A stretch of 64,000 nt of DNA from Catellatospora coxensis (lineage in GTDB: Bacteria; Actinomycetota; Actinomycetes; Mycobacteriales; Micromonosporaceae), in contig NZ_BONI01000014.1 of the NCBI RefSeq assembly GCF_016862635.1, forward strand, positions 1 to 64,000. The letters are read 5' to 3'. This document shows positions 1 to 64,000 of the stretch, piece after piece. The notes under the pieces are model-generated. The model did not search any database and was not told the origin of the DNA. It worked only from the letters and a program-made list of their open reading frames with translations. Every line of letters starts with the position of its first letter. Position 1 is the stretch's first letter. The position numbers and the translations under genes are program-made.

Positions 1-46
1 GGGCGCTGGCGACCAGGCGCGGGCGCAGCAGGTGGGACAGTCGCAT
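1..46 (-). CDS. 5' end of an unidentified gene (partial)
   Basis: Only the first 15 codons are inside the window, reading MRLSHLLRPRLVASA from an ATG at 46. The ATG overlaps the stop of the flavin reductase gene (TGATG junction), so the two are translationally coupled and in one operon. A flavin reductase is often paired with an FMN-dependent monooxygenase, which makes that a guess for this gene, but 15 residues cannot support a product name. Confidence 0.55.
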   Translation of the reverse strand, partial: MRLSHLLRPRLVASA

Positions 47-555
47 CAGGGTGCCTCCGGTGACAGTGGTGAGGTGTGGAACTTCCTGGCGTGGTAGATC
101 AGCTGCCCGTCGTCGGGTCCGTGGAAGACGTCGAGGACACCGGCGACGACGACCGTCGCGTCACCGACCGGCACCCGCCGCAGCGGCGTGACGCGCAGCG
201 CGGCAAGTGCGCCGGGCAGGAACGGCTCCCCGGTCGGCAGCGTGCTCCAGCCCTGGTCGGCGGTGAAACGGGGCCCGCCTGCGCGGGCGAAGTCCCGGGC
301 CACCTCCACATGGGCCTGCCCCAGCAGATGAACGACCAGGCTCTCGGCCTGCAGCAGGTGCCGTGCCGACCGCGTGCCCATGACGGAGAAGGACAGCGCC
401 GGAGGCGTGAGCGACACCGAGGCGACGCTGGAGGCGGTCAGCCCGACCGGTCCTTGTGGCCCCGCCGCGCAGATGACGGCGACCCCGGTCGGGTACCGGC
501 CGAACGCCTCCCGGAACCGGATGCCCACCGGTTCCGGGGCAGCTGTGTGATCCAC
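46..555 (-). CDS. Flavin reductase-like, FMN-binding domain protein
   Basis: A 169-residue protein of the HpaC/flavin reductase split-barrel family, which reduces FMN or FAD with NAD(P)H to supply a partner monooxygenase. The N-terminal part carries the family pattern F-x-R-Y-P-T-G-V-A-V followed by GLTASSVASVSLTPPALSFS, where the flavin phosphate and ring are normally held; the length is typical of the single-domain family. The start is GTG at 555. A good promoter (TTGACA at 593-588 and TTTAGC at 570-565, 17-bp spacer) places transcription start about at the start codon, so the message is probably leaderless. It overlaps the next minus-strand gene, which may be the oxygenase it serves. Family assignment is firm; the substrate system is unknown. 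Confidence 0.85.
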   Translation of the reverse strand: MDHTAAPEPVGIRFREAFGRYPTGVAVICAAGPQGPVGLTASSVASVSLTPPALSFSVMGTRSARHLLQAESLVVHLLGQAHVEVARDFARAGGPRFTADQGWSTLPTGEPFLPGALAALRVTPLRRVPVGDATVVVAGVLDVFHGPDDGQLIYHARKFHTSPLSPEAP

Positions 556-564
556 AACCGCGAC

Positions 565-593
565 GCTAAAACCTCAACCGCACTTGATGTCAA
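565..593 (-). promoter_or_regulatory. Promoter of the flavin reductase gene
   Basis: On the minus strand a perfect -35 TTGACA (593-588) is separated by 17 bp from TTTAGC (570-565). The -35 lies in a small inverted repeat CTTGA-TG-TCAAG (583-594), and the motif CTTGATGT recurs at 640-647 inside the large palindrome upstream, which suggests a shared regulator site. Confidence 0.6.
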
Positions 594-625
594 GCTCGCG
601 GGCCAGATGAGGCATACCTCTCCGT

Positions 626-673
626 GCGCTTACATCATCCTTGATGTGCTCACACCAAAGATGATGTAAGCGC
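626..673. repeat. 48-bp near-perfect inverted repeat between divergent genes
   Basis: The outer 14 bp (626-639 and 660-673) are perfectly complementary. The inner part, TTGATGTG against CACACCAA, extends the arms to about 23 nt with two mismatches. It lies between the divergent flavin reductase and winged-helix genes, so it is upstream of both and cannot be a simple terminator of either. It is AT-richer than its surroundings. An operator or a cruciform-forming element is more likely. Confidence 0.6.
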
Positions 674-766
674 GGTCCGCGAGGTCACCTGTCGCGCAGT
701 CGTGCGAGCTGCTGGTGGCCGCCGTGGTGGCGGGACACCCGCGCGCATTGCCGTAGGTTCTACACC

Positions 767-1846
767 GTGACCCCTGCTGCCGATCATGAGCCGTTGCACC
801 GTACGCGGGCCCGAGCGCAGCTGCTGGCGGGCGGCCGGCGCGGGGACACGGCCGCGGACGTCGTGCGGCGGGTCTTCGCGATCCAGGCCCAGGACGCCAC
901 CGCCGCGGCCCTCGGCATCCGGGCGCGCGGGCGTGACCTCGACACGCAGGCGATCCGGACCGCGTACGAGGGGGACGCGTCGATCGTGCGGAACTGGTTC
1001 ATGCGCGGCACGCTGCACACGATCCCGGCCGAGGACGTGCGCTGGGTCTCCCGGCTGCTCGCCCCGCGGGTGATCGGCGCGACCCGCCACCGCTACCGCG
1101 AGCTCGGCCTCACCGACGATCTGATCGAGCGGGCCGACGACCTCATCGAAGAGGTGCTCGGGGTGCAGGGGCCGTGCACGCGGCAGGAGCTGGCCGAGCG
1201 CCTCGCCGCCCTCGGCGTTGACCCCACCGGCCAGGCTCCGTTCCACCTGATCCGGCACGCGGCGCTGATCGGGCGGGTGTGCCACGGGCCGGTGCGGGAC
1301 GGCGAGCAGACGTACGTGCTGCTGGAGGACTGGGTGCCGGAGCCTGGCGAGCCGATGCCGGCGGGTGACGCCGCCGTCGCGGAACTGGCCCGCCGGTATC
1401 TGGCCGCGTACGCCCCGGCGACCTTGGACGACTTCGTGTGCTGGTCGGGCGTCGCCGTCACCGTGGCTCGCCGGGCGTGGCAGGACCTGGCCGGGTCGGG
1501 GGCGATCGTCGTCGACGGCGATTCGACGGTCCTGGCCGGGCAGGAGACCCTGGACGAGTCCGTGACGCCGGACGTGCGGCTGCTCCCGGCCTACGACAAC
1601 TACCTGACCGGATACCGCACCCGGCGGGAGTCGGTCGACGCCGCCCACGAGGCACGGGTGTGGCCCGGCGGCGGGGTGATCCGACCGACCGTGCTGGTCG
1701 ACGGGCACGTCGTCGGCACCTGGTCGCGCGGCTCCGGTGGGCGTGTGATCACCGTGGACCCGTTCGGCCCGCTGCCCGAACAGGTTCAGGCCGACGTCGA
1801 CCGGGAGGCGGCCGCGATCACGGGGTTCCTGCGTCCGGCCGACTGA
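767..1846 (+). CDS. Winged-helix DNA-binding domain protein (HTH_42, AlkZ/YcaQ-like)
   Basis: A 359-residue protein of the HTH_42 superfamily, which includes the AlkZ/AlkX (YcaQ) DNA glycosylases that unhook interstrand crosslinks. The N-terminus has the family's conserved segment with Q40-A-Q42, resembling the QxQ catalytic motif of AlkZ-type enzymes, followed by several predicted winged helices. Many actinobacterial paralogues have no proven glycosylase activity, so the repair role is inferred. The GTG start at 767 lies 7 nt after a TAGGTT -10-like box (754-759), consistent with leaderless transcription. It stands alone, divergent from the flavin reductase. Confidence 0.75.
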   Translation: MTPAADHEPLHRTRARAQLLAGGRRGDTAADVVRRVFAIQAQDATAAALGIRARGRDLDTQAIRTAYEGDASIVRNWFMRGTLHTIPAEDVRWVSRLLAPRVIGATRHRYRELGLTDDLIERADDLIEEVLGVQGPCTRQELAERLAALGVDPTGQAPFHLIRHAALIGRVCHGPVRDGEQTYVLLEDWVPEPGEPMPAGDAAVAELARRYLAAYAPATLDDFVCWSGVAVTVARRAWQDLAGSGAIVVDGDSTVLAGQETLDESVTPDVRLLPAYDNYLTGYRTRRESVDAAHEARVWPGGGVIRPTVLVDGHVVGTWSRGSGGRVITVDPFGPLPEQVQADVDREAAAITGFLRPAD

Positions 1847-1920
1847 GCTGATCGACGGCAGTGGAAGTGCCGGACGCGGCTGCCTACACTACGTCGCATG
1901 GTCATCGGGGAGCTGATGCG

Positions 1921-2394
1921 ATGCGGCTGCTGATAAACGGTCGGCACCACGAGATCGAGCACGGCGACGAGCCGTTGCTGTGGGTGCTGCGCGACGAGCT
2001 CGGCCTGACCGGCACCCGGTACGGCTGCGGGGTCGGGATCTGCGGCTGCTGCACGGTGCTGCTGGCCGGCCGCCCGACGCGGAGCTGCCAGCTCACGGCC
2101 GCGGAGGTCGGCGAGCGTCCCGTGGTGACATTGGAGGGTCTGGCCGAACGCGGGCCCGACGGCAAGGTCGTCGCCCTGCACCCGGTGCAGCAGGCGTTCG
2201 TGGAGACGCCGCTGCAGTGCGGCTGGTGCCTGCCCGGCCATGTGATGACCGCGGTCGCGCTGCTGGCCCGCGACCCCGACCCGGACGAGGCCACGATCGC
2301 CGAGGCCGCGAGCCCCAACCTGTGCCGGTGCGGCGGATACAACACCATCAAGGCCGCGGTGGCCCGCGCCGCCGAGCTGGCGCGGGAAGCATGA
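1921..2394 (+). CDS. (2Fe-2S)-binding small subunit of a molybdenum hydroxylase (IorA type)
   Basis: A 157-residue protein of the xanthine dehydrogenase/isoquinoline 1-oxidoreductase alpha family. It carries two [2Fe-2S] clusters that pass electrons from the molybdenum subunit. The plant-ferredoxin cluster ligands are C36, C41, C44 and C56; the second cluster uses QCGWC and NLCRCGG motifs further on. The start is ATG 1921, with GGGGAG 8 nt upstream; the frame is open further 5' but without a better site. Its stop overlaps the start of the large subunit (ATGA at 2391-2394), so the two subunits are co-translated. No FAD subunit gene is adjacent, fitting the two-subunit isoquinoline-oxidoreductase architecture. 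Confidence 0.9.
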   Translation: MRLLINGRHHEIEHGDEPLLWVLRDELGLTGTRYGCGVGICGCCTVLLAGRPTRSCQLTAAEVGERPVVTLEGLAERGPDGKVVALHPVQQAFVETPLQCGWCLPGHVMTAVALLARDPDPDEATIAEAASPNLCRCGGYNTIKAAVARAAELAREA

Positions 2395-4598
2395 ACGGCG
2401 GCGACACCGCACCGTCCGAGCCGGACGCACGGCCCTCCCGCTGGCGGGTCGCCCGGCGCCAGCTGCTGATCGGGGCCGGGGCGACGGTCGGGTCGCTGCT
2501 GGTGGGCGTGCCGATCGCGCTGGAGTACGGCCGCCCGAGCCTCGCCCGGTGGATGCTGGAACGCGGCACCGGCCCGGCCGAGATCCCCGAGTCGTCGCTG
2601 GTCTGGTTCGAGCTGACCGGTGACGGCGTCACCCTGCACGTGCCGAAGATCGAGATGGGGCAGGGCATCCACACCGCCCTGGCCCAGGTCGCGGCCGAGG
2701 AGCTGCGGGTACGGCCGGAGCGGCTGGCCGTGGTCCAGGCCGACACCGCTCGCGGGTACCCGGCGGCGACCCTGTTCACGTTCGGGTCCACTTCGGTCGC
2801 TTCCCTGTACACCCCGATCCGCGAAGCGGCCGCGGCCGTCCGGGCGATGCTGGCGGTCGAAGCGGCCCGGCAGCTGAGCGTCGAGCCGCAGGCGCTGACC
2901 ACCGTCGACGGTGCTTTCCAGGTCGCGGGGACGGACCGCGTGCTCACCTATACCGAGGTCATCGCCGCGCATCAGGGACCGTGGCAGGAACCCGCCGAGC
3001 GCCCGGCGCTGCGCCCGGCCGGTGAGTTCACCAGCATCGGCCGGTCCGTGCCCCGGGTCGACTTCCGGGCCAAGGTGCTCGGCGAGGCGACCTACGGTTA
3101 CGACGCCCGGCTGCCCGGCATGGGCTACGGGGCGTTCGCGGTGCCGCCGCGCTTCGGCGCGCAGCTGGAGAGCGCCGAACCGGGCGACGTCGCCGCGATG
3201 CCCGGTGTGCAGCAGGTCGTCATCGACGTCGAGGCCGGGTTCGCCGGCGTGGTCGCCGACACCCGGACCCGGGCCTGGGCGGCCGCCCGCGCCCTGCGGA
3301 CCACCTGGAGCGAAGGCAGCCGGGTCGACACCGGCGCGCTCGAACGGCAGGTCACCGCCGGGGACGGCGTGGTGCTGCGCCGCGACGGCTCGATCCGCGA
3401 CGCGCTGTCGCAGGGCCGGATCGTGCAAGCCGAATACCGTACGCCGCTGGCCGCCCATGCCCACCTGGAGCCGCTCGCGGCGCTGGCCAGGGTGGAGCCA
3501 GGACCGGCCGGCAAGGTCGAGCTCTGGGTGCCGACGCAGAGCCCGGAGAGTGTGCTGGAGGACGTGCGCGCCGCGCTCGGCGAGGAGCGTGCGGTCGTCG
3601 TGCACGTGACGCAGCTCGGCGGCTCGTTCGGGCGCAAGGGCGGCCAGCACCTGGCCGTCGAGGCCGCGCGGCTGTCCGCGGCGACCGGGCGGCCGGTGCA
3701 CGTCGGCTGGACCCGCGACACCGACCTGCGGCAGGCCTTCTACCGGCCGCCGACGCACACCAGGATGCGCGGTTCGGTCGGGCCGGACGGCATGATCCGG
3801 GGCGTCGAGCAGGTCAGCGCCGCCGGGGACATCATCTGGGCGGTCGCGGGCCTGCCCGAGCCGGTACGCAGCATCATCGGGTTCGACCCGGGCGGGCTGC
3901 TGGGCCTGTTCCTGCCGTACGACCTGCCCGCGTACCGGCTGGTCAACCGGCGTGAGCAGCTGCCGGTGCCGACCGGGCCGTGGCGCGGGCTGGGTCTGAT
4001 GCCGAACACGTTCGCGCTGGAGAGCTTCTTCGACGAGCTGGCCGAGGCCGCCGGGACCGATCCGCTGACCTACCGGCTGGCGCACCTGCGCGAGTCCGGT
4101 GAGCAGGGGGAGCGGCTGCGGACGGTGCTGCGTACCGCGGCGCGGATGGCCGGCTGGAGCGAGTCGCTGCCCGCCGGGCGCGGCCGGGGGATCGCGTGTT
4201 CCGGTGACGCCCGCACGGTGGTCGCGGTCGTCGCGGAGGTCGACCTGTCGGGCGGGCGGCTGCGGGTGACCGGGGTGGACGTGGCGGTCGACTGCGGCCT
4301 GGTGGTCAATCCGGCCGGGGCGAAGCTGCAGGCCCAGGGCTCGGTGGTGATGGGGCTGAGTTCGGCGCTGCGCGAGGAGCTGCGCATCGACGACGGGCAG
4401 GTCGTGTCCGACAACTTCGACAGCTACCCGATCCTCACGATGGCGGACACGCCACCGGTGCGGGTGACGTTCGTCGGCGGCGGCGAGGCGCCGTACGGCA
4501 TGGGCGAGCCGGTCGTCGGCCCGGTGCCCGCCGCGGTGGCGAACGCGGTCCGCGCGGCCGGCGGCCCACGGCTGCGCAGCCTCCCGCTGCGCCTGTGA
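2391..4598 (+). CDS. Tat-exported molybdopterin-binding subunit of a molybdenum hydroxylase (IorB type)
   Basis: A 735-residue molybdopterin-cytosine-dinucleotide subunit of the aldehyde/isoquinoline oxidoreductase family. The N-terminus contains ARRQLLIG followed by a hydrophobic stretch, a twin-arginine signal, so the folded heterodimer should be carried across the membrane with its partner. GGSFGRKGG and the terminal GMGEP motif (whose Glu is the family's catalytic base) are visible. ATG 2391 overlaps the small-subunit stop; the upstream extension of the open frame is out-of-frame coding sequence of that subunit. The substrate (N-heterocycle or aldehyde) cannot be read from sequence. No XdhC-type maturation gene is in the window. 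Confidence 0.9.
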   Translation: MNGGDTAPSEPDARPSRWRVARRQLLIGAGATVGSLLVGVPIALEYGRPSLARWMLERGTGPAEIPESSLVWFELTGDGVTLHVPKIEMGQGIHTALAQVAAEELRVRPERLAVVQADTARGYPAATLFTFGSTSVASLYTPIREAAAAVRAMLAVEAARQLSVEPQALTTVDGAFQVAGTDRVLTYTEVIAAHQGPWQEPAERPALRPAGEFTSIGRSVPRVDFRAKVLGEATYGYDARLPGMGYGAFAVPPRFGAQLESAEPGDVAAMPGVQQVVIDVEAGFAGVVADTRTRAWAAARALRTTWSEGSRVDTGALERQVTAGDGVVLRRDGSIRDALSQGRIVQAEYRTPLAAHAHLEPLAALARVEPGPAGKVELWVPTQSPESVLEDVRAALGEERAVVVHVTQLGGSFGRKGGQHLAVEAARLSAATGRPVHVGWTRDTDLRQAFYRPPTHTRMRGSVGPDGMIRGVEQVSAAGDIIWAVAGLPEPVRSIIGFDPGGLLGLFLPYDLPAYRLVNRREQLPVPTGPWRGLGLMPNTFALESFFDELAEAAGTDPLTYRLAHLRESGEQGERLRTVLRTAARMAGWSESLPAGRGRGIACSGDARTVVAVVAEVDLSGGRLRVTGVDVAVDCGLVVNPAGAKLQAQGSVVMGLSSALREELRIDDGQVVSDNFDSYPILTMADTPPVRVTFVGGGEAPYGMGEPVVGPVPAAVANAVRAAGGPRLRSLPLRL

Positions 4599-4610
4599 CG
4601 GCGCGGCAGG

Positions 4611-5150
4611 TCACCCGAGTTCGGCGGGCGGGGCGGTGGGGTCCTCGTCGGGGGTGAGGTCGAGCTGCAGCCACGTGACGTCGTGCCAGGCGCCCAGCTT
4701 CCAGCCGACCTTGTGGTAGGTGCCGACGTCGGTGAAGCCGAAGGAGTGGTGCAGTCCCATGCTGGCCTCGTTGGGCTGGGTCACGCCGCCCATCACCCGG
4801 CGGTAGCCGCGGGCGGCGAGAATGGGCAGCAGCGCGGCGTACAGCGCCCGTCCCGCACCGGTGCGGCGGCGGCCCGGCTGCAGGTAGATGCTGGCGTCGC
4901 AGGCCCAGCGGTAGGCGGCCCGGGTCCGGTGCTCGGTGCCGTAGGCGTAACCGACCACCTCGCCGTCCACCTCCAGCACCAGCCACGCGTGGCGCTCGTT
5001 GGCCGCCTCGATGCGGCAGGCCATCTCCGCGGCGGTCGGCGGTTCGGTCTCGAACGTGATCGTGGTGTCGGTGACGTACGGTGCGTAGATCGCGGCGCAG
5101 GCGGCGGCGTCGTCCGCTGTCGCGCGGCGGATGTTCCCATTCCCACTCAT
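4611..5150 (-). CDS. GNAT N-acetyltransferase (phosphinothricin acetyltransferase-like)
   Basis: A 179-residue GNAT enzyme. IRRATADDAAACAAIYAPYV at the start, the acetyl-CoA loop region QPGRRRTGAGRALYAALL, and the F-T-D-V-G-T-Y-H-K-V-G-W-K motif are typical of the phosphinothricin/methionine-sulfone acetyltransferase subgroup, which acetylates small amino-group substrates. I chose ATG 5150 because a TATAGT -10 box on the minus strand ends at 5155, giving a leaderless message; an ATG at 5168 would lie upstream of that box. It is divergent from the XRE-cupin regulator and shares its operator region, so it is the probable regulated target. Confidence 0.85.
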   Translation of the reverse strand: MSGNGNIRRATADDAAACAAIYAPYVTDTTITFETEPPTAAEMACRIEAANERHAWLVLEVDGEVVGYAYGTEHRTRAAYRWACDASIYLQPGRRRTGAGRALYAALLPILAARGYRRVMGGVTQPNEASMGLHHSFGFTDVGTYHKVGWKLGAWHDVTWLQLDLTPDEDPTAPPAELG

Positions 5151-5153
5151 GGC

Positions 5154-5184
5154 CACTATAGTAGCCATCATGCTGACTATAGTG
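5154..5184. promoter_or_regulatory. Divergent promoter with two ACTATAGT operator boxes
   Basis: Two identical palindromes ACTATAGT occur at 5155-5162 and 5176-5183, 21 bp apart (two helical turns). Each contains TATAGT, a good -10 hexamer: the left one reads toward the acetyltransferase (ATG 5150), the right one toward the regulator (GTG 5199). A protein bound to both boxes would cover both -10 elements. The adjacent XRE regulator is the obvious candidate, by inference. Confidence 0.6.
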
Positions 5185-5198
5185 TCAACGGCTCGGCC

Positions 5199-5768
5199 GT
5201 GACCGACGATCTCGGCAAAGCGCTCGCGTCGACCGTCCGAGCCGCCCGCGAGAGTCGAGGCCTCACGGTCGCCGGCCTGGCCGACGTCTCCGGCGTGTCC
5301 CGCGCGATGATCTCGAAGGTCGAGTACGGCGAGGCACAGCCGACGGCGGCCCTGCTCGCCAAGCTGTCCGTCGCGCTCGGCCTCACCCTGTCGGAACTGA
5401 TCGCGCGGGCAGAGGGCGCCGCGGTGCAGGTCGCTCGGCGCGACGAGCAGCCGGTGTGGACCGACCCCGAGACCGGCTACGTACGCCGCGCGGTGTCGCC
5501 GCCGGGAAGCACCGCGCTGGAACTGGTCGAGGTGGAACTCCCGCCCGGTGCCGAGGTCGCCTACCCCGCGCAGGCCTACCGCTTCATCAGCCACCAGATC
5601 TGGATACTGTCCGGGCGCCTGCGCTTCGTCGAAGGCGATCAGGTACATGAACTCGACGCCGGCGACTGCCTGCAACTCGGCCCTCCGGCCGACTGCGTGT
5701 ACGTCAACGCGACCGCGGTTCCATGCCGATACCTGGTCGTGCTCGACAAGCTCGCCCGCCCGAGATAG
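5199..5768 (+). CDS. XRE-family regulator with C-terminal cupin domain
   Basis: A 189-residue regulator. Residues about 5-65 form a Cro/C1-type helix-turn-helix (recognition region SGVSRAMISKVEYGEAQPT). The C-terminal half (about 100-185) is a cupin barrel that usually senses a small ligand. This layout is shared with regulators of amino-acid, polyamine and antibiotic-modification genes. GTG 5199 was chosen because it follows the TATAGT box at 5178-5183; longer open frame upstream runs back through the divergent gene. It probably represses itself and the acetyltransferase via the ACTATAGT boxes and responds to the acetyltransferase substrate (inference). Confidence 0.85.
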   Translation: MTDDLGKALASTVRAARESRGLTVAGLADVSGVSRAMISKVEYGEAQPTAALLAKLSVALGLTLSELIARAEGAAVQVARRDEQPVWTDPETGYVRRAVSPPGSTALELVEVELPPGAEVAYPAQAYRFISHQIWILSGRLRFVEGDQVHELDAGDCLQLGPPADCVYVNATAVPCRYLVVLDKLARPR

Positions 5769-5787
5769 CTCGCAGCCGTCGGTCCCG

Positions 5788-5834
5788 ACATGCGGGGCGG
5801 TTCGCGAGCGACGCCCGCGAACCGCCCCGCATGT
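5788..5834. terminator. Bidirectional terminator hairpin
   Basis: An 18-bp perfect inverted repeat (5789-5806 with 5816-5833, extended by one A-T pair) with a 9-nt loop. It sits between the convergent XRE regulator (stop 5768) and ABC permease (stop 5845) and can end both transcripts. There is no T-run, as is common in high-GC actinobacteria. Confidence 0.8.
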
Positions 5835-5844
5835 TCCCGGCCCG

Positions 5845-8256
5845 TTACTCGGCTCGCAGGGCCGTGGCGACCCGGGTGCGGGCCGCCCAGCCGGCGGGCA
5901 GCAGCGCGCCCAGCACCGCCAGCAGGATGCCCGCGCCGCCGAGCAGGAGCAGGTCGCCGAGCTGGTACACCTCCATCGCCGACTGCGGCAGCGCCGTGCT
6001 CGCGGCCTCGCCCATCACCGGGATGACGGCGTGGTGCAGCGCGACGCCCAGCGGCACCGCGATCACCCCGGCCAGCAGGCCCAGCCCGACCATCGACGTG
6101 ACGACCATGATCCGGGTCTGCCGGGGCGTCATGCCCAGCGCCTTGAGCACGCCGATCTCGTGGATGCGCTCGCGGGTGGTGAGCACGACCGTGTTCAGCA
6201 CCCCGAGCGCGGCCACTACGCTGAGCAGCAGCGTCAGGGTGCCGATCAGCGCCTGGATGATCAGGAACGTCTCGCCGTCGTCACCGGCCGTCTGGTCCTC
6301 GACGAACACCCCGGACGTCTCCTCCGGATACTTCGCCTGCAGCGCCGTCGTGTACGCGGCGGCCTCCGTCCCGGGCGTGAGCGCGATCTCGACCCGGGCC
6401 ATCATCGGCTTGGCCACCAGCGACGCGTCACCGATCATCGTGAAGCTGTCGCTGCCGTTGATGACCTCGGCGGTGATGGTGACCACGCGCCCGCCGGGCA
6501 TGGTGATCCGGTCGCCGACCGCGTACCCGGTCTGGCGCAGGAAGTACGACGAGACCACCACCTCGTCGGCACCGCTGTACCAGCGCCCGGACACGATGCG
6601 GTAGCCGACCCAGCTCGCGTCGCCGGTGTAGCCGTTCAGCCTGACCTCCTGCGACAGGCCCGCGACCCGGACCTCGGCCTCCTTCAGCAGCGTCGAGCGG
6701 GCGGTGCCCGGCATCGCCGCCACGGTCGCGGCGACGTCTGCGGCATCCGGCGGGTCGATCGGCTCGCCGCCCGGCCGGGCCATCACCGGCCCGAACGCGT
6801 CCGGCACCATGACCTGCACCGTCACCGGCACCGCGTCGAGGCGGGTGAACGCGACGTTGACCTCGGTCATCGACGCGGACAGGCCACTGGAGAAGACCAG
6901 CGTGATCGCGCCGAGCAGCAATGCGACCAGCGTCGCCACGGCTCGCGACGGCCGGGCCAGCGGCATGCCCAGCCCCAGTGCCACCGGCCGCGGCAGCGGC
7001 GAGGCGGTCAGCGCCCGGCGGGCCCGGAACCCGCGGCCGGTGCGCGGCGCGCGGCCGACGCTGATCGCCTGGTTGGCGGCCAGCCGCCCGGCCCGCGACG
7101 CCGGCCCGATCGCCGACAGCACGACCAGCAGCGGTGCGGCGACCAGCACCAGCCCGAGCACCCACAGCGGCACGCCCGCGCCGTCGCCGGGCAGCCCGTA
7201 CGCGTCGTCGGTCTCGGCGAGCAGCGGCACCGCCAGCCCCGCGCCCAGCGCCACCCCGAGCACCGCGGCGACCAGCGCCGGGGCCAGCACCTGCACGACG
7301 TACACCGTGACGACCTGCCCGGGGGTGAAGCCGAGCGTCTTGAGGATGCCGATGGTGCGGAACCCCGAGACGACCGCCCCGTTGACGACGTTCACCGTGA
7401 TCAGCACTGACAGCACGATGCCGAGCAGCGCGAACGCGACCACGAACGGCGCGATCGCCGAGATGGACCGGTTGAGCGACTGCCGGACCGTCACGTACGT
7501 CGTCGCGCCGGTCACCGCCCCCGCGGGCAGCGCGGCGGTCGCCTTGGCCAGGTCGGCGCGCACCGCGGCGTCGTCGACACCGGGGGAGGCGAACCGGTAG
7601 AGCATCTGCCGCGCCGCGGTGTCCCCGGTGAGCACGTCGGTCTGCGTCGGCCACACCCAGGCATCGGCGGTGCCGGTGACTGACGCGGCGATCCCGACCA
7701 CGCGCAGTTTCACCCCGCTGATCGTCACCTCGCTGCCCACGGCCGTCCGCGGACTGGAGGTGCGCCGGGTGAGCACGATCTGCCCCGGCCCGCTCAGCCA
7801 GGCGCCGGTGCTCAGGGTGAGCCGGTCCACGGGCCCTTGCTGCTGCTCGCGCCCGACGATGACGAACTCCATGCCAGGCGGCCCGAACATGCCGTCCATG
7901 GGCGCGGTGACCAGGTCGAACGGCCCCGCGGCCGCGGCGAGGCCGGACGCGGTCGCGGTGGCCGCGACCTGGTCGGCGGGCACGTCGGCGCGGATCGTGG
8001 CCGTGGCGTGCGAGCCCTGCGTGGTGGCGAACGCGTCGTCGAACGGCCCGTGCGACGACACGAGCAGGCCGACGCCGAGCACGGCCGTTGCCGCAGACAG
8101 CAGCACCACCACGCCGACGATCACGGTCTGCAGCCTGCGCCGCGCGACCGCCGCGCGGGCCGCGGCCAACACCGCGCCCGTTCCCCGGCCGCGTCGTGGC
8201 ACGCCGGGTCCGGTGGCCGCGGCCAGGACCCGGGTGGTCGTCGGTGCGGCGCTCAC
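5845..8256 (-). CDS. MacB/FtsX-type ABC transporter permease
   Basis: An 803-residue integral membrane permease of the FtsX/MacB family with two tandem FtsX units: an N-terminal membrane anchor, a large extracytoplasmic loop, a four-segment region, then a second loop and FtsX region near the C-terminus (TRERIHEIGVLKALGMTPRQ is the classic coupling segment). Such proteins use ATP to drive mechanotransmission, export of lipids, peptides or antibiotics, or resistance to cell-wall agents, rather than import. GTG 8256 overlaps the ATPase stop (GTGA). The pair faces a two-component system, a frequent arrangement for envelope-stress or antimicrobial-peptide resistance. Confidence 0.88.
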   Translation of the reverse strand: MSAAPTTTRVLAAATGPGVPRRGRGTGAVLAAARAAVARRRLQTVIVGVVVLLSAATAVLGVGLLVSSHGPFDDAFATTQGSHATATIRADVPADQVAATATASGLAAAAGPFDLVTAPMDGMFGPPGMEFVIVGREQQQGPVDRLTLSTGAWLSGPGQIVLTRRTSSPRTAVGSEVTISGVKLRVVGIAASVTGTADAWVWPTQTDVLTGDTAARQMLYRFASPGVDDAAVRADLAKATAALPAGAVTGATTYVTVRQSLNRSISAIAPFVVAFALLGIVLSVLITVNVVNGAVVSGFRTIGILKTLGFTPGQVVTVYVVQVLAPALVAAVLGVALGAGLAVPLLAETDDAYGLPGDGAGVPLWVLGLVLVAAPLLVVLSAIGPASRAGRLAANQAISVGRAPRTGRGFRARRALTASPLPRPVALGLGMPLARPSRAVATLVALLLGAITLVFSSGLSASMTEVNVAFTRLDAVPVTVQVMVPDAFGPVMARPGGEPIDPPDAADVAATVAAMPGTARSTLLKEAEVRVAGLSQEVRLNGYTGDASWVGYRIVSGRWYSGADEVVVSSYFLRQTGYAVGDRITMPGGRVVTITAEVINGSDSFTMIGDASLVAKPMMARVEIALTPGTEAAAYTTALQAKYPEETSGVFVEDQTAGDDGETFLIIQALIGTLTLLLSVVAALGVLNTVVLTTRERIHEIGVLKALGMTPRQTRIMVVTSMVGLGLLAGVIAVPLGVALHHAVIPVMGEAASTALPQSAMEVYQLGDLLLLGGAGILLAVLGALLPAGWAARTRVATALRAE

Positions 8257-8933
8257 GCGGGCACCGCCTCGGTGGCGTGGCCGTCGCGCATGGTGATCAG
8301 CCGGCGGCCCGCGGCCGAGGCAAGCTGCGGGTCATGGGTGACCAGCAGCAGCGTCAGCCCGTCGGCGGAGAGCTCGTGCAACAGGTCGCGTACGCCGGCT
8401 GCGGCCTCCTGGTCGACCGCGCCCGTGGGCTCGTCGGCCAGCAGCAGCTGGGGCCGGTTCATCAGCGCCCGCGCGATCGCGACGCGCTGGCGCTGCCCGC
8501 CGGACAGCCGCGCCGGGTAGTCGTCGGCCTTGCCCGCAATGCCGAGCCGTTCGAGCAGCTCGTCGGCGCGGGAGCGGGCCTGGGCGGGACGCGACCCGGC
8601 CAGCCGGGCGGGCAGCACGACGTTGTCCCGTACGGTCATCTCGTCGAGCAGGTGGAAGAACTGGAAGATGATGCCGACGTGCGCGCTGCGGAACCGGGCC
8701 AGCGCCGTCTCCGACAGCTTGTCCACGCGCACCCCGGCCACCTCGACGGTGCCGCCGGTCGGCCGGTCCAGCCCGGCGATGACGTTGAGCAGGGTCGACT
8801 TGCCGCTTCCCGACGGGCCCATGACCGCGACGGCCTCCCCGGCGTCAACGGTCAGGTCGACGCCCGCCAGGGCGGGCGGCCCGGCGGCCTCGTACGCCTT
8901 CGCGACGTCGCGCAGGCGGATCAGTTCGGTCAT
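8253..8933 (-). CDS. ABC transporter ATP-binding protein (LolD/MacB type)
   Basis: A 226-residue ATPase with Walker A GPSGSGKST (39-47), signature LSGGQRQR (142-149) and Walker B LLLADEPTG (162-170), as expected for the MacB-like family that energises FtsX permeases. ATG 8933 has GGAAGGGG upstream; the longer open frame runs through the divergent promoter region and has no initiation site of its own. It overlaps the permease by 4 bp. Expression is probably under the divergently encoded kinase/regulator pair. Confidence 0.9.
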   Translation of the reverse strand: MTELIRLRDVAKAYEAAGPPALAGVDLTVDAGEAVAVMGPSGSGKSTLLNVIAGLDRPTGGTVEVAGVRVDKLSETALARFRSAHVGIIFQFFHLLDEMTVRDNVVLPARLAGSRPAQARSRADELLERLGIAGKADDYPARLSGGQRQRVAIARALMNRPQLLLADEPTGAVDQEAAAGVRDLLHELSADGLTLLLVTHDPQLASAAGRRLITMRDGHATEAVPA

Positions 8934-9043
8934 GGTCAATGGCCCCTTCCGGGTCGGACATCGGACCTGGTGACCGTAGGAAGGGCCGGTGCACGGGCGC
9001 GTCCGGCGCGGGAGCGAACCTGGCGGCGTGGCGTCCACCACGA

Positions 9044-9064
9044 TGATGAGGCGGGTAGTCATCA
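9044..9064. promoter_or_regulatory. Candidate operator in the ABC/two-component divergent region
   Basis: Inverted repeat TGATGA-N9-TCATCA, within the 164-bp divergent region between the ABC ATPase and the histidine kinase. Size and symmetry suit a dimeric LuxR-type response regulator. No good sigma-70 hexamers are clear here. Binding is inferred. Confidence 0.35.
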
Positions 9065-9097
9065 CGGCGGACGCCGCCCGCGGCTGACCTGGGCACA

Positions 9098-10402
9098 ATG
9101 GGCGGCGTGCCGACAGACCTGCGCCGCCTGCCCGACCGCCTCGGAGTGCCCCGGACCGACTTCGCCGTCGCGGCGGTGCTGGTGCTGGCCGGCATCGTCT
9201 GGGCGATCGCGAGCGGCGACCGCGGCGACGCCCCGGCACCGGTGCACCTGGACTTCCCGGACCTGGGCACACGGCCCCTGAGACCGGAAGCCCCCGACAT
9301 CCCGGACATCCCCACCTATCTGGACGTGCCCGGAGTCGGCCGGGTCCCGGTCCCACCGGCGCATCCGCGCCCGCCGCTCGACGGCGGCGACGAGATCGGC
9401 GGCATGCTGGCCGTCAACATGATCGCCGGGGCGGCGGTGGCGATACGCCGCAGGTGGCCGCTGACCGCGTTCGCCGCCGCCGCCGGGGCGGTGTTCCTGA
9501 TCCAGGACGGCCTGCTGTGGCCGGGCTTCGTCGCGGTGCTGATCTGTGCCTACTCGGCGGTCGCGTACGGCCGCTCGGTGCGGTGGGCCGGGGCGCTGCT
9601 GGTCGTCGGGGCGATCATCGCGGCGTCGCTGTTCACCAACTCGATCCCGCAGATCCCGGGCTGGCTCAGCCCGTTCGCCGTGCTGCTGCCGGCCGGGCTG
9701 TTCGCCGCCGCGCTGCGCAACGCTCGGGGCCGCGCCGACGCCGCCGCCCGCCGTGCCGCCGCCCTGGAACAGGAGCAGGCGGCCACGGCCCGCGCCGCGA
9801 TCGCCGAGGAGCGCGCCCGCATCGCCCGCGAGCTGCACGACGTCGTCAGCCACCACGTCAGCGTCATGGTCGTGCAGGCCGGCGCCGCCGGGAAGGTCAT
9901 CGAGAAGCGTCCCGACCTGGCCGCGAACGCGCTGTCGGCGATCGAGGACAGCGGCCGGGCCGCGATGGCCGAGCTGCGCCACCTGCTCGGCCTGATGGCC
10001 CCGGCCGACGACCGCCTGCACCCCCAGCCCGGCCTGCGCGAACTCGACACGCTCGTCGACGCGGTCCGTGCCGCCGGCCAGCCGGTGACCCTGCGCCGCG
10101 ACGGCGTCGACGTGCCCGAAGGGGTGGACCTGACGGCATACCGGGTGGTGCAGGAAGGGCTGACCAACGCGCTGCGGCACGCGCCCGGCGCGCCTACCGC
10201 GGTCGAGATCCGGCACGACGGCCGTGATCTGCTGGTGGAGGTGAGCAACGACGTGCCGACGGGGGAGCCGGGCGGCCCCGGAGCCGGGCGCGGCCTGCTC
10301 GGGCTGCGGGAACGCTTGAAACTGCACGACGGCACCCTGCACGCCGGGGCCGCGCCCGGCGGCGGGTTCCGGCTGACCGCCCGTTTCCCGGCGGCGTCAT
10401 GA
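9098..10402 (+). CDS. Sensor histidine kinase (HisKA_3, NarL-type system)
   Basis: A 434-residue membrane kinase. One membrane segment lies near residues 20-38, then a proline-rich loop, then further hydrophobic segments (about 105-205). A coiled region leads to the dimerisation/phosphoacceptor motif ELHDVVSHH with H247, and the C-terminus is an HATPase domain (GAGRGLLGLRERL ATP lid). It autophosphorylates and passes phosphate to the response regulator encoded immediately downstream with an ATGA overlap. The position opposite an FtsX-type exporter suggests sensing of envelope damage or a peptide, but the signal is not visible. Confidence 0.9.
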   Translation: MGGVPTDLRRLPDRLGVPRTDFAVAAVLVLAGIVWAIASGDRGDAPAPVHLDFPDLGTRPLRPEAPDIPDIPTYLDVPGVGRVPVPPAHPRPPLDGGDEIGGMLAVNMIAGAAVAIRRRWPLTAFAAAAGAVFLIQDGLLWPGFVAVLICAYSAVAYGRSVRWAGALLVVGAIIAASLFTNSIPQIPGWLSPFAVLLPAGLFAAALRNARGRADAAARRAAALEQEQAATARAAIAEERARIARELHDVVSHHVSVMVVQAGAAGKVIEKRPDLAANALSAIEDSGRAAMAELRHLLGLMAPADDRLHPQPGLRELDTLVDAVRAAGQPVTLRRDGVDVPEGVDLTAYRVVQEGLTNALRHAPGAPTAVEIRHDGRDLLVEVSNDVPTGEPGGPGAGRGLLGLRERLKLHDGTLHAGAAPGGGFRLTARFPAAS

Positions 10403-11076
10403 GCGAGCAGTTGAGGGTCGTCGTCGCCGACGATCAGGCGCTGGTCCGCAGCGGGTTCACGATGATCCTCGCCGCGTCGGGCATCGACGTCGTCGGCGAG
10501 GCGGGCGACGGCGAGGCCGCGCTCGCGGCGGTGCGGCGGCTGCGCCCCGACGTGGTGCTGATGGACATCCGCATGCCCGGCATGGACGGGCTGGAGGCCA
10601 CCCGGCGGCTGCTGGCGACCGGGGCGACCACCACCGCGGGCGAGCCGACCCGCGTGATCATCCTGACGACGTTCGACCTCGACGAGTACGTCTACGCCGC
10701 GCTGCGCGCCGGGGCCAGCGGCTTCCTGCTCAAGGACGTCACCCCGGACCATCTCGTGCACGCGGTGCGGCTGGTCCGCGACGGCGACGCGCTGCTCGCC
10801 CCGTCGATCACCCGGCGGCTGGTCGACCGGTTCAGCTCCACGACGGGCGTACGCGAGGACTACGGCGCGCTGCCGACGCTGACCGCCCGCGAGCGCGAGG
10901 TGCTGGTGCTGCTCGCCCGCGGCCTGTCCAACGCGGAGCTGGCCGCGAACCTGCAGCTCGGCGAGGCGACCGTGAAGACCCACGTGGCCCGCATCCTGGC
11001 CAAGCTGGGCCTGCGCGACCGCGTGCAGGCGGTCATCTTCGCGTACGAGAGCGGCCTGGTCAGCCCAGGCTCCTGA
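10399..11076 (+). CDS. LuxR-family response regulator (NarL type)
   Basis: A 225-residue regulator: receiver domain (about 5-125) with acidic pair D11-D12, phosphoacceptor D56 in VLMDIRMPGMDG and the conserved Lys in GFLLKDV; then a LuxR C-terminal helix-turn-helix (LTAREREVLVLLARGLSNAE, later TVKTHVARILAKLG). It partners with the upstream kinase. The likely target is the divergent ABC exporter; a TGATGA-N9-TCATCA repeat in that promoter region is a candidate site. Its transcript ends at the palindrome 11 nt downstream. Confidence 0.92.
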   Translation: MSEQLRVVVADDQALVRSGFTMILAASGIDVVGEAGDGEAALAAVRRLRPDVVLMDIRMPGMDGLEATRRLLATGATTTAGEPTRVIILTTFDLDEYVYAALRAGASGFLLKDVTPDHLVHAVRLVRDGDALLAPSITRRLVDRFSSTTGVREDYGALPTLTAREREVLVLLARGLSNAELAANLQLGEATVKTHVARILAKLGLRDRVQAVIFAYESGLVSPGS

Positions 11077-11086
11077 GGTCGGTGAG

Positions 11087-11138
11087 CGGATCTGGAAGAG
11101 TTGTGGTCGTCATGGCGACCACAACTCTTCCAGATCCG
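11087..11138. terminator. Long perfect palindrome, member 1 of a repeated family
   Basis: Arms of 23 nt (11087-11109 and 11116-11138) pair perfectly around a 6-nt loop TCATGG. It starts 11 nt after the response regulator stop, so it can act as that operon's terminator. Arm sequence and geometry match the palindrome at 34523-34572 (both arms begin GGATCT and end GTCG; 18 of 22 positions identical, with compensating changes on the other side). Confidence 0.8.
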
Positions 11139-11196
11139 AGGCTGTGTCCTTGGTAATCGAGCGGCTCGATGAGAGGCCAACGGCTATCGTGCGCCG

Positions 11197-11931
11197 ATGG
11201 TCGATGATCCCTACCGCGATGTCGAACTCGTCCAGCTGTACGACATCGACAATCCCGGCGGCGAGGACCACGCCTACTACCGGGCGCTCGCCGACGAGTC
11301 GAGCGCACGGTCGGTCATCGATCTGGGCTGCGGCACGGGATTGTTGACGCGGTCGCTGGCGGGTCCGGGACGGACCGTGCTCGGCGTCGACCCGAGCCGC
11401 ACGATGCTGGACTTCGCCCGGTCGCAACCCGGCGGGGACACGGTCACCTGGGTGTTCGGTGACGCGACCGTGCTCCCGCCGGCCGGGACCGCCGACCTGG
11501 CCGTCTGCACCGGCAACGCGATCATGCACCTCGCCCCGGACGAGCTGCCCGCGACGCTGGCAGCGCTGGCCGGGGCGCTGCGCCCGGGTGGCGTGTTCGC
11601 ATTCGAGACCCGCAACCCCGCCTACCGCGAGTGGGAGCGCTGGACCCTGGAGGCCACCCACGGCGAGCGCGTCACCCCGGTGGGGCGGCTGCGCGAATGG
11701 CTCGACGTCACCGAGGTCGCCGACGGCCGGGTGACGTTCGACGCGCACAACGTGTTCCCCGACGGCACGGACCGGGTGTACACCAGCGTCCTGTACTTCC
11801 GCAGCGCCGAGCGGTTCCGGCAGGAGCTGGAGTCGGCCGGTTTCACCGACGTCGCCTGCGACGGCGACTGGCGCGGCGGCCCGGTCGGCGACGGCTCGCG
11901 CCTGTTCGTGTTCCGCGCGCGCCGGGCCTGA
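11197..11931 (+). CDS. Class I SAM-dependent methyltransferase
   Basis: A 244-residue methyltransferase. Motif I is SVIDLGCGTGLL (about residues 42-53), followed by VLGVDPSRTMLDFA (acidic motif II) and the PDELPATLAALAGALRPGG post-motif III region, as in the Methyltransf_25/11 families. The substrate is not evident. ATG 11197 follows a TATCGT box (11184-11189) by 7 nt, consistent with leaderless expression. It is isolated between two palindromes. Confidence 0.85.
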   Translation: MVDDPYRDVELVQLYDIDNPGGEDHAYYRALADESSARSVIDLGCGTGLLTRSLAGPGRTVLGVDPSRTMLDFARSQPGGDTVTWVFGDATVLPPAGTADLAVCTGNAIMHLAPDELPATLAALAGALRPGGVFAFETRNPAYREWERWTLEATHGERVTPVGRLREWLDVTEVADGRVTFDAHNVFPDGTDRVYTSVLYFRSAERFRQELESAGFTDVACDGDWRGGPVGDGSRLFVFRARRA

Positions 11932-12030
11932 TCACCGGTTCTCAGCCGACTCCCAGGATCTCCTGGCGGACCCCGGAGATTGGCCCTTCACCCTGATCGG
12001 TGTCCACCTGTACGCCATCCGGGGTTCAGT

Positions 12031-12061
12031 GGCCGTTCACCTCCATCGGAGGTGAACGGCC
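12031..12061. terminator. Tight hairpin between methyltransferase and VTC-domain gene
   Basis: A perfect 14-bp inverted repeat (12031-12044 and 12048-12061) with a 3-nt loop ATC. It is 100 nt after the methyltransferase stop and 30 nt before the next start. It could terminate the first gene or form a leader structure for the VTC-domain operon; no T-run follows. Confidence 0.6.
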
Positions 12062-12091
12062 CGCGCTCCGGGCCAGAGACGAGGCACAACG

Positions 12092-13003
12092 ATGCGACTG
12101 CGCCCCCGCTCCGCGCCGTCCACACCCGACCCGGGCGGCGGGCGACGCGCCGACCCGCCTCCACGCGCGGCGGAAGACCGCGGCCATGCGCTGCGCGCGC
12201 CTAGCCCGCTGCACGCGTTCAACCGGTACGAGATCAAGTATCTGGTGCACACGTCGCGGCTCGCGACGATCCGCGACGAGCTGCGGGCCCGGCTGGACCT
12301 CGACAGCCATGCCGCCGACGGCGGCTACGGCGTGTGGAGCGTCTACTACGACACCCGGCTGCTGCGCTTCTACTGGGAGAAGATCGAGGGCCTGCGGTTC
12401 CGGCGCAAGCTGCGGGTACGCCACTACGGCGACCGCTTCGCGATCGGCGACGACACCACGGTGTACGTGGAGATCAAGCAGCGGGTCAACCGGGTCACCC
12501 AGAAACGCCGGGTCGCGATGGCCTACGGCGACGCGCGGCTGCTGTGCGACGGGCGGCAGCTGGTGCGGCACGAGCCCGGCCAGACGGGCTTCGTGCAGGA
12601 GGTCCTCGGCCTGGTGCAGGGGCTGGACCTGCGGCCGGTCGCGATCACCGGCTACCAGCGGGAGGCTTTCGTCGGCCGCGACGCCGACCTCGGTCTGCGG
12701 GTCACCCTCGACCACCGGGTACGCGGCCGCGACCGCGAGTTCGACCTCGGCTCCGATGCCGAGAACCGGCTGATCATCCCGGCGGCGATGTCGGTGCTGG
12801 AGGTCAAGGCCAACGACCGCGTGCCGTACTGGCTGACCGACCTGGCCGCCCGCGCCGAGCTGTCCGTGGTGCGGGTGTCGAAGTACTGCCAGAGCGTCGA
12901 GGCGTTCGGCCGCGCCCCCCGCTCGATCTTCCACGTGCCCGACCACGACGCCGTTCCGTCCATTCCCGATGCCGCCCTGACGGCGCCGACCACGAAGGTC
13001 TGA
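12092..13003 (+). CDS. VTC domain protein, polyphosphate polymerase-like
   Basis: A 303-residue protein with the VTC/CYTH-like tunnel fold of yeast Vtc4. Basic and acidic tunnel motifs are visible: NRYEIKYLV, VYYDT, FRRKLRVRHYG, VYVEIKQRVN, YQREAF, VLEVKAND, and a terminal SKYCQ. In yeast this domain polymerises ATP gamma-phosphate into polyphosphate; bacterial versions are predicted to act likewise or to bind inorganic polyphosphate. A basic, proline-rich N-terminal tail of about 40 residues precedes the domain. It is the first gene of an operon with a DUF4956 membrane protein and a CotH-kinase protein, a recurring actinobacterial set. The enzymatic role is inferred from the family. Confidence 0.85.
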   Translation: MRLRPRSAPSTPDPGGGRRADPPPRAAEDRGHALRAPSPLHAFNRYEIKYLVHTSRLATIRDELRARLDLDSHAADGGYGVWSVYYDTRLLRFYWEKIEGLRFRRKLRVRHYGDRFAIGDDTTVYVEIKQRVNRVTQKRRVAMAYGDARLLCDGRQLVRHEPGQTGFVQEVLGLVQGLDLRPVAITGYQREAFVGRDADLGLRVTLDHRVRGRDREFDLGSDAENRLIIPAAMSVLEVKANDRVPYWLTDLAARAELSVVRVSKYCQSVEAFGRAPRSIFHVPDHDAVPSIPDAALTAPTTKV

Positions 13004-13007
13004 CCTG

Positions 13008-13685
13008 ATGAACTTCGAACTGCAAGATCTCACCGGCACGTTCAGCGTGACCGACATCGTGCTGGCCATGTCGCTGGCGTTCCTGCTCAGCGCCGTGATC
13101 GGCTGGGTGTACCGGGCCACGCACCGCAACGTGTCCTACAGCCAGTCGTACGTGCAGACCCTCGTGATCCTCGGCATGCTCGTCTCGCTGATCATGCTGG
13201 TCGTCGGTTCCAACATCGCGCGGGCGTTCGCGCTGGTCGGGGCGCTGTCGGTGGTCCGCTTCCGCAACGCGATCAAGGAGACCCGCGACGTCGGGTTCAT
13301 CTTCCTGGTCATGGCCGTCGGCATGGCGGTCGGCACCCGCTTCTACAGCCTCGCGGTCGTCGCGACCGTCGCGATCTGCCTGGTCATCTTCGTGATGTTC
13401 CGGTTCAGCTGGTTCCAGCTCTCGGTGCAGCGGCAGGTCGTCAAGGTGCAGGTCCCGCCGGAGGGCGACTACACCGCCGTGATCTCCGACGCGCTCATCG
13501 CCCACACCACCGAGTTCGAGCTGGTCAGCATGGAGTCGATCCGCGGCGGCGCGCTCACCGAGCTGATGTACACGGTCCGGCTCAAGAAGGGCAGCGAGCC
13601 CGGCGACCTGATCACCGCGCTGAGCCGGCTCACCTCGGGCCAGCGGGTCACCGTGCTGACCGGGTACGACCAGACGGACCTGTGA
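13008..13685 (+). CDS. DUF4956 membrane protein
   Basis: A 225-residue protein with about four transmembrane segments in its first 135 residues (for example around 14-36, 50-66 and 100-130), containing the conserved cytoplasmic-loop stretch VGALSVVRFRNAIKETRD. A soluble C-terminal domain (about 140-225) resembles the small domain of MgtC/DUF4956 proteins. It lies 4 nt after the VTC gene and overlaps the CotH gene start (TGATG). DUF4956 proteins habitually accompany VTC proteins and may place polymer synthesis at the membrane; this is a context inference. Confidence 0.85.
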   Translation: MNFELQDLTGTFSVTDIVLAMSLAFLLSAVIGWVYRATHRNVSYSQSYVQTLVILGMLVSLIMLVVGSNIARAFALVGALSVVRFRNAIKETRDVGFIFLVMAVGMAVGTRFYSLAVVATVAICLVIFVMFRFSWFQLSVQRQVVKVQVPPEGDYTAVISDALIAHTTEFELVSMESIRGGALTELMYTVRLKKGSEPGDLITALSRLTSGQRVTVLTGYDQTDL

Positions 13686-15229
13686 TGGCCGCCGACCCCG
13701 GGCCGCCGTCCGCGCGGCTGCGACACCGCATCCCGGTGCGGGTGCGCCACTACTGGAAGCTGCTGGCCACCTGCGTGGCCGCGGTCGCGGCGCTGGTCGT
13801 GCTAGCGGGCAACGTGCAGGTCACCCCGATCGTGACCAGCGAGGCCGCGGCCGCTCACGACGAGGCGACCTTCGACGTGCCGGGACGTGTCGACCTGTTC
13901 GACCCCACTGTCGCGCACACCATGACCCTCACCTACACCGAGGCCGACTACCAGCGCATGTTCGACGAGTACATGGCGACGGGGGAGAAGGAGTACGTAC
14001 GCGTCGACGTCACCGTCGACGGCACGCTGATCCGCGACGTCGGCATCCGGCTCAAAGGCAACTCGACCCTGATGGGCCTGACCCATCAAGGCCAGTCCGG
14101 CACGCTGCGCGAAGACCGTGGCGGTGGCGGCCCGATGGGGGAGGCACCCGGGGGCATGCGGGTACGGCCCAACGGAGGCGGCGGGTTCGGCCGGGTCAGC
14201 CTCGACAGCGCCCGGCCCGAGGAGCTGCCGTGGCTGATGAGCTTCGACGAGTTCGCCAAGGGTCGCCGTTACCAGGGGCACAGCGAGATCGCGATCCGGG
14301 TGTCGGGCATGGGCGGCGGCAGCACGGTGCTCAACGAGGCCGTGTCGCTGGCCGCGCTCGACGCGGCCGGGCAGCCCGCGCAGCGGTACGCGTACACCGG
14401 CTTCCAGGTCAACGGGCGGCCCGTCAAGGCCCGGCTGCTGGTCGAGCATCCGGATGAGAACTTCGCCGACAGCCTCGGCGACGGCGTGCTCTACAAGGCG
14501 CTGAGCACCGGGCAGTTCACGTACCAGGGCGAGGACCCGACGGAGTACGAGGACGACTTCAAGCAGGTCAACAACAAGGGCAGCCACGACCTGAAGCCCG
14601 TCATCGAGCTGGTGAAGTGGGTCGACGAGGCGTCCGACGCGGACTTCGCCGCGCACCTGGGCGACCACGTCGACGTCGCCTCGTTCGCGGCGTACGCGGC
14701 AGCCCAGAACCTGCTGCTCAACTTCGACGACATGGCCGGGCCGGGCAAGAACTACTACCTCTGGTACGACCTCGGCACCAAGAGGTTCCGGGTGATCAGC
14801 TGGGACCACAACCTGACCTTCAGCGGCAGCGCGACCTCCGGCCCGCACGACACCATGTCCATGGGCGGCCGTGGCGGCCCCGGCGGCGGTGCGGAGTTCA
14901 CCCCGCCGGAAGGCATGGAGCTGCCGGAGGGCTTCGCCCCGCCGGGCGGCTTCGGCGGGCCGGGCGGGTTCCGGGCGGGCAACAAGCTCAAGGAACGCTT
15001 CCTGGCCACGGACGCTTTCAAGGACGACTACGAGGCCGCGTACCGGAACCTGTACCGGGTGATGTTCGCCGAGAACAAGGCCGGGGCTGCCTTGGACAGC
15101 CTCAGCGCGACCCTGGCCACCGTGGCGGGCAACGACGCCGCGGCGACCGGCAGCGACGCCGAACGGCTGCGCTCGCTCATCGCGGACCGCACCAAGGCCC
15201 TGGCCGAGCACGAGGTGATCAAGAGCTGA
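13685..15229 (+). CDS. CotH kinase family protein, membrane-anchored
   Basis: A 514-residue protein. Residues about 20-42 are a signal anchor; the rest should be outside. CotH-family signatures are GIRLKGNSTL, a central core with ENFADSLGDGVLYK, and GKNYYLWYDLGTKRFRVISWDHNLTF, which holds the metal/catalytic Asp region of these atypical protein kinases. Glycine-rich inserts (about 140-165 and 395-435) are unusual and look disordered. Bacillus CotH phosphorylates spore-coat proteins; in actinobacteria the substrate is unknown. ATG 13685 overlaps the DUF4956 stop. A GTG 3 nt upstream is an alternative start. Confidence 0.85.
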   Translation: MAADPGPPSARLRHRIPVRVRHYWKLLATCVAAVAALVVLAGNVQVTPIVTSEAAAAHDEATFDVPGRVDLFDPTVAHTMTLTYTEADYQRMFDEYMATGEKEYVRVDVTVDGTLIRDVGIRLKGNSTLMGLTHQGQSGTLREDRGGGGPMGEAPGGMRVRPNGGGGFGRVSLDSARPEELPWLMSFDEFAKGRRYQGHSEIAIRVSGMGGGSTVLNEAVSLAALDAAGQPAQRYAYTGFQVNGRPVKARLLVEHPDENFADSLGDGVLYKALSTGQFTYQGEDPTEYEDDFKQVNNKGSHDLKPVIELVKWVDEASDADFAAHLGDHVDVASFAAYAAAQNLLLNFDDMAGPGKNYYLWYDLGTKRFRVISWDHNLTFSGSATSGPHDTMSMGGRGGPGGGAEFTPPEGMELPEGFAPPGGFGGPGGFRAGNKLKERFLATDAFKDDYEAAYRNLYRVMFAENKAGAALDSLSATLATVAGNDAAATGSDAERLRSLIADRTKALAEHEVIKS

Positions 15230-15251
15230 CCGCCGGATGGCCAGGCGCTGT

Positions 15252-15296
15252 GACCGTCTGAGGGGCCCGCAGGTTCTCCAGGTCTCTCAGACGGTC
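15252..15296. terminator. Bidirectional terminator hairpin
   Basis: An 11-bp perfect inverted repeat (15252-15262 and 15286-15296) enclosing further weak pairing, between the convergent CotH gene (stop 15229) and amidase gene (stop 15321). Confidence 0.65.
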
Positions 15297-15320
15297 CAGC
15301 TCGCAGATCCCGTCGGGGAA

Positions 15321-15962
15321 TCAGAGCCCCAGGAAGGCGGCGATGCCGCGGGCGTGGCCGCGGGCGGTGGCGGTGATGAAGTCGGCGCGTTTGAGCAGGT
15401 TGGCGTTGGCGACCGTGTCGATGAACAGGTTCTCGGTGAGCACGGCCGGCATGTTGCTCTCGCGCAGCACGTGCAGGTTGGCGGTCTTCTGGCCGCGGTC
15501 GGTGATCGAGGAGATGGTGCGCATCTGGCTGAGCACGTTGCTGTGGACGAGGCTGTGCAGGCGCTGGGTGGTGGCGCCGACGCCGGGATAGCGGTAGCTC
15601 TCGAAGCCGGTGCCGCCACCGGCGTTGATGTGGATGCTGACGAAGATCGCGGCGCCCCAGGCGTTGGCGTCGTCGGTGCGGTAGGCGAGGCTGCGCGTGA
15701 TGTCGGTGGTGCGCGACATGCGTACGTCGACGGTGTAGTTCGCCTTGAGGATGTCGCGCGTCTGCAGGGCGATGTTGAGGGTGAGGGTCTTCTCCTGCAG
15801 GCCGTTGGCGACCGCGCCGGCGTCGGTGCCGCCGTGTCCGGGGTCGAGGTAGATCTTGGGCCCGGCCGCGAAAGCGGGTCCGGCGGCGGCGAAGGGGGCG
15901 GCGGCCACGCCTGCGGCCGCGGCCAGCAGGGTGCGTCTGCGCAGCACGGAGTTGCCGTTCAT
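15321..15962 (-). CDS. Secreted N-acetylmuramoyl-L-alanine amidase (Amidase_3)
   Basis: A 213-residue zinc amidase that cleaves the bond between N-acetylmuramic acid and L-alanine in peptidoglycan. Zinc ligands H43 (DPGHGG), E57 and H111 (SIHINAG), and catalytic Glu E177 (LTENLF), are all present. The N-terminus has R8-R9-R10 then LLAAAAGVAAA, a Tat-type signal, with cleavage likely after AFA near residue 33. No cell-wall-binding domain is fused. The start is ATG 15962: AGAGG lies 5 nt upstream, whereas the in-frame GTG at 15968 would overlap that ribosome site. The promoter region beyond it is AT-rich and repetitive. Confidence 0.92.
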   Translation of the reverse strand: MNGNSVLRRRTLLAAAAGVAAAPFAAAGPAFAAGPKIYLDPGHGGTDAGAVANGLQEKTLTLNIALQTRDILKANYTVDVRMSRTTDITRSLAYRTDDANAWGAAIFVSIHINAGGGTGFESYRYPGVGATTQRLHSLVHSNVLSQMRTISSITDRGQKTANLHVLRESNMPAVLTENLFIDTVANANLLKRADFITATARGHARGIAAFLGL

Positions 15963-15995
15963 GTTCACCTCTGGGGGGCGAGGGACGGGACGGCG

Positions 15996-16023
15996 TGAAT
16001 CTATTACATGCGCATGAATCTAT
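15996..16023. promoter_or_regulatory. AT-rich repeat region upstream of the amidase
   Basis: Direct repeats TGAATCTAT at 15996-16004 and 16015-16023 flank the palindrome CATGCGCATG (16007-16016). This is 35-60 bp upstream of the amidase ATG, where a minus-strand promoter should be. The spacing of 19 bp between repeats suggests dimer binding by a regulator. Bases 16024-16232 beyond it hold no convincing gene. Confidence 0.4.
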
Positions 16024-16232
16024 GAAGATGTTCTACGTAAGAAGTTTCGGAAGCGGCGGTTTCCTGCGGGATGCTCGACATATCCGGGTGTGCCGCCGCG
16101 TGCGTCACCGCGTACCACCATCGGTTGCTCATCAAGGCCCGCAAATCCACCTGACGCGTATCGTCACCGCAGGTCCGCCGACCCGGTCCGGGCCGGCGGG
16201 ACGTCTGGCCTCACCGGCTGGTGTCGCGAACC

Positions 16233-16394
16233 GTGCCGGTCTACGGTCCTGCCGGGCACAACGCCGACGAACTCGTTTCGCACGAGGCGCCTCCCGCCGA
16301 TCCGGGAGTCGGCACGCCCGAACGTGAGGCTCTCTACCTCGAGCACCTGCTGACCCGGAAGTCGACCGACGACGTCGTCGCCGAGAAGGCATAG
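16233..16394 (+). CDS. Possible small ORF, 53 residues, directly upstream of the serpin-like gene
   Basis: A GTG at 16233 opens 53 codons ending with TAG at 16392-16394, 9 nt before the serpin-like start. Third positions are about four-fifths G/C, like the neighbouring genes. The product is acidic and ends EREALYLEHLLTRKSTDDVVAEKA, which looks like a real helix rather than shadow translation. I do not recognise it. It could be a small leader protein coupled to the next gene or the C-terminal remnant of a decayed gene; no strong ribosome site is visible. Confidence 0.35.
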   Translation: MPVYGPAGHNADELVSHEAPPADPGVGTPEREALYLEHLLTRKSTDDVVAEKA

Positions 16395-16403
16395 GGTGTC
16401 GCC

Positions 16404-17582
16404 GTGATCGAGACGGCGGTTGTGGGCGCGAACGCGCTGACGCGGCGATGGGTGGCCACGATCGAGTCCGGCGGCTCGTCGGCCGTCTCCGGGGCGGGAG
16501 TGTGGCCGCTGCTGGCCTACCTCGCCCCCGCGGCGGACGGCGACGGCCGCGAGGAGCTGACGGCAGCGGTCGGCATACCCGCGAGCGACGCCGCCGCAGG
16601 TGCGGCCGCCGTCGTCGAGCTGCTCCGGACGGCACCCGGGCTGCGAGCCGCGATCGGCGCGTGGGTGAGCCCCGACCTGAAGCTGCACACCGAGTGGCGG
16701 GCCAGCCTGCCGCCGGGCGCGGTGGGTGTGGCCGCCGAGCAGGCGGTGCTGGACGCCTGGGTACGCGAGCAGAGCGACGGCCTGCTCGACCGGATGCCGG
16801 TGCGGGTCGACCCCGAGACGCTGCTCGTCCTGGCGTCGGCGCTCGTCGCCAGGACTCGCTGGACGCAGCCGTTCACCGACGGGATGCTCGGCGCCGCCGA
16901 AGGCCCGTGGGCGGGGCAGCGCCTGGCCGGGCTCCGCCGGACCACCACCGACTGCGACCGGCTCGCGGTGTACGAGACCCCGGCCGGACCGGTCACCGTG
17001 CTGACCGTCGAGGGCGACAACGGCATCGACGTCGACCTGGCCATCGGGCTGCCCGACGCACCGGCCGCCGCGGTGCTGACCGCGGCCGTCGACGCCCCGG
17101 TGGCGGAGCCGTCGCGTCGCGGATCGCAGTTCGGTGAGGGCGACACGGCACCGGGTGTCACGGTGGGCTTCGGGTCGGGGCACGACGAAACGCCCCGGCT
17201 GCTGGCCGCGCTGCCCCGGTTCACGGTGACGTCGTCGCACGACCTGCTCGCCCACGCCGACGTGTTCGGACTGCGTACCGTGTCGGATCTGCGCGCGCAG
17301 CGGCTGCCCGGGGTCAGTGACTTCCCACTCGGTGTCGGCGCGGCGGCGCAGGACCTCACCGCGTCGTTCACCGCCGACGGCTTCGAGGCGGCGGTGGTGA
17401 CCGCATTCGCGCTGCGGGCCGGCAGCGCCCCGCCGTCGAAGCGTCCACTGCAGGTGCGGGTGCTGCTCGACCGGCCGTTCGCCTTCGTCGCCCGGCACCG
17501 CCCGTCCGGCCTGGTGCTCGTCGCCGGCTGGGTCGCCCAGGGCGAGCAGCAGTCCGGCCCCGGCCCCGGCTTCGCCGGTTAG
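16404..17582 (+). CDS. Serpin-like protein
   Basis: A 392-residue protein with serpin-fold sequence: NALTRRWVATI at the start, LPRFTVTSSHDL then VFGL in the middle, a hinge-like segment TADGFEAAVVTAFAL replacing the usual E-x-G-T-E-A-A-A-A-T, and the C-terminal DRPFAFVARHRPSGLVLVAGWV (strand s4B/s5B). No signal peptide is present, so it is probably cytoplasmic. The hinge keeps small residues, so inhibition is possible, but the reactive-centre loop target is unreadable. Start GTG 16404. Its stop codon lies at the first base of a strong hairpin. It is isolated from obvious proteases; the nearest unusual proteases are the CHAT/subtilisin pair about 29 kb away. Confidence 0.75.
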   Translation: MIETAVVGANALTRRWVATIESGGSSAVSGAGVWPLLAYLAPAADGDGREELTAAVGIPASDAAAGAAAVVELLRTAPGLRAAIGAWVSPDLKLHTEWRASLPPGAVGVAAEQAVLDAWVREQSDGLLDRMPVRVDPETLLVLASALVARTRWTQPFTDGMLGAAEGPWAGQRLAGLRRTTTDCDRLAVYETPAGPVTVLTVEGDNGIDVDLAIGLPDAPAAAVLTAAVDAPVAEPSRRGSQFGEGDTAPGVTVGFGSGHDETPRLLAALPRFTVTSSHDLLAHADVFGLRTVSDLRAQRLPGVSDFPLGVGAAAQDLTASFTADGFEAAVVTAFALRAGSAPPSKRPLQVRVLLDRPFAFVARHRPSGLVLVAGWVAQGEQQSGPGPGFAG

Positions 17583-17628
17583 GAAGGGCACCTTCCACAA
17601 CGCACAGCGTGGTGAAGGTGCCCTTCCT
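17581..17628 (+). terminator. Terminator of the serpin-like gene
   Basis: A perfect 15-bp inverted repeat (17581-17595 and 17614-17628) starting within the TAG stop codon, followed by a T-rich run TTTCTT. This is a good intrinsic terminator. The purine/pyrimidine-rich arm style (AGGAAGGGCACCTTC) is, from general knowledge, common in Micromonospora-group intergenic regions. Confidence 0.8.
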
Positions 17629-17677
17629 TTCTTCGGGTCGGGGCTGGTCAGGGTGGTGGGGGCGGGATACTGGAGGG

Positions 17678-18586
17678 GTGCGGCAGGCGGCGGTCTGGAA
17701 GATCGGGATCGGGTCGGTGCTCGTCGCGGCGTCGTGGCTGCAGGTGGTGGTGCCCGGGTGGGTGTTCGCGCCGCCGCAGCAGGGGATCTTCGGGCTGCCT
17801 GTGCTGCCGGTGGTCGTGCTCGGGCTGAGTTCGGCGCTGTTCGCGGTGGGGGCGATCCTCGCCGGTGAGGGGATCTGCGGGGCGTTCGGTGGGACGTCGC
17901 TGTGGGATCTGGTGGTGCGGGATTCGCTGATGGCGCTGCGGCTGCTTGCGTGCGGGGTGGCGGCGGGGCTCGTGCTGGAGATCGTGGCGCAGTGGTCGGG
18001 GCGGCTGTGGTACTACCCGTGGTGGACGACGTGGTTCTACCTGCTGGTGCTGCTGCCCGGCTTCGCGCTGTACTGGGTGTTCATCGTGGAGAGTTACCTG
18101 GCGGTCAAGGCGGTGCTCGACGCGGTCTTGCGGCGGCGGCCGGCGCCGCGACCCGTGCGGCCGTGGCCCGTCGGCGCGGTCGCGCTCGCCGTCTTCGCGG
18201 CGCTGTCGATCAGCTGGTACGCCCGGCGCGGCTTCGTGTTCGACGTGACGGGTCCGAGTCCGGCCGCGCCGCCGTTCGGGTACACGGTGCTGGCGTTCAC
18301 CGGGGTGGCGCTGCTCAGCGGGGCGCTGGTGTCGGCGGCCGCGGGCCGCTACTGGGTGCCGTTCGCGGCGATCCTGCTCGCGGCGGCGGTCGTGTCGGTG
18401 CTGTTCGAGGTGCCCAACGCCGTGCACTGGCACTGGGCGTACGCCCACTTTCCCGGCCCGGTGCTGCCCGACGGCCTGCCGCCGGCCGTGTTCCTGTCCT
18501 GGCCGATGCAGTACGTGGTGTTCCTGGCGGTGCCGAGCCTGTTCGTGCCGCGCCTGGCGGCGGTGTTCTGGCAGCCGCCGGGGTGA
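17678..18586 (+). CDS. Multi-pass membrane protein of unknown function
   Basis: A 302-residue protein with about seven to eight hydrophobic segments (near 10-28, 40-62, 88-108, 120-145, 170-185, 205-225, 232-250 and 270-290). An aromatic-rich loop (SGRLWYYPWWTTWFY) lies before the fourth. I recognise no family. GTG 17678 was chosen, with AGGGG just upstream, because the open frame before it runs through the serpin terminator hairpin. It is convergent with the LacI regulator; the stops are 2 bp apart, so no separate terminator fits between them. Confidence 0.7.
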   Translation: MRQAAVWKIGIGSVLVAASWLQVVVPGWVFAPPQQGIFGLPVLPVVVLGLSSALFAVGAILAGEGICGAFGGTSLWDLVVRDSLMALRLLACGVAAGLVLEIVAQWSGRLWYYPWWTTWFYLLVLLPGFALYWVFIVESYLAVKAVLDAVLRRRPAPRPVRPWPVGAVALAVFAALSISWYARRGFVFDVTGPSPAAPPFGYTVLAFTGVALLSGALVSAAAGRYWVPFAAILLAAAVVSVLFEVPNAVHWHWAYAHFPGPVLPDGLPPAVFLSWPMQYVVFLAVPSLFVPRLAAVFWQPPG

Positions 18587-18587
18587 G

Positions 18588-19619
18588 TCAGCGGGTCCGG
18601 CGCCGCGGGGCGGCGGTCGACTGGCGCACGACCAGCTGCGGCTGGAACACGACGTGCCGGTGGCCGTGCGCGGCGTCGGTGTCGGCCTCCTCCAGCAGCA
18701 GCTGCGCGGCGGTGCGGCCGAGCTGCTCGCGCGGCTGGCCCACGGACGTCAGCGGCACCGCGGCCGCGGCGGCGAAGTCGATGTCGTCGTAGCCGACCAG
18801 GGAGATGTCCTCGGGCACCCGCAGCCCGCCGATGGTCAGCCCTTGCAGCACCCCGAGCGCGAGCAGGTCGTTGGCGCAGAAGATCGCGGTGGGCCGCCTG
18901 GCCTGCGGCAGGGCGCAGATGTCCTCGGCGGCCTGCCGCCCGGCGGTCACCGAGAGCGCCTTCGTCTCGACGACCTCCAGTTCGATGCCGCCGCCGTGTT
19001 CGGTGAGCGCGGCGGCGGCTCCGGCGTGCCGGTCGGCGACCTGGGCGATGCTGGCCGGGCCGCCGACGAACGCGATGTGCCGGTGGCCGAGTTCGGCCAG
19101 GTGGGTGGCGGCCAGGCGGCCGCCGAGCACGTCGTCGACGGCGACGGAGCAGCGGTTGAGCTGGCCGGAGCCGCGGTCGACGAGCACGACGGGGATGCCG
19201 CGGTCGACGAGGCGTTCGAGGCGCTCGTGGCGGCCGTTCTCGACGGGGGTGATCAGCAGGCCGCGGACCCGCTGCTCTTCGAGGGTGGCCAGGTGGCGGC
19301 CCTCGCGGGCGGGGTCCTGGCCGCTGTTGCAGACGACGAGCATGCCGCCGGCGGCTTCGACGACGGCTTCGGCGCCCTGCACGACGTCGGTGAAGAACGG
19401 GTTGGACACGTCCAGCACCACGATCGCGACGGTGCGGCTGCTGCCGGCGCGCAGGTGGCGGGCGGAGTCGTTGCGTACGTAGCCGAGCTCGTCGATGGCG
19501 TCGAGGACCCGTCTGCGGGTGGCGGGGGCGACGCTGTCGGGGCGGTTGAGCACGTTGCTGACGGTGCCCAGGGACACCCCCGCGCGCCGCGCCACCTCCT
19601 TGATGCCGGTCACCGCCAT
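18588..19619 (-). CDS. LacI-family regulator of the rhamnose/lactate regulon
   Basis: A 343-residue LacI/GalR regulator. The N-terminal HTH is EVARRAGVSLGTVSNVLNRPDSVA with hinge helix following; the rest is a periplasmic-binding-protein-like sugar sensor domain. It is the last gene of the minus-strand operon lutA-lutB-lutC-lacI (7 nt after lutC) and sits across from the rhamnose genes. The palindrome TGAAACGTTTCA (22675-22686) in the shared promoter region fits its DNA-binding class. By context it should repress the rhamnose operon, and probably its own operon, until rhamnose or a metabolite binds. Confidence 0.88.
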   Translation of the reverse strand: MAVTGIKEVARRAGVSLGTVSNVLNRPDSVAPATRRRVLDAIDELGYVRNDSARHLRAGSSRTVAIVVLDVSNPFFTDVVQGAEAVVEAAGGMLVVCNSGQDPAREGRHLATLEEQRVRGLLITPVENGRHERLERLVDRGIPVVLVDRGSGQLNRCSVAVDDVLGGRLAATHLAELGHRHIAFVGGPASIAQVADRHAGAAAALTEHGGGIELEVVETKALSVTAGRQAAEDICALPQARRPTAIFCANDLLALGVLQGLTIGGLRVPEDISLVGYDDIDFAAAAAVPLTSVGQPREQLGRTAAQLLLEEADTDAAHGHRHVVFQPQLVVRQSTAAPRRRTR

Positions 19620-19626
19620 CGCTCCC

Positions 19627-20268
19627 TCATCCTCTGCTTCCGGTGGACACTATCGGACCGGCGGGCACGCCCCCGTCGACGATGACCACGATGAGCGTGC
19701 GCGGGCCGTGCACGCCTTCGACGCGGTCGAGTTCGATGTCGCTGGTCGCCGACGGGCCGCTGATCAGCGTCAGGGGACGCGACGGGTCGAGGCGGCGCAG
19801 CAGTTCGGGGACGGTCTGCACGACCTGCTCGGCGTGGATGACGCAGACGTGCCGGTCGGGGATGAGCGTCAGCGCCCGCCTGCCCTGGCCTGCTCCGGCG
19901 TCGAGGACGATGGTGCCGGTGTCGGCGCAGGCCGCCGCGCAGCCGGTGAGGACCGCGTCGACGCCGTCCAGGTCGGCGTGGCTGAGCGTGGGCCGGTCGG
20001 GGACCGCGCCCGGCACGGTGAGCGGCTCCGGCACGGCGACCCGCCAGCCCCGGGTCAGCTCGGCGAGTGTGGCGGCGAGTTCGTCAGGGGTGCACCGGTG
20101 CACGGCGGCCCGGTAGTCGTGCAGGCGGTCGGCGAGCAGGTCCAGCAGTTCGGGTGCGCCGGTGGCGTACGCGCCGGTGGTGGCGTAGTCGCGGGGGATC
20201 GGTACGGCCGCCGGGGTGGGGCCGTTCGCGGTGCGGATGCGGTTCAGGATCTCGTCGCGGGCGCTCAT
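19627..20268 (-). CDS. lutC: LutC-like lactate utilisation protein (LUD domain)
   Basis: A 213-residue LUD-domain protein, the third component of the LutABC L-lactate oxidation complex. The domain covers most of the sequence, with typical TLSHADLDGVDAVLTGCAAACADTGTIVLD and a C-terminal GPSATSDIELDRVEGVHGPRTL motif. ATG 20268 overlaps the lutB stop. LutABC oxidises L-lactate to pyruvate using iron-sulfur clusters. Here it would handle lactate formed from L-lactaldehyde during rhamnose breakdown. Confidence 0.9.
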   Translation of the reverse strand: MSARDEILNRIRTANGPTPAAVPIPRDYATTGAYATGAPELLDLLADRLHDYRAAVHRCTPDELAATLAELTRGWRVAVPEPLTVPGAVPDRPTLSHADLDGVDAVLTGCAAACADTGTIVLDAGAGQGRRALTLIPDRHVCVIHAEQVVQTVPELLRRLDPSRPLTLISGPSATSDIELDRVEGVHGPRTLIVVIVDGGVPAGPIVSTGSRG

Positions 20269-21737
20269 CGCGTGCCGTCCCCGGGACGGGTCCGCCACCA
20301 CTGCCGGAACGTCTGCGCGGGCGGGGCGGGCAGGTCCCGGGCGGCGGTCCAGGCCGACAGCGGCGGCGGCAGGCGGCGGATGCGGCCGGAGCGCCCGAGC
20401 AGCCGCCCGAGCCGCAGCAGCCGCTCGGCGAACCGGAACCGGCGCGGCGCGGCCATGGCCCAGGCGGCCACGGCCATGGCGAGCCCCTCGGCCGACGGCA
20501 GCAGCCCGCGTTCGCGCGCTTCGACATGCTCACCGCGCAGGTGGACGAGGATCGAGGGAATGTCGATGCGTACGGGGCAGACGTCGTAGCACGCGCCGCA
20601 CAGGCTGGACGCGTACGGCAGCGAGGCGTTGTCCTCGATGCCGGTCAGCTGCGGGGACAGGATCGCGCCGATCGGTCCGGGGTAGACGCTGCCGTAGGCG
20701 TGCCCGCCGGTGCGTTCGTAGACCGGGCACACGTTCAGGCAGGCCGAGCAGCGGATGCAGTGCAGGGCGCTGCGCCCGGCGGAGTCGGCGAGCACCGCGG
20801 TGCGCCCGTTGTCGAGCAGTACGAGATGGAACTCCTGCGGGCCGTCGCCGGCGGTGACACCGGTCCACGTCGAGGTGTAGGGGTTCATCCGCTCGCCGGT
20901 CGACGAGCGGGGCAGCAGCTGCAGGAACACCTCCAGGTCGGTCCAGGTGGGCACGACCTTCTCGATGCCCATGACGGTGATGAGCGTGTCGGGCAGGGTG
21001 AGGCACATGCGGCCGTTGCCCTCGGACTCGACGACGGTGACGGTGCCGGTCTCGGCGACGGCGAAGTTCGCCCCGGAGACCGCGACCTTGGCGGTGAGGA
21101 ACTTGGCGCGCAGGTGGGCGCGGGCGGCCATGGCCAGGCGGCGGGGCTCGTCGGTCAGGTCGGGGTCGACGCCGGGCATGTGCCGCAGGAAGATGTCGCG
21201 GATCTCGGTGCGGTTGCGGTGGATGGCCGGGACCAGGATGTGGCTGGGTTTGTCGTGTCCGAGCTGGACGATGAGTTCGGCCAGGTCGGTCTCGACGGCG
21301 GTGATGCCGGCCGCTGCCAGGGCTTCGTTGAGGCCGATCTCCTGCGTCGCCATCGACTTGACCTTGACGACCTCGGTGGCGCCGGTGGCGCGGACCAGGT
21401 CGGTGACGATCCGGTTGGCTTCGACGGCGTCGCGGGCCCAGTGCACGTGCCCGCCGCGGGCGGTGACGGCGGCCTCCAGCGAGAGCAGGTGTTCGTCGAG
21501 GCGGGCCATGGTCGCGGCCTTGATCGCCTCTCCGGCCTGGCGCAGCTGCTCCCAGTCGGCGAGCTCGGCGACGGCGCGGGCGCGTTTGCCGCGGATGGTG
21601 GCGGTGGCGTGGCCGAGATTGCGGCGCAGCTGCCGGTCGGCGAGGGCCTTGTGGGCGGCGGCGGGGAACGGCTCATCGCCGCGCAGCTGCCCGACGCCGC
21701 GCGGGGCGTGCGGCATACCCAGGAAGGTGCTGGTCAT
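20265..21737 (-). CDS. lutB: LutB-like iron-sulfur lactate utilisation protein
   Basis: A 490-residue protein with an N-terminal LUD domain (about 60-300) and a C-terminal ferredoxin-like region carrying two 4Fe-4S motifs, CIRCSACLNVCPVYE and CGACYDVCPV (about 345-420). This is the standard LutB arrangement and length. ATG 21737 overlaps the lutA stop; the longer open frame upstream lies within lutA. It acts with LutA and LutC in cytoplasmic L-lactate oxidation. Confidence 0.92.
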   Translation of the reverse strand: MTSTFLGMPHAPRGVGQLRGDEPFPAAAHKALADRQLRRNLGHATATIRGKRARAVAELADWEQLRQAGEAIKAATMARLDEHLLSLEAAVTARGGHVHWARDAVEANRIVTDLVRATGATEVVKVKSMATQEIGLNEALAAAGITAVETDLAELIVQLGHDKPSHILVPAIHRNRTEIRDIFLRHMPGVDPDLTDEPRRLAMAARAHLRAKFLTAKVAVSGANFAVAETGTVTVVESEGNGRMCLTLPDTLITVMGIEKVVPTWTDLEVFLQLLPRSSTGERMNPYTSTWTGVTAGDGPQEFHLVLLDNGRTAVLADSAGRSALHCIRCSACLNVCPVYERTGGHAYGSVYPGPIGAILSPQLTGIEDNASLPYASSLCGACYDVCPVRIDIPSILVHLRGEHVEARERGLLPSAEGLAMAVAAWAMAAPRRFRFAERLLRLGRLLGRSGRIRRLPPPLSAWTAARDLPAPPAQTFRQWWRTRPGDGTR

Positions 21738-22474
21738 GGCCTGCTCCTGTCGGTGGCGGCGAGGATCTCGGCCAGGTGCAGCGGGCGGACGCCGGACTCC
21801 AGCCGGGACAGGCCGCCGCCGATGTGCATCAGGCACGAGGCGTCGCCCGCGGTGACGACGGCCGCGCCGGTGGCCAGGATGTGGCCGGTCTTGTCGGCGA
21901 GCATGGCGGCGGAGGTGTCGGCGTTCTTGAGGGCGAAGGTGCCGCCGAAGCCGCAGCACTGCTCGGCGGCGGGCAGCTCGACCAGGTCGATGCCGCGTAC
22001 GGCGCGCAGCAGGCGCAGCGGTTTGTCGCCCACGCGCAGCATCCGCAGGCTGTGGCAGGTGGGGTGGTAGGTGACCCGGTGCGGGAAGTGCGCGCCGACG
22101 TCCTCGACGCCGAGCACGTCGATCAGGAACTCCGACAGCTCCCAGGTCCGGGTGGCCAGCTGCGCGGCGCGGGCGGCGAGGCGCTGGTCGCCGGCGTCGC
22201 GGGCGATGGCGGTGTGCTGGTGGCGGACGGAGCCGACGCACGAGCCGGACGGGGCCACGATCGCGTCGTAGGCCTCGAACACGTCGGTGTGGTGGCGTAC
22301 CAGGTTACGGGCCTGGCGGCGGTAGCCGGTGTTGATGTGCATCTGCCCGCAGCAGGTCTGCGCGGCGGGGAAGGCGACGTCGTGGCCGAGCCGTTCCAGC
22401 AGGGTCACGGTGGCCCGGGCCGCGTGCGGGAACATCGCGTCGGCGAGGCAGGTCGCGAACAGCGCTACGCGCAT
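21734..22474 (-). CDS. lutA: LutA-like CCG-domain protein of lactate utilisation
   Basis: A 246-residue protein with two cysteine-rich CCG domains: QTCCGQMH (about residues 36-43) and EQCCGFGG (about 160-167), which bind a cubane or heterodisulfide-reductase-like cluster. The length matches LutA/GlcF-type small subunits. ATG 22474 was chosen because the sequence begins MRVALFATCLAD as in relatives; the upstream open frame is promoter DNA. First gene of lutABC-lacI, divergent from the rhamnose operon by 240 bp. Confidence 0.92.
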   Translation of the reverse strand: MRVALFATCLADAMFPHAARATVTLLERLGHDVAFPAAQTCCGQMHINTGYRRQARNLVRHHTDVFEAYDAIVAPSGSCVGSVRHQHTAIARDAGDQRLAARAAQLATRTWELSEFLIDVLGVEDVGAHFPHRVTYHPTCHSLRMLRVGDKPLRLLRAVRGIDLVELPAAEQCCGFGGTFALKNADTSAAMLADKTGHILATGAAVVTAGDASCLMHIGGGLSRLESGVRPLHLAEILAATDRSRP

Positions 22475-22539
22475 GCGGGAACCTGCCGGGTCGTGACCGG
22501 AGTGTCGCGTCCGGACCGTCGCGGGACGGGCACGCGGTC

Positions 22540-22555
22540 GTTGAAATGAATCAAC
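22540..22555. promoter_or_regulatory. Weak palindrome near lutA
   Basis: GTTGA-N6-TCAAC, an imperfect dyad 66 bp upstream of the lutA start. It resembles a degenerate LacI-type half-site pair and could be the operator on the lut side of the divergent region. Support is symmetry and position only. Confidence 0.3.
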
Positions 22556-22628
22556 TTTCGAGCCTCCTCGGCGGAACAGCGCTCCGTGATCGATCGAAGG
22601 TAACAACTCGGTAACTGCGAAGAAACCC

Positions 22629-22686
22629 TTGACGTCTCGTCGGCCTGACTTCTAACGTCATCGTAACGGGCGCATGAAACGTTTCA
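22629..22686 (+). promoter_or_regulatory. Rhamnose operon promoter with LacI-type operator
   Basis: A -35 TTGACG at 22629-22634 and a -10-like TCTAAC/CTAACG around 22651-22657 (16-17 bp spacer) precede a perfect 12-bp palindrome TGAAACGTTTCA at 22675-22686. The palindrome has the central CG and A/T flanks of LacI-family operators and would lie about 10-20 bp after transcription start, where a repressor blocks elongation. The regulator at 18588-19619 is the natural candidate. Confidence 0.7.
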
Positions 22687-22714
22687 CAAGGTAGTGCTCC
22701 GAGAAGAGGTCCAC

Positions 22715-24214
22715 GTGCCGACACCACTGCTCGCGCTCGACGGCGTCAGCAAGTCCTTCGGGGCGGTCGCCGCGCTGCGGGACGTACGCCTGGAGCTGCA
22801 CGCCGGCGAGGCGCACGCGCTGGTCGGCGAGAACGGCGCGGGCAAGTCGACGCTGGTGAAGATCCTCGCCGGGGTGCACGCCCCGGACGCCGGAACCGTC
22901 ACCCTCGACGGGCGGCCGCTGCTGCTGTCCGGCCCGGCCGACGCCCGCGCCGCCGGGATCGCCGTCATCTACCAGGAGCCGACGCTGTTCGCCGACCTCA
23001 GCGTCGCCGAGAACATCTTCATGGGCCGCCAGCCGCTGCGCAGCCTGCGCCGCGTCGACTACGCCGCGATGCGCGAGCGCGCCGCCGAGCTGTTCGCCCG
23101 GCTCGGCGTACGCCTCGACCCGGATCGGCCAGCCCGTGGACTGTCCATCGCCGACCAGCAGCTCGTCGAGATCGCCAAGGCCATCTCCCTCGACGCGCGG
23201 GTCCTGGTCATGGACGAGCCGACCGCAGCCCTGTCCGGGATCGAGGTCGAGCGGCTGTTCGCCGTCGCCCGGTCGCTGCGCGACGCCGGCACCGCGGTGC
23301 TGTTCATCTCGCACCGCTTCGACGAGGTCTTCGCCCTGTGCCAGACCGTCACCGTCATGCGCGACGGCCGGTGGGTCTCCACCGACCCCGCCGGCACGCT
23401 GACCGTCGACGAGGTCGTACGCCGCATGGTCGGCCGCGAGGTGTCCGCCATGTACCCCAAGCAGGACACCGCCCCCGGCGAGCCCCGGCTGCAGGTGCGC
23501 GGCCTGACCCGGCACGGCGTGTTCGACGACGTCACGTTCACCGTGCACGCCGGGGAGATCGTCGCGCTCGCCGGGCTCGTCGGCGCGGGACGCAGCGAGG
23601 TCAGCCGGGCGATCTTCGGCGTGGACCGCCACGACGCGGGCGAGGTCCTGCTCGACGGCTCCCGCCTGCCCAACGGCGACACCGCCGCCGCGATCCGCGC
23701 CGGACTCGCCCTGGTCCCCGAGGACCGCCGCCAGCAGGGCCTGGTCATGGAACTGTCCGTGGAACGCAACACCAACCTGCCGCGCCGCTGGCGACTGTCC
23801 CGCGGCGGGCTGCTGTTCGGCGGTGACGAACGCCGTGCCGCCACGACATGGGCGCAACGGCTCCAGGTCAAGGCGGGCCGGCTCACCGACCCGGTGTCCA
23901 CCCTGTCCGGTGGCAACCAGCAGAAGGTCGTCCTGGCCAAGTGGCTGGCCACTGCGCCGAAGGTGCTGATCGTCGACGAACCCACCCGCGGCATCGACGT
24001 CGGCACCAAGGCCGAGGTGCACCGGCTGCTGTCGCAGCTGGCCGCCGACGGCGTCGCGGTGCTCATGGTGTCCAGCGAACTCCCGGAGGTGCTCGGTATG
24101 GCAGACCGCGTCCTGGTGATGCACGAGGGACGGCTGACCGCCGACATCCCCCGGGCCCGGGCCGACGAGCAGTCGGTCATGCTCGCCGCGACCGGGCAGG
24201 CGGCCGCCGCATGA
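22715..24214 (+). CDS. rhaT: Rhamnose ABC importer ATP-binding protein (two ATPase domains)
   Basis: A 499-residue sugar ABC ATPase of the RbsA/RhaT type with two ATPase domains. The N-terminal domain has Walker [10 protein letters not shown]; the C-terminal copy has the usual degenerate Walker [10 protein letters not shown] and an intact [15 protein letters not shown] signature. GTG 22715 is preceded by GAGAAGAGG with 5-nt spacing; the GTG at 22694, 7 codons earlier, has no such site. First gene of the rhamnose operon. The substrate is assigned from the downstream catabolic genes. Confidence 0.88.
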
Positions 24215-25245
24215 CCGCCGTCGACACCGCCCCCGCCGAGACGGCCACCGGCGGCGGGGCCCGGCTGGCCCGGCGCGCCTTCGCCGTACGCGAACTCGGC
24301 ATCGCCCTGGCCCTGGTGCTGCTCGTGGTGACCACCACGGTCGTCAACCCGCGCTTCCTCAGCGCGCAGAACCTCAAGGACCTGCTGCTGGGCTCCACGA
24401 TCCTGGCGATCCTGGCCGTCGGGCAGGCCGTCGTCGTCATCACCCGCAACGTCGACCTGTCCATCGGCTCCATCCTGGGCCTGTCGGCGTTCGCGACCGG
24501 GGCGGTGTTCGTCGCCGTGCCCGGCCTGCCGATCCCGCTGATGCTGGTCATCGGCACGGCCCTCGGAGCGGTGCTCGGCGCGGTCAACGGCGGGCTGATC
24601 GCCGCGGCCCGGGTGCCGGCGCTGGTGGTCACCCTCGGCACGCTGTACATGTTCCGGGGCGTGGACTACATGTGGGCCACCGGACGGCAGATCAACGCCG
24701 CCGACATGCCCGCCGCGTTCCTGGGCATGGGCACCGCGACCGTGCTCGGCGTGCCGGTGCTCGCCCTGTTCGCCGCCGCGGTCCTGGTCGCCGTCGGCTA
24801 CGTGCTGCGCAACCACCGCAGCGGCCGCGAGCTGTACGCCATCGGCTCCGACCCGGCCGCGGCCCGGCTGTCCGGCATCCCCAGCGGCCGCCGCGTCTTC
24901 TACGCGTTCGTCACCAGCGGCGCGCTCGCGGGCCTGGCCGGGGTCCTGCACGCCGCCCGGTTCGGCACCCTGGACGCCAACGCCGGGCTGGGCACCGAAC
25001 TCAACGTCGTCGCCGCGGTCGTCGTCGGCGGCGTGGCGATCTTCGGCGGCAGCGGCTCGGTGTACGGCGCGGCGCTGGGCGCGGTCCTGCTGACCACGAT
25101 CCGGGCCGCCCTGCCGGTGCTCGGCATCAACCCGTTCTGGCAGGACGCCGCGGTCGGCGCGCTGATCCTCGCCGCGATCGGCCTCGACCGGGCGCTGTCG
25201 GCCCGCGTCGCGCGCAGCCTGCGAGAGAGGAAGGCCCATGTCTGA
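24211..25245 (+). CDS. rhaP: Rhamnose ABC importer permease 1
   Basis: A 344-residue BPD_transp_2 permease of the ribose/rhamnose import class, with about ten hydrophobic segments and the family motif [14 protein letters not shown] (about residues 82-95). ATG 24211 overlaps the ATPase stop. An N-terminal cytoplasmic extension of about 30 residues precedes the first segment. It forms the channel with the second permease. Confidence 0.87.
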
Positions 25246-26245
25246 GCCCGCCGCCCGGATCCGCCGCGCCCTGGGCACCTGGGACGTGGTCGTGCTGCTG
25301 GCACTGGTCGCCGTCGCCGTCGTCGGCGCGCTGACCGTCGACGGCGTCGCCAGCCCCCGGTTCTGGCGCTTCGTGGTCCTGGAGGCGATCCCGATCGCCC
25401 TGATCGCCCTGCCGATGACCCTGATCGTCATCACCGGCGAGATCGACCTGTCGGTGGCCAGCGTGCTCGGGCTGACCTGCTCGGTCATGGGCCAGCTGTG
25501 GGTGTCCGGGGTGACCTCGCTGCCCCTGCTGATCGCACTCGCGCTGCTGCTGGGCGCGGTGCTCGGGGCGGTCAACGGGCTGTTCGTCACCGGGTTCGGG
25601 CTGCCGTCGCTCGCGGTCACCATCGGCACCCTGGCCCTCTACCGCGGCCTGGCCTACGTCGTGCTCGGGGACCGGGCCGTCGCGAACTACCCGACGACCT
25701 GGACCACCACGGCGATCCAGCCGCTGCCCGGCACCACCATCCCGTGGATGATCCTGGTCGTCGCCGCGCTCGCCGTCGTGTTCGCGGTCGTCCTGCACGC
25801 CATGCCGGTCGGCCGCGGCCTGTACGCGATGGGCAACAACGCCGAAGCGGCGCGTTTCGCCGGAGTCGACGTCCGGCTCACCAAGTTCTGGCTGTTCGTC
25901 GCGTCCGGGGCGATGTCGGCGCTCGCCGGTGTCTTCTGGACGCTGCGGTTCGCCAGCGCCCGCGCCGACAACGGCAGCGGCCTGGAACTGGCCGTCGTCG
26001 CCGCGGTCCTGCTCGGCGGGGTGTCCATCTTCGGGGGACGGGGCGCGCTGCTCGGCGTGCTGGCCGCCGTCGCCCTGCTCGGGGTGCTGCGCAACGCGCT
26101 GCAGCTGGCGTACGTGCCGGCGAACACGTTGACGGTGATCACCGGCTCCCTGCTGATCGCCTCGGTCGTCGGACCGAATGTCGCCGGCATGCTGCGCGAG
26201 CGGCTGCGCCGGCGGCGAACCACCACAGTTTCGCCCTCTTCCTGA
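25238..26245 (+). CDS. rhaQ: Rhamnose ABC importer permease 2
   Basis: A 335-residue BPD_transp_2 permease, homologous to its upstream neighbour; the matching motif is GEIDLSVASVLGLTCSVMG. It overlaps the first permease gene by 8 bp. Two distinct permease genes are usual for the RhaSTPQ-type importer. Confidence 0.87.
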   Translation: MSEPAARIRRALGTWDVVVLLALVAVAVVGALTVDGVASPRFWRFVVLEAIPIALIALPMTLIVITGEIDLSVASVLGLTCSVMGQLWVSGVTSLPLLIALALLLGAVLGAVNGLFVTGFGLPSLAVTIGTLALYRGLAYVVLGDRAVANYPTTWTTTAIQPLPGTTIPWMILVVAALAVVFAVVLHAMPVGRGLYAMGNNAEAARFAGVDVRLTKFWLFVASGAMSALAGVFWTLRFASARADNGSGLELAVVAAVLLGGVSIFGGRGALLGVLAAVALLGVLRNALQLAYVPANTLTVITGSLLIASVVGPNVAGMLRERLRRRRTTTVSPSS

Positions 26246-26291
26246 CGCCGCCTGCTCCTCGCGGCCACCCCCGATGAAAGGAAGCACCCCC

Positions 26292-27344
26292 ATGAGATCA
26301 GGCACGAAGCGGATACGCCTGGTGGCGATGGCCGCGCTGACGGCGCTCACGTTCGCCACGGCGGCGTGCGCCGAGGACGGCGGCGACGGCACCACCCCCG
26401 GCGGGTCGACCGGCACCATGAAGACCGGCCTGAAGATCGCGTTCCTGCCCAAGCAGGTCAACAACCCGTACTTCACCACCTCCGACAACGGCGGCAAGGC
26501 CGCGGTCGAGGAGATCAAGGGCAGCTACAGCGAGACCGGCCCGTCCGAGGCCAGCCCGTCGGCGCAGGTCAGCTACATCAACACGCTGTCGCAGCAGAAC
26601 ACCGACGTGATCGTGGTGTCCGCCAACGACAAGGACGCCATCTGCGGGGCGCTCAACGAGGCCCGCCAGGCCGGCGCGAAGGTCGTCACGTTCGACTCCG
26701 ACACCAACCCGACCTGCCGCGACCTGTTCATCAACCAGGCCACCGCCGAGGGCATCGCCGCCAACCAGGTCAAGCTGATCTCCGAGGCGGTCGGCCCGGA
26801 CGGCGGCGAGATCGCGATCCTGTCGGCGACCGCGAACGCCACCAACCAGAACGCCTGGATCGAGCTGATGAAGACCGAGCTCGGCAAGCCCGAGTACGCC
26901 AAGCTCAAGCTCGTCGACACCGTCTACGGCGACGACCAGGACCAGAAGTCGTTCACCGAGACCCAGGCGCTGCTGGCCAAGCACCCCAACCTCAAGGGCA
27001 TCATCTCGCCGACCACCGTCGGCGTCGCCGCGGCCGCTCGTTACCTGTCCGGCTCGACGTACAAGGGCAAGGTGCAGCTGACCGGCCTGGGCACCCCGAA
27101 CCAGATGAAGGCGTTCGTCAAGGACGGCACCGTCAAGGCGTTCGCGCTGTGGAACCCGGCCGACCTGGGCTACCTCGCCGCGTACGCGGGTGGCGCGCTC
27201 GCGTCCGGGCTGATCACCGGCAAGGAGGGTGACAAGTTCACCGCGGGCAAGCTCGGCGAATACACCGTCGGCAAGGACGCCACGGTGCTGCTCGGCGACC
27301 CGTTCACCTTCAACGCCGGCAACGTCGACCAGTTCAACTTCTGA
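26292..27344 (+). CDS. rhaS: Rhamnose ABC importer substrate-binding lipoprotein
   Basis: A 350-residue periplasmic-binding protein (Peripla_BP_4 class). The lipoprotein signal is MRSGTKRIRLVAMAAL with a lipobox ending at C26 (TAAC), so it is anchored outside the cell. The mature part begins with a Gly/Thr-rich spacer then KIAFLPKQVNNPYF, as in RhaS/RbsB-type proteins. ATG 26292 is favoured because AAAGGAAG lies 7 nt upstream; an in-frame ATG at 26274 overlaps the ribosome site. It delivers L-rhamnose to the two permeases. Confidence 0.9.
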   Translation: MRSGTKRIRLVAMAALTALTFATAACAEDGGDGTTPGGSTGTMKTGLKIAFLPKQVNNPYFTTSDNGGKAAVEEIKGSYSETGPSEASPSAQVSYINTLSQQNTDVIVVSANDKDAICGALNEARQAGAKVVTFDSDTNPTCRDLFINQATAEGIAANQVKLISEAVGPDGGEIAILSATANATNQNAWIELMKTELGKPEYAKLKLVDTVYGDDQDQKSFTETQALLAKHPNLKGIISPTTVGVAAAARYLSGSTYKGKVQLTGLGTPNQMKAFVKDGTVKAFALWNPADLGYLAAYAGGALASGLITGKEGDKFTAGKLGEYTVGKDATVLLGDPFTFNAGNVDQFNF

Positions 27345-27365
27345 TCCAGGTACAGGAGGCATGGC

Positions 27366-27698
27366 GTGCGCCGGATCTGCTTCACCCTCCAGGTCAGACC
27401 CGACCGGCTGGAGGAGTACCGGCGCCGCCATGCCCAGGTCTGGCCCGACATGCTCGCCGCGCTGCGCGACACCGGCTGGACCGACTACAGCCTGTTCCTG
27501 CGCGAGGACGGCCTGTTGGTGGGCTACCTGCTCACCGACGACTTCGACGCCGCCCTGGCCGCGATGGACGCGACCGACGTCAACGCCCGCTGGCAGGCGC
27601 AGATGGCCGAGTTCTTCGACACCGGCCGCCCCGACCAGCACATGCACGTGCTCACCGAAGTGTTCCACCTTGAAGACCAGCTAGGAGACGACCGATGA
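27366..27698 (+). CDS. rhaM: L-rhamnose mutarotase
   Basis: A 110-residue RhaM/YiiL-type mutarotase that interconverts alpha and beta anomers of L-rhamnose to feed the isomerase. Family features are RPDRLEEYRRRHAQVWPDML (with the conserved Tyr and His), DYSLFL and an aromatic-poor C-terminal half ending in DQHMHVLTEVFHL. The start is GTG 27366 with AGGAGG 6 nt upstream; the ATG at 27361 is out of frame. The stop overlaps the isomerase ATG. Confidence 0.92.
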   Translation: MRRICFTLQVRPDRLEEYRRRHAQVWPDMLAALRDTGWTDYSLFLREDGLLVGYLLTDDFDAALAAMDATDVNARWQAQMAEFFDTGRPDQHMHVLTEVFHLEDQLGDDR

Positions 27699-28870
27699 CC
27701 GACCTCGCGGCGCAGTCGCGCGTGCTTTCGACCCTGCGCGGGCAGCGCATCGAGACGGCCTCCTGGGCGTACGGCAACTCCGGCACCCGGTTCAAGGTGT
27801 TCGCCCAGCAGGGTGTGCCCCGCGACCCGTACGAGAAGATCGCCGACGCGGCCACCGTGCACCGGTTCACCGGCGTCGCCCCGACCGTCGCGCTGCACAT
27901 CCCCTGGGACAAGGTCGACGACTACGCCGACCTGGCCCGCCACGCCGCCGACCTCGGCATCGCGCTGGGCACCATCAACGCCAACGTGTTCCAGGACGAC
28001 GACTACAAGCTCGGCAGCGTCACCAACGCCGACCCGGCCGTACGCCGAAAAGCCATCGGGCACCTGCTCGAATGCGTCGACATCATGGACGCCACCGGCT
28101 CGCGGGACCTGAAGCTGTGGTTCTCCGACGGCACCAACTACCCCGGCCAGGACGACGTGCGCACCCGCCAGGACCGCCTCGCCGAAGCACTGCGCGAGAC
28201 CTACGACCGGCTCGGGCCCGACCAGCGCATGCTGCTGGAGTACAAGCTGTTCGAACCGGCCTTCTACATGACCGACGTGCCCGACTGGGGCACCGCCTAC
28301 CTGCACTGCACCCAGCTCGGCGAGCGCGCCCAGGTCGTCATCGACACCGGCCACCACGCGCCCGGCACCAACATCGAGTTCATCGTCGCGATGCTGCTGC
28401 GCGCCGGGCGGCTCGGCGGATTCGACTTCAACTCCCGCTTCTACGCCGACGACGACCTGATGGTCGGCTCCGCCGACCCGTTCCAGCTGTTCCGGATCAT
28501 GCACGAGATCGTGCTCGCCGGAGGGCTGGAGGCCTCCGCCGGGATCGCGTACATGCTCGACCAGTGCCACAACATCGAACCGAAGATCCCCGCGGTGATC
28601 CGCTCGGTGATGAACGTGCAGGAGGCCACCGCCAAGGCCCTGCTCGTCGACCACGCCGCGCTGGCCGCCGCGCAGCAGGCCGGTGACGTGCTCGAAGCCA
28701 ACGCCGCGCTGATGGACGCCTACCACACCGACGTCCGCCCGATGCTGCGCGAGCTGCGCGAGGACATGGGCCTGGACCCCGACCCGATCGCGGCGTACCG
28801 GCGCTCAGGTTACTTCGAGAAGATCTGCGAAGAGCGGGCGCAGGGCCAGGCCGCGGGCTGGGGCGCGTGA
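27695..28870 (+). CDS. rhaI: L-rhamnose isomerase (RhaI type)
   Basis: A 391-residue TIM-barrel isomerase converting L-rhamnose to L-rhamnulose, of the Gram-positive/Pseudomonas RhaI family rather than enterobacterial RhaA. Metal-site strands are visible: LLEYKLFEPAFYMTD (Glu), VVIDTGHHAPGTNIE (Asp and His) and GGFDFNSRFYADDDL (Asp residues). The length fits. ATG 27695 overlaps the mutarotase stop; the stop overlaps the aldolase start. Confidence 0.92.
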   Translation: MTDLAAQSRVLSTLRGQRIETASWAYGNSGTRFKVFAQQGVPRDPYEKIADAATVHRFTGVAPTVALHIPWDKVDDYADLARHAADLGIALGTINANVFQDDDYKLGSVTNADPAVRRKAIGHLLECVDIMDATGSRDLKLWFSDGTNYPGQDDVRTRQDRLAEALRETYDRLGPDQRMLLEYKLFEPAFYMTDVPDWGTAYLHCTQLGERAQVVIDTGHHAPGTNIEFIVAMLLRAGRLGGFDFNSRFYADDDLMVGSADPFQLFRIMHEIVLAGGLEASAGIAYMLDQCHNIEPKIPAVIRSVMNVQEATAKALLVDHAALAAAQQAGDVLEANAALMDAYHTDVRPMLRELREDMGLDPDPIAAYRRSGYFEKICEERAQGQAAGWGA

Positions 28871-30900
28871 TGGCGGCCAAGGACGAGCTGCTCGCCCGGT
28901 CGCACCGGCTCGGCGCGGACCCGGCCTACACCAACTACGCCGGCGGCAACACCTCCGCCAAGGGCGAGGAGACCGATCCGGCGACCGGGCAGCCCGTACG
29001 GCTGATGTGGGTGAAGGGCTCCGGCGGCGACCTCGGCACGCTGACCGGGGCCGGGCTCGCGGCGCTGCGCCTGGACCGGCTGCGCGCCCTGGCCGACGTG
29101 TACCCGGGCGTCGAGCGCGAGGACGAGATGGTCGGCCTGTTCGACTACTGCCTGCACGGGCGCGGCGGCGCGGCCCCGTCGATCGACACCGCCATGCACG
29201 GGCTGCTCGATGCCGAACACGTCGACCACCTGCACCCCGACGCCGGGATCGCGCTCGCGGCCGCGGCCGACGGGCCCGCGCTGACCAAGGAGTGCTTCGG
29301 CGACCGGGTGGTGTGGGTGCCGTGGCGGCGGCCCGGGTTCCAGCTCGGCCTGGACATCGCCGCGGTACGCCGGGCACATCCGGAGGCGATCGGGGTCGTC
29401 CTCGGCGGGCACGGCATCACCGCCTGGGGCGACACCAGCGACGAGTGCGAGCAGCACTCCGTCGAGATGATCCGCACCGCGCAGGCGTTCCTCGACGAGC
29501 GCGGCCGCCCCGAACCGTTCGGGGCACGGCTGGCCGAGTACGAGCCGCTGCCCGAACCGGAACGGCACGCCCGCGCGGCAGCGCTCGCGCCCGTGCTGCG
29601 CGGTCTCGCCTCCACCGACCGCCGCCAGGTCGGCCACTACACCGATACCGTGGAGGTGCTCGACTTCCTCGCCTCGGCCGAGCACCCGCGGCTGGCCGCG
29701 CTGGGCACCTCCTGCCCCGACCACTTCCTGCGCACCAAGGTCCGCCCGATGGTGCTGGACCTGCCGCCCACAGCGGATCTCGACGAGACCGTCACGCGGC
29801 TGCGCGAACTGCACGCCGCCTACCGTGACGAGTACGCCGCCTACTACCGGCGTCATGCCGACGCCGACTCGCCGCCGATGCGGGGCGCGGACCCGGCGAT
29901 CGTGCTGGTGCCGGGCGTGGGCATGTTCAGCTTCGGCCGGGACAAGCAGACCGCCCGGGTCGCGGGGGAGTTCTACGTCAACGCGATCAACGTCATGCGC
30001 GGCGCGGAGGCCGTCTCCCGCTACGAGCCGATCCCCGAGGCGGAGAAGTTCCGCATCGAGTACTGGGCCCTCGAAGAGGCGAAACTCGCCCGGATGCCCC
30101 GGCCCAAGCCGCTCGCGGCCCGGGTCGCGCTGGTCACCGGCGGCGGCTCGGGCATCGGGCGGGCGGTCGCGCTGCGCCTGGCCGCCGAGGGGGCCTGCGT
30201 GGTGGTCGCCGACCGTGACGCCGAATCCGCGGCGAGGGTCGCCGCTGAGATCGGCACGGCCGACGCCGCCGTCGCGGTCGAGGTCGACGTCACCGACGAG
30301 GACCAGATCCGGGCCGGGTTCGCGGTGGCGGCGCTGGCGTTCGGCGGGGTGGACCTGGTCGTCAACAACGCCGGGCTGTCGGTGTCCAAGCCGCTGCTGG
30401 AGACCACGCCCGCCGACTGGGACCGGCAGCACGACGTGATGGCCCGCGGGTCGTTCCTGGTGTCGCGCGAGGCCGCGCGGACCATGATCGCGCAGGGGGC
30501 CGGCGGTGACATCGTCTACATCGTCAGCAAGAACGCGGTCTTCGCCGGGCCGAACAACGTCGCGTACGGCGCGGCCAAGGCCGACCAGGCGCACCAGGTG
30601 CGGCTGCTCGCCGCCGAACTCGGCGAGCACGGCATCCGCGTCAACGGCGTCAACCCCGACGGGGTCGTACGCGGATCAGGCATCTTCGCCTCCGGCTGGG
30701 GAGCCAGACGCGCCGCCGTCTACGGCGTGCCCGAGGAGAAACTCGGGGAGTACTACGCGCAGCGCACGCTGCTCAAACGGGAGGTGCTGCCCGAACACGT
30801 CGCCAACGCGGTCTTCGTGCTCGCGGGCGCGGAACTGTCCCACACCACCGGCCTGCACGTGCCCGTCGACGCCGGGGTCGCCGCGGCGTTCCTGCGGTGA
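28870..30900 (+). CDS. rhaD: Bifunctional rhamnulose-1-phosphate aldolase / short-chain dehydrogenase
   Basis: A 676-residue fusion. Residues about 1-390 are a class II aldolase with zinc-binding HLHPDAG and GGHG motifs, which splits L-rhamnulose 1-phosphate into DHAP and L-lactaldehyde. Residues about 415-676 are a short-chain dehydrogenase with TGGGSGIG (about 423-430), NNAG and Y-x-x-x-K in YGAAK, acting on the lactaldehyde. Joining the two lets the reactive aldehyde be passed on directly. ATG 28870 overlaps the isomerase stop (TGATG); a GTG one codon earlier is possible. It supplies lactate to the divergent LutABC system (inference). Confidence 0.92.
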   Translation: MAAKDELLARSHRLGADPAYTNYAGGNTSAKGEETDPATGQPVRLMWVKGSGGDLGTLTGAGLAALRLDRLRALADVYPGVEREDEMVGLFDYCLHGRGGAAPSIDTAMHGLLDAEHVDHLHPDAGIALAAAADGPALTKECFGDRVVWVPWRRPGFQLGLDIAAVRRAHPEAIGVVLGGHGITAWGDTSDECEQHSVEMIRTAQAFLDERGRPEPFGARLAEYEPLPEPERHARAAALAPVLRGLASTDRRQVGHYTDTVEVLDFLASAEHPRLAALGTSCPDHFLRTKVRPMVLDLPPTADLDETVTRLRELHAAYRDEYAAYYRRHADADSPPMRGADPAIVLVPGVGMFSFGRDKQTARVAGEFYVNAINVMRGAEAVSRYEPIPEAEKFRIEYWALEEAKLARMPRPKPLAARVALVTGGGSGIGRAVALRLAAEGACVVVADRDAESAARVAAEIGTADAAVAVEVDVTDEDQIRAGFAVAALAFGGVDLVVNNAGLSVSKPLLETTPADWDRQHDVMARGSFLVSREAARTMIAQGAGGDIVYIVSKNAVFAGPNNVAYGAAKADQAHQVRLLAAELGEHGIRVNGVNPDGVVRGSGIFASGWGARRAAVYGVPEEKLGEYYAQRTLLKREVLPEHVANAVFVLAGAELSHTTGLHVPVDAGVAAAFLR

Positions 30901-32333
30901 GCGCCCGGACGGCCACGGCCCGGGTCGCCGCCGTCGACCTCGGCGCGGCCAGCGGACGGGTGATGGCCGCCCGGGTCGGCCCGGACCTGCTGGAGCTGAC
31001 CGAGGTCGCGCGCTTCGCCAACACCGCGGTGCGCGCCGGCGGCACGCTGCACTGGGACGTGCTCAGCCTGTACCGCAGCATCCTCGACGGGCTGCGCGAC
31101 GCCGGGCCGGTCGACTCGATCGGGATCGACTCGTGGGCCGTCGACTACGGGCTGCTCGACGCCGACGGGCGGCTGCTGGGCAACCCGGTCCACTACCGCG
31201 ACTCGCGAACCGACGGGGTCATCGAGCAGGTGCTGCGGCAGGTGCCGGCGGAACGGCTGTACGCGGCCACGGGACTGCAGCTGCAGCCGTTCAACACGCT
31301 GTTCCAGCTCGTCGCCGCCCGAGACACGGCGCAGCTCGCGGCGGCGCGGACCCTGCTGCTCATGCCCGACCTGCTGGCGTACTGGCTGACCGGCGAGATC
31401 GGCGCGGAACGCACCAACGCCTCGACGACGCAGCTGCTCGACGTGAACAGTGGGACGTGGGCGGCGGAGCTGGCGGTCCAGGTCGGCATCCCCCCGGGGA
31501 TCCTGCCGCCGCTGCGGGAACCCGGCCAGCCCATCGGCGTGCTGAACGCGGATGCCGGCCTCGGGCCGGTGCGGGTCACCGCCGTGGCCTCGCACGACAC
31601 CGCGTCGGCCGTCGTCGGTGTGCCGGCGCGGGGCGAGCGGTTCGCGTACCTGTCCTGCGGGACCTGGTCGCTGGTCGGCGTCGAGCTGGACCGGCCCGTG
31701 CTCACCGGGCAGAGCCGGGCCGCGAACTTCACCAACGAGGTCGGCGTCGACGGCACCGTCCGCTACCTGCGCAACGTGATGGGCCTGTGGCTGCTGCAGG
31801 AATGCCAGCGCGTCTGGGGCGAGGACGAGGTGGAGCCGCTGCTGCGGGCGGCGGCTCGCAGCCCCGGCTTCCGATCCGTCATCGACCCCGACGACCCGGT
31901 CTTCCTGCCGCCGGGGGACATGCCCGCCCGGATCGCCGAAGCCTGCCGCCGGACCGGGCAACCGGTGCCGGGCACACCGGCCGAGACGGTGCGCTGCATC
32001 CTCGACAGCCTCGCCTTGGCCCACCGGGCGGCGATCCTCGACGCCCAGCGGCTGTCCGGGCGGGAGGTCGACGTCGTGCACATCGTCGGCGGGGGAGCGC
32101 GCAACGAGCTGCTGTGCCAGCTCACCGCCGACGCCTGCGGGCTGCCGGTGCTCGCAGGGCCGGTCGAGGCGACCGCGCTCGGCAACATCCTGGTGCAGGC
32201 CCGCGCGCTCGGCGTGCTCGGCGCGGAACTGGCGGAGCTGCGGGACCTGGTCCGCAACACTCAGCCGGTTCGCAGCTTCACCCCGCAGGGCGACAGCGCG
32301 GCCTGGTCGGCGGTGGCGGCACGCCTGGCCTGA
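30897..32333 (+). CDS. rhaB: Rhamnulokinase
   Basis: A 478-residue FGGY-family sugar kinase phosphorylating L-rhamnulose. The N-terminal phosphate motif is AAVDLGAASGRVMAA, with IDSWAVDYGLLD in the sugar pocket and HIVGGGARNELLCQLTADA near the C-terminal ATP site, all characteristic of RhaB. GTG 30897 overlaps the aldolase stop (GTGA). Last gene of the rhamnose operon; no strong hairpin was found in the 40 bp before the convergent SUKH-like gene. Confidence 0.92.
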   Translation: MSARTATARVAAVDLGAASGRVMAARVGPDLLELTEVARFANTAVRAGGTLHWDVLSLYRSILDGLRDAGPVDSIGIDSWAVDYGLLDADGRLLGNPVHYRDSRTDGVIEQVLRQVPAERLYAATGLQLQPFNTLFQLVAARDTAQLAAARTLLLMPDLLAYWLTGEIGAERTNASTTQLLDVNSGTWAAELAVQVGIPPGILPPLREPGQPIGVLNADAGLGPVRVTAVASHDTASAVVGVPARGERFAYLSCGTWSLVGVELDRPVLTGQSRAANFTNEVGVDGTVRYLRNVMGLWLLQECQRVWGEDEVEPLLRAAARSPGFRSVIDPDDPVFLPPGDMPARIAEACRRTGQPVPGTPAETVRCILDSLALAHRAAILDAQRLSGREVDVVHIVGGGARNELLCQLTADACGLPVLAGPVEATALGNILVQARALGVLGAELAELRDLVRNTQPVRSFTPQGDSAAWSAVAARLA

Positions 32334-32373
32334 GGGGCGGAACTCCGCAAGCCGCAACCGAACGCGCGAGACC

Positions 32374-32871
32374 TCATTCGGCTGCGTAGTCGCCGATCGC
32401 GACATCGTGCAGCAGGTTGTGCCAGTATCCCGGATCCTCGTCGAATGTCGAGGCGTCAATCGCCACCAATGCCCGGCCCAGATCCGCGCTGATCGTCTCG
32501 AGATCCTCCCGAGAGGTGCCCCGATCCCCGTACGGGCACCGTCGACGGAACTCTGCGAGACATCGGTCGAAGGCCTGCGGCGAGGCGTTGACGTGCCCGA
32601 CTCCCGCATCGAGAGTAAGGCTCGTGATCACCACTTCGCCTGTGGCGGCGTCCACGCAGAACACCTCGACATCGTCTGCGCCGTCCTGGCCGATGATGAT
32701 GAAGTCACGGCCCGAAGCAGTGTGCGAACGGGCGTCGGTCGGAGTGAACAGCGGGTTCCCTGAGGACAGACCACGCTGCGACAGGAAGTCCCGGGCAGGC
32801 TGATCGCGAATCGACGAGAGCGCACTCTCCTCGTACCGGAATCTGGACTCCGGCCCACTGACGCCAACCAT
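32374..32871 (-). CDS. SUKH-4-like protein (possible orphan immunity protein)
   Basis: A 165-residue protein resembling the SUKH-4 (SMI1/KNR4 superfamily) immunity fold: an N-terminal helix region, then L-F-T-P-T-D leading to RDFIIIGQDGADDVEVFCVDAATGEVV and a terminal VNASPQAFDRCLAEF helix. SUKH proteins normally neutralise polymorphic toxins, but no toxin gene is adjacent, so it is an orphan or has a different use. ATG 32871 has AAGGGCGAC just upstream. Codon use here is less GC-biased than in the rhamnose genes, hinting at a different history. Confidence 0.6.
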   Translation of the reverse strand: MVGVSGPESRFRYEESALSSIRDQPARDFLSQRGLSSGNPLFTPTDARSHTASGRDFIIIGQDGADDVEVFCVDAATGEVVITSLTLDAGVGHVNASPQAFDRCLAEFRRRCPYGDRGTSREDLETISADLGRALVAIDASTFDEDPGYWHNLLHDVAIGDYAAE

Positions 32872-32944
32872 GTCGCCCTTTCTCGCCGTGGCGGCGTGCA
32901 CGGTGCCTGACTTCCGCATGCCAGGCTTGATCGAGAATAGCCGG

Positions 32945-33517
32945 ATGAACGGTGAGCGACGGGGCGTCATACTCTACGGACACGGGGCTGACGCCGTGGC
33001 GGAAGCGCTGCGTGAGCTGGATCCGCGGTACCTGCCGGTCGATGGTGTGCCGCCGGAGTCAGCGCAGGTGCCAGTGCTGCGCTGTGAGAACCGGGCGGAG
33101 GCGGACGACGTTCGCAAGGCGGCGCCTGACGTCGCCTGGCAGGTGGTTGCGCTGTATCGGCCAGGGGATGAGGTCGAGCATTCAGGCAATCCTGTGCTCT
33201 GGCTCAACACCTCCAAGATCGATCCGCGCACTGCCGCGAGGGCCGTCGACCAGGCTGATCTCGTGGTCTGGTACGAGGTCATCAATCCCATACGTGTCAC
33301 CACCGCCGACGGCGGTCCGGCAGCGGACGACTACAGCAATTTCGTGATCGTCGTGCCGGACGGGTATCGGACGGTGGCGCACGCCGTCACGGGCGCGACA
33401 GCGCCAGAGTGTCTGCCGAGTACCGCGGAGAGGGTGCTTCGCTCACATGACCTGTGGGTGCTTGCCCGGCTGCGGGATGCCGACGTGTGTGAGAACTGCG
33501 TCCTCCGGCACGGCTGA
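32945..33517 (+). CDS. Hypothetical protein, 190 residues
   Basis: ATG 32945 opens a 190-residue soluble acidic protein beginning MNGERRGVILYGHGADAVAEALRELDPRYLPVDG, with a mid-region VLWLNTSKIDPRTAARAVDQADLVVWYEV. It ends in a C-x-x-C (CENC) followed by VLRHG. I recognise no family. It is divergent from the SUKH-like gene by 73 bp and may share a promoter region with it. The open frame reaches further upstream, but it overlaps the divergent gene and has no ribosome site. Confidence 0.6.
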   Translation: MNGERRGVILYGHGADAVAEALRELDPRYLPVDGVPPESAQVPVLRCENRAEADDVRKAAPDVAWQVVALYRPGDEVEHSGNPVLWLNTSKIDPRTAARAVDQADLVVWYEVINPIRVTTADGGPAADDYSNFVIVVPDGYRTVAHAVTGATAPECLPSTAERVLRSHDLWVLARLRDADVCENCVLRHG

Positions 33518-33532
33518 GCGGTGCGGCCGAGG

Positions 33533-33904
33533 TCATGACGGCCCAGGCCGGTCCTCAGCCGCATCGGAGTCTGCGGCGAACTCGTACGCGCGCTCGACGT
33601 GCGCCACCTCGACGCGGTAACGGGCGAGCCACTTCTGCCGGCCGAGCTGCTGCGCCACCAGATGCTCGGGGTGCTGCTTCCAGGACCGGATCGATTCGGC
33701 GTCGGCGTAGTAGATGACGACCAGGTCACTGCCGTCCGGCAGAACCGCCGACTCCCGGCCCAGGTAGCCGGGCTGGGACTCGGCCAGGGCGACCATCCGC
33801 TCGTTCATCGCGGCGTAGCCTTCAGGATCCGTTCCGCTCGGCGTGATCGTGAAGATGGCGACGTGGTACGGCGGCTCGGGCCGGGTCCAGTAAGGAGTGA
33901 TCAC
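33533..33904 (-). CDS. Antibiotic biosynthesis monooxygenase (ABM) domain protein
   Basis: A 123-residue single-domain ABM/dimeric alpha-beta barrel protein. The pattern matches the subgroup with Y-W-T-R-x-P near the start, YHVAIFTITPSG, MVALAESQPGYLGRESA and IRSWKQHPEHLVAQQLGRQKWLARYRVEVAHVERAYEF. Members include cofactor-less oxygenases and small enzymes of unknown role. No biosynthetic cluster surrounds it, so antibiotic synthesis should not be inferred. It is convergent with the 32945-33517 gene. Confidence 0.8.
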   Translation of the reverse strand: MITPYWTRPEPPYHVAIFTITPSGTDPEGYAAMNERMVALAESQPGYLGRESAVLPDGSDLVVIYYADAESIRSWKQHPEHLVAQQLGRQKWLARYRVEVAHVERAYEFAADSDAAEDRPGPS

Positions 33905-34015
33905 GGCTTATGGTACTTGCTCGCCCGAGAACTGATCATCCGGGCGTAACCGAGCAGTCAGGCGGCGGCGGCACGGCCGGCCGTCGGCGAAAGCGCCTCA
34001 ACCGATAAGCCGACC

Positions 34016-34438
34016 TCACGACGTGGGGAGTTCTCCGCGCTCGGTGATCATCCGCAGCCACCCCTCCAGCACGACGACGAACTCCTCGAGGTCGGCAGTG
34101 GTGTGGGAGGCTCGCTCATGGTCCCAGTCGGGATCGAGGACGACGATGCGGAAGCCGCAGCTGTGGTACCAGCCGGCGTCAATGTTGATCTCCCGAGCCG
34201 GTAGGCCGCCCTGCCGCAGCGCCTCCTGCTCGGTCAGCCACGGCGGTCGTACGGTGCGTGCCCAGTACAGGTCCTCGGAGTCGTTGGCCTCGACGCTTCC
34301 ATCCGGCAGACGTCGGACCGACAGCGTGTTGTAGACGACGTTCCAGCCCATGGGCACACGCAGCGGCAGCAGTTCCCAGTCCTCGGTGATGGTTGCGGCC
34401 AGCGGGGATCGGGGCGGAAGCCGGAAGATCGCGTCCAT
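34016..34438 (-). CDS. Hypothetical protein, 140 residues
   Basis: ATG 34438 opens a 140-residue soluble protein beginning MDAIFRLPPRSPLAA, with two conserved-looking patches, WNVVYNTLSVRRLPDGSVEANDSEDLYWA and INIDAGWYHSCGFRIVVLDPDW, and an amphipathic C-terminal helix. An upstream GTG (34495) would add 19 residues of low-quality sequence. I do not recognise the family. The D-G-S-V-E-A-N-D pattern and length resemble small immunity-type proteins, but this is not enough for a call. Confidence 0.55.
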   Translation of the reverse strand: MDAIFRLPPRSPLAATITEDWELLPLRVPMGWNVVYNTLSVRRLPDGSVEANDSEDLYWARTVRPPWLTEQEALRQGGLPAREINIDAGWYHSCGFRIVVLDPDWDHERASHTTADLEEFVVVLEGWLRMITERGELPTS

Positions 34439-34522
34439 GCGCCGACAGCGTAGCCGGTGCACGGCGACTGTCGCCGTGCCCGACACACCATCCAACGCCC
34501 CGCCGTATCACGCCAGATACAG

Positions 34523-34572
34523 GGATCTAGATGATTTGTTGTCGCTGGGACGACAACAAATCATCTAGATCC
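34523..34572. terminator. Long perfect palindrome, member 2 of a repeated family
   Basis: Arms of 22 nt (34523-34544 and 34551-34572) pair perfectly around the loop CTGGGA. It lies 27 nt after the stop of the large minus-strand PQQ-dehydrogenase gene and upstream of the 34438 start. It matches the 11087-11138 palindrome in arm length, loop length and 18 of 22 arm positions, with paired changes at the differing sites. Confidence 0.8.
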
Positions 34573-34598
34573 GCTGGTTGGGTGGATGGCGGGGCGCG

Positions 34599-37500
34599 TC
34601 AGTTCACGGTGATCACCACGCTGCCGGAGTGGGTCGCGCCGGCGCTGTCGGTCAGCGTCAGCCAGGCGGTGTAGGTGCCCTTGCGGCTGTAGACGTGGCT
34701 GGCCGTGGCGGCGTGCACGGTGGCGGTGTTGTCCCCGAAGCGCCATTCCCGGTCCACGATCGTGCGGCCGGGCGGGGCCGTGGACGTGCTGGTGAAGTTG
34801 ACGGTGAGCGGCCCGGTCCCGGTGGTCGGGGTGGCCCCGACCGTCAGTGTCGCGCCGGTCTCGACCTTGACGCCGCGCCCGTTGAACCGCAGCCAGTCCA
34901 GGGCCATGATGTCCGGGTCGCCGGTCTGCCCGGACTTGACGAACTTGAGGTACAGCGTGAACGTGCCGCCCGGGTTGGTCAGCGGCACGGTCGGTGACAC
35001 CACCGAGTCGTAGCTGCCGGTGACCGGGATGGTCGCCGTGCCCAGCAGCGCGCCGGTGGGGGAGCCGTTGCGGAACTCGATGGTCCCGCCGGTGCCGCCG
35101 GAGCTGGCCCCGACCACGACACCGCTGATGTTCTGCAGGTTGACCGGCCCGATGTTGATCCAGTCGCCGTTGTCGATGTCACCGAGCCGGCGGCCGGCCT
35201 GCGCGGTCGCCCGGTCGAGCACGCTCACCCCGGAGGAGGCGTCGAAGTGCTCCGCCTCCATGCTGCGGGTCTGCAGTTCGACCTGCAGCGAGCCGACCAG
35301 AGCGGGCACACCGGTCGCACCGGCGTCGGTGTACTGGGCGCTGATCAGCGTGAACAGGTTGGTGCCCGGCCCGTGGCCGTCGCCGCCGCCGGACTCGGTG
35401 ACCAGCGTGCCGGAGCAGCCGATGTAGTTGTCCAGCGGGTGGGCGTGCGAGTCGTGGCCGAGCAGGGTCTGCACCACGACCCGGTTGCAGTCGATGGTGG
35501 TGTCCTCCGGGTCGGTGACGGTCACCGTGTACGGGATGCGGTCGCCGAACTCGAAGAAGCCGCCCTGCGGCACGTTGATGGTGACGGTCGGCCGGGTGTT
35601 GCCGACGGTGATCTCGGTGCTGGCCACGGCGGTCAGCCCGGCCGCGCCGGTGACGGTCAGGCGGGCGTTGAACCGGCCCCGCGTGGTGTACGTGTAGGAC
35701 GGGTTGGCGGCGGTGGAGTCGACGGTGCCGTTGCCGTCGAAGTCCCACGCGTAGCTGGTCGCTCCGACCGAGCCGGCGCTGGAGAAGGTGACTGCCAGCG
35801 GCGCGGGGCCGTTGTCGCGGTTCGTGGTGATCTTCGCGGTGGGCGGTACGCCGTTGGCCACGTAGTCGATGCGGTAGATGCCCGCGCCGTCGTTGGAGCC
35901 GCCGCGGCCGCTGCCGGACCCGGCCCCGAAGTCGATGACGTACAGCGAGCCGTCGGGCCCGAACTCTGCCTCGAACGGCTGGATCCAGCTCATGCCCGCG
36001 AAGATCCCGTTGATGGACTGCAGCCCGCCGACGGTGGTCGGCCCGAAGCGCGGGTCGGTGAACGTCTGCGCCGTCTTGTGCAGCGACAGCGTCTTCCACC
36101 ACTGCCGGGTCAGCTCGTACACGATCCACTTGCCCTCGAAGTACTCGGGGAACTTCGAGATGCGCGGGTTGGCGGGGTCGTAGTCGTAGACGGGGCCGCT
36201 CATCGGGCCGCCGCCGCCGGTGCCGACCTCGGGGAACTGGGCCGAGGCGGAGTAGGCGTACCAGACCAGGGCGCCGCGGGCGGCGGGCAGCGTGGTCAGG
36301 CCGGTGTTGTTGGGGGAGTCGTTGACCGGGGCGGCGCAGTTGAACTTCGCCCCCGAGGTGCTGGTGGCGAAGTTGTAGTCGTTGAAGGCGATGTTGTTGC
36401 CGATGCAGTACGGCCAGCCGTAGTTGCCGGCGCTGGTGACCCGGTTGAACTCCACGGTGCCCTCGGGGCCGCGGTTGGCGTTGGCGGCCGTGGCGTCGGG
36501 GCCGTAGTCGGCGACCAGGACGGCGTTGGTGTGCGGGTCGACGGTGATGCGGAACGGGTTGCGGAAGCCCATCGCGTACACCTCGGCCCTGGTCTTGGCC
36601 GTGCCCGGCGCGAACAGGTTGCCCGCCGGCACGGTGTAGGTGCCGTCGGCCTGCGGGCGGATACGCAGGATCTTGCCGCGCAGGTCGTTGGTGTTGCCGG
36701 AGGTGCCCTGGGCGTCGAACGCGCGCCGCCCGGACCGCTCGTCGATGGGGGTGTAGCCGCTGGACTCGAACGGGTCGGTGTTGTCACCGATCGCCGCGTA
36801 CAGGTTGCCGTCCTTGCCCATGGCGATGGAGCCGCCCATGTGCGAGTTGGCGCGGGCCTCGCCGCGCAGCGTCGGGATGGTCAGCAGCCGTTTCTCGGAG
36901 CTGAGCGCGATCGTCGAACCGGTGACGGTGAACCGGGACAGGTTGAGCTGGTTCAGGGTCTTGTCCGACCACAGCAGGTACAGCCAGTTGTTGGTGGCGA
37001 AGTTGTTGTCCAGGGTCAGGCCCAGCAGGCCGTCGGACTGGCTGGTCTGGGTCGGGGTGTAGGCGAAGTCGATCAGCGTGGTGACCGCGAGGGTGGCCTG
37101 GTCGACGACCTTCACCGCGCCGGTGCGCTGGATGTAGAAGACGCGCCGGTCGGGGGCGACGGCCAGCTCGAACGGGTCGGCCAGGTCCTGGTCGACCAGC
37201 GGCACGCGCTGGAACTGCCCGTTCTGGGTGGCGCTGCAGTCACCGGCGACCGCGCCGGCGGCCCACTCGATGCCCCAGCGCAGGTGGTCGAGGAACAGCG
37301 TGCTGCTGAACGCGGAGCTGCTGTGCCCGCCCGCGGTGAACCAGGACCGGCCGCCGTCGTAGTTCTGGCACCAGGAGTACGCGTGGTCGACGCCCTCGTC
37401 GAGGCCGGAGATGCCGTCACGGACCTTGATCTGGGCGAGGGTGTGCACCCGGCCGGTCGGGTTGGTTTTCCAGTTGTACCACTCCTCGCTGTGTTCCCAC

Positions 37501-38030
37501 AGCTCAGGAAGGTTGCGAGTGGACGGGTGCGCGCGGTCGAGGACCTTGATCCGGCCCGGGTACACCCCGCCGGTGGCGCTGAAGTCCGGGTGGTAGTCGA
37601 AGATCGTGCCGACCAGGCCGTCGTACCAGGCCCAGTCGCGCTCGCTGGCCGACGCGGCGTGCAGGCCCGCCCAGCCGCCGCCGGCGCGGATGAAGTTCTG
37701 CAGGGCGAGCCGCTGCGAGGCGTTGAGCAGCGCCCCGGACGCGGGCGTCGAGTTCGTGTTGTTGAAGATCAGCGCGTCGAACCGGGCCAGGTTGGCGTCG
37801 GTGAACGCGGCGGCGTCCGTGGTCGCCTCGACCTCGAAGTTGTGCGCGGCGCCGAGCTGCTGGATCGCGGCGATGCCGGCGGGGATCGAGTCATGGTAGA
37901 AGTTCGTGATCTTCGAGAAGACCAGCACCCGGAACCGGGGTGCGGCGGAGGCGGGCACCGCGACCGAGGTCGACAGGACCAGGGCGGCGAGCGTGACGAT
38001 GGCAGACAGGATGGTGCGACGGCGTCTCAT
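34599..38030 (-). CDS. Secreted ThuA - PQQ-dependent sugar dehydrogenase - PKD - CBM6 protein
   Basis: A 1143-residue exported protein. A Sec signal (about 1-30, MRRRRTILSAIVTL, cut after ASA) is followed by a ThuA-like glutamine-amidotransferase fold (about 32-250), a glucose/sorbosone dehydrogenase six-blade beta-propeller (about 270-690, PQQ type), a PKD domain (about 700-785), a less clear segment, a CBM6-like domain (about 925-1045, MEAEHFDASSGVSVLD at its start) and a C-terminal PKD. Such fusions act outside the cell on sugars, often as electron donors to polysaccharide oxidases; here that role is inferred. ATG 38030 has GGGAG upstream. A promoter and LacI-type box lie beyond it. Confidence 0.88.
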   Translation of the reverse strand: MRRRRTILSAIVTLAALVLSTSVAVPASAAPRFRVLVFSKITNFYHDSIPAGIAAIQQLGAAHNFEVEATTDAAAFTDANLARFDALIFNNTNSTPASGALLNASQRLALQNFIRAGGGWAGLHAASASERDWAWYDGLVGTIFDYHPDFSATGGVYPGRIKVLDRAHPSTRNLPELWEHSEEWYNWKTNPTGRVHTLAQIKVRDGISGLDEGVDHAYSWCQNYDGGRSWFTAGGHSSSAFSSTLFLDHLRWGIEWAAGAVAGDCSATQNGQFQRVPLVDQDLADPFELAVAPDRRVFYIQRTGAVKVVDQATLAVTTLIDFAYTPTQTSQSDGLLGLTLDNNFATNNWLYLLWSDKTLNQLNLSRFTVTGSTIALSSEKRLLTIPTLRGEARANSHMGGSIAMGKDGNLYAAIGDNTDPFESSGYTPIDERSGRRAFDAQGTSGNTNDLRGKILRIRPQADGTYTVPAGNLFAPGTAKTRAEVYAMGFRNPFRITVDPHTNAVLVADYGPDATAANANRGPEGTVEFNRVTSAGNYGWPYCIGNNIAFNDYNFATSTSGAKFNCAAPVNDSPNNTGLTTLPAARGALVWYAYSASAQFPEVGTGGGGPMSGPVYDYDPANPRISKFPEYFEGKWIVYELTRQWWKTLSLHKTAQTFTDPRFGPTTVGGLQSINGIFAGMSWIQPFEAEFGPDGSLYVIDFGAGSGSGRGGSNDGAGIYRIDYVANGVPPTAKITTNRDNGPAPLAVTFSSAGSVGATSYAWDFDGNGTVDSTAANPSYTYTTRGRFNARLTVTGAAGLTAVASTEITVGNTRPTVTINVPQGGFFEFGDRIPYTVTVTDPEDTTIDCNRVVVQTLLGHDSHAHPLDNYIGCSGTLVTESGGGDGHGPGTNLFTLISAQYTDAGATGVPALVGSLQVELQTRSMEAEHFDASSGVSVLDRATAQAGRRLGDIDNGDWINIGPVNLQNISGVVVGASSGGTGGTIEFRNGSPTGALLGTATIPVTGSYDSVVSPTVPLTNPGGTFTLYLKFVKSGQTGDPDIMALDWLRFNGRGVKVETGATLTVGATPTTGTGPLTVNFTSTSTAPPGRTIVDREWRFGDNTATVHAATASHVYSRKGTYTAWLTLTDSAGATHSGSVVITVN

Positions 38031-38065
38031 ACGGGGCGCTCCCGGAAGGTGGGACGGACAGGGTG

Positions 38066-38125
38066 GAAAGCGCTTGCTGGTCGCCGAAGGTGCACATCGT
38101 AGATTGGCGAACGCGAATGCGTCAA
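38066..38125 (-). promoter_or_regulatory. Promoter and LacI-type operator of the ThuA/PQQ gene
   Basis: On the minus strand TTGACG (38125-38120) and TACGAT (38101-38096) are 18 bp apart. Downstream of it, GAAAGCGCTTGC with the palindromic core AAGCGCTT (38068-38075) matches the GCGC-centred operators of LacI-family carbohydrate repressors. It lies about 15-30 nt after the predicted transcription start. Repression by a cellulose- or xylan-responsive regulator is inferred. Confidence 0.6.
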
Positions 38126-38171
38126 CCCGTGAGTGGCCGCCGAGCAAGCATGCCATTTCGGACTGTTCGAC

Positions 38172-38222
38172 TTGACCGCAGTCATGGCAGCCAATATGGT
38201 TCACGGTCTATAAGTTAACTTA
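38172..38222 (+). promoter_or_regulatory. Promoter and palindromic operator of the 38318 gene
   Basis: TTGACC (38172-38177) and TATGGT (38195-38200) with an exact 17-bp spacer form one of the best promoters in the window. Immediately downstream is the 12-bp palindrome TAAGTTAACTTA (38211-38222) followed by further TTAAC/TAAC repeats, an AT-rich island where an operator for a different regulator than the GCGC-type is likely. The divergent gene's box at 38066 differs, so the two genes may respond to different signals. Confidence 0.65.
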
Positions 38223-38317
38223 ACTAACACTCCTGGCCGGTCTCGCGATGCGGTCCACCGCCCGAGCCCCCGGGGCCTCCGTCTCGCGGAGCCGACCGCC
38301 AGGGAACGGAGCCCCCG

Positions 38318-40759
38318 ATGAACTCCCCGCCGATCAGGCGCATCGCCGTCCTCGCCGTGGCGATCTGCGTCGCCGCCACCATCGAGGTCGCCGCCGCCGC
38401 CCCGGCCGCCGCCGACACCGTCGGCCCGATCGCCGGCGTCGCGTCCGGCAAGTGCATCGACATCCCGTCCGGCACCACCGTCAACGGCACCCAGGTGCAG
38501 ATCTACACCTGCAACGCGACCGCGGCGCAGACCTGGACCGTCGGCACCGACGGCACGATCCGGGCGCTGGGCAACAAGTGCCTCGACGTCGCGGGCGGCG
38601 TCAACGCCAACGGCACCAAGGTGCAGATCTGGGACTGCTCGGCGACCAACCCCAACCAGCAGTGGACCTACAGCAGCACCGCCCGCACTCTGGTCAACCC
38701 GGTCACCGGCAAGTGCCTCGACGTCGTCAGCGGCAGTACCGCCGACGCCGCCAAGCTGCACATCTGGTCCTGCATCGCCGGTCTGGCCAGCCAGCAGTGG
38801 AACCTGACCACCGGCCCGCCGCCCGCGTTCACCGACTACCAGGCCGAGAGCGCGACGATCTCCCAGGGCCTGGTCGAGTCCAACCACGCCGGCTACACCG
38901 GCACCGGTTTCGTCAACTACGACAACGTCACCGGGTCGTACGTGCAGTTCACGGTGTCGGTGACCGCCGCCGGCAACTACCCGCTGACCCTGCGCTACGC
39001 CAACGGCACCACGATCGACCGACCGATGGACATCACCGTCAACGGCAGCCCCGCCGCGCCCGGCCTGTCCTTCCCCGGCACCGGCGCGTGGCCGACCTGG
39101 GCCGAGAAGACCGTCACCGCGAGCCTGACCGCGGGCGCCAACACGATCCGCGCGGCCGCGACCACCGTCAACGGCGGGCCCAACCTGGACCGGCTGCGGG
39201 TCACCGCCCCGTCGGACAGCCAGCCGCCCACCGCGCCCGCCAGCCTGCGCGTGGTCGGCGTGGTCCGGCCCACCGGCGTCGACCTGGCATGGAACGCCTC
39301 CACCGACAACGTCGGCGTCGCCCGCTACGTCGTCTACAACGGCGGCAACGTCGTGGCCGAGGTCGGCGGCAACATCCTCACCGCCACCCTGAACCTGCAG
39401 CCCAACACGTCGTACGTGTTCAGCGTGCTGGCCTACGACGCCGCGGGCAACCCGTCGCAGGGCAGCAACAACCTGCCGGTGACCACCCCGCCCAGCACCG
39501 ACACCCAGCCGCCGACCACCCCGGGCAACCTGCGCACCACCGGCGTCACCGCCAGCACCGTCACCCTGGCGTGGAACGCGTCGACCGACAACGTCGGCGT
39601 GCGCGGCTACCGGGTCTCGCGCAACGGCACGCAGATCGCCGACGTGCCCGACCTGACCGCCTCCGACACCGGCCTCACCCCGGCGACGACGTACCAGTAC
39701 ACGGTGCTGGCCTACGACGCCAACGGCAACACCTCACCGGTCAGCCCGGTGCTGCCGGTGACCACGTCCACGCAGGCCGGCGGCGGCGACCCCGTCTTCG
39801 ACCGCAACGTCAACACCCAGCTGGACCTGCCCTGGGGCATCGCGTTCCTGCCCGACGGCAGCGCCCTGGTCGCCGAACGCGACCGGTTCGAGATCGTCCG
39901 GGTCACCCTGGCCGGGCAGAAGACCGTCGTCGGCACCATCACCGAGGCCGTCACCACCACCGGCGAGGGCGGCCTGCTGGGACTCGCGGTCGGCCCGAAC
40001 TTCGCCACCGACCACTGGGTGTACGCGTTCCACACCGCCGCCTCCGACAACCGCCTCGTCCGGTTCAAGTTCGAGAACGGGGCCATCGGCCCGCGCGAGG
40101 CGCTGGTCACCGGCATCGCCAAGAACCGCTTCCACAACGGCGGCCGGGTCAAGTTCGGCCCCGACGGCTTCATCTACATCACCACCGGCGACGGGCAGGA
40201 CAGCAGCCGCTCGCAGAACCTCAACTCGCTCAACGGCAAGATCCTGCGGGTCACCACGACCGGCGCGGCCGCGCCCGGCAACCCGTTCGGCACCCGCGTG
40301 TACAGCCTCGGCCACCGCAACCCGCAGGGCCTGGCCTGGGACTCGCAGGGCCGGCTGTGGTCGTCGGAGTTCGGCGACAACACCTGGGACGAGCTCAACA
40401 TCATCACCCCGGGCTCCAACTACGGCTGGCCGACCTGCGAGGGCACCTGCAGCAACCCGGCCTTCGTCAACCCGGTGCGCACCTGGAGCACCGCGTCGGC
40501 CTCACCGAGCGGCCTGGAGATCGTCAACGACTGGATCTACATGGCCGCCGTACGCGGCACCCGCCTGTGGGTCATGCACATCACCGGCAGCACCACCGAC
40601 ACCCCGCGGGCGTTCTTCAACGGCTCCTGGGGCCGGCTGCGTACCGTCGTCAAGACCCCCGACGGCGGTCTCTGGCTCACCTCGACCAACAACGACATGA
40701 ACGGCGGTACGCCGACGGTGCTCAACAACGTCATCGTGCGCCTGCGTTTCGCGTCCTGA
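38318..40759 (+). CDS. Secreted ricin-lectin / CBM35 / Fn3 / PQQ-dependent sugar dehydrogenase
   Basis: An 813-residue exported protein. A signal peptide (about 1-32, cut after AAA) is followed by a ricin-type beta-trefoil (about 34-165, with three repeats ending in Q-x-W: TAAQTW, PNQQW, ASQQW), a CBM35-like module (about 175-300, YQAESATISQGLVESNHAGYTG), two fibronectin type III domains (about 305-480) and a glucose/sorbosone dehydrogenase beta-propeller (about 490-813). Two binding modules imply it is held on plant polysaccharide while oxidising released sugar. ATG 38318 follows a long 5' leader of about 110 nt. Divergent from another PQQ dehydrogenase. Confidence 0.88.
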   Translation: MNSPPIRRIAVLAVAICVAATIEVAAAAPAAADTVGPIAGVASGKCIDIPSGTTVNGTQVQIYTCNATAAQTWTVGTDGTIRALGNKCLDVAGGVNANGTKVQIWDCSATNPNQQWTYSSTARTLVNPVTGKCLDVVSGSTADAAKLHIWSCIAGLASQQWNLTTGPPPAFTDYQAESATISQGLVESNHAGYTGTGFVNYDNVTGSYVQFTVSVTAAGNYPLTLRYANGTTIDRPMDITVNGSPAAPGLSFPGTGAWPTWAEKTVTASLTAGANTIRAAATTVNGGPNLDRLRVTAPSDSQPPTAPASLRVVGVVRPTGVDLAWNASTDNVGVARYVVYNGGNVVAEVGGNILTATLNLQPNTSYVFSVLAYDAAGNPSQGSNNLPVTTPPSTDTQPPTTPGNLRTTGVTASTVTLAWNASTDNVGVRGYRVSRNGTQIADVPDLTASDTGLTPATTYQYTVLAYDANGNTSPVSPVLPVTTSTQAGGGDPVFDRNVNTQLDLPWGIAFLPDGSALVAERDRFEIVRVTLAGQKTVVGTITEAVTTTGEGGLLGLAVGPNFATDHWVYAFHTAASDNRLVRFKFENGAIGPREALVTGIAKNRFHNGGRVKFGPDGFIYITTGDGQDSSRSQNLNSLNGKILRVTTTGAAAPGNPFGTRVYSLGHRNPQGLAWDSQGRLWSSEFGDNTWDELNIITPGSNYGWPTCEGTCSNPAFVNPVRTWSTASASPSGLEIVNDWIYMAAVRGTRLWVMHITGSTTDTPRAFFNGSWGRLRTVVKTPDGGLWLTSTNNDMNGGTPTVLNNVIVRLRFAS

Positions 40760-40820
40760 CCGGCGCGGGCCCGTGGCCGCACCGCCACGGGCCCGCACCC
40801 CGACAGCTTGGAGACCGTGT

Positions 40821-42695
40821 ATGAAGATCCTCAGCAGGCCGTGGCGCGCGGCCGCCGTCGCGTCACTGGTGACGCTGACCGCCCTGGCCGTCGGCGCGAC
40901 CCTGCCGGCGTGGGCCGCGCCGACCCGCTACGAGGCCGAGTCGGCGACCATCTCGCAGGGCGTCGTCGAAGCCAACCACGCCGGGTACTCCGGCAGCGGG
41001 TTCGTCAACACCGACAACGCCATCGGCTCCGCCGTGCAGTGGACGGTGAACCTGCCCAGCGCCGGGAACGCGACCCTGACCATCCGGTACGCCAACGGCA
41101 GCGGCGCGAACCGCCCGGCCGACATCATCGTCAACGGCACGGTCGTGTCCGCCGCGAGCGCCTTCAACGCCACCAGCGCGTGGACCACCTGGACCAACAA
41201 GACCGTCACGGCGCTGCTCGCCGCCGGGACCAATACGATCCGGGTCGCCGCGACGACCGCCACGGGCACCGCGAACCTGGACTACCTCGACGTCGAGGTC
41301 AACACCGGGCCGAGCGAGACGCTGCTGTCGCGTGGCAAGCCCGCGACCGCGTCGTCGGTCGAGGACGCCACGACAGCGGCCGGCAACGCGGTCGACGGGA
41401 GCACCACCACCCGGTGGGCCAGCGCGGAGGGCGTCGACCCGCAGTGGCTGCGCGTCGACCTGGGCGCGCCGTCGACGATCACCCGGGTCGAGCTGAACTG
41501 GGAGGCGGCGTACGCGACCGGGTACCGGGTCGAGGTTTCGGCCGACGGCAACGCCTGGACCAGCGTCTACAGCACGACCAGCGGCAACGGTGCCACGGAC
41601 ACGATCACCGGGCTGAGCGCCAACGGCCGCTACGTGCGGGTGTACGGCACGACGCGGGCGACCCAGTGGGGTTACTCGCTGTGGGAGTTCGACGTGTACG
41701 GCACCGGCCCGTCCGTGCCGCCCAGCCCGTCGGCGTCGCCGAGCCCGCCGACCGGCACCACCCCGGTGGCGATCAACGGGCAGCTGCGGGTGTGCGGCGT
41801 GAAGCTGTGCAACCGGTTCAACCAGCCGATCCAGCTGCGCGGCATGTCGACGCACGGCATCCAGTGGTATCCGCAGTGCGTCAACGACTCCTCGCTGAAC
41901 GCGCTGGCCACCGACTGGAACGCCGACGTGCTGCGGGTGTCGATGTACGTCCAGGAGGACGGCTACGAGACCAACCCGCAGCTGTTCACCGACCGGGTGC
42001 ACGGCTACATCGAGCAGGCCACCGCACGCGGCATGTACGTCATCGTCGACTGGCACATGCTCACCCCGGGCGACCCGAACTACAACCTGGCCCGGGCGCG
42101 CACGTTCTTCACCGCGATCGCGCAGCGGCACGCGAACAAGACCAACATCCTGTACGAGGTCGCCAACGAGCCCAACGGTGTCGGCTGGGCCGCGATCAAG
42201 AGCTACGCCGAGCAGATCATCCCGACCATCCGCGCCATCGACTCCGACGCGGTAGTGCTGGTCGGCACGCGGGCCTGGTCGTCGCTGGGCCTGTCGGACG
42301 GCGCGAACGAGACCGAGGTCGTCAACAACAAGGTCAACGCGACCAACATCATGTACACGTTCCACTTCTATGCCGCGTCGCACGGCAGCAGCTACCTCAA
42401 CGCGCTCTCCCGGGCGGCCGACCAGATCCCGATGTTCGTCACCGAGTTCGGCACCCAGGAGGCGTCCGGCGACGGGGCGAACAACTTCACCCAGGCACAG
42501 GCCTATATCGACCTGATGGCGGCCAAGAAGATCAGCTGGACGAACTGGAACTACAGCGACGACTTCCGGACCGGGGCCGTGTTCACCACGGGCACCTGCG
42601 GCACGGGGCCGTACGCGGGGACCAGCCGGCTCAAAGCCGCCGGGGTCTGGGTGCGCGACCGCATCCGCACCGCCGACAACTTCCCGACCGGCTGA
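40821..42695 (+). CDS. Secreted GH5 cellulase with CBM35 and discoidin-type domains
   Basis: A 624-residue exported endoglucanase. A signal peptide (about 1-33, cut after AWA) is followed by a CBM35-like module (about 36-165, nearly identical in its opening to that of the upstream protein), an F5/8 type C/CBM32 domain (about 170-295), a Ser/Pro linker (about 300-315) and a GH5 TIM barrel (about 320-610). The acid/base is E450 in ANEPNG and the nucleophile E542 in TEFGTQ. GH5 enzymes of this type cut beta-1,4-glucan. ATG 40821 has GGAGA upstream. It is 61 nt after the PQQ dehydrogenase gene and probably co-transcribed. Confidence 0.9.
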   Translation: MKILSRPWRAAAVASLVTLTALAVGATLPAWAAPTRYEAESATISQGVVEANHAGYSGSGFVNTDNAIGSAVQWTVNLPSAGNATLTIRYANGSGANRPADIIVNGTVVSAASAFNATSAWTTWTNKTVTALLAAGTNTIRVAATTATGTANLDYLDVEVNTGPSETLLSRGKPATASSVEDATTAAGNAVDGSTTTRWASAEGVDPQWLRVDLGAPSTITRVELNWEAAYATGYRVEVSADGNAWTSVYSTTSGNGATDTITGLSANGRYVRVYGTTRATQWGYSLWEFDVYGTGPSVPPSPSASPSPPTGTTPVAINGQLRVCGVKLCNRFNQPIQLRGMSTHGIQWYPQCVNDSSLNALATDWNADVLRVSMYVQEDGYETNPQLFTDRVHGYIEQATARGMYVIVDWHMLTPGDPNYNLARARTFFTAIAQRHANKTNILYEVANEPNGVGWAAIKSYAEQIIPTIRAIDSDAVVLVGTRAWSSLGLSDGANETEVVNNKVNATNIMYTFHFYAASHGSSYLNALSRAADQIPMFVTEFGTQEASGDGANNFTQAQAYIDLMAAKKISWTNWNYSDDFRTGAVFTTGTCGTGPYAGTSRLKAAGVWVRDRIRTADNFPTG

Positions 42696-42724
42696 CCCCG
42701 AGCGCCGAACGGCCGGATCGTCAC

Positions 42725-42765
42725 GTGGCATGGCCTGCCTCTCTCCCAGGAGGCGGCCATGCCAC
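42725..42765. terminator. Bidirectional terminator hairpin
   Basis: GTGGCATGGCC (42725-42735) pairs with GGCCATGCCAC (42755-42765), and after a one-base bulge five or six further pairs form inside. It lies between the convergent GH5 gene (stop 42695) and dehydrogenase gene (stop 42789). Confidence 0.75.
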
Positions 42766-42788
42766 CACCCCGGCGGGGTCGCGACGAG

Positions 42789-43478
42789 TCAGGCGCGAGG
42801 TGCCGGCAGCACCGACAGTTCTGACACGTACGCGTCGTCAGGCATGTGCAGGGCGGTGACTATCAGCGACGCCAGCGTCTCCGGCCGTATGCAGTCGGCC
42901 GGCTCGAACGGCCGCCCGAACTGCCCGCGCACCTTCCGCAGGAGTTCCGTCGCGGTGCCACCGGGGTAGACCGTGGTGACGCGGATGCCGTATCGGGCTT
43001 CCTCCTGGCGCAGCGAGTCGGCGAGTTCGCGGAGCGCGGCCTTGCTCGCCGTGTAGGCCGACCACCGTGGCACGGCGTGCAGTCCGGGTGCGCCGTTGAC
43101 GAACACCACACGGCCGGCTGCGCTGCGCAGCGCGGGCAGCAGCAGCCGCGTCAACTCCGCGGCGGCGGCCACATTGACCGTCAAAGTCTCCTGCCACAAC
43201 CCGTACGGCGTCTCGTCGACGGCGGCGACCTCGGCGATGCCGGCGCAGTGCACGAGCGCGTCGAGGCGATCCAGTTCCGCGAGCTGACCGGGCAGGTCGG
43301 CGGGCTTCATGAGATCGAGGATCACCGGGGTGGCGTGCGGCACCTCGTTGCACAACCGGTCGAGCTGTGCGGCGTTTCGGCCGGCGGCCATGACATGGTG
43401 TCCGTGGGCCCCCAGCGCCCGTACCGTCGCGCTGCCGATGCCGCCGGTCGCACCTGTCACCAGAACCGTTCTCGTCAC
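42789..43478 (-). CDS. Short-chain dehydrogenase/reductase
   Basis: A 229-residue classical SDR. It has the NADP-type TGATGGIG motif (about 7-14), an AGRN segment, HCAG (a variant of NNAG) and the catalytic YTASK (Y-x-x-x-K). The substrate is unknown; short SDRs of this type, often annotated as oxidoreductases, are abundant in actinobacteria. I placed the start at GTG 43478 because relatives begin just before TRTVLVTGAT; an ATG at 43514 would add 12 residues, and neither has a strong ribosome site. It stands alone. Confidence 0.82.
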   Translation of the reverse strand: MTRTVLVTGATGGIGSATVRALGAHGHHVMAAGRNAAQLDRLCNEVPHATPVILDLMKPADLPGQLAELDRLDALVHCAGIAEVAAVDETPYGLWQETLTVNVAAAAELTRLLLPALRSAAGRVVFVNGAPGLHAVPRWSAYTASKAALRELADSLRQEEARYGIRVTTVYPGGTATELLRKVRGQFGRPFEPADCIRPETLASLIVTALHMPDDAYVSELSVLPAPRA

Positions 43479-43668
43479 CGCCGGATCCTGCCATGTCGGC
43501 GACCCGACGACCATGACGGGCAATCCTTTGGCGGTCGGCTGCTGCCGCCCGGGTGAAGCCGGCCCATGTCCGATGTACGCCACCGCCGCCGGTATCAGGG
43601 GCGAGTCGTCGCACATCTGCTCGGGTACACGCGGTCACCGGGACCGCGTACCGCCCTGAGGAGGCAGC

Positions 43669-44811
43669 ATGCAGCCCGAACCGACGCGCTGGGAAATCAT
43701 CAAGCAGAACGCGCTCATGAGGTACCGGCTCAACCTCAAAAAGCTGAACCTGCTCGTCGGCGTGCAGGTCAACGATCTCGACGAGGACTCGTTCACGAAG
43801 CTCGCCAAGGAGACCACCGGCACCGAGTTCAACCTCGACAAGCCCGAGCTGGCCCCGATCGCCATGTGCGACAACGGCGGCGTCGGCATGGCGAAGCTGG
43901 CCGAGGCGTGCGAGGCCCGGTCGAACGCGAAGGACGGCTCCTACCGGCCCCGGCACCCGTACTTCGTCGGGTTCAGCTGGGTGCTGCGCCGCAAGAACCG
44001 GCTGGGCAGGGAGCACGCGTACCTGAACCACACCTACGCCCAGCCGGTGCCGGAGGAGTTCCAGAAGGAGTTCGAGGACACCACGTCGTGGTCGCCGTTC
44101 TGGGGCATGCTGTCGATGTTCGCCCCGTCCGGCGGGCCGGTGCCGAGCCTGACCCGGTTCGGCCAGCCGTCGGACGGTGACCCGTTCGCAGACGGCGACA
44201 TCCGCGGCGAGCTGGAGGAGCAGCGCAAGCTCATCGAGTACCGGGATCAGATGATCGCGGCGAACACCCCGCCGCAGGGGCTGCTGCACCTGGGCAACGC
44301 GGTCATCGACTTCAGCCGCCCGTTCATCATCGAGACCCCGCTGTACATCCACCGGGGCGGGCTGGCCAGCACCACGCCCGACCACCCGCTCGACGGGCAC
44401 ACGGGCTGGATCCAGTCGTACCACAAGAAGAACAAGACGGTGAGCTTCACCGCCGCGGCCGGCGGCCGCAACCGGGTGCCGGGCGTGGACGAGTTCAACC
44501 TCACCTGGGCCGGCAACGTGTTCGGCCTGATGCTCGTCAGCTTCGCGGCGGTCATGAAGGTCAACTCCGGCCGCAAGCGCCCCCTGCTGAGCCTCACCGA
44601 CGGCATCACCTACGGCGACGCCTACCACGCGTACGGGGAGAACCACTGGCTCGGCGCCCGCCGGGCGATGACGGCGGTGGCGGACACGTTCGCGCGGTTC
44701 GGGGCGCTGGCCCGGGCCGGGTTCGGCACGCACGTCGTGGAGAGCCCGGCCGAGGACGGCAGCATCGACCTGGAGCTGGCCGTGGAGGAGCCGAAGGACA
44801 AGCAGCTCTAG
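43669..44811 (+). CDS. Unrecognised 380-residue protein
   Basis: ATG 43669 has an excellent GAGGAGG 8 nt upstream, so it is surely translated. The product (MQPEPTRWEIIKQNALMRYRLNLKKLNLLVGVQ at the start) is soluble, without signal or clear membrane helix, rich in aromatic residues (WSPFWGMLSMF, FIIETPLYIHRGG). It ends in an acidic Lys-rich tail. I can assign no family or motif. Two terminator hairpins follow it and no operon partner is present. The length and residue mix suggest a folded enzyme or capsid-like protein; that is only an impression. Confidence 0.7.
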   Translation: MQPEPTRWEIIKQNALMRYRLNLKKLNLLVGVQVNDLDEDSFTKLAKETTGTEFNLDKPELAPIAMCDNGGVGMAKLAEACEARSNAKDGSYRPRHPYFVGFSWVLRRKNRLGREHAYLNHTYAQPVPEEFQKEFEDTTSWSPFWGMLSMFAPSGGPVPSLTRFGQPSDGDPFADGDIRGELEEQRKLIEYRDQMIAANTPPQGLLHLGNAVIDFSRPFIIETPLYIHRGGLASTTPDHPLDGHTGWIQSYHKKNKTVSFTAAAGGRNRVPGVDEFNLTWAGNVFGLMLVSFAAVMKVNSGRKRPLLSLTDGITYGDAYHAYGENHWLGARRAMTAVADTFARFGALARAGFGTHVVESPAEDGSIDLELAVEEPKDKQL

Positions 44812-44821
44812 CGGTGCATGA

Positions 44822-44853
44822 CTGGTGGGCGGCCCCCGTTGACCGCCCACCAG
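44822..44853 (+). terminator. Terminator of the 43669-44811 gene
   Basis: An 11-bp perfect inverted repeat (44822-44832 and 44843-44853) with a 10-nt loop, 10 nt after the stop codon. Confidence 0.75.
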
Positions 44854-44877
44854 ACCCGATCAGCGCGATCGGGTTCC

Positions 44878-44910
44878 GTGGGGAGGGCCGGGGACCACGG
44901 CCCTCCCCAC
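44878..44910 (-). terminator. Terminator of the subtilisin/sigma operon
   Basis: A 12-bp perfect inverted repeat (44878-44889 and 44899-44910) with a 9-nt loop, just downstream of the minus-strand stop at 44919. It forms a back-to-back pair with the hairpin at 44822-44853. Confidence 0.75.
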
Positions 44911-44918
44911 CTGCGGAT

Positions 44919-45359
44919 TCAGATCAGAGTCCAGGACGTCTGGACCGGGCCGCCCTGCGCGGGATGGCAGTGCAGGCGCAGGTGCCCGCGGGTCACGCAG
45001 GCCACCGAGAACCGGCCCAGCGGGTCGGCCTCGACCCACGTGGGGCCGTCGGCGTGGTCGACGCGGATGCTGGCCGGCTGCGGCGGGACGAGCTGGCCGG
45101 TCAGCGCCGCGGTCAGCCCGGTCACCGCCACCTCCATCTCGATGGTCAGCTCGCCGGCGGTGAACGTGAACAGGTCGGGCAGGTCCTCCCCGCGCACCCC
45201 GGCCAGGTCGATCTGGCGGACGAGCTCGGCGAGCGCGGCGTCGGTGTCGCGCCAGGCCAGGCTCTCCTTGGCGAGCGCGATCAGGTGCGGCGGCACGGGG
45301 TCCATGCGTGTGGTGAGCCCGCGCAGCTCGGCGGGCAGGTCGTCGTCGTACGCGGTCAT
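44919..45359 (-). CDS. Small protein of the CHAT/subtilisin/sigma locus, unknown function
   Basis: A 146-residue soluble protein starting at ATG 45359, which overlaps the sigma factor stop (TGATG). It begins MTAYDDDLPAELRGLTTRMDPVPPHLIALAKESLAWRDTDAALAELV, a short helical start like many proteins encoded directly after sigma factors, and continues as a beta-rich domain (VEADPLGRFSVACVTRGHLRLHCH). No membrane segment or zinc-finger HxxxCxxC is present, so it is not a classic anti-sigma factor. The tight coupling makes a regulatory partner of the sigma factor likely. Confidence 0.65.
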   Translation of the reverse strand: MTAYDDDLPAELRGLTTRMDPVPPHLIALAKESLAWRDTDAALAELVRQIDLAGVRGEDLPDLFTFTAGELTIEMEVAVTGLTAALTGQLVPPQPASIRVDHADGPTWVEADPLGRFSVACVTRGHLRLHCHPAQGGPVQTSWTLI

Positions 45360-45928
45360 CAGGGGTTCAACCTCCGGCGTAACTGGTCGAGGCAGCGCGC
45401 ACGGGTCGGGCCGATGCTGCCGACGGGGATGTCCAAGGCCGCGCTGACCTCGGCGTAACTCGGTGCGGGGTCCAGCAGCAGCAGCCGCAGCACCGACTGG
45501 CACTGGCCGGGCAGCTGCCCGAACTCCCGCCACAGCACGCCGTCGCGTTCGCGGCGCAGCAGGTCGCTGTCGACCTCGGGGGCGGTGCGGTCCTGCGGTT
45601 CGAGGGTGAGCAGGTCACCGACGGGCAGGTCCCGCCCGGCGCGGCGCAGCACCGCGAGGGACTCGCGCCGGGCGGTGGTGGCCAGCCAGGAGCCGAGCCG
45701 GTCGGGTTCGCGGATCGCGCCCAGGTGCTCGACCAGGCGCAGCCAGGTGGCCTGGAAGACGTCGGCGGCGTCGGCCTGGCCGAGCCGGTGGCTGCGTGCC
45801 ACCGACCAGACCAGGCCCGAGTACCGCTCCACGATGGTGTTCCAGGCGCGCTGGCTGCCCTCGGCGGCCTGGCGCAGCAGCGCGGCGGTGTCCAATTCGG
45901 GCAGCGTGTGGGGCGGCGTCTGAGTCAT
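45359..45928 (-). CDS. Sigma-70 family (ECF-like) RNA polymerase sigma factor
   Basis: A 189-residue sigma factor with region 2 (about 25-90: NTIVERYSGLVWSVARSHRLGQADAADVFQATWLRLVEHL) and region 4 (about 125-185: PSYAEVSAALDIPVGSIGPTRARCLDQLRRRL). No regions 1 or 3 are present. ATG 45928 overlaps the subtilisin stop (ATGA), and its own stop overlaps the next gene, so the three genes are one operon. It is the only transcription factor in the injection-system locus and the natural candidate for controlling it, although a specific promoter motif could not be identified. Confidence 0.85.
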   Translation of the reverse strand: MTQTPPHTLPELDTAALLRQAAEGSQRAWNTIVERYSGLVWSVARSHRLGQADAADVFQATWLRLVEHLGAIREPDRLGSWLATTARRESLAVLRRAGRDLPVGDLLTLEPQDRTAPEVDSDLLRRERDGVLWREFGQLPGQCQSVLRLLLLDPAPSYAEVSAALDIPVGSIGPTRARCLDQLRRRLNP

Positions 45929-47103
45929 GCCAGGCCCGGGTATCCGCCGTAGGTGCGGGTCGCGGCCGCCAGCACGGCCTTGCGTGCGACCTCGGTCGAG
46001 CCGCTGCGCGCGGTGTGCTCGGCCAGCATCGCCACCACGTGCGGGGTGGCGAACGAGGTGCCGCTCCACAGCGCCCAGCCGGTCGGGAACTGGCCGTGCT
46101 TGACGAACGTGCTGGTGATGTCGGCCCCGGGCGCGGTGACGGTCACCCACGGACCGGCGTTGCTCCAGTCGCACAGCTCCTTGCCGTCGTGGGCGGCGAC
46201 GGCGACGACCTGGTCGGCCCAGGGCACGTCGGTGCCGGCGAACGCGGCGGGCCAGAACGGCCGGTCGCGCAGCCCGTCGTTGCCCGCCGCGGCGACGACG
46301 AGCCGGTCGCGGCCGGTCAGCAGCGCCGACAGGGCGGTGGCCAGCGCGAGCGGCGGCTGGTCGTCGAGGGTGTACCCGCCCAGCGACAGATTGATCAGCT
46401 TCTCGTCGGTGAGCCGGGCGAACGAGAGGATCAGGTCGGCTTCGGTGCACAGTCCGAACGTGTCCAGCACCCGCATCGCCCGTACGTCGGCCTTGCCGGT
46501 GCGGGCGCCGATGACGCCGATGATGAAGTTGGCGTGCCCGACGTCGCCGTCCATGACACCGTCGTCGTCGACGTCGGTGTCGATCTCGTAGTCGGCCGGC
46601 GCGGCGGTGTAGGCGTGCGCGGGCAGCGGGCTGTCGCGCCACACGCCGGTGTCGATGACCGCGACGCCGACCTCCTGGCCGGGTTTGCGCGGGCCGGGGC
46701 GGTCGCCGGGCTTCGGGGCCGGCTGCGGCGGGCCGAAGGGGCCGCCGTGCTCGAACGGCGTGGACACGAACACGTGGTTGGGGCTGACGACGGTGCGCTC
46801 GTCGCCGTCGCGGGCGGCGGCCTCGCGGACTCGGCGGGCGGCGGTCGGCACGTCAAGTCCGTCGGCGCGCAGGCGCAGCAGGCCGGGGGCGAGTTCGGTC
46901 TCGCCGACGCCCCGGGTGTGCCCGAGGCCGCCGAGGACGCGTTCGGCCGACGCCCGGTGGTCGGACAGGACCAGCAGCTCGTCACGGGTGTACCAGACCG
47001 GTTTGCGGTCGGGGCGGGTCTCCTGGCCGAGCCAGGGCAGCCCGGCCATGCGCCGGGCGCGGCGGTCCTGCCAGCGGTGCAGGCGATCCTGCGGCATAGC
47101 CAT
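45925..47103 (-). CDS. Intracellular S8 (subtilisin-like) serine protease
   Basis: A 392-residue subtilase. The triad is D151 (VAVIDTGV), H190 (GDVGHANFI) and S350 (GTSFATPHV), with the oxyanion Asn N275 in AAAGNDG. There is no signal peptide, so it should work inside the cell; residues 1-110 may be a propeptide or targeting region. ATG 47103 follows GGAGG with 7-nt spacing; the open frame further upstream is promoter DNA. It is divergent from the CHAT gene and leads an operon with a sigma factor. A protease cascade CHAT-subtilisin, or cleavage of a regulator, is an inference. Confidence 0.9.
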   Translation of the reverse strand: MAMPQDRLHRWQDRRARRMAGLPWLGQETRPDRKPVWYTRDELLVLSDHRASAERVLGGLGHTRGVGETELAPGLLRLRADGLDVPTAARRVREAAARDGDERTVVSPNHVFVSTPFEHGGPFGPPQPAPKPGDRPGPRKPGQEVGVAVIDTGVWRDSPLPAHAYTAAPADYEIDTDVDDDGVMDGDVGHANFIIGVIGARTGKADVRAMRVLDTFGLCTEADLILSFARLTDEKLINLSLGGYTLDDQPPLALATALSALLTGRDRLVVAAAGNDGLRDRPFWPAAFAGTDVPWADQVVAVAAHDGKELCDWSNAGPWVTVTAPGADITSTFVKHGQFPTGWALWSGTSFATPHVVAMLAEHTARSGSTEVARKAVLAAATRTYGGYPGLA

Positions 47104-47191
47104 CGTCGTTCCTCCGTCTCGTGTTGCGTCCTGCAACAGAGTGCGGCCGACGGCCTGCTGATACATCCAGATGTGTCGCAACGCTGACACT

Positions 47192-47214
47192 ACCGTCCGT
47201 GTCGATAGGACGGT
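47192..47214. promoter_or_regulatory. Inverted repeat in the subtilisin/CHAT divergent region
   Basis: ACCGTCC (47192-47198) and GGACGGT (47208-47214) form a 7-bp dyad with 9-bp spacing, 28 bp before the CHAT start. It could be a shared operator for both operons. Confidence 0.35.
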
Positions 47215-47241
47215 CGTGCGAGAGTCTTCCAGCATGAGCGC

Positions 47242-49803
47242 GTGTTAGCGATGGTCATGGCCGACCCGCGACGGGCCGGGGTGCTCGGCGAGCGGTTGCT
47301 GGCCCGCGCCGAACGTGACCGGGATCCCGCGGGTAGGGCGGTGTCCCTGCGCATCCTCGGCCTGGCCGCCCGTGAGCTGCAGGATCCGGCGCTGGCCGCG
47401 GCGCGGCTGCGGCGCTCGATCGCGGTCGCGGGCCGGGCCCGGCTGCCGGAGCTGGCGGCGCAGTCGCGGATGAGCCTGGCGCTGGTCCTCAACGACCTCG
47501 GCCGCCCCACCGCGGCGCTGGCCGAGATCGGCCGGGCCCTGTCGGCGCTGGACGGGCTGCCGCTGGCCAGGGCCCGGATGCAGCACGGCATCCTGCTGCG
47601 CCGGCTGGGCCGCGACGAGCAGGCCCTGGCCGCGTACACGTCGGCGCTGGCCGCCTTCCGCCGCCACGACGACCGGCTGTGGCAGGCCAGGGCGCTGATC
47701 AACCGGGGCGTGCTGCAGACCTACCGGGGCGCGTTCGCGCAGGCCCGCGCCGACCTGGGCCGGGCCGAGCAGCTGTACCGGGAGCTGGCGCTACCGGCCG
47801 CGGAGGCGCAGGCGCAGCACAACCTCGGGTTCGTGGCGGCGTCCAGCGGCGACATCGTCACGGCGCTGACCTGGTACGACAAGGCCGACGAGCATTTCCG
47901 GCGCAGCGGGTCCCGGCCCGCCGAGGCGCTGATCGACCGGGCGGAGCTGCTGCTGGCGGCGCGGCTGCTGCCCGAGGCGCACCAGACGGCGCAGGAGGCC
48001 GTCGAGCTCGCCGCCGCGGCCCGGCTCGGCACGCTGCTGCCGCAGGCCCGGCTGCTGCAGGCGCAGGCGGCGCTCGCGGCCGGTGACACCGCGGGCGCGC
48101 GCGAGGCGGCCCGGCTGGCCCGGCGCTCGTTCACCCGCCAGGAGCGCGGGCGCTGGGCCGTACACGCCGAATATCTGCAGGTCCGCGCGGCACCGCAGCG
48201 GCGCATCGCCCGGCTGCGGGCGCTCGCCGACGCGCTCGACGCCGCCGGCTGGCCCGAGCAGGCCCTCGAAGCGCGCCTGTACGCCGCCGGGAGCGGCGAC
48301 CCCGACGCGCTGGCCGACCTCGCCGGTGTTGTGCCCGGACACGGCCCGGCCCGGTTGCGCATCCGCGCCTGCCACGCCCAGGCCTTGAGCCGTCTCCACC
48401 ATGGGGACCTCGCCGGGGCCCGGCGTGCGCTGCGCCACGGGCTGCGGCTGCTCGACCAGTACCGGGCCGCGCTCGGCGCGACCGAGCTGCGGGTGCTCAG
48501 CTCCGCCGAAGGCGGCGACCTCGCCGCGCTCGGCGTACGCCTGGCCCTGTCGCAGCGCTCCGCCCGGCAGGTCCTCGCCTGGTCCGAACGCTGGCGCGCC
48601 GCCACCCTGCGCCTGCCCCCGAGCACCCCGGCCGACGACCCCGACCTGGTACGCGAGCTCGCCCAGCTGCGCCGGGTCACCGCCGAACTGGCCGGCGACT
48701 CCCTCGACGCGATCCGCCGCACCCGGCCGCTCCAACGCCAGCGCGCCTTGGAGGACGCGATCCGCCGCCGCACCTGGCGCACCGGACCCGCCGGCTCCCC
48801 GGTCGACGCCCCGGGCTCGGTCGACGAGATCACCGCCGCGCTGGGTGAGCGCGCCCTGGTCGAACTCGTCGAGCAGGACGGGCGGCTGCTCGCCGTCGTC
48901 GTCGCCGGCGGCCGCGTACGGCTGACCCCGCTGGTCGAGGCGGCCACGCTCGCCCCGGAGATCGCCGCGCTGCGGTTCGCGATGCGCCGGCTCGTGCTGC
49001 GCTACGGCTCCCCGGCGTCGCTGGCCGCCGCCGAGGCCGCCGCCCGCCACGGCCTGCGCCAGCTCGACGACTGGCTGCTGCGGCCCGTCGCCGCGCTGAC
49101 CGGCGACCGGGAGCTCGTCGTGGTCCCCACCGGTGCGCTGCAGGCCCTGCCCTGGGCGGCGCTGCCGAGCTGCGCCGGGCGGCCCGTCACCGTCGCCCCG
49201 TCCGCGACCGCCTGGGCGCGCGGCACCGCCAACCGCCGCACCGACCTCGACGAACGCTTCGTGCTCGTCGCCGCCGCCCGCCCCGACCACGCCATCGGCG
49301 AAGTGCACGCCCTCGCCGCACTCGCCCCCGGCGCGCAGCAGCTCGTCGGCCCGCAGGCCACCGTCACCGCGACCCTCGCCGCGATCGACGGGGCACGCCG
49401 CGTGCACCTGGCCGCGCACGGCGAGTTCCGCGCCGACAACCCGCTGTTCTCCCATCTCGACCTCGCCGACGGGCCGCTGACCGTGCACGACCTGACCACC
49501 CTGCGGCGCGCCCCCGACCTGGTCGTGCTGTCCGCCTGCGACACCGGCCTGTCCGCGGTGCACCCCGGCGACGAGCTGATGGGGCTGACCGCCGCGCTGC
49601 TCGGCGCGGGCGCCCGCACCCTGGTCGCCAGCACCGGACCCGTCGACGACGAGGCCACCCGCGAGCTGATGCTCGGCCTGCACCAGCGGCTGCGCGCCGG
49701 GCACGAGCCGGCCGCCGCGCTCGCCGCCGCCCAGGCCGCCGCGCCCGTCGAGCGCTGGGCGACGGCGTACAGCTTCAGCTGCTTCGGCTCCGGGGCCGCC
49801 TGA
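47242..49803 (+). CDS. TPR-CHAT domain protein (caspase-like clan CD protease)
   Basis: An 853-residue protein. The N-terminal half is a run of degenerate TPR helices (alanine/arginine rich, about 10-450). The C-terminal CHAT domain (about 520-853) has the catalytic His H726 in VHLAAHGEF and Cys C766 in LSACDTG, so it should be an active caspase-related protease (numbers from the GTG at 47242). CHAT proteases are known effectors in bacterial immunity and cell-death pathways such as Craspase. The start is uncertain: GTG 47242 or ATG 47251, because the ATG at 47234 is followed by a stop. It leads toward the CIS operon in the same direction, with 124 bp between them. Confidence 0.87.
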   Translation: MLAMVMADPRRAGVLGERLLARAERDRDPAGRAVSLRILGLAARELQDPALAAARLRRSIAVAGRARLPELAAQSRMSLALVLNDLGRPTAALAEIGRALSALDGLPLARARMQHGILLRRLGRDEQALAAYTSALAAFRRHDDRLWQARALINRGVLQTYRGAFAQARADLGRAEQLYRELALPAAEAQAQHNLGFVAASSGDIVTALTWYDKADEHFRRSGSRPAEALIDRAELLLAARLLPEAHQTAQEAVELAAAARLGTLLPQARLLQAQAALAAGDTAGAREAARLARRSFTRQERGRWAVHAEYLQVRAAPQRRIARLRALADALDAAGWPEQALEARLYAAGSGDPDALADLAGVVPGHGPARLRIRACHAQALSRLHHGDLAGARRALRHGLRLLDQYRAALGATELRVLSSAEGGDLAALGVRLALSQRSARQVLAWSERWRAATLRLPPSTPADDPDLVRELAQLRRVTAELAGDSLDAIRRTRPLQRQRALEDAIRRRTWRTGPAGSPVDAPGSVDEITAALGERALVELVEQDGRLLAVVVAGGRVRLTPLVEAATLAPEIAALRFAMRRLVLRYGSPASLAAAEAAARHGLRQLDDWLLRPVAALTGDRELVVVPTGALQALPWAALPSCAGRPVTVAPSATAWARGTANRRTDLDERFVLVAAARPDHAIGEVHALAALAPGAQQLVGPQATVTATLAAIDGARRVHLAAHGEFRADNPLFSHLDLADGPLTVHDLTTLRRAPDLVVLSACDTGLSAVHPGDELMGLTAALLGAGARTLVASTGPVDDEATRELMLGLHQRLRAGHEPAAALAAAQAAAPVERWATAYSFSCFGSGAA

Positions 49804-49890
49804 CCTGCGTCGGAAATCAGCGCCCGACCCGTCACGCAGCTGACAGGCAGCGGTGTATCACCGCCCGTGACCGGACGCTCTGTCCTGCGA

Positions 49891-49909
49891 TCGTGCCGCC
49901 CCGGCACGA
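49891..49909 (+). promoter_or_regulatory. Small hairpin before the CIS operon
   Basis: Arms TCGTGCCG (49891-49898) and CGGCACGA (49902-49909) with a 3-nt loop, ending 10 nt before the GGAGG of the first CIS gene. It could end CHAT transcripts or act as a leader structure; no clear sigma-70 promoter is visible in the 124-bp gap. Confidence 0.4.
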
Positions 49910-49927
49910 GACGAGGCGGAGGTTCCG

Positions 49928-50620
49928 ATGCGGTATCACGAGGACCACGGGCCGTTGGCCCGGGCGTCCGCGCTGCTGCTGGCCAGCCTGGCCGAAGTGG
50001 ACGTCGCGGTGCGGGTCGAGCACCCGGCCGCATCCGTCGGCGTGCAGTCCGGCGCCTTCGGCGGACCGTGGGTGGCCGTGTGGCCGTACGCGGTCCTGCC
50101 CGAGACGCTGCCCGCCCGCCCCGGTGACGCGCTGCGCCTGCGGGTCAGGTTCCTGCTGCACGCCGACGGCCCCGAGGCCACCGCGATCGAGGCCCTCGAC
50201 CGCATCCTCACCGGCGGCGTGCCGTACCTGCTCGCCGAGCCGGTCCCGGACACGCTGTGGACCGCGCTCGGGGCACGGCTGCGGGTCGCGCTGCTCTGCG
50301 AGGTCGCGGTGCACGTCACCACGGCCGCCCCGCGCATCCCCCGGGTGACCCAGCCGGGCCGGCTGGACACGGTGTCGCTGCGGCGGCTCACCGGCCGGGT
50401 GCAGACCCCCGGCGGGGTGGCGCTGGTCGGCATGCGGGTCTCCGCCGCCGACGGCACCGCGGCGTCGTACACCGACACCCGGGGCCACTTCGAGCTGCCC
50501 GTCGCCGCCGACCGGCCGGTGCGCCTGTCGGTCGCCGGTCGCGGGCTGCTGCTGTCCGCCGAGGTCGCGGCCGTCTCGGCCGAACCCGTCGTCATCACCT
50601 GCGAGATCCAGGAGGTCTAG
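49928..50620 (+). CDS. DUF4255 (Afp16/Pvc16-like) tail-terminator protein with extra C-terminal beta domain
   Basis: A 230-residue protein. Residues about 8-150 resemble the DUF4255 tail-terminator/cap family of CIS loci (first helix, then beta-rich part with VAVWPYAVLPE and RLRVRFLLHADG). Residues about 153-230 look like a carboxypeptidase-regulatory/CnaB-like beta-sandwich (LTGRVQTPGGVALVGMRVSAADG). The cap protein ends the sheath-tube stack; the added domain is not part of the core fold. Start ATG 49928 with GGAGG. First gene of the CIS operon. Sequence similarity to the family is modest. Confidence 0.7.
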   Translation: MRYHEDHGPLARASALLLASLAEVDVAVRVEHPAASVGVQSGAFGGPWVAVWPYAVLPETLPARPGDALRLRVRFLLHADGPEATAIEALDRILTGGVPYLLAEPVPDTLWTALGARLRVALLCEVAVHVTTAAPRIPRVTQPGRLDTVSLRRLTGRVQTPGGVALVGMRVSAADGTAASYTDTRGHFELPVAADRPVRLSVAGRGLLLSAEVAAVSAEPVVITCEIQEV

Positions 50621-50622
50621 CA

Positions 50623-51840
50623 ATGCCTGTGTACTCCTCACCCGGCATCTACGTCGAGGAGGTGTCCGGTGGCAGCAGGCCGATCGAGTCGGTCGGCACC
50701 AGCACCGCCGGATTCGTCGGCGCCGCCCCGCTCGCCGACGCGCGCCGCAACGAGGCGGTCGCGGTCAACAGCTGGTCGGAGTTCGTCCGCGTGTTCGTCG
50801 GCGACGCCACCACCAGCACGCCGCTGTCGCGGGCCGTGTACGGCTTCTTCGACAACGGCGGCGGCCGCTGCTACGTCGTCAACATCGCCCCCGGCGAGCC
50901 GCTGGCCGGCAAGGGCCGCCAGCGCAGCGGCCTGCGGCTGCTGGAGGCGATCGACGAGGTCGCCATCGTCGCCGCGCCCGGATACACCGACGCGCTGTCG
51001 TACGAGGACCTGCTGTCGCACTGCGAGCTGATGGGCGACCGGATGGCCATCCTCGACGGGCCGGAGCACACCGGCGACGTCGAGCGGCTCACCCGCGTCG
51101 GCGGCGCGACCCCGGCCAAGCCCCCGGCGAAGAAGGGCCCGGCCGATGGCGACGCCGCCCCGGCCGAGGACAACAGCGGGCTGCGGCCGCGCCAGTCCGA
51201 CTACGGCACCTTCTACGTGCCGTGGCTGGTCGTGCGCGACCCGCTGACCGGCGAGGTCGTCAACACCCCGCCCAGCGGCCACGTCGCCGGCGTGTGGGCG
51301 CGCACCGACACCCTGCGCGGCGTGCACAAGGCCCCGGCCAACGAGCCGGTGCGCGGCGCGGTCGACCTGTCGTACCGGGTCACCAAGGTCGAGCAGGACG
51401 TGCTCAACCCGGCCGGGGTCAACTGCATCCGGCACTTCCCGGCCGAGGGCATCCGCATCTGGGGCGCCCGCACCCTGGCCGCCGCCGGCAGCGAATGGCG
51501 CTACCTCAACGTGCGCCGCCTGTTCAACATGCTCAAGGAGTCCATCGGCGACGGCACCCGCTGGATCGTGTTCGAGCCGAACGACACCCTGCTGTGGAAG
51601 TCGATCCGCCGCGACGTCAGCGCGTTCCTCACCCGCGTGTGGCGCGACGGCGCGCTGCAGGGGCGCTCGCCGCAGGAGGCGTTCTTCGTCAAGTGCGACG
51701 AGGAGACCAACCCCGCCGACGTCCGTGATGCGGGCCAGGTCGTGACCATGATCGGCATCGCGCCGGTCAAGCCCGCCGAGTTCGTCATCTTCAAGATCAG
51801 CCAGTCCGCCGGTGCCGGCGGCGACCAGGCAGGAGCCTGA
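50623..51840 (+). CDS. CIS contractile sheath protein
   Basis: A 405-residue phage tail-sheath protein. The start MPVYSSPGIYVEEVSGGSRPIESVGTSTAGFVG is the sheath signature, as is the C-terminal half (RRDVSAFLTRVWRDGALQG, DAGQVVTMIGIAPVKPAEFVIFKIS) that builds the sheath handshake. A charged insert around 160-200 (PAKPPAKKGPADGD) is probably a flexible surface loop. Only one sheath gene is present, unlike the two or three of PVC/Afp clusters. ATG 50623 has GGAGG upstream. Confidence 0.95.
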   Translation: MPVYSSPGIYVEEVSGGSRPIESVGTSTAGFVGAAPLADARRNEAVAVNSWSEFVRVFVGDATTSTPLSRAVYGFFDNGGGRCYVVNIAPGEPLAGKGRQRSGLRLLEAIDEVAIVAAPGYTDALSYEDLLSHCELMGDRMAILDGPEHTGDVERLTRVGGATPAKPPAKKGPADGDAAPAEDNSGLRPRQSDYGTFYVPWLVVRDPLTGEVVNTPPSGHVAGVWARTDTLRGVHKAPANEPVRGAVDLSYRVTKVEQDVLNPAGVNCIRHFPAEGIRIWGARTLAAAGSEWRYLNVRRLFNMLKESIGDGTRWIVFEPNDTLLWKSIRRDVSAFLTRVWRDGALQGRSPQEAFFVKCDEETNPADVRDAGQVVTMIGIAPVKPAEFVIFKISQSAGAGGDQAGA

Positions 51841-51841
51841 C

Positions 51842-52330
51842 ATGCCCGAGGTGACCGCCACCCCCGCCGCCCAGCCCGGCAACCTGGTGGACCCGTATCG
51901 CGCGTACAACTTCAAGCTGCTCATCAACAACGTCACCGAGGGCCACTTCACCGAGGTCGGCGGCCTGGGCATCAAGGTCGAGACCATCTCGTACCGCGAA
52001 GCCGGCAACAACTCCGTCGTGCGCGCCATCCCCGGCCGCGTCACGTACGCCCCGGTGACCCTGCGCTTCGGCCTGACCTCCTCCCTCGAACTGTGGGAGT
52101 GGCTGATGACCGCCGTGGAGGGCAAGGTCAGTCGCCGCAACGTCTCCATCGTCATGCTCGACAGCTCCGGCTCGGCCGAAGCCCTGCGCTGGAACCTCGT
52201 CAACGCCTGGCCCCAGGAGTGGTACGGCTCGCCGCTCGACGCGATGAGCCGCGAACTCGCGGTGGAGACCCTGGTGCTGGCACACGACGGCATCCAGCGG
52301 GAGACCAGCAATGTCGGCGCGGCTGCGTGA
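51842..52330 (+). CDS. CIS inner tube protein (gp19-like)
   Basis: A 162-residue T4 gp19/Hcp-like tube protein. The pattern DPYRAYNFKLLINNVTEGHFTEVGGLGIKVETISYREAG, then LEWLMTAVEGK-type and a final segment is diagnostic. ATG 51842 lies just after the sheath stop; upstream codons belong to the sheath. One tube gene only. The gene overlaps the next by 20 bp. Confidence 0.95.
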   Translation: MPEVTATPAAQPGNLVDPYRAYNFKLLINNVTEGHFTEVGGLGIKVETISYREAGNNSVVRAIPGRVTYAPVTLRFGLTSSLELWEWLMTAVEGKVSRRNVSIVMLDSSGSAEALRWNLVNAWPQEWYGSPLDAMSRELAVETLVLAHDGIQRETSNVGAAA

Positions 52331-53654
52331 CCTGCTCGGCTGGCTGCGGCGCCTCCTCGGCCTGAGGGGCGCCGCTCCCCAGCCGAGGACGCCGTGGGAC
52401 GGGGCCGTCCGGCTCGGCGGGCCCACGCCCGCACCGGACGCCCCGTCCACCCCGCCCCTGCGCCCGGCCGCCCCCGCCTACCCGGCCGCCCCCGTGTACC
52501 CGGCTGCCGCCGCCTACCCGGCTGCCGCCGCTTACCCGGCCGGCGTCGACCACGGCCGCACCGCCGCGGCTGTGGGGATCGCCGCCGACCTCGACCCGGC
52601 GCTGCCCAGCAGCCCGGTGGCGCTCGCCTGGTTCGACCTCGGCCGGCGGTCGGGTTCGGCCGGCCTGGCCGACCCGGTGCCGATCGGCACCGCCTCGCCC
52701 GGCCCGGCCACGGTGGGCTCGGGAGCGACCGCTCCCGTCGAAGCCGCCCAGCCGGCGCGGGAAAGGACGGCGGTGGACCAGCAGCCGGTGGACCGGCCGG
52801 CGGTGGACCGGCCGGTGGTGACTGATCAGTCGCGGACCGGGCCGTCTGCCGCGACGACGATCGGGGCCGCGGCACACCGATCGACGCCGGGAGCGGCGAT
52901 GCCGGACCGAGCCGGGCAGGAGCCTGCCCCGGTGGAGGCACGGCCCGCCACAGCGGCACCTTCGCCGTCCGCGCACACCTTTTTTGATGTGCCCACATCA
53001 AAAAAGTTGTGGGCCGCACAGAGCGACACCGCTTTCACGGCCCCGGAGCCCAGGTCCGCCAGGACCGAGGTCTCGCCTTCGGAGCAGGCAGCCACGCCGT
53101 CGCTCGAACGCATCACGGCGGATCACCCCGGCGCACGATCGAACCCGCCGCGAGCGAGAACGACCCACCCGGACACCGAGCGCGCCGACGGAGACACGCC
53201 GGTGGCGGCAACGCGCACACCCCAACCCTCCACAGCGGACCAGGTCGAGGCCGAGCGGCTTCCGGCGGCGAACCGCGACGCGGCGAATCCCGACGCGGAG
53301 AGCCCCGACGCGGAGAGCCCCGACCGGCTTCTGAGCCGTGACCCGTGGACTTCGCCGTTCACCTCGGCGCACGTGGTGCCGGCTGTCAGCACGCCTGCTG
53401 CCACCGGCCGGTTCAGGCCCGGCCAGGTCGGCCCGGCGGGCGTGAGCGCCGCCGACGAGGCCGGCACCTCGGCGGCCACCGCGCCGTGGCCCCGGCTCAC
53501 CGGCCGGGAGCGAGGGCAGGAGCAGGAAGCCGGTCCCTGGCCGGAGCTGCTCGACGACACCGAGTTGTGGGCCGTCCCGGCGCCGACCCGTACCGACCCC
53601 GACCGCATCCGTTTGCGGCAGAGCCAACAGGAGGGCAGGCCGTGGAACGCATAG
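52311..53654 (+). CDS. Long disordered Pro/Ala-rich protein of the CIS operon
   Basis: A 447-residue protein with an N-terminal amphipathic helix (MSARLRDLLGWLRRLLGLRG), then about 400 residues of low-complexity Pro/Ala/Thr/Asp sequence including short repeats (Y-P-A-A-x-x four times, D-A-E-S-P). A short tail ELWAVPAPTRTDPDRIRLRQ...EGRPWNA looks more ordered. It occupies the position of the small Afp6-like gene between tube and LysM protein. An internal T6/A6 palindrome (52979-53006) adds codons TTT TTT ... AAA AAG foreign to the gene. Function unknown: tether, tape-measure substitute or cargo are possibilities. It overlaps both neighbours (20 and 13 bp). Confidence 0.75.
   Translation: MSARLRDLLGWLRRLLGLRGAAPQPRTPWDGAVRLGGPTPAPDAPSTPPLRPAAPAYPAAPVYPAAAAYPAAAAYPAGVDHGRTAAAVGIAADLDPALPSSPVALAWFDLGRRSGSAGLADPVPIGTASPGPATVGSGATAPVEAAQPARERTAVDQQPVDRPAVDRPVVTDQSRTGPSAATTIGAAAHRSTPGAAMPDRAGQEPAPVEARPATAAPSPSAHTFFDVPTSKKLWAAQSDTAFTAPEPRSARTEVSPSEQAATPSLERITADHPGARSNPPRARTTHPDTERADGDTPVAATRTPQPSTADQVEAERLPAANRDAANPDAESPDAESPDRLLSRDPWTSPFTSAHVVPAVSTPAATGRFRPGQVGPAGVSAADEAGTSAATAPWPRLTGRERGQEQEAGPWPELLDDTELWAVPAPTRTDPDRIRLRQSQQEGRPWNA
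52479..52541 (+). repeat. 18-bp tandem repeat inside the disordered CIS protein
   Basis: Three and a half copies of an 18-bp unit encode the residue pattern Y-P-A-A-x-x. Such runs can change copy number by slippage and point to a flexible linker. Confidence 0.7.
52979..53006. repeat. AT-rich 28-bp perfect palindrome inside a CDS
   Basis: Arms of 13 nt (52979-52991 and 52994-53006), CTTTTTTGATGTG and its complement, around a CC loop. It holds T6 and A6 tracts in an otherwise about 72 % GC gene and is read through in frame as F-F-D-V-P-T-S-K-K. Weaker pairing extends it outward. It does not have a T-run after a GC-rich stem, so it is not a normal intrinsic terminator. Confidence 0.75.
53277..53321 (+). 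repeat. 15-bp tandem repeat inside the disordered CIS protein
   Basis: Three copies of a 15-bp unit (first one diverged) encode DAANP, DAESP, DAESP. The last two copies are identical in DNA. Confidence 0.7.
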
Positions 53655-54280
53655 CCTTTCTCGTCGACGCCACCGGCGAGCGCATCGACTGCCTGGTCAA
53701 CCCCGAGACCCTGGTGGTACGCCGCCTCGCCGGGGTGCGCCCCGCGGCGCTGCCCGGGGCCGTGGTCGGCACCGGGGTCGACGACGCGCTCCTGTTCACC
53801 GGCGGCGGCCGCACCGAGCTGGTCCTCGACCTGCTGTTCGATGTGGACCTGGTCGAGCAGGCGCACCGGCCCGACGACGTACGCCGGCTCACCGGTCGGC
53901 TGTGGCAGCTGGCCGAGAACGGGCAGGGCCGCCCGCCGCTGGTACGCCTGGTCTGGGGCAAGACCTGGAACCTGCCCGGCGTGGTGGTGAACGTGGCCGA
54001 GCGCCTCGACGCCATCGACGCCACCGGCACCCCGCGCCGGTCCTGGCTGCGGCTCAAGCTGATCCGCAGCGAGGGCGAGCCCGCCGCGCCACCCGCCCCG
54101 ACGGCGGCGAGCGCGGTGCAGGCCACCGGCGACGGCTCCGGCGGCGGCGGGGCCCGGTTCGACCTGCTGGCCGCCGAGGCGCTCGGCGACCCGACCCGGT
54201 GGCGGGAGCTGGCCGAGCACAACGGCATCGACAACCCCCTGGCCGTACGCGCCGGGACCGTCCTCGGAGTCCCGTCATGA
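53642..54280 (+). CDS. CIS tube-adaptor protein with LysM-like C-terminus (Afp7-like)
   Basis: A 212-residue protein. Residues 1-150 resemble the CIS tube/spike-adaptor family, with a gp19-like fold hint in IDCLVNPETLVVRRLAG and RTELVLDLLFDVDL and the RPPLVRLVWGKTW strand. Residues about 165-212 are a LysM-like end (DLLAAEALGDPTRWRELAEHNGIDNPLAVRAGTVLGVP). In other CIS this protein joins the tube to the spike. The GTG start at 53642 is inside the end of the preceding gene. The stop overlaps the next ATG. Confidence 0.88.
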   Translation: MERIAFLVDATGERIDCLVNPETLVVRRLAGVRPAALPGAVVGTGVDDALLFTGGGRTELVLDLLFDVDLVEQAHRPDDVRRLTGRLWQLAENGQGRPPLVRLVWGKTWNLPGVVVNVAERLDAIDATGTPRRSWLRLKLIRSEGEPAAPPAPTAASAVQATGDGSGGGGARFDLLAAEALGDPTRWRELAEHNGIDNPLAVRAGTVLGVPS

Positions 54281-55761
54281 TCATTCCTGCCGTGTCGGTG
54301 CGCCTCGACGGCGCACCCGTGCCGGGCCGGGTCCTGTCGGCCCGCGTCACCCAGCGCATCGGCCTGCCCGCCCAGGCCGAACTCACCATGCACACCCCCG
54401 CGGGCTGGCCGTTCGGGGCACGCCTGGAACTCGACGTCGACGGCGAACCGCTGTTCGACGGCGAGGTCGGCACCGTCGAGCTGACCCGCGGGCCGGGCTC
54501 GGAGACCGGCTGGACGGTCGTCGCCCACGACCTGCTGCACCGGCTGCGCGCCAGGCAGCAGCCGCGGGTCTTCACCGGCGTCACCCTGGCCGACCTGGCC
54601 CGCGAGCTCACCGCCGGCCTCGACCTGACCGTGCGCTGCCCCGACCCGGGGCCGCCGCTGGAGCGGCTGCTCCAGCACCGCGCCACCGACTGGGACCTGC
54701 TCGCCCGCGCCGCCGCCCGGCTCGGCCGCTACCCGGTGCTCGACGGCCGGACCCTGGTCCTGGAGACGCTGTGCCCGCGCGGGTCGGCGCTGCCGCTGAA
54801 GTTCGGCGACACGCTGTGGCAGTGCCGCGTCGAGGGCCACGCCGACCGGGCCGTCGGGGGAGTGGCCACCTATGGCTGGCACCCGGGCGGGGAGTTCACC
54901 ACCGGTCGGGCCGCCGCGCCCGGATACCAACCAGGGCCTGCTGTTTCGCTGCCCGGACTCGGCGGAGACGGTGACCGGGCGCTCATCGACCAGCCCGCCG
55001 GCCTGCAAGCCGAAGCCGCCCAGGCGGCCCTGGACCGGGCGGCGGCCCGGGTGCTGTGCGTCAGCGGCACCGCGCAGGGCGACCCGGCGCTGCGGCCCGG
55101 CCGCGCGGTCGAGATCGCGGGCGTCGGCGACGCCGTCGACGGCACCTATCCCGTGTGCACGGCCGTACACACCGTCGACGTCGACGGCTACCGCACCGTG
55201 TTCGGCACCGAACCACCCGACAGCCCCACGCAGCCGAGCGCCGCCGCGATCGCCCTGGGCCGGGTCACCGGGGTCGACGACCCCGACGGCCGCGGCCGCG
55301 TCCAGGTCATCCTCCCCGGCCACGGCGACCTCGACCTCGGCTGGCTGCCCGTGCTGTGCCCCGGCGCCGGGCCCGGCAAGGGCATCGTCGCACTGCCCGA
55401 CCCCGGCGACCTCGTCGTGCTTGCCCTGCCGCATGAGGACCCCGCCGAGGCGATCGTGCTCGGCGCCGTCTTCGGCGCGTTGTCGCCGCCCGACAGCGGC
55501 GTCAGCGGCGGACGCGTACGCCGGTGGACCCTGCACAGCCCCGAAGGGCAGAAGGTCCTCGTCGACGACGGCGACAAGTCGATCACCCTGTCCAACGCCG
55601 ACGGCAGCGCCCTCGAACTCGCCCCCGGCAAGGTCCGGCTGCTGGCCCGCACCGACCTGGTCATCGAGGCCCCCGGGCACCGGATGACCATCCGCGCCGC
55701 CAACGTCGACTTCGAACGCGCGCTCATCCCCGGCCTGCCGACCGAGGTGATCCCGGGATGA
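54277..55761 (+). CDS. CIS spike protein (VgrG / Afp8-like)
   Basis: A 494-residue spike: an N-terminal phage late-control gene D (gp27-like) part (about 1-330), then a gp5-like OB-fold beginning LGRVTGVDDPDGRGRVQVILPGHGDLDLGWLPVLCPGAG (about 330-420) and a short C-terminal beta-helix region ending in TIRAANVDFERA. No extra effector domain follows, so cargo would have to travel in the tube or on the tip. ATG 54277 overlaps the LysM gene stop (ATGA). Confidence 0.92.
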   Translation: MIIPAVSVRLDGAPVPGRVLSARVTQRIGLPAQAELTMHTPAGWPFGARLELDVDGEPLFDGEVGTVELTRGPGSETGWTVVAHDLLHRLRARQQPRVFTGVTLADLARELTAGLDLTVRCPDPGPPLERLLQHRATDWDLLARAAARLGRYPVLDGRTLVLETLCPRGSALPLKFGDTLWQCRVEGHADRAVGGVATYGWHPGGEFTTGRAAAPGYQPGPAVSLPGLGGDGDRALIDQPAGLQAEAAQAALDRAAARVLCVSGTAQGDPALRPGRAVEIAGVGDAVDGTYPVCTAVHTVDVDGYRTVFGTEPPDSPTQPSAAAIALGRVTGVDDPDGRGRVQVILPGHGDLDLGWLPVLCPGAGPGKGIVALPDPGDLVVLALPHEDPAEAIVLGAVFGALSPPDSGVSGGRVRRWTLHSPEGQKVLVDDGDKSITLSNADGSALELAPGKVRLLARTDLVIEAPGHRMTIRAANVDFERALIPGLPTEVIPG

Positions 55762-56096
55762 GACTCATCGACTCGTCGTCCGACGTGCGCTGCGACCACG
55801 ACGGCAAGGTCGCCAACAACCCGTCCCAGCACTGGGTCGAGATCGCCGGGCACCCCGTGCTCGTCGACGACGACCCCCAGGGCCGCGCCGTCGCCCGCTG
55901 CCCCAACATCGGCGCGACCATGAAGCCCTGCGTGAAGACCCTGCGCGTGTTCACCGGCTACAGCGACTGGATCCGCATCGACGGCGACGCCGTGGTCCTC
56001 GACAGCCTCGACGGCCTCACCGACGGCACCGTGCCCGGCACCGTCCACTACCGCGTACGCATCCCCGGCCAGACCTTCGTGGAGGCGACCTCATGA
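55758..56096 (+). CDS. PAAR-like spike-tip protein
   Basis: A 112-residue beta-rich protein with C12, H14, C48 and C58 well placed to bind one metal ion at the tip (RCDHDGKV and ARCPN...KPC). Its position after VgrG and before gp25, and its size, match PAAR-like tips of eCIS (Afp10), though the PAAR motif itself is not obvious. ATG 55758 overlaps the spike stop. A metal-sharpened tip is inferred. Confidence 0.7.
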   Translation: MRLIDSSSDVRCDHDGKVANNPSQHWVEIAGHPVLVDDDPQGRAVARCPNIGATMKPCVKTLRVFTGYSDWIRIDGDAVVLDSLDGLTDGTVPGTVHYRVRIPGQTFVEATS

Positions 56097-56488
56097 CCCC
56101 GACCTCACTGCGCTTCACCGAAGGCGACGGCATCGTCACCTCCGCCGCCGGCCGGGTCGCGCTCGTCCACGGCGACGACGCCATCCGCCAGGCCATCATC
56201 CTGCTGCTCGGCACCGTGCCCGGCGAACGCCTCATGCGCCCCGAGTACGGCTCCCACCTGCACCGGCTGCTGTTCGCGCCCAACGACCAGACCACCGCCG
56301 GCCTCGCCATCCACTACGTGCGCCACGCCCTCGAACGCTGGGAGCCGCGCATCGACATCGAGCAGGTCGACGCCGACCCCGACCCCGACAACGCGTCCCG
56401 GCTCAACGTGCACCTGCGCTACCGGGTCCGGCAGACGCTGGCCGCCGGCGTCCTCGACTACCCCCTCGACCTCGGAGAACCGTCATGA
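56093..56488 (+). CDS. CIS baseplate wedge protein (gp25/Afp9-like)
   Basis: A 131-residue GPW/gp25 protein that nucleates sheath assembly on the baseplate. The hallmark is AIRQAIILLLGTVPGERLMRPEYGSHLHRLLF (about 31-62) with the conserved E-R-x-x-x-P-E-Y-G core, followed by HALERWEPRIDIEQV. ATG 56093 overlaps its neighbours at both ends. Confidence 0.93.
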   Translation: MTPTSLRFTEGDGIVTSAAGRVALVHGDDAIRQAIILLLGTVPGERLMRPEYGSHLHRLLFAPNDQTTAGLAIHYVRHALERWEPRIDIEQVDADPDPDNASRLNVHLRYRVRQTLAAGVLDYPLDLGEPS

Positions 56489-59019
56489 TCCCCGTGCCGA
56501 ACCTCGACGACCGCAGATTCGACGACCTGGTCGCCGAAGCCCGCGACCGGGTACGCCGCTCCTGCCCGGACTGGACCGACCTGTCCGTCCACGACCCCGG
56601 CGTCGCCCTGATCGAGGCGTTCGCGTACCTGACCGAGGTCATGCTGTACCGGCTCAACCGGCTGCCGGAGAAGGCATACCTGGAGTTCCTGAACCTGCTC
56701 GGCGTCTCCCGCCGACCACCCGCCGCCGCGTGGGCCGAGCTGACGTTCACCCGCACCGGCGCCGAAACCGGCCGCATCGCGATCCCCGCCGGCACCCGCG
56801 TCGCCGCCGCCCGCGGCGCCGACCCGCAACCGGTCCTGTTCACCACCACCGTCCCGGCCGTCATCGCCGAAGGCGAGACCGAGACCCGGGTACGCGCCTA
56901 CCACTGCGAACTCGTCGACGGCGAACTGCTCGGCCTCGGCACCGGCCTGCCCGGCCTGGTCCTGCGCGCCGACCGGGCCCCGCTGGCCAACACCGGCGAA
57001 CCCCTGGAGGTGCTGCTCGGCGTCCAGGCGACCGGGCCCGTCACCGGCGCGGCCCGCGAGCACGACGGCCGCACCTTCGAGATCTGGCAGCGCGTCGAGA
57101 CCTTCGCCGGCCTCGGCCCCGCCGACCGCGCCTACCTGCTCGACCCGGCCGCCGGGACGGTCACGTTCGCGCCCGCCCTCGACGGCGGCACCGTGCCCGG
57201 CGCGGTCCCGGCCGCCCACCGCGAGATCCGCCTCTGGTACCGCGTCGGCGGCGGCGCGTCCGGCAACGTCGCCGCGAACACCCTCACCGCGCTGCGCGAC
57301 CAGATCCCGGGCGTACGGGTCACCAACGCCGAAGCGGCCCGTGGCGGCCGGGACATCGAGCAGGTCGACGCCGCCGCGCGCCGCGGCCCGTACGAGCTGT
57401 TCAGCCTCCACCGCGCCGTCACCGCCCGCGACTTCGAGCTGCTCGCGACCGCCGGCTCCCCGGCCGTCGCCCGCGCCCGCGCGTTCACCCGCGCCTCCAT
57501 GTGGTCGTTCGCCCGCCCCGGCGAGGTCGAGGTGACCCTGGTCCCGTACGTGCCCGAGGCGGCCCGCCCCGGCTGGCGGCTGCCCGTCGCCGCGCTCGCC
57601 GAACGCCAGCTCGACGAGGTGCGCCTGCACACCCAGGCCGACCTGGACCGCCGCCGCGCCCTGGGCACCTCGGTCACCACCACCTGGGCCCGCTACAAGT
57701 CCGTCGCCGTCAAGGGCCGGGTCGTCGTCGGCCGCCAGGAGGACGTCGACGCCGTACGCCGCCGCATCCACGACCGCCTCCACCAGACCATCAGCCCGCT
57801 GCCCGCCCCCGCGACCGTCGAAGGCTGGTCCTTCGGCGAGCCGCTGCGCGCCTCCAACGTGTACCGGATCCTGGAGCAGGCCGAACCCGGCGTGCGCTAC
57901 GTCGACGACGTGCGCTTCGTGCTCGAACACGCGCCCAGCCGCGACGTCAGCTCCATCGCCGCCGACGGCTACCAGCCCGGCACCTGGTACGCCGGCGGCG
58001 GCGAGCAGGTCTTCCGGTCCACCAACGACGGTGAGGGCTGGGAGCTGGTCACCGTGTTCCCCGGCGAGGTCGTGCGCCAGGTCGTGCCCGCACCGGTGTC
58101 CGACCGGCCCGGCGTCGTCGCCCGCCCCGGCGCGGTCGCCGTCGTCACCAACTCCGACGAGGGCGGCTCCTGCGTGCACGTCTCCGCCGACCTGGGCGAG
58201 ACCTGGCGCAAGCTGACCGAGATCGACGCCGTGGTCCTGGAAGCGGCGTGGATCGACCGCGAGGAGTCGGTGTCGCTGCTGCTGGCCACCGACGTCGGCC
58301 TGTACGAGATGTCGCTGCTCGACGGAGCGGTCCCGCTGCAGATCATCGTCGACAGCAAGGACCAGGACCGCGGCTTCAACTCCGTGCGCACCTTCGTCTC
58401 CGAACGCGGCGTGTGGGGCGTGGCCCTGGCCGCCGAGACCACCTACGGCGTCTACCTGTCCACGGCCGGCGGCCGCCAGGGCACCTTCGCCCACGTCGGC
58501 CTCAACGGCGTCGACACCCGCGCCCTGTCTGTGCAGCTCGACGGCCCGGACACGATCCTCTGGGTCGGCACCGGCACCACCGACCCGCGAAAGCCCGGCA
58601 AGGGCTGCTACCGCGCCCGGCTGTTCGAGGCCGACGTGCGCTGGCAGGAGATGTCCGCCGGGTGGACCGGCGGCACCTGCTGGGGCCTCGACTTCGTCGA
58701 CGGCACGGCGTACGCCGCCAGCCAGAGCGGGGGAGTGCTCCAGCTCGACACCACGGCCGCCACGCCGCAGTGGGAGTCCCCGTCGGTCAACTGCGGCCTG
58801 CCGCTGCGCGACCGGACCCGCTTCGAACCCGTACGCACCATCGCCGGCGGCAGCCACGTGTTCGCCGGCGGCAACCGCGGCACCCACGTCCTCGCCGCAC
58901 CGGGCCGGTGGCGCTCCGCAGCCGACACCGAACTGCGCCAGCTCGTCACCATCCCGCCCACCTGGCTGCTCGTCTCCGGCGAGCACGACATCGAGGTGGT
59001 GACCGAAGATGCGCCGTGA
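56485..59019 (+). CDS. Baseplate J-like protein fused to a BNR/Asp-box beta-propeller
   Basis: An 844-residue fusion. Residues about 1-480 are a baseplate assembly (gp6/Afp11-like) protein: LSVHDPGVALIEAFAYLTEVMLYRLNRLPEKAYLEFLNLLG, then GTR.., and the RAFTRASMWSFARPGEVEVTLVPYVPE region. From about 496 to the end is a beta-propeller with Asp-box motifs STNDGEGW (512-519) and SADLGETW (567-574), as in sialidases and sortilin-like repeats. Placing a propeller on the wedge would put a ligand- or substrate-binding module on the baseplate rim. The next gene starts 11 bp before the stop. Confidence 0.88.
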   Translation: MIPVPNLDDRRFDDLVAEARDRVRRSCPDWTDLSVHDPGVALIEAFAYLTEVMLYRLNRLPEKAYLEFLNLLGVSRRPPAAAWAELTFTRTGAETGRIAIPAGTRVAAARGADPQPVLFTTTVPAVIAEGETETRVRAYHCELVDGELLGLGTGLPGLVLRADRAPLANTGEPLEVLLGVQATGPVTGAAREHDGRTFEIWQRVETFAGLGPADRAYLLDPAAGTVTFAPALDGGTVPGAVPAAHREIRLWYRVGGGASGNVAANTLTALRDQIPGVRVTNAEAARGGRDIEQVDAAARRGPYELFSLHRAVTARDFELLATAGSPAVARARAFTRASMWSFARPGEVEVTLVPYVPEAARPGWRLPVAALAERQLDEVRLHTQADLDRRRALGTSVTTTWARYKSVAVKGRVVVGRQEDVDAVRRRIHDRLHQTISPLPAPATVEGWSFGEPLRASNVYRILEQAEPGVRYVDDVRFVLEHAPSRDVSSIAADGYQPGTWYAGGGEQVFRSTNDGEGWELVTVFPGEVVRQVVPAPVSDRPGVVARPGAVAVVTNSDEGGSCVHVSADLGETWRKLTEIDAVVLEAAWIDREESVSLLLATDVGLYEMSLLDGAVPLQIIVDSKDQDRGFNSVRTFVSERGVWGVALAAETTYGVYLSTAGGRQGTFAHVGLNGVDTRALSVQLDGPDTILWVGTGTTDPRKPGKGCYRARLFEADVRWQEMSAGWTGGTCWGLDFVDGTAYAASQSGGVLQLDTTAATPQWESPSVNCGLPLRDRTRFEPVRTIAGGSHVFAGGNRGTHVLAAPGRWRSAADTELRQLVTIPPTWLLVSGEHDIEVVTEDAP

Positions 59020-59470
59020 CGCCATCGCCGCCCTGCTGCCTGCCGCCTACCAGCGGGCCATGCACCCGAGCGGGGTGCTGTGGGCGCTGCTCGACGTGAT
59101 GGAGGGCCTGCACTCCTCCGGCGAGGCCCGCCTCGCGACCGTCGAGGACCTGTTCCACCCGTACCGCTGCCCGCCCCAGCTGGTGCCGTTCCTGGCCCGC
59201 TGGGTCGCCGTCGACCACCTCGGCCACGGCCGGGACCTGGTCGCGCACGGCACCGCCCTGGCCCAGTCCCGCGGCACCCGCGAAGGGCTGCGGGCCGCGG
59301 TGACCCTGGCCACCGGCCTGCCCGACATCGAGATCGAGGAGTCGGCCGACCGGCCGTTCCACCTGATCGTACGCATCCCCGCGGGCAGTGACCTGCTCGA
59401 ACGCGTCCGGCACATCGTCGAGCTGGACAAGCCTGCCGCCACCACCTTCGAAATGGGAGAACTGCCGTGA
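59009..59470 (+). CDS. CIS tail protein, P2 tail-I/gp7-like
   Basis: A 153-residue phage-tail-protein-like wedge component: AALLPAAYQRAM at the start, DLFHPYRCPPQLVPFLARWVAVD, and RGTREGLRAAVTLATGLPDIEIEE, which matches the tail-protein-I family found after baseplate J in phages and CIS. It is much shorter than Afp12, suggesting a simplified baseplate. The stop overlaps the GTG of the next gene. Confidence 0.8.
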   Translation: MRRDAIAALLPAAYQRAMHPSGVLWALLDVMEGLHSSGEARLATVEDLFHPYRCPPQLVPFLARWVAVDHLGHGRDLVAHGTALAQSRGTREGLRAAVTLATGLPDIEIEESADRPFHLIVRIPAGSDLLERVRHIVELDKPAATTFEMGELP

Positions 59471-60573
59471 ACGACAAGACCGAGAAGTGGGTCATCACCA
59501 CCGCGACCCCGGAGGTGACCCTCGGCCAGGACCGCGCCGCCGAGGTCACCTTCACCATCACCAACCAGTCCCGGCGCACCGGCCGGCCCGGCATCGACTT
59601 CCACACCGGCCAGGACACCGACGCGTCCTGGTTCACCGTGGAGGAGTACCCGCGCCCGAAGCCCGGCGCGACCGCACCCCTGGTCGTGAAAATCAACATC
59701 CCGCAGTCGGCTCCGGCCGGACGCTACGAGTTCCAGGCCCGGCTCACCCCGCCGCTGACCCTCGGCGCGCAGCGCGACGCCGAACTGTCCGACGCCCCCG
59801 AGGAGACGTCGGTGCTCAGCCGCCGCGTCGCCGTCGTGGTCCCCGCCCCGCCCGCGCCGGAGAAGAAGCCGTTCCCGTGGTGGATCGTCGTCGCCGCCGC
59901 CCTGGCCGTCCTCGTCATCAGCGTCATCACCTGGGTCGTCTGGCCCGAGGGCGAGCAGCCCGCCGCCACCCCGCAGCCCACGGCGTCGGCCACCCCCGCC
60001 GCCTCGGCCAGCCCCGTCCCGGTGGAGCTGGTCGCCGTGCCGAAGCTGATCGGCCTGCCGCCCACCGACGCCAAGGCCGCCCTGGCCAAGGCCGGGTTCG
60101 TGGCCGGCACCGTCCAGTTCGGCTGGGACAACTCCCGCGGTCCCGGCGCAGTCACCCGCCAGTCCCTGCCCGGCGGCGCGACCGCGGCCAAGGGCAGCAC
60201 CGTCGACCTCGGCATCTCCGCCGCCGCGGCCAAGCCCGTCATCTCCCAACCGGTCACCAACTCCAGCGTGCCGCCGGGCCGGATGCCCGCCGTCGTGTGG
60301 ACCCAGCCCGACTCGTGGCCGGTCCGCTGGCTCATCACCGTCCAGATCGAGCGGTGCACGAAGTCGGCCTTCGGCGAGGTATGCCAGCCCACCCCGGCCG
60401 TGTCCAGCCAGATCGCCACCGCGCGCGAGTTCACCCCGGCGATGCCGACCCTCAACTACAACACCGTCAACAACGTCCGCGACAACGGCTGGGTGATCGT
60501 CAACGTCCAGGTCCTCGACGACTACGGCACCGCGACCGAGGCCGGGTCCGTGCGCGTCTACCTGGAGCACTGA
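59467..60573 (+). CDS. Single-span membrane protein with PASTA domain, last part of CIS operon
   Basis: A 368-residue protein. The N-terminal beta domain (about 1-128) is followed by a transmembrane helix (about 138-160, WWIVVAAALAVLVISVITWVVW), a Pro/Ala/Thr linker, a PASTA-like domain (about 189-255, VPKLIGLPPTDAKAALAKAGF) and a C-terminal beta-rich region (about 262-368). PASTA domains bind peptidoglycan precursors or cross-links. Without a signal peptide the N-terminus should be cytoplasmic and PASTA outside. In Streptomyces a membrane protein (CisA) docks cytoplasmic CIS to the envelope; this may be an analogue. GTG start overlaps the previous stop. Confidence 0.82.
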   Translation: MNDKTEKWVITTATPEVTLGQDRAAEVTFTITNQSRRTGRPGIDFHTGQDTDASWFTVEEYPRPKPGATAPLVVKINIPQSAPAGRYEFQARLTPPLTLGAQRDAELSDAPEETSVLSRRVAVVVPAPPAPEKKPFPWWIVVAAALAVLVISVITWVVWPEGEQPAATPQPTASATPAASASPVPVELVAVPKLIGLPPTDAKAALAKAGFVAGTVQFGWDNSRGPGAVTRQSLPGGATAAKGSTVDLGISAAAAKPVISQPVTNSSVPPGRMPAVVWTQPDSWPVRWLITVQIERCTKSAFGEVCQPTPAVSSQIATAREFTPAMPTLNYNTVNNVRDNGWVIVNVQVLDDYGTATEAGSVRVYLEH

Positions 60574-60574
60574 C

Positions 60575-61024
60575 ATGCCCGCGCTCACCCGGGGACAGAA
60601 GATCCTCGCCGCGGTCGCGGTGCTGATCGTCGCGCTGTACGTCACCGGCGTCGCCACCGCCGACGACGGCACGATGACCGACCCGACCGACAACGCCCTG
60701 GTCCAGCAGCTCGGCGACTGGTTCGGCGACCCCGACCCCGTCGACCCGGCGGACCTGTCCGCGCCCTGCCTGACCGACGGCGTACTCGTCATCGAGGCAG
60801 GCTGCGTGCTCACCGTCGCGCCGGCCGACAGCGACCTGCGCGAAGTCGAACTGCGCCCTGACGGCCCGCTGCGGCTGCTCACCCGCGCCCCGCACGACGA
60901 CACGATCCTCGACCGCGACGTGCCCGCCGGGGAACCGATCCGCGTCGCCGTCGACGACCAGGGCGTCGACATCAGCCTGACCTGCGACAAGTGCACCGTC
61001 ACCCTCGGAGGTAGTGATGGATAG
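60575..61024 (+). CDS. Small membrane-anchored protein, CIS operon
   Basis: A 149-residue protein with an N-terminal signal anchor (about 8-28, ILAAVAVLIVALYVTGVATA) and an acidic extracytoplasmic domain with four cysteines (PCL, AGC, TCDKC), possibly two disulfides. I do not recognise the family. It begins 1 nt after the PASTA gene stop and overlaps the next gene by 8 bp. Confidence 0.7.
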   Translation: MPALTRGQKILAAVAVLIVALYVTGVATADDGTMTDPTDNALVQQLGDWFGDPDPVDPADLSAPCLTDGVLVIEAGCVLTVAPADSDLREVELRPDGPLRLLTRAPHDDTILDRDVPAGEPIRVAVDDQGVDISLTCDKCTVTLGGSDG

Positions 61025-61781
61025 GCTGCGCACCCCGTTCTTCTTCGTCGCGCTCGTCGCCCTCGGCCTCGTCGTCGCCGTCGAGACCAGCAGTTCATTC
61101 CTGCTCGGCCTCACCACCCCGGCACTGGGCACCGCCACCGAACTCGGCGCCGACGTGCCACCGGGCGTCGCCGAACGGCCCGGCGGCATCGCCATCAGCT
61201 ACCTCGCACTCATCGACGTGGTGCTGCTCGGCACGGCCGTGCTCATGGGCGTGGCGATCCTGGCCTCCAAGCGCCTGCACGCCCGCGCCCAGGGCCTGGC
61301 GACCCTGATCGGGGCGATCATCCTGATCGTCACGGCGCTGGTGCTGCTGTTCGTCGCCGTCGCCAAGCTGATCCTGATGGTGTCGCTGCTGCTGGCGTTC
61401 CCGTTCGGCACGATCGTCTACCTGATCCTGTTCGGGTCCTTCCCACGCGGCGAGGCGGCGGTCGTGCTGTCGCTGATCATGTTCCTGAAGGTGGTCGCGA
61501 TCGCCTGCCTGATCATCGCCCAGCAGCGCTTCCTGCAGAACAAAGGCCTCGTCGCCATGATGATCACGTCGCTGCTCGGCAACGTCGTCGCCGTGTTCCT
61601 GCACGGGATCGTGCCCGGGATCCTGGTCAGCATCACCGACGCCATCGCCGGCATCGTGTTCGCGATCGTCGGGATCGTCTGGGCGATCGTGCTGATCGTC
61701 GGCTCGATCCCGGCGATGATCCGGGCGGTTCAGGTCACCGTGGAGAGCGCCAAGCAGCTGAAAGCCGCCGCGGCCACCTGA
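61017..61781 (+). CDS. Multi-pass membrane protein, end of CIS operon
   Basis: A 254-residue very hydrophobic protein with about six to seven membrane segments (near 8-30, 58-80, 90-150, 155-180, 185-230) and a short amphipathic tail ending SAKQLKAAAAT. I recognise no family. ATG 61017 has GGAGG with 5-nt spacing; the GTG at 61014 is less favoured. It is the last gene before two strong terminators, and its tight coupling to the CIS genes suggests a membrane role in the same system. Confidence 0.7.
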   Translation: MDRLRTPFFFVALVALGLVVAVETSSSFLLGLTTPALGTATELGADVPPGVAERPGGIAISYLALIDVVLLGTAVLMGVAILASKRLHARAQGLATLIGAIILIVTALVLLFVAVAKLILMVSLLLAFPFGTIVYLILFGSFPRGEAAVVLSLIMFLKVVAIACLIIAQQRFLQNKGLVAMMITSLLGNVVAVFLHGIVPGILVSITDAIAGIVFAIVGIVWAIVLIVGSIPAMIRAVQVTVESAKQLKAAAAT

Positions 61782-61793
61782 GCCGCGGATCCC

Positions 61794-61835
61794 GGTTCGC
61801 GCGCCCGGCGAGACCGGGGCCCCGACGCGCGAACC
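61794..61835 (+). terminator. First terminator after the CIS operon
   Basis: A perfect 10-bp repeat (61794-61803 and 61826-61835), beginning 12 nt after the last stop codon. Confidence 0.65.
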
Positions 61836-61839
61836 AGCA

Positions 61840-61879
61840 GGTGGCGCGGTCTGCCGGACGATCGGCAGGCCGCGCCACC
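61840..61879 (+). terminator. Second, stronger terminator after the CIS operon
   Basis: A 17-bp stem (61840-61856 with 61863-61879, one G-U pair) closed by a 6-nt loop. Two tandem hairpins after the operon indicate that transcription should be insulated from the next gene. Confidence 0.75.
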
Positions 61880-61933
61880 GTGGCGCGCCCGCACCCGATC
61901 CGGGGACGGGTCGCACCGATCTCAGCACCAGGT

Positions 61934-61958
61934 GGTTGACGGGGCCATGGGCGGGTAG
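61934..61958 (+). promoter_or_regulatory. Stress-sigma-like promoter of the PRC-barrel gene
   Basis: GGTT (61934-61937), a 15-bp spacer, then GGGTAG (61953-61958) closely match the GnnT-N14-16-GGGTAY pattern of SigB/SigH-type stress sigma factors in Streptomyces; the last base is G instead of a pyrimidine. It lies 38 nt before the start codon. Confidence 0.45.
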
Positions 61959-61995
61959 AGCGAAGGAGTACTCGACCTTGAGCAAGGAGGCTGCC

Positions 61996-62379
61996 GTGGT
62001 GCTGATGAACCCCACGCCGTGGGATCCGTGGAACTATCACGAGACGCTGGACTACAAGCCCGTCGTCGAGGGCGGCGAGCGGGACCTGACCGGTTTCCGG
62101 GTCGAGGCCGCCGACGGGTCGATCGGCAAGATCGACGAGCAGGCCGGTGAGGCGGGCTCGCGGATCATCGTGGTCGACACCGGCCCGTGGATCTTCGGCA
62201 GCAAGGTGATACTGCCCGCGGGCGTCATCAAGGGCATCGACCTCGACGACGAGCGCGTCTACGTCGACTGCACCAAGGACCAGGTCAAAGACGCTCCGGA
62301 GTACGAGGCGGAACGCCACCAGGACGGGGCGTACCTGGACTCCCTGGGCTCCTACTACGGGCAGCTGCGGCAGCTCTGA
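61996..62379 (+). CDS. PRC-barrel domain protein
   Basis: A 127-residue protein with a PRC-barrel domain: DLTGFRVEAADGSIGKIDEQAGEAGSRIIVVDTGPWIFGSKVILPAGVIKGIDLDDERVYVDCTKDQVKDAPEY, the standard pattern ending in a K-D-Q-V-K-x-A-P-x-Y motif. Single PRC-barrel proteins in actinobacteria are commonly stress-induced, and the promoter fits that. GTG 61996 or GTG 61999 follows AAGGAGG by 5 or 8 nt; either is acceptable. The exact function is unknown. Confidence 0.85.
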   Translation: MVLMNPTPWDPWNYHETLDYKPVVEGGERDLTGFRVEAADGSIGKIDEQAGEAGSRIIVVDTGPWIFGSKVILPAGVIKGIDLDDERVYVDCTKDQVKDAPEYEAERHQDGAYLDSLGSYYGQLRQL

Positions 62380-62386
62380 TCCCGGC

Positions 62387-62417
62387 GGCCGCGGGCGGTG
62401 ACCGACCGCCCGCGGCC
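62387..62417 (+). terminator. Terminator of the PRC-barrel gene
   Basis: A perfect 13-bp repeat (62387-62399 and 62405-62417) with a 5-nt loop, 7 nt after the stop. Confidence 0.8.
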
Positions 62418-62666
62418 GGCTGTGCCCGCCCGACAGCGCCGGATCACTCTCGCGTGCGCGGTGAGCGGACAGGTAGGCCAGAAAGTCCGGTCGGCGCAGT
62501 TGAAGGCGAACCTGAACGTTCGCGGCTCTGCTCCCGCGCGCGGGGATGGCCGGGCTGACCGGCTCGCGCTGCGACAACGCGAGGACGTCTGCGTCGAGCA
62601 CGGCCACGAAAAAGCCTTGTACGGCACGCGGGAGTTGAGCCGGCGAGCGCCTAAGCGGCGATTCGC
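62418..62666. other. Region with no convincing gene
   Basis: About 250 bp between two terminator hairpins. Open frames on both strands exist but read as arginine/proline-rich shadow translation without ribosome sites. A minus-strand frame reads VQGFFVAVLDADVLALSQRE, slightly gene-like, but has no start or neighbours to support it; a degraded gene remnant is possible. Confidence 0.5.
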
Positions 62667-62715
62667 GCCGTGGGTGTCCGGCCCGTCGACCTCGATCGGT
62701 CCGGACACCCACGGC
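62667..62715 (-). terminator. Terminator of the malectin-domain gene
   Basis: A perfect 15-bp repeat (62667-62681 and 62701-62715) with a 19-nt loop, 6 nt downstream of the minus-strand stop at 62721. Confidence 0.8.
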
Positions 62716-62720
62716 CACGG

Positions 62721-64000
62721 CTACGGGCCGACGAACACCGCCTTCGCCCGCCAGTCGGCGCCGTCCACGGCCGGACCGCTGCGCAGGGTGTACGACCCGG
62801 ACGGCACGCCGCCGTTCCAGGCGGTGGAGGAGAGGTCACCGGTGCTCCGGTTGACCTTGTAAAGCGTGGTCCCGTTCAGGAACAGCCCGCCCGCGTCGGC
62901 CATGCCGCCCACCCCGGCGACGGTGAACTTGTCCGCGCCGACCACCCCGCTGTCCGGGGTGAACCAGCGCCAGTGCAGCCCGTTCTGCCCGGACAGGGTG
63001 TAGTACAACCGCCCGGCGGTGTAGAACATGGCGGTCACGTTCGGGATCTCGGCGTAGAAGTTCGTGGTCACCCCGGCGTAGGTGGAGGTGCCGGAGTCGG
63101 TGCTCACGGTGTCCCAGTAGGCGTCGTGGTACGGGTCGACGAGCGTCGCGGCGCCGAACACCGTGCCGTCGAAGGTGCGCCGCCACAGCGCGCCGCCCAT
63201 GCCGTAGAACAGCGTGCCGCCGACCCAGAACCCGCCGCGGGCGGTCGACCAGGCGGTGCTGTCCGGGTTGGCCACGGCGCTCGCCGCGCCGACCGCGGTC
63301 GCCCCGTCGTACGACCGGACCTGTGCCTCGTCGCCGTTGCCGGCCGGCGGCGGCCCCGTCTTGACGATCTCGATGCCGTTGATCAGCGGGTTCTCGACGA
63401 CGTGCCCGAAGTCGATGTTCACCGTGCCGTCGCTGACGACGGTGAACGAGCGCATCGTGCCGACGTTGTGCCCGACCGCCGCGGACAGGTCCAGGTTCGC
63501 CAGCACGGTGACCCCGTCCAGCGCCACGTTGAAGATCCGGGTGCCGGGCGAGGCGGTGCCGTCGTACCGGTTGGCCAGGTAGAGCCGGACCTCGACCTCG
63601 GTGCCGGCGGTCACCGGGAACTGCCAGCTCATTTCCGGCGCCGAACCCGGGTCCCACCGCTCGGAGGAGTACAGCGCGGCCGGTGTGCCCGCCGGGACGG
63701 TGCCGTCGACGCTGGGCACCGTGCCGTATCCGGCGGTGTTGCTGACCGCGTTGTGGAAACCGCTGGGGCTGCCGCCGTCGTCGGCGGCCCAGTCCGGCCC
63801 GCTGTCGGTCGAGGCGACCAGCGAACCGCCGGCGTTGACCCGGTGGAGCACGTTCGTCGGCACCGGGACGCCGGCCTGGTACACGTTGCCGGGCAGCGTC
63901 GCCGTGGTGGTCGGGTGCGGGGCGCTGCCGCCGGTGAGCGGGAAGAACGCGATCCGCTCGCGGCGGTACTGGTAGTTGCCGATCCACGGGGTGTCCGAGC
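62721..64000 (-). CDS. C-terminal part of a secreted malectin-domain protein (partial)
   Basis: The frame is open from the right window edge to the stop at 62721, so more than 420 residues are visible and the start lies outside; the GTG at 63884 is internal. The visible part begins SDTPWIGNYQYRRERIAFFPLTG, then a malectin domain (LHRVNAGGSLVASTDSGPDWAADD... to GHVVENPLINGIEIVKTG, about 170 residues) that binds carbohydrate. A C-terminal domain of about 190 residues is rich in W/Y/G blades (WSTARGGFWVGGTLFYGMGG, GRLYYTL) and resembles the tail of actinobacterial secreted sugar-oxidising or PKD-type proteins. The catalytic part, if any, is not in the window. Confidence 0.82.
   Translation of the reverse strand, partial: SDTPWIGNYQYRRERIAFFPLTGGSAPHPTTTATLPGNVYQAGVPVPTNVLHRVNAGGSLVASTDSGPDWAADDGGSPSGFHNAVSNTAGYGTVPSVDGTVPAGTPAALYSSERWDPGSAPEMSWQFPVTAGTEVEVRLYLANRYDGTASPGTRIFNVALDGVTVLANLDLSAAVGHNVGTMRSFTVVSDGTVNIDFGHVVENPLINGIEIVKTGPPPAGNGDEAQVRSYDGATAVGAASAVANPDSTAWSTARGGFWVGGTLFYGMGGALWRRTFDGTVFGAATLVDPYHDAYWDTVSTDSGTSTYAGVTTNFYAEIPNVTAMFYTAGRLYYTLSGQNGLHWRWFTPDSGVVGADKFTVAGVGGMADAGGLFLNGTTLYKVNRSTGDLSSTAWNGGVPSGSYTLRSGPAVDGADWRAKAVFVGP

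What the first reader, a model, noticed from the sequence alone, without database searches (positions are those of the whole stretch)
44919..61781. Compact contractile injection system without ATPase, tape measure or fibre, joined to a CHAT/subtilisin/sigma module
Seen directly: one sheath, one tube, LysM adaptor, VgrG-like spike, PAAR-like tip, gp25, baseplate J, tail-I and a DUF4255-like cap lie in one overlapping operon (49928-59470), followed by three membrane proteins and two terminators. The bases between the CHAT gene and the terminators are almost all coding, so no AAA+ ATPase, helical tape measure or tail fibre is hidden here. The divergent and upstream genes are a TPR-CHAT protease, an intracellular subtilisin and an ECF-like sigma factor. 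Known families: classical PVC/Afp clusters carry an AAA+ ATPase and several sheath and tube paralogues; Streptomyces has cytoplasmic CIS linked to cell death. Inferred: a CIS coupled to caspase-like and subtilisin-like proteases, possibly an intracellular death or defence device.
Basis: partly seen in the sequence, partly recalled or inferred. Interest (0 to 1): 0.75.

Follow-up and report, generated by a model that had tools for sequence, protein, structure and literature searches.

The report
Protease-switched sigma factor arms injection machine
A soil actinomycete carries a stripped-down phage-tail-like injection machine whose genes appear to be switched on by a neighbouring sigma factor that travels with two proteases, one of them caspase-like, which suggests a protease-triggered stress or suicide device that can be tested directly.

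Summary
Operon 49928-61781 encodes a compact contractile injection system (CIS): cap, sheath, tube, LysM adaptor, spike, gp25, baseplate J, tail-I, three membrane proteins. It lacks the eCIS ATPase, whose winged-helix domain was not found elsewhere in this genome. One correction: the gene between tube and LysM (52311-53654) encodes a low-complexity protein with conserved ends, a candidate tape measure or lumen protein.

The compact CIS is a widespread lineage; most loci examined, including 27 of 27 from g4 (Micromonospora), have no CHAT/subtilisin/sigma genes beside it. In Catellatospora, Rhizocola, Allorhizocola and unnamed genus g10 the four-gene module (CHAT, S8, ECF sigma, X) sits beside it in 10 of 10 closely related loci. 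In Dactylosporangium vinaceum another copy abuts the other end; in Actinopolymorpha alba sigma, X and CHAT lie upstream.

New result: the S8-sigma-X and CIS operons share a predicted ECF promoter, TGTATCA-N17-CTCTGT. The searched form YGTATCA-N17-CTCTG occurs exactly twice in the 9.35 Mb genome, at these two operons. Best reading: a protease-controlled sigma switch arms a membrane-docked CIS. Co-regulation is well supported by sequence; proteolytic trigger, docking and cell death are inferred.

The parts
44919..45359 (-). X: 146-aa soluble protein, predicted helical N-terminus plus beta-sandwich; candidate regulator (anti-sigma?) of the sigma factor
   Evidence: present wherever the sigma gene is in the module copies fetched; fold model pLDDT 81, no PDB match at E 0.001
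45359..45928 (-). ECF-type sigma-70 factor (189 aa)
   Evidence: TIGR02937 E 1.1e-19, Sigma70_r2
45925..47103 (-). S8 subtilisin-like protease, first gene of S8-sigma-X operon
   Evidence: PF00082 E 2.5e-18; Asp, His and Ser motifs present
47136..47165 (-). Predicted ECF promoter of S8-sigma-X: TGTATCA-N17-CTCTGT
   Evidence: motif in 9 of 10 CIS-linked and 19 of 19 other fetched module copies
47242..49803 (+). TPR-CHAT caspase-like protease, divergent from S8
   Evidence: PF12770 E 2.3e-41, TPR_12; His and Cys motifs present
49854..49883 (+). Predicted ECF promoter of the CIS operon: TGTATCA-N17-CTCTGT
   Evidence: 10 of 10 CIS+module loci of the clade; one of two genome-wide hits of YGTATCA-N17-CTCTG in G000
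49928..50620 (+). Cap protein (Afp16/Pvc16-like) with C-terminal carboxypeptidase-regulatory-like domain
   Evidence: fold match to PVC, Afp and S. coelicolor caps; hhalign to Pvc16_N set
50623..51840 (+). Contractile sheath, 405 aa
   Evidence: PF17482, PF04984; best PDB matches 8bky/9gtp and 8bl4/9gts
51842..52330 (+). Inner tube (T4 gp19-like), single copy
   Evidence: PF06841 E 5.6e-38
52311..53654 (+). Low-complexity, Pro/Ala-rich protein with basic helix-like N-terminus and conserved C-terminus (WPxL ... QQEG/EQxG); candidate tape measure / lumen protein
   Evidence: 42 of 43 family loci; 64 of 65 named loci have an ORF filling the slot
53642..54280 (+). Tube-initiator / LysM adaptor (Afp7-like)
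   Evidence: PF19266 E 2.4e-10
54277..55761 (+). VgrG/gpD-like spike
   Evidence: PF04717, PF05954
55758..56096 (+). 112-aa PAAR-like tip candidate with invariant C12, H14, C48, C58
   Evidence: alignment of 18 of 43 homologues; no profile or PDB match
56093..56488 (+). gp25 baseplate wedge
   Evidence: PF04965 E 2.4e-25
56485..59019 (+). Baseplate J protein with a long C-terminal extension (weak Sortilin-Vps10 match, possibly a propeller)
   Evidence: PF04865; only PDB match 9gtp_1K E 1.8e-67; PF15902 E 0.14
59009..59470 (+). Tail-I baseplate protein
   Evidence: PF09684
59467..60573 (+). Single-pass membrane protein: N-terminal domain, TM 133-162, PASTA domain; at the position of the CisA/tail-fibre gene; candidate membrane dock
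   Evidence: PF03793; hydropathy; in 29 of 30 g4/g39 loci the match ends by residue 170, so chiefly the N-terminal domain is shared
60575..61024 (+). Small membrane-anchored or secreted protein (M2)
   Evidence: hydropathy; conserved in the block
61014..61781 (+). Polytopic membrane protein (M3), last gene of the operon
   Evidence: hydropathy; conserved in the block
61794..61879 (+). Two terminator-like hairpins
   Evidence: inverted repeats of 15 and 17 bp

Best explanation
It is a compact, ATPase-less CIS controlled by a protease-associated ECF sigma switch. The sigma factor recognises TGTATCA-N17-CTCTGT and switches on its own S8-sigma-X operon and the 13-gene CIS operon (the shared motif is shown in sequence; that this sigma binds it is inferred). 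The CHAT gene has no strict copy of the motif, so it is likely the standing sensor. On a stress or invader signal it, alone or with S8, cleaves or displaces X and frees sigma (inferred, by analogy with Csx29-Csx30-CASP-sigma). The CIS then assembles in the cytoplasm around the low-complexity lumen protein, docks on the cell's own membrane through the PASTA membrane protein, and fires through the envelope (inferred, by analogy with CisA and Streptomyces CIS). With no loading ATPase found and no conserved effector gene recognised, the puncture itself or the lumen protein is the likely payload, most probably killing the producing cell.
For: (1) X through M3 is one conserved block in 10 of 10 loci of the clade while flanking genes mostly differ. 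(2) In the genus the close S8 orthologue (82-100% identity) and compact baseplate J occur in the same 7 of 11 genomes; the other 4 have only remote S8 matches. (3) YGTATCR-N16-18-STC lies upstream of the CIS operon in 10 of 10 and of S8 in 9 of 10; 0 of 33 other compact loci have it on the plus strand within 3.5 kb upstream of the sheath. YGTATCA-N17-CTCTG has 2 hits in G000, both here; over 15 genomes 20 of 30 hits are predicted sites, against 2 for the reversed pattern. (4) YGTATCR lies within 170 bp upstream of S8 in 19 of 19 other fetched copies, against 45 of 4680 control windows, as expected for autoregulation. (5) Other pairings: in D. vinaceum the module abuts the other end of the CIS (CHAT and M3 match ends 24 bp apart) and its CHAT falls outside the clade of the ten; A. 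alba has sigma-X-CHAT upstream. (6) CHAT His/Cys motifs in 22 of 22 module copies, all three S8 motifs by regex in 26 of 29. (7) No WHD match in 12 of 20 compact-CIS genomes, this one included; ATPase match in 0 of 42 compact and 6 of 10 comparison loci, and 0 of 80 named loci.
Against: No expression or binding data. The degenerate letters were set after looking at sequences they are then counted in. A 30-mer comparison of the two promoter regions in 6 of 11 genomes was not above shuffles. The looser GACA-N8-YGTATCA gives 33 hits in 15 genomes, 21 predicted, against 16 for its reversed control, so its other hits are background. L040 lacks the S8 site; G100's CIS site misses the strict form; D. 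vinaceum has only a degenerate CIS site (AGTATTT-N17-CTCTTC, read). X has no detectable anti-sigma domain. Most compact CIS loci lack the module. Linked genes are lost together, so co-occurrence is not independent of linkage. D. vinaceum rows are long branches whose place the tree tool calls unsure. Eight of 20 genomes do have a WHD match; five of those were not examined. Nothing in sequence shows death rather than attack on neighbours.
Confidence: 0.5

Rival explanations
1. Regulated compact CIS used outward: the sigma module senses stress or rivals and the membrane-docked CIS fires out of the cell into neighbours, T6SS-like, with effectors encoded elsewhere. CHAT and S8 only set expression.
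For: Same promoter evidence. Membrane-bound haloarchaeal CIS act this way (PMC11566945, passages read). In two genomes a third copy of the promoter precedes a neighbouring 376-aa gene, a possible cargo. A second compact CIS in G042 has an eCIS_core protein beside it.
Against: No toxin or immunity gene recognised inside the block; flanking genes mostly differ between genomes.
Confidence: 0.25
2. CHAT and S8 are payloads of the CIS, loaded and injected as proteolytic effectors.
For: Adjacency and co-conservation.
Against: In 18 of 18 other fetched module copies no CIS gene was matched in the 20 kb held, yet sigma (in 15 of them) and the promoter (18) are kept; S8 overlaps the sigma gene; no loading ATPase found, and PVC without Pvc15 lack payload (PMC11495950, passages read).
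Confidence: 0.07
3. Chance or hitchhiking: an unrelated CHAT/S8/sigma conflict island landed next to a CIS in one ancestor, and the promoter similarity is coincidental.
For: Module and CIS each occur alone; most compact CIS lack the module.
Against: Two genome-wide hits, both at the two operons; kept in 10 of 10 loci; other pairings in D. vinaceum and A. alba.
Confidence: 0.1
4. Decayed prophage tail or ordinary tailocin with no link to CIS biology.
For: PHROG tail families match sheath, tube and baseplate proteins.
Against: Open, tightly packed genes conserved in dozens of genomes; sheath and baseplate J closest to CIS structures; the 10 phage records listed of 2514 are at 25-29% identity, and all are under 60%; no fibre or tape-measure family matched.
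Confidence: 0.03

Closest known systems
Streptomyces coelicolor CIS (eCIS subtype IId) with CisA
   Same: Nearest solved sheath and baseplate J (8bl4/9gts, 8bky/9gtp, 9gtp_1K; 9gts is titled S. coelicolor, that 9gtp is the same system is recalled); no fibre or typical tape measure; bitopic membrane protein encoded at the fibre position
   Different: Shorter sheath (405 against 534-539 aa), one tube instead of two, no eCIS ATPase, no match to the CisA-like protein of a canonical locus, and the sigma/CHAT/S8 module
Type III-E CRISPR CASP system (Csx29 TPR-CHAT, Csx30, CASP-sigma; PMC10028731, passages read)
   Same: [quoted passage not shown] weak Csx29 profile match to the CHAT protein (E 4e-4, far under its cut-off)
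   Different: X gave no family match; subtilisin added; predicted output includes a CIS; Cas7-11 was not looked for
Haloarchaeal membrane-bound CIS (PMC11566945, passages read)
   Same: CIS with a membrane protein next to the cluster and no tape measure found
   Different: Membrane protein and host; the paper's figure legend mentions an ATPase
[quoted passage not shown] PMC11126660, listing only)
   Same: A tape-measure-like protein may be lumen content and payload; homologues are reported in Micromonospora
   Different: Not compared by sequence here; the 52311 protein is low-complexity with no family match

Membership tests
CIS (contractile injection system) | Sheath, tube, tube initiator, spike, gp25, baseplate J, tail-I and cap in one cluster without a capsid | tested here: met
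   none of the 17 products compared matches a capsid or terminase family in Pfam
eCIS subtype IId (Streptomyces type) | AAA+ ATPase (Cis15/Afp15) | tested here: not met
   none among the products; WHD absent from genome; 0 of 42 compact and 0 of 80 named loci, against 6 of 10 comparison loci
eCIS subtype IId (Streptomyces type) | Two tube paralogues | tested here: not met
   one tube gene in the block
eCIS subtype IId (Streptomyces type) | Placement inside IId in a tree of Afp8/Afp11 | not tested
   no reference set of subtypes at hand; nearest PDB chains only
eCIS subtype IId (Streptomyces type) | CisA homologue | tested here: inconclusive
   a probable CisA counterpart from canonical locus L075 matches 4 of 10 comparison loci and 0 compact ones; CisA itself was not used; the PASTA protein is a positional analogue
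Type VI secretion system i-iii | TssJLM trans-envelope complex and ClpV | tested here: not met
   no such Pfam family among the 17 products; rest of the genome not searched
CASP-like sigma switch | TPR-CHAT protease with His and Cys motifs next to an ECF sigma factor | tested here: met
CASP-like sigma switch | CHAT cleaves a sigma inhibitor | not testable with these tools
   X is only a candidate; fold search inconclusive
CASP-like sigma switch | Cas7-11 and crRNA | not tested
   not searched for; no claim that this is a CRISPR system

The most novel reading that the evidence does not exclude
A caspase-like protease and a subtilisin gate an ECF sigma factor that arms a self-directed, ATPase-less contractile syringe: a bacterial regulated-death pathway in which the executioner is a CIS rather than a pore protein, put together more than once from the same parts.
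Probability: 0.3. Interest if true: 0.88.

Novelty: new variant of a known kind. Interest (0 to 1): 0.7.

Why it matters
How Streptomyces-type cytoplasmic CIS are triggered is open. Here a likely controller is encoded next door and shares a rare promoter with the CIS, so the trigger chain (CHAT, S8, X, sigma, CIS) can be tested gene by gene. It would also show caspase-like proteases wired to a contractile machine, and a cross-phylum CIS lineage without the loading ATPase, with a low-complexity protein in the tape-measure slot.

Tried and rejected
Ungapped 30-mer comparison of S8 and CIS upstream regions in 6 of 11 genomes: not above 60 shuffles each, so the promoter case rests on conservation and genome-wide rarity. 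I first took TGTATCA as a -10 element; the second shared block CTCTGT, 17 bp downstream in both operons, makes it a -35. PAAR homology of 55758-56096: not supported. X as a known anti-sigma fold: not supported. General conservation of the module beside compact CIS: rejected. Phage relic: rejected. PADLOC gave only weak, general matches (subtilase E 3e-7, BovA 3e-6, PD-T4-6 to the PASTA protein 7e-6). Literature for a CIS linked to CHAT, caspase or sigma genes was searched, and for an ATPase-less or Micromonosporaceae CIS; the listings (titles and abstract starts) show none, but most subscription papers are not held.
Full report
OBSERVATION. Window 44919-61781 holds, on the minus strand, S8-sigma-X (47103 down to 44919, overlapping ends) and, on the plus strand, a divergent TPR-CHAT gene followed by a 13-gene operon 49928-61781 whose junctions overlap or are 1-2 bp apart. 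Pfam identifies the S8 peptidase, CHAT, sheath, tube, CIS_tube, spike, gp25, baseplate J, tail-I and PASTA proteins; the sigma factor matches the ECF model. The cap is supported by fold. The PAAR-like label has no profile support. Two hairpins follow the operon.

COMPACT LINEAGE. A sheath search in 250 genomes of the family found 153 with a match. In 58 of them, by my count of the listing, the best match spans nearly the whole query at 62% identity or more; the others listed are partial or weaker. I fetched 52 stretches: 40 of the 57 full-length genomes besides the window's, 2 further compact loci (L073, L081) and 10 others for comparison. With the window this makes 43 compact loci. They keep the order cap, sheath, tube, low-complexity gene, LysM, spike, PAAR-like, gp25, baseplate J, tail-I, membrane genes, with M2 and M3 not detected in L073 and L081. 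A tblastn with the ATPase of one comparison locus (AAA plus WHD) matches 6 of the 10 comparison loci and 0 of the 42 fetched compact loci. A scan of named genomes with the PAAR-like protein gave 166 relatives, 80 kept, with record titles from Actinomycetota, Myxococcota, Chloroflexota and Acidobacteriota; several are the same genomes as above, and 28 of the 80 stretches are shorter than 20.3 kb. None of the 80 matches the ATPase. A Deinococcus plasmid has a similar cluster. The WHD domain was absent from 12 of 20 compact-CIS genomes, the window's included; among the 8 with it, G118, G009 and G061 have it at or near their second, canonical cluster, and the other 5 were not examined. AAA proteins without WHD were not searched genome-wide. 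Nearest solved relatives of sheath and baseplate J are in the 9gtp/9gts set, of which 9gts is titled S. coelicolor.

THE GENE IN THE TAPE-MEASURE SLOT. In 42 of 43 compact loci an ORF of 298-661 aa fills the gap between tube and LysM, with a basic, helix-like N-terminus, a long Pro/Ala/Gly-rich stretch and a C-terminus with WPxL and EQ- or QQ-G; in L052 the script picked a wrong frame. Among the named loci 65 have both neighbours and 64 have such an ORF (298-605 aa); 44 of these match a stricter C-terminal pattern. That it is disordered is judged from composition. It is a candidate tape measure or lumen protein.

MODULE AND CIS. CHAT, S8, sigma and X lie beside the CIS in 10 of 10 loci of one clade (the window's genus, g10, g19, g42). 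A second, more distant compact CIS in G042 (L073) and 30 of 30 loci of g4 and g39 have no CHAT in the stretch held. Among the 80 named loci 10 have a CHAT match: 8 of this clade, D. vinaceum and A. alba. All 11 genomes of the genus have some S8 match, but close orthologues (82-100%) only in 7, the same 7 with the compact baseplate J. S8 relatives at 51-56% identity occur in 15 further genomes of 250, at 23 places; I fetched 19 of the 23. Of these 9 have all four genes (L086, L094-L101), 7 show no CHAT and 3 no sigma or X; only L086, D. vinaceum, has CIS genes in the 20 kb held. There the module abuts the far end of the CIS, convergent, match ends 24 bp apart. In the CHAT tree it falls with other copies of its genus, outside the clade of the ten (100/100), and its sigma pairs with L101 (98/96); the S8 tree agrees with weaker support, and these are long branches. 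In A. alba sigma (cut by the stretch's end), X and CHAT lie directly upstream, in line with the CIS; the best S8 in that genome is 32%. G112 has a different 1295-aa CHAT gene just upstream of its compact CIS, in which the script found no His motif. CHAT genes number 2-20 per genome in the 12 searched genomes with one beside the CIS and 0-5 in the other 8.

SHARED PROMOTER. Aligning the ten loci showed one motif in both intergenic regions. GACA-N8-TGTATCA has two exact hits in the whole genome, at these two sites; its reversed control has one. With Y for the first T, over 15 genomes, both predicted sites are hit in 9 of 10 module genomes and the CIS site in the tenth: 21 of 33 hits, reversed control 16. 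TGTATCA is followed after 17 bp by CTCTGT in both operons: YGTATCR-N16-18-STC precedes S8 in 9 of 10 and the CIS in 10 of 10, and S8 in 19 of 19 other copies; in 33 other compact loci it is absent from the plus strand of the 3.5 kb upstream of the sheath; overall 26 matches in 2.1 Mb of fetched strand. YGTATCA-N17-CTCTG gives 30 hits in 15 genomes, 20 at predicted sites, 3 beside a neighbouring gene in G118 and G133, 7 elsewhere; reversed control 2; the four genomes without module and CIS have 1 hit in all. The degenerate letters were fixed after seeing these sequences, so the counts for the 19 copies are descriptive; the 7-mer occurs in 45 of 4680 control windows. The single-genome 30-mer test was negative. 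D. vinaceum has a degenerate CIS site only, read by eye.

MECHANISM. Shown: protease motifs, co-conservation, shared motif, absent eCIS ATPase, a single-TM protein at the position where S. coelicolor encodes CisA, whose cytoplasmic N-terminus is predicted to interact with CIS components (PMC12237407: introduction and passages read). In 29 of 30 g4/g39 loci the homology of this membrane protein ends by residue 170, just past the TM segment, so the N-terminal side is the shared part, which fits a docking face. Inferred: sigma drives both operons; CHAT and S8 relieve inhibition of sigma, as Csx29 does by cleaving Csx30 (PMC10028731, passages read); docking and firing at the own membrane. PVC particles without their ATPase assemble but lack payload (PMC11495950, passages read), which fits a machine whose puncture is the effect. 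X as the inhibitor is a guess from position.

KNOWN OR NEW. Streptomyces CIS lack fibre and typical tape measure (PMC10066040, passage read), so that part is known. [quoted passage not shown] whether compact clusters are in it I could not check. No listing or 100 describes a CIS with CHAT, S8 and sigma genes or this promoter.

Noticed in passing
L037:69-1262 and the matching place in L036 (G118, G133): A third copy of the predicted promoter lies just upstream of a 376-aa gene with no Pfam match next to X; possible regulon member or cargo.
   Followed up: partly
L045 and L047 (= L132) cap genes: A profile of X also matches the cap protein in two genomes (E 2e-6 to 4e-6), so X and the cap may share a beta-sandwich domain.
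   Followed up: no
g4 (Micromonospora) loci, e.g. L053:4910-6779: The slot upstream of the cap is filled by another conserved set: an LppM-domain protein and two small genes; 32 of 80 named loci match the LppM protein.
   Followed up: partly
L073 (G042): Second compact CIS in the same genome, with an eCIS_core protein downstream and a lantibiotic dehydratase upstream.
   Followed up: no
L186, Deinococcus sp. AJ005 plasmid p96k: A compact CIS cluster with cap-like and PASTA genes on a plasmid.
   Followed up: partly
G133:C34 and G133:C43: Sheath, S8, X and baseplate J appear on two contigs with equal scores: duplication or assembly artefact.
   Followed up: no
L088-L091, L093, L102, L103: S8-sigma-X copies with no CHAT match in the stretch, keeping the same promoter; two of these genomes (G064, G115) and G044 also have CHAT-S8 pairs without sigma and X nearby (L092, L104, L105).
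   Followed up: no
window 40773-42695: GH5 cellulase with CBM35 and F5/8 domains upstream of the block.
   Followed up: no
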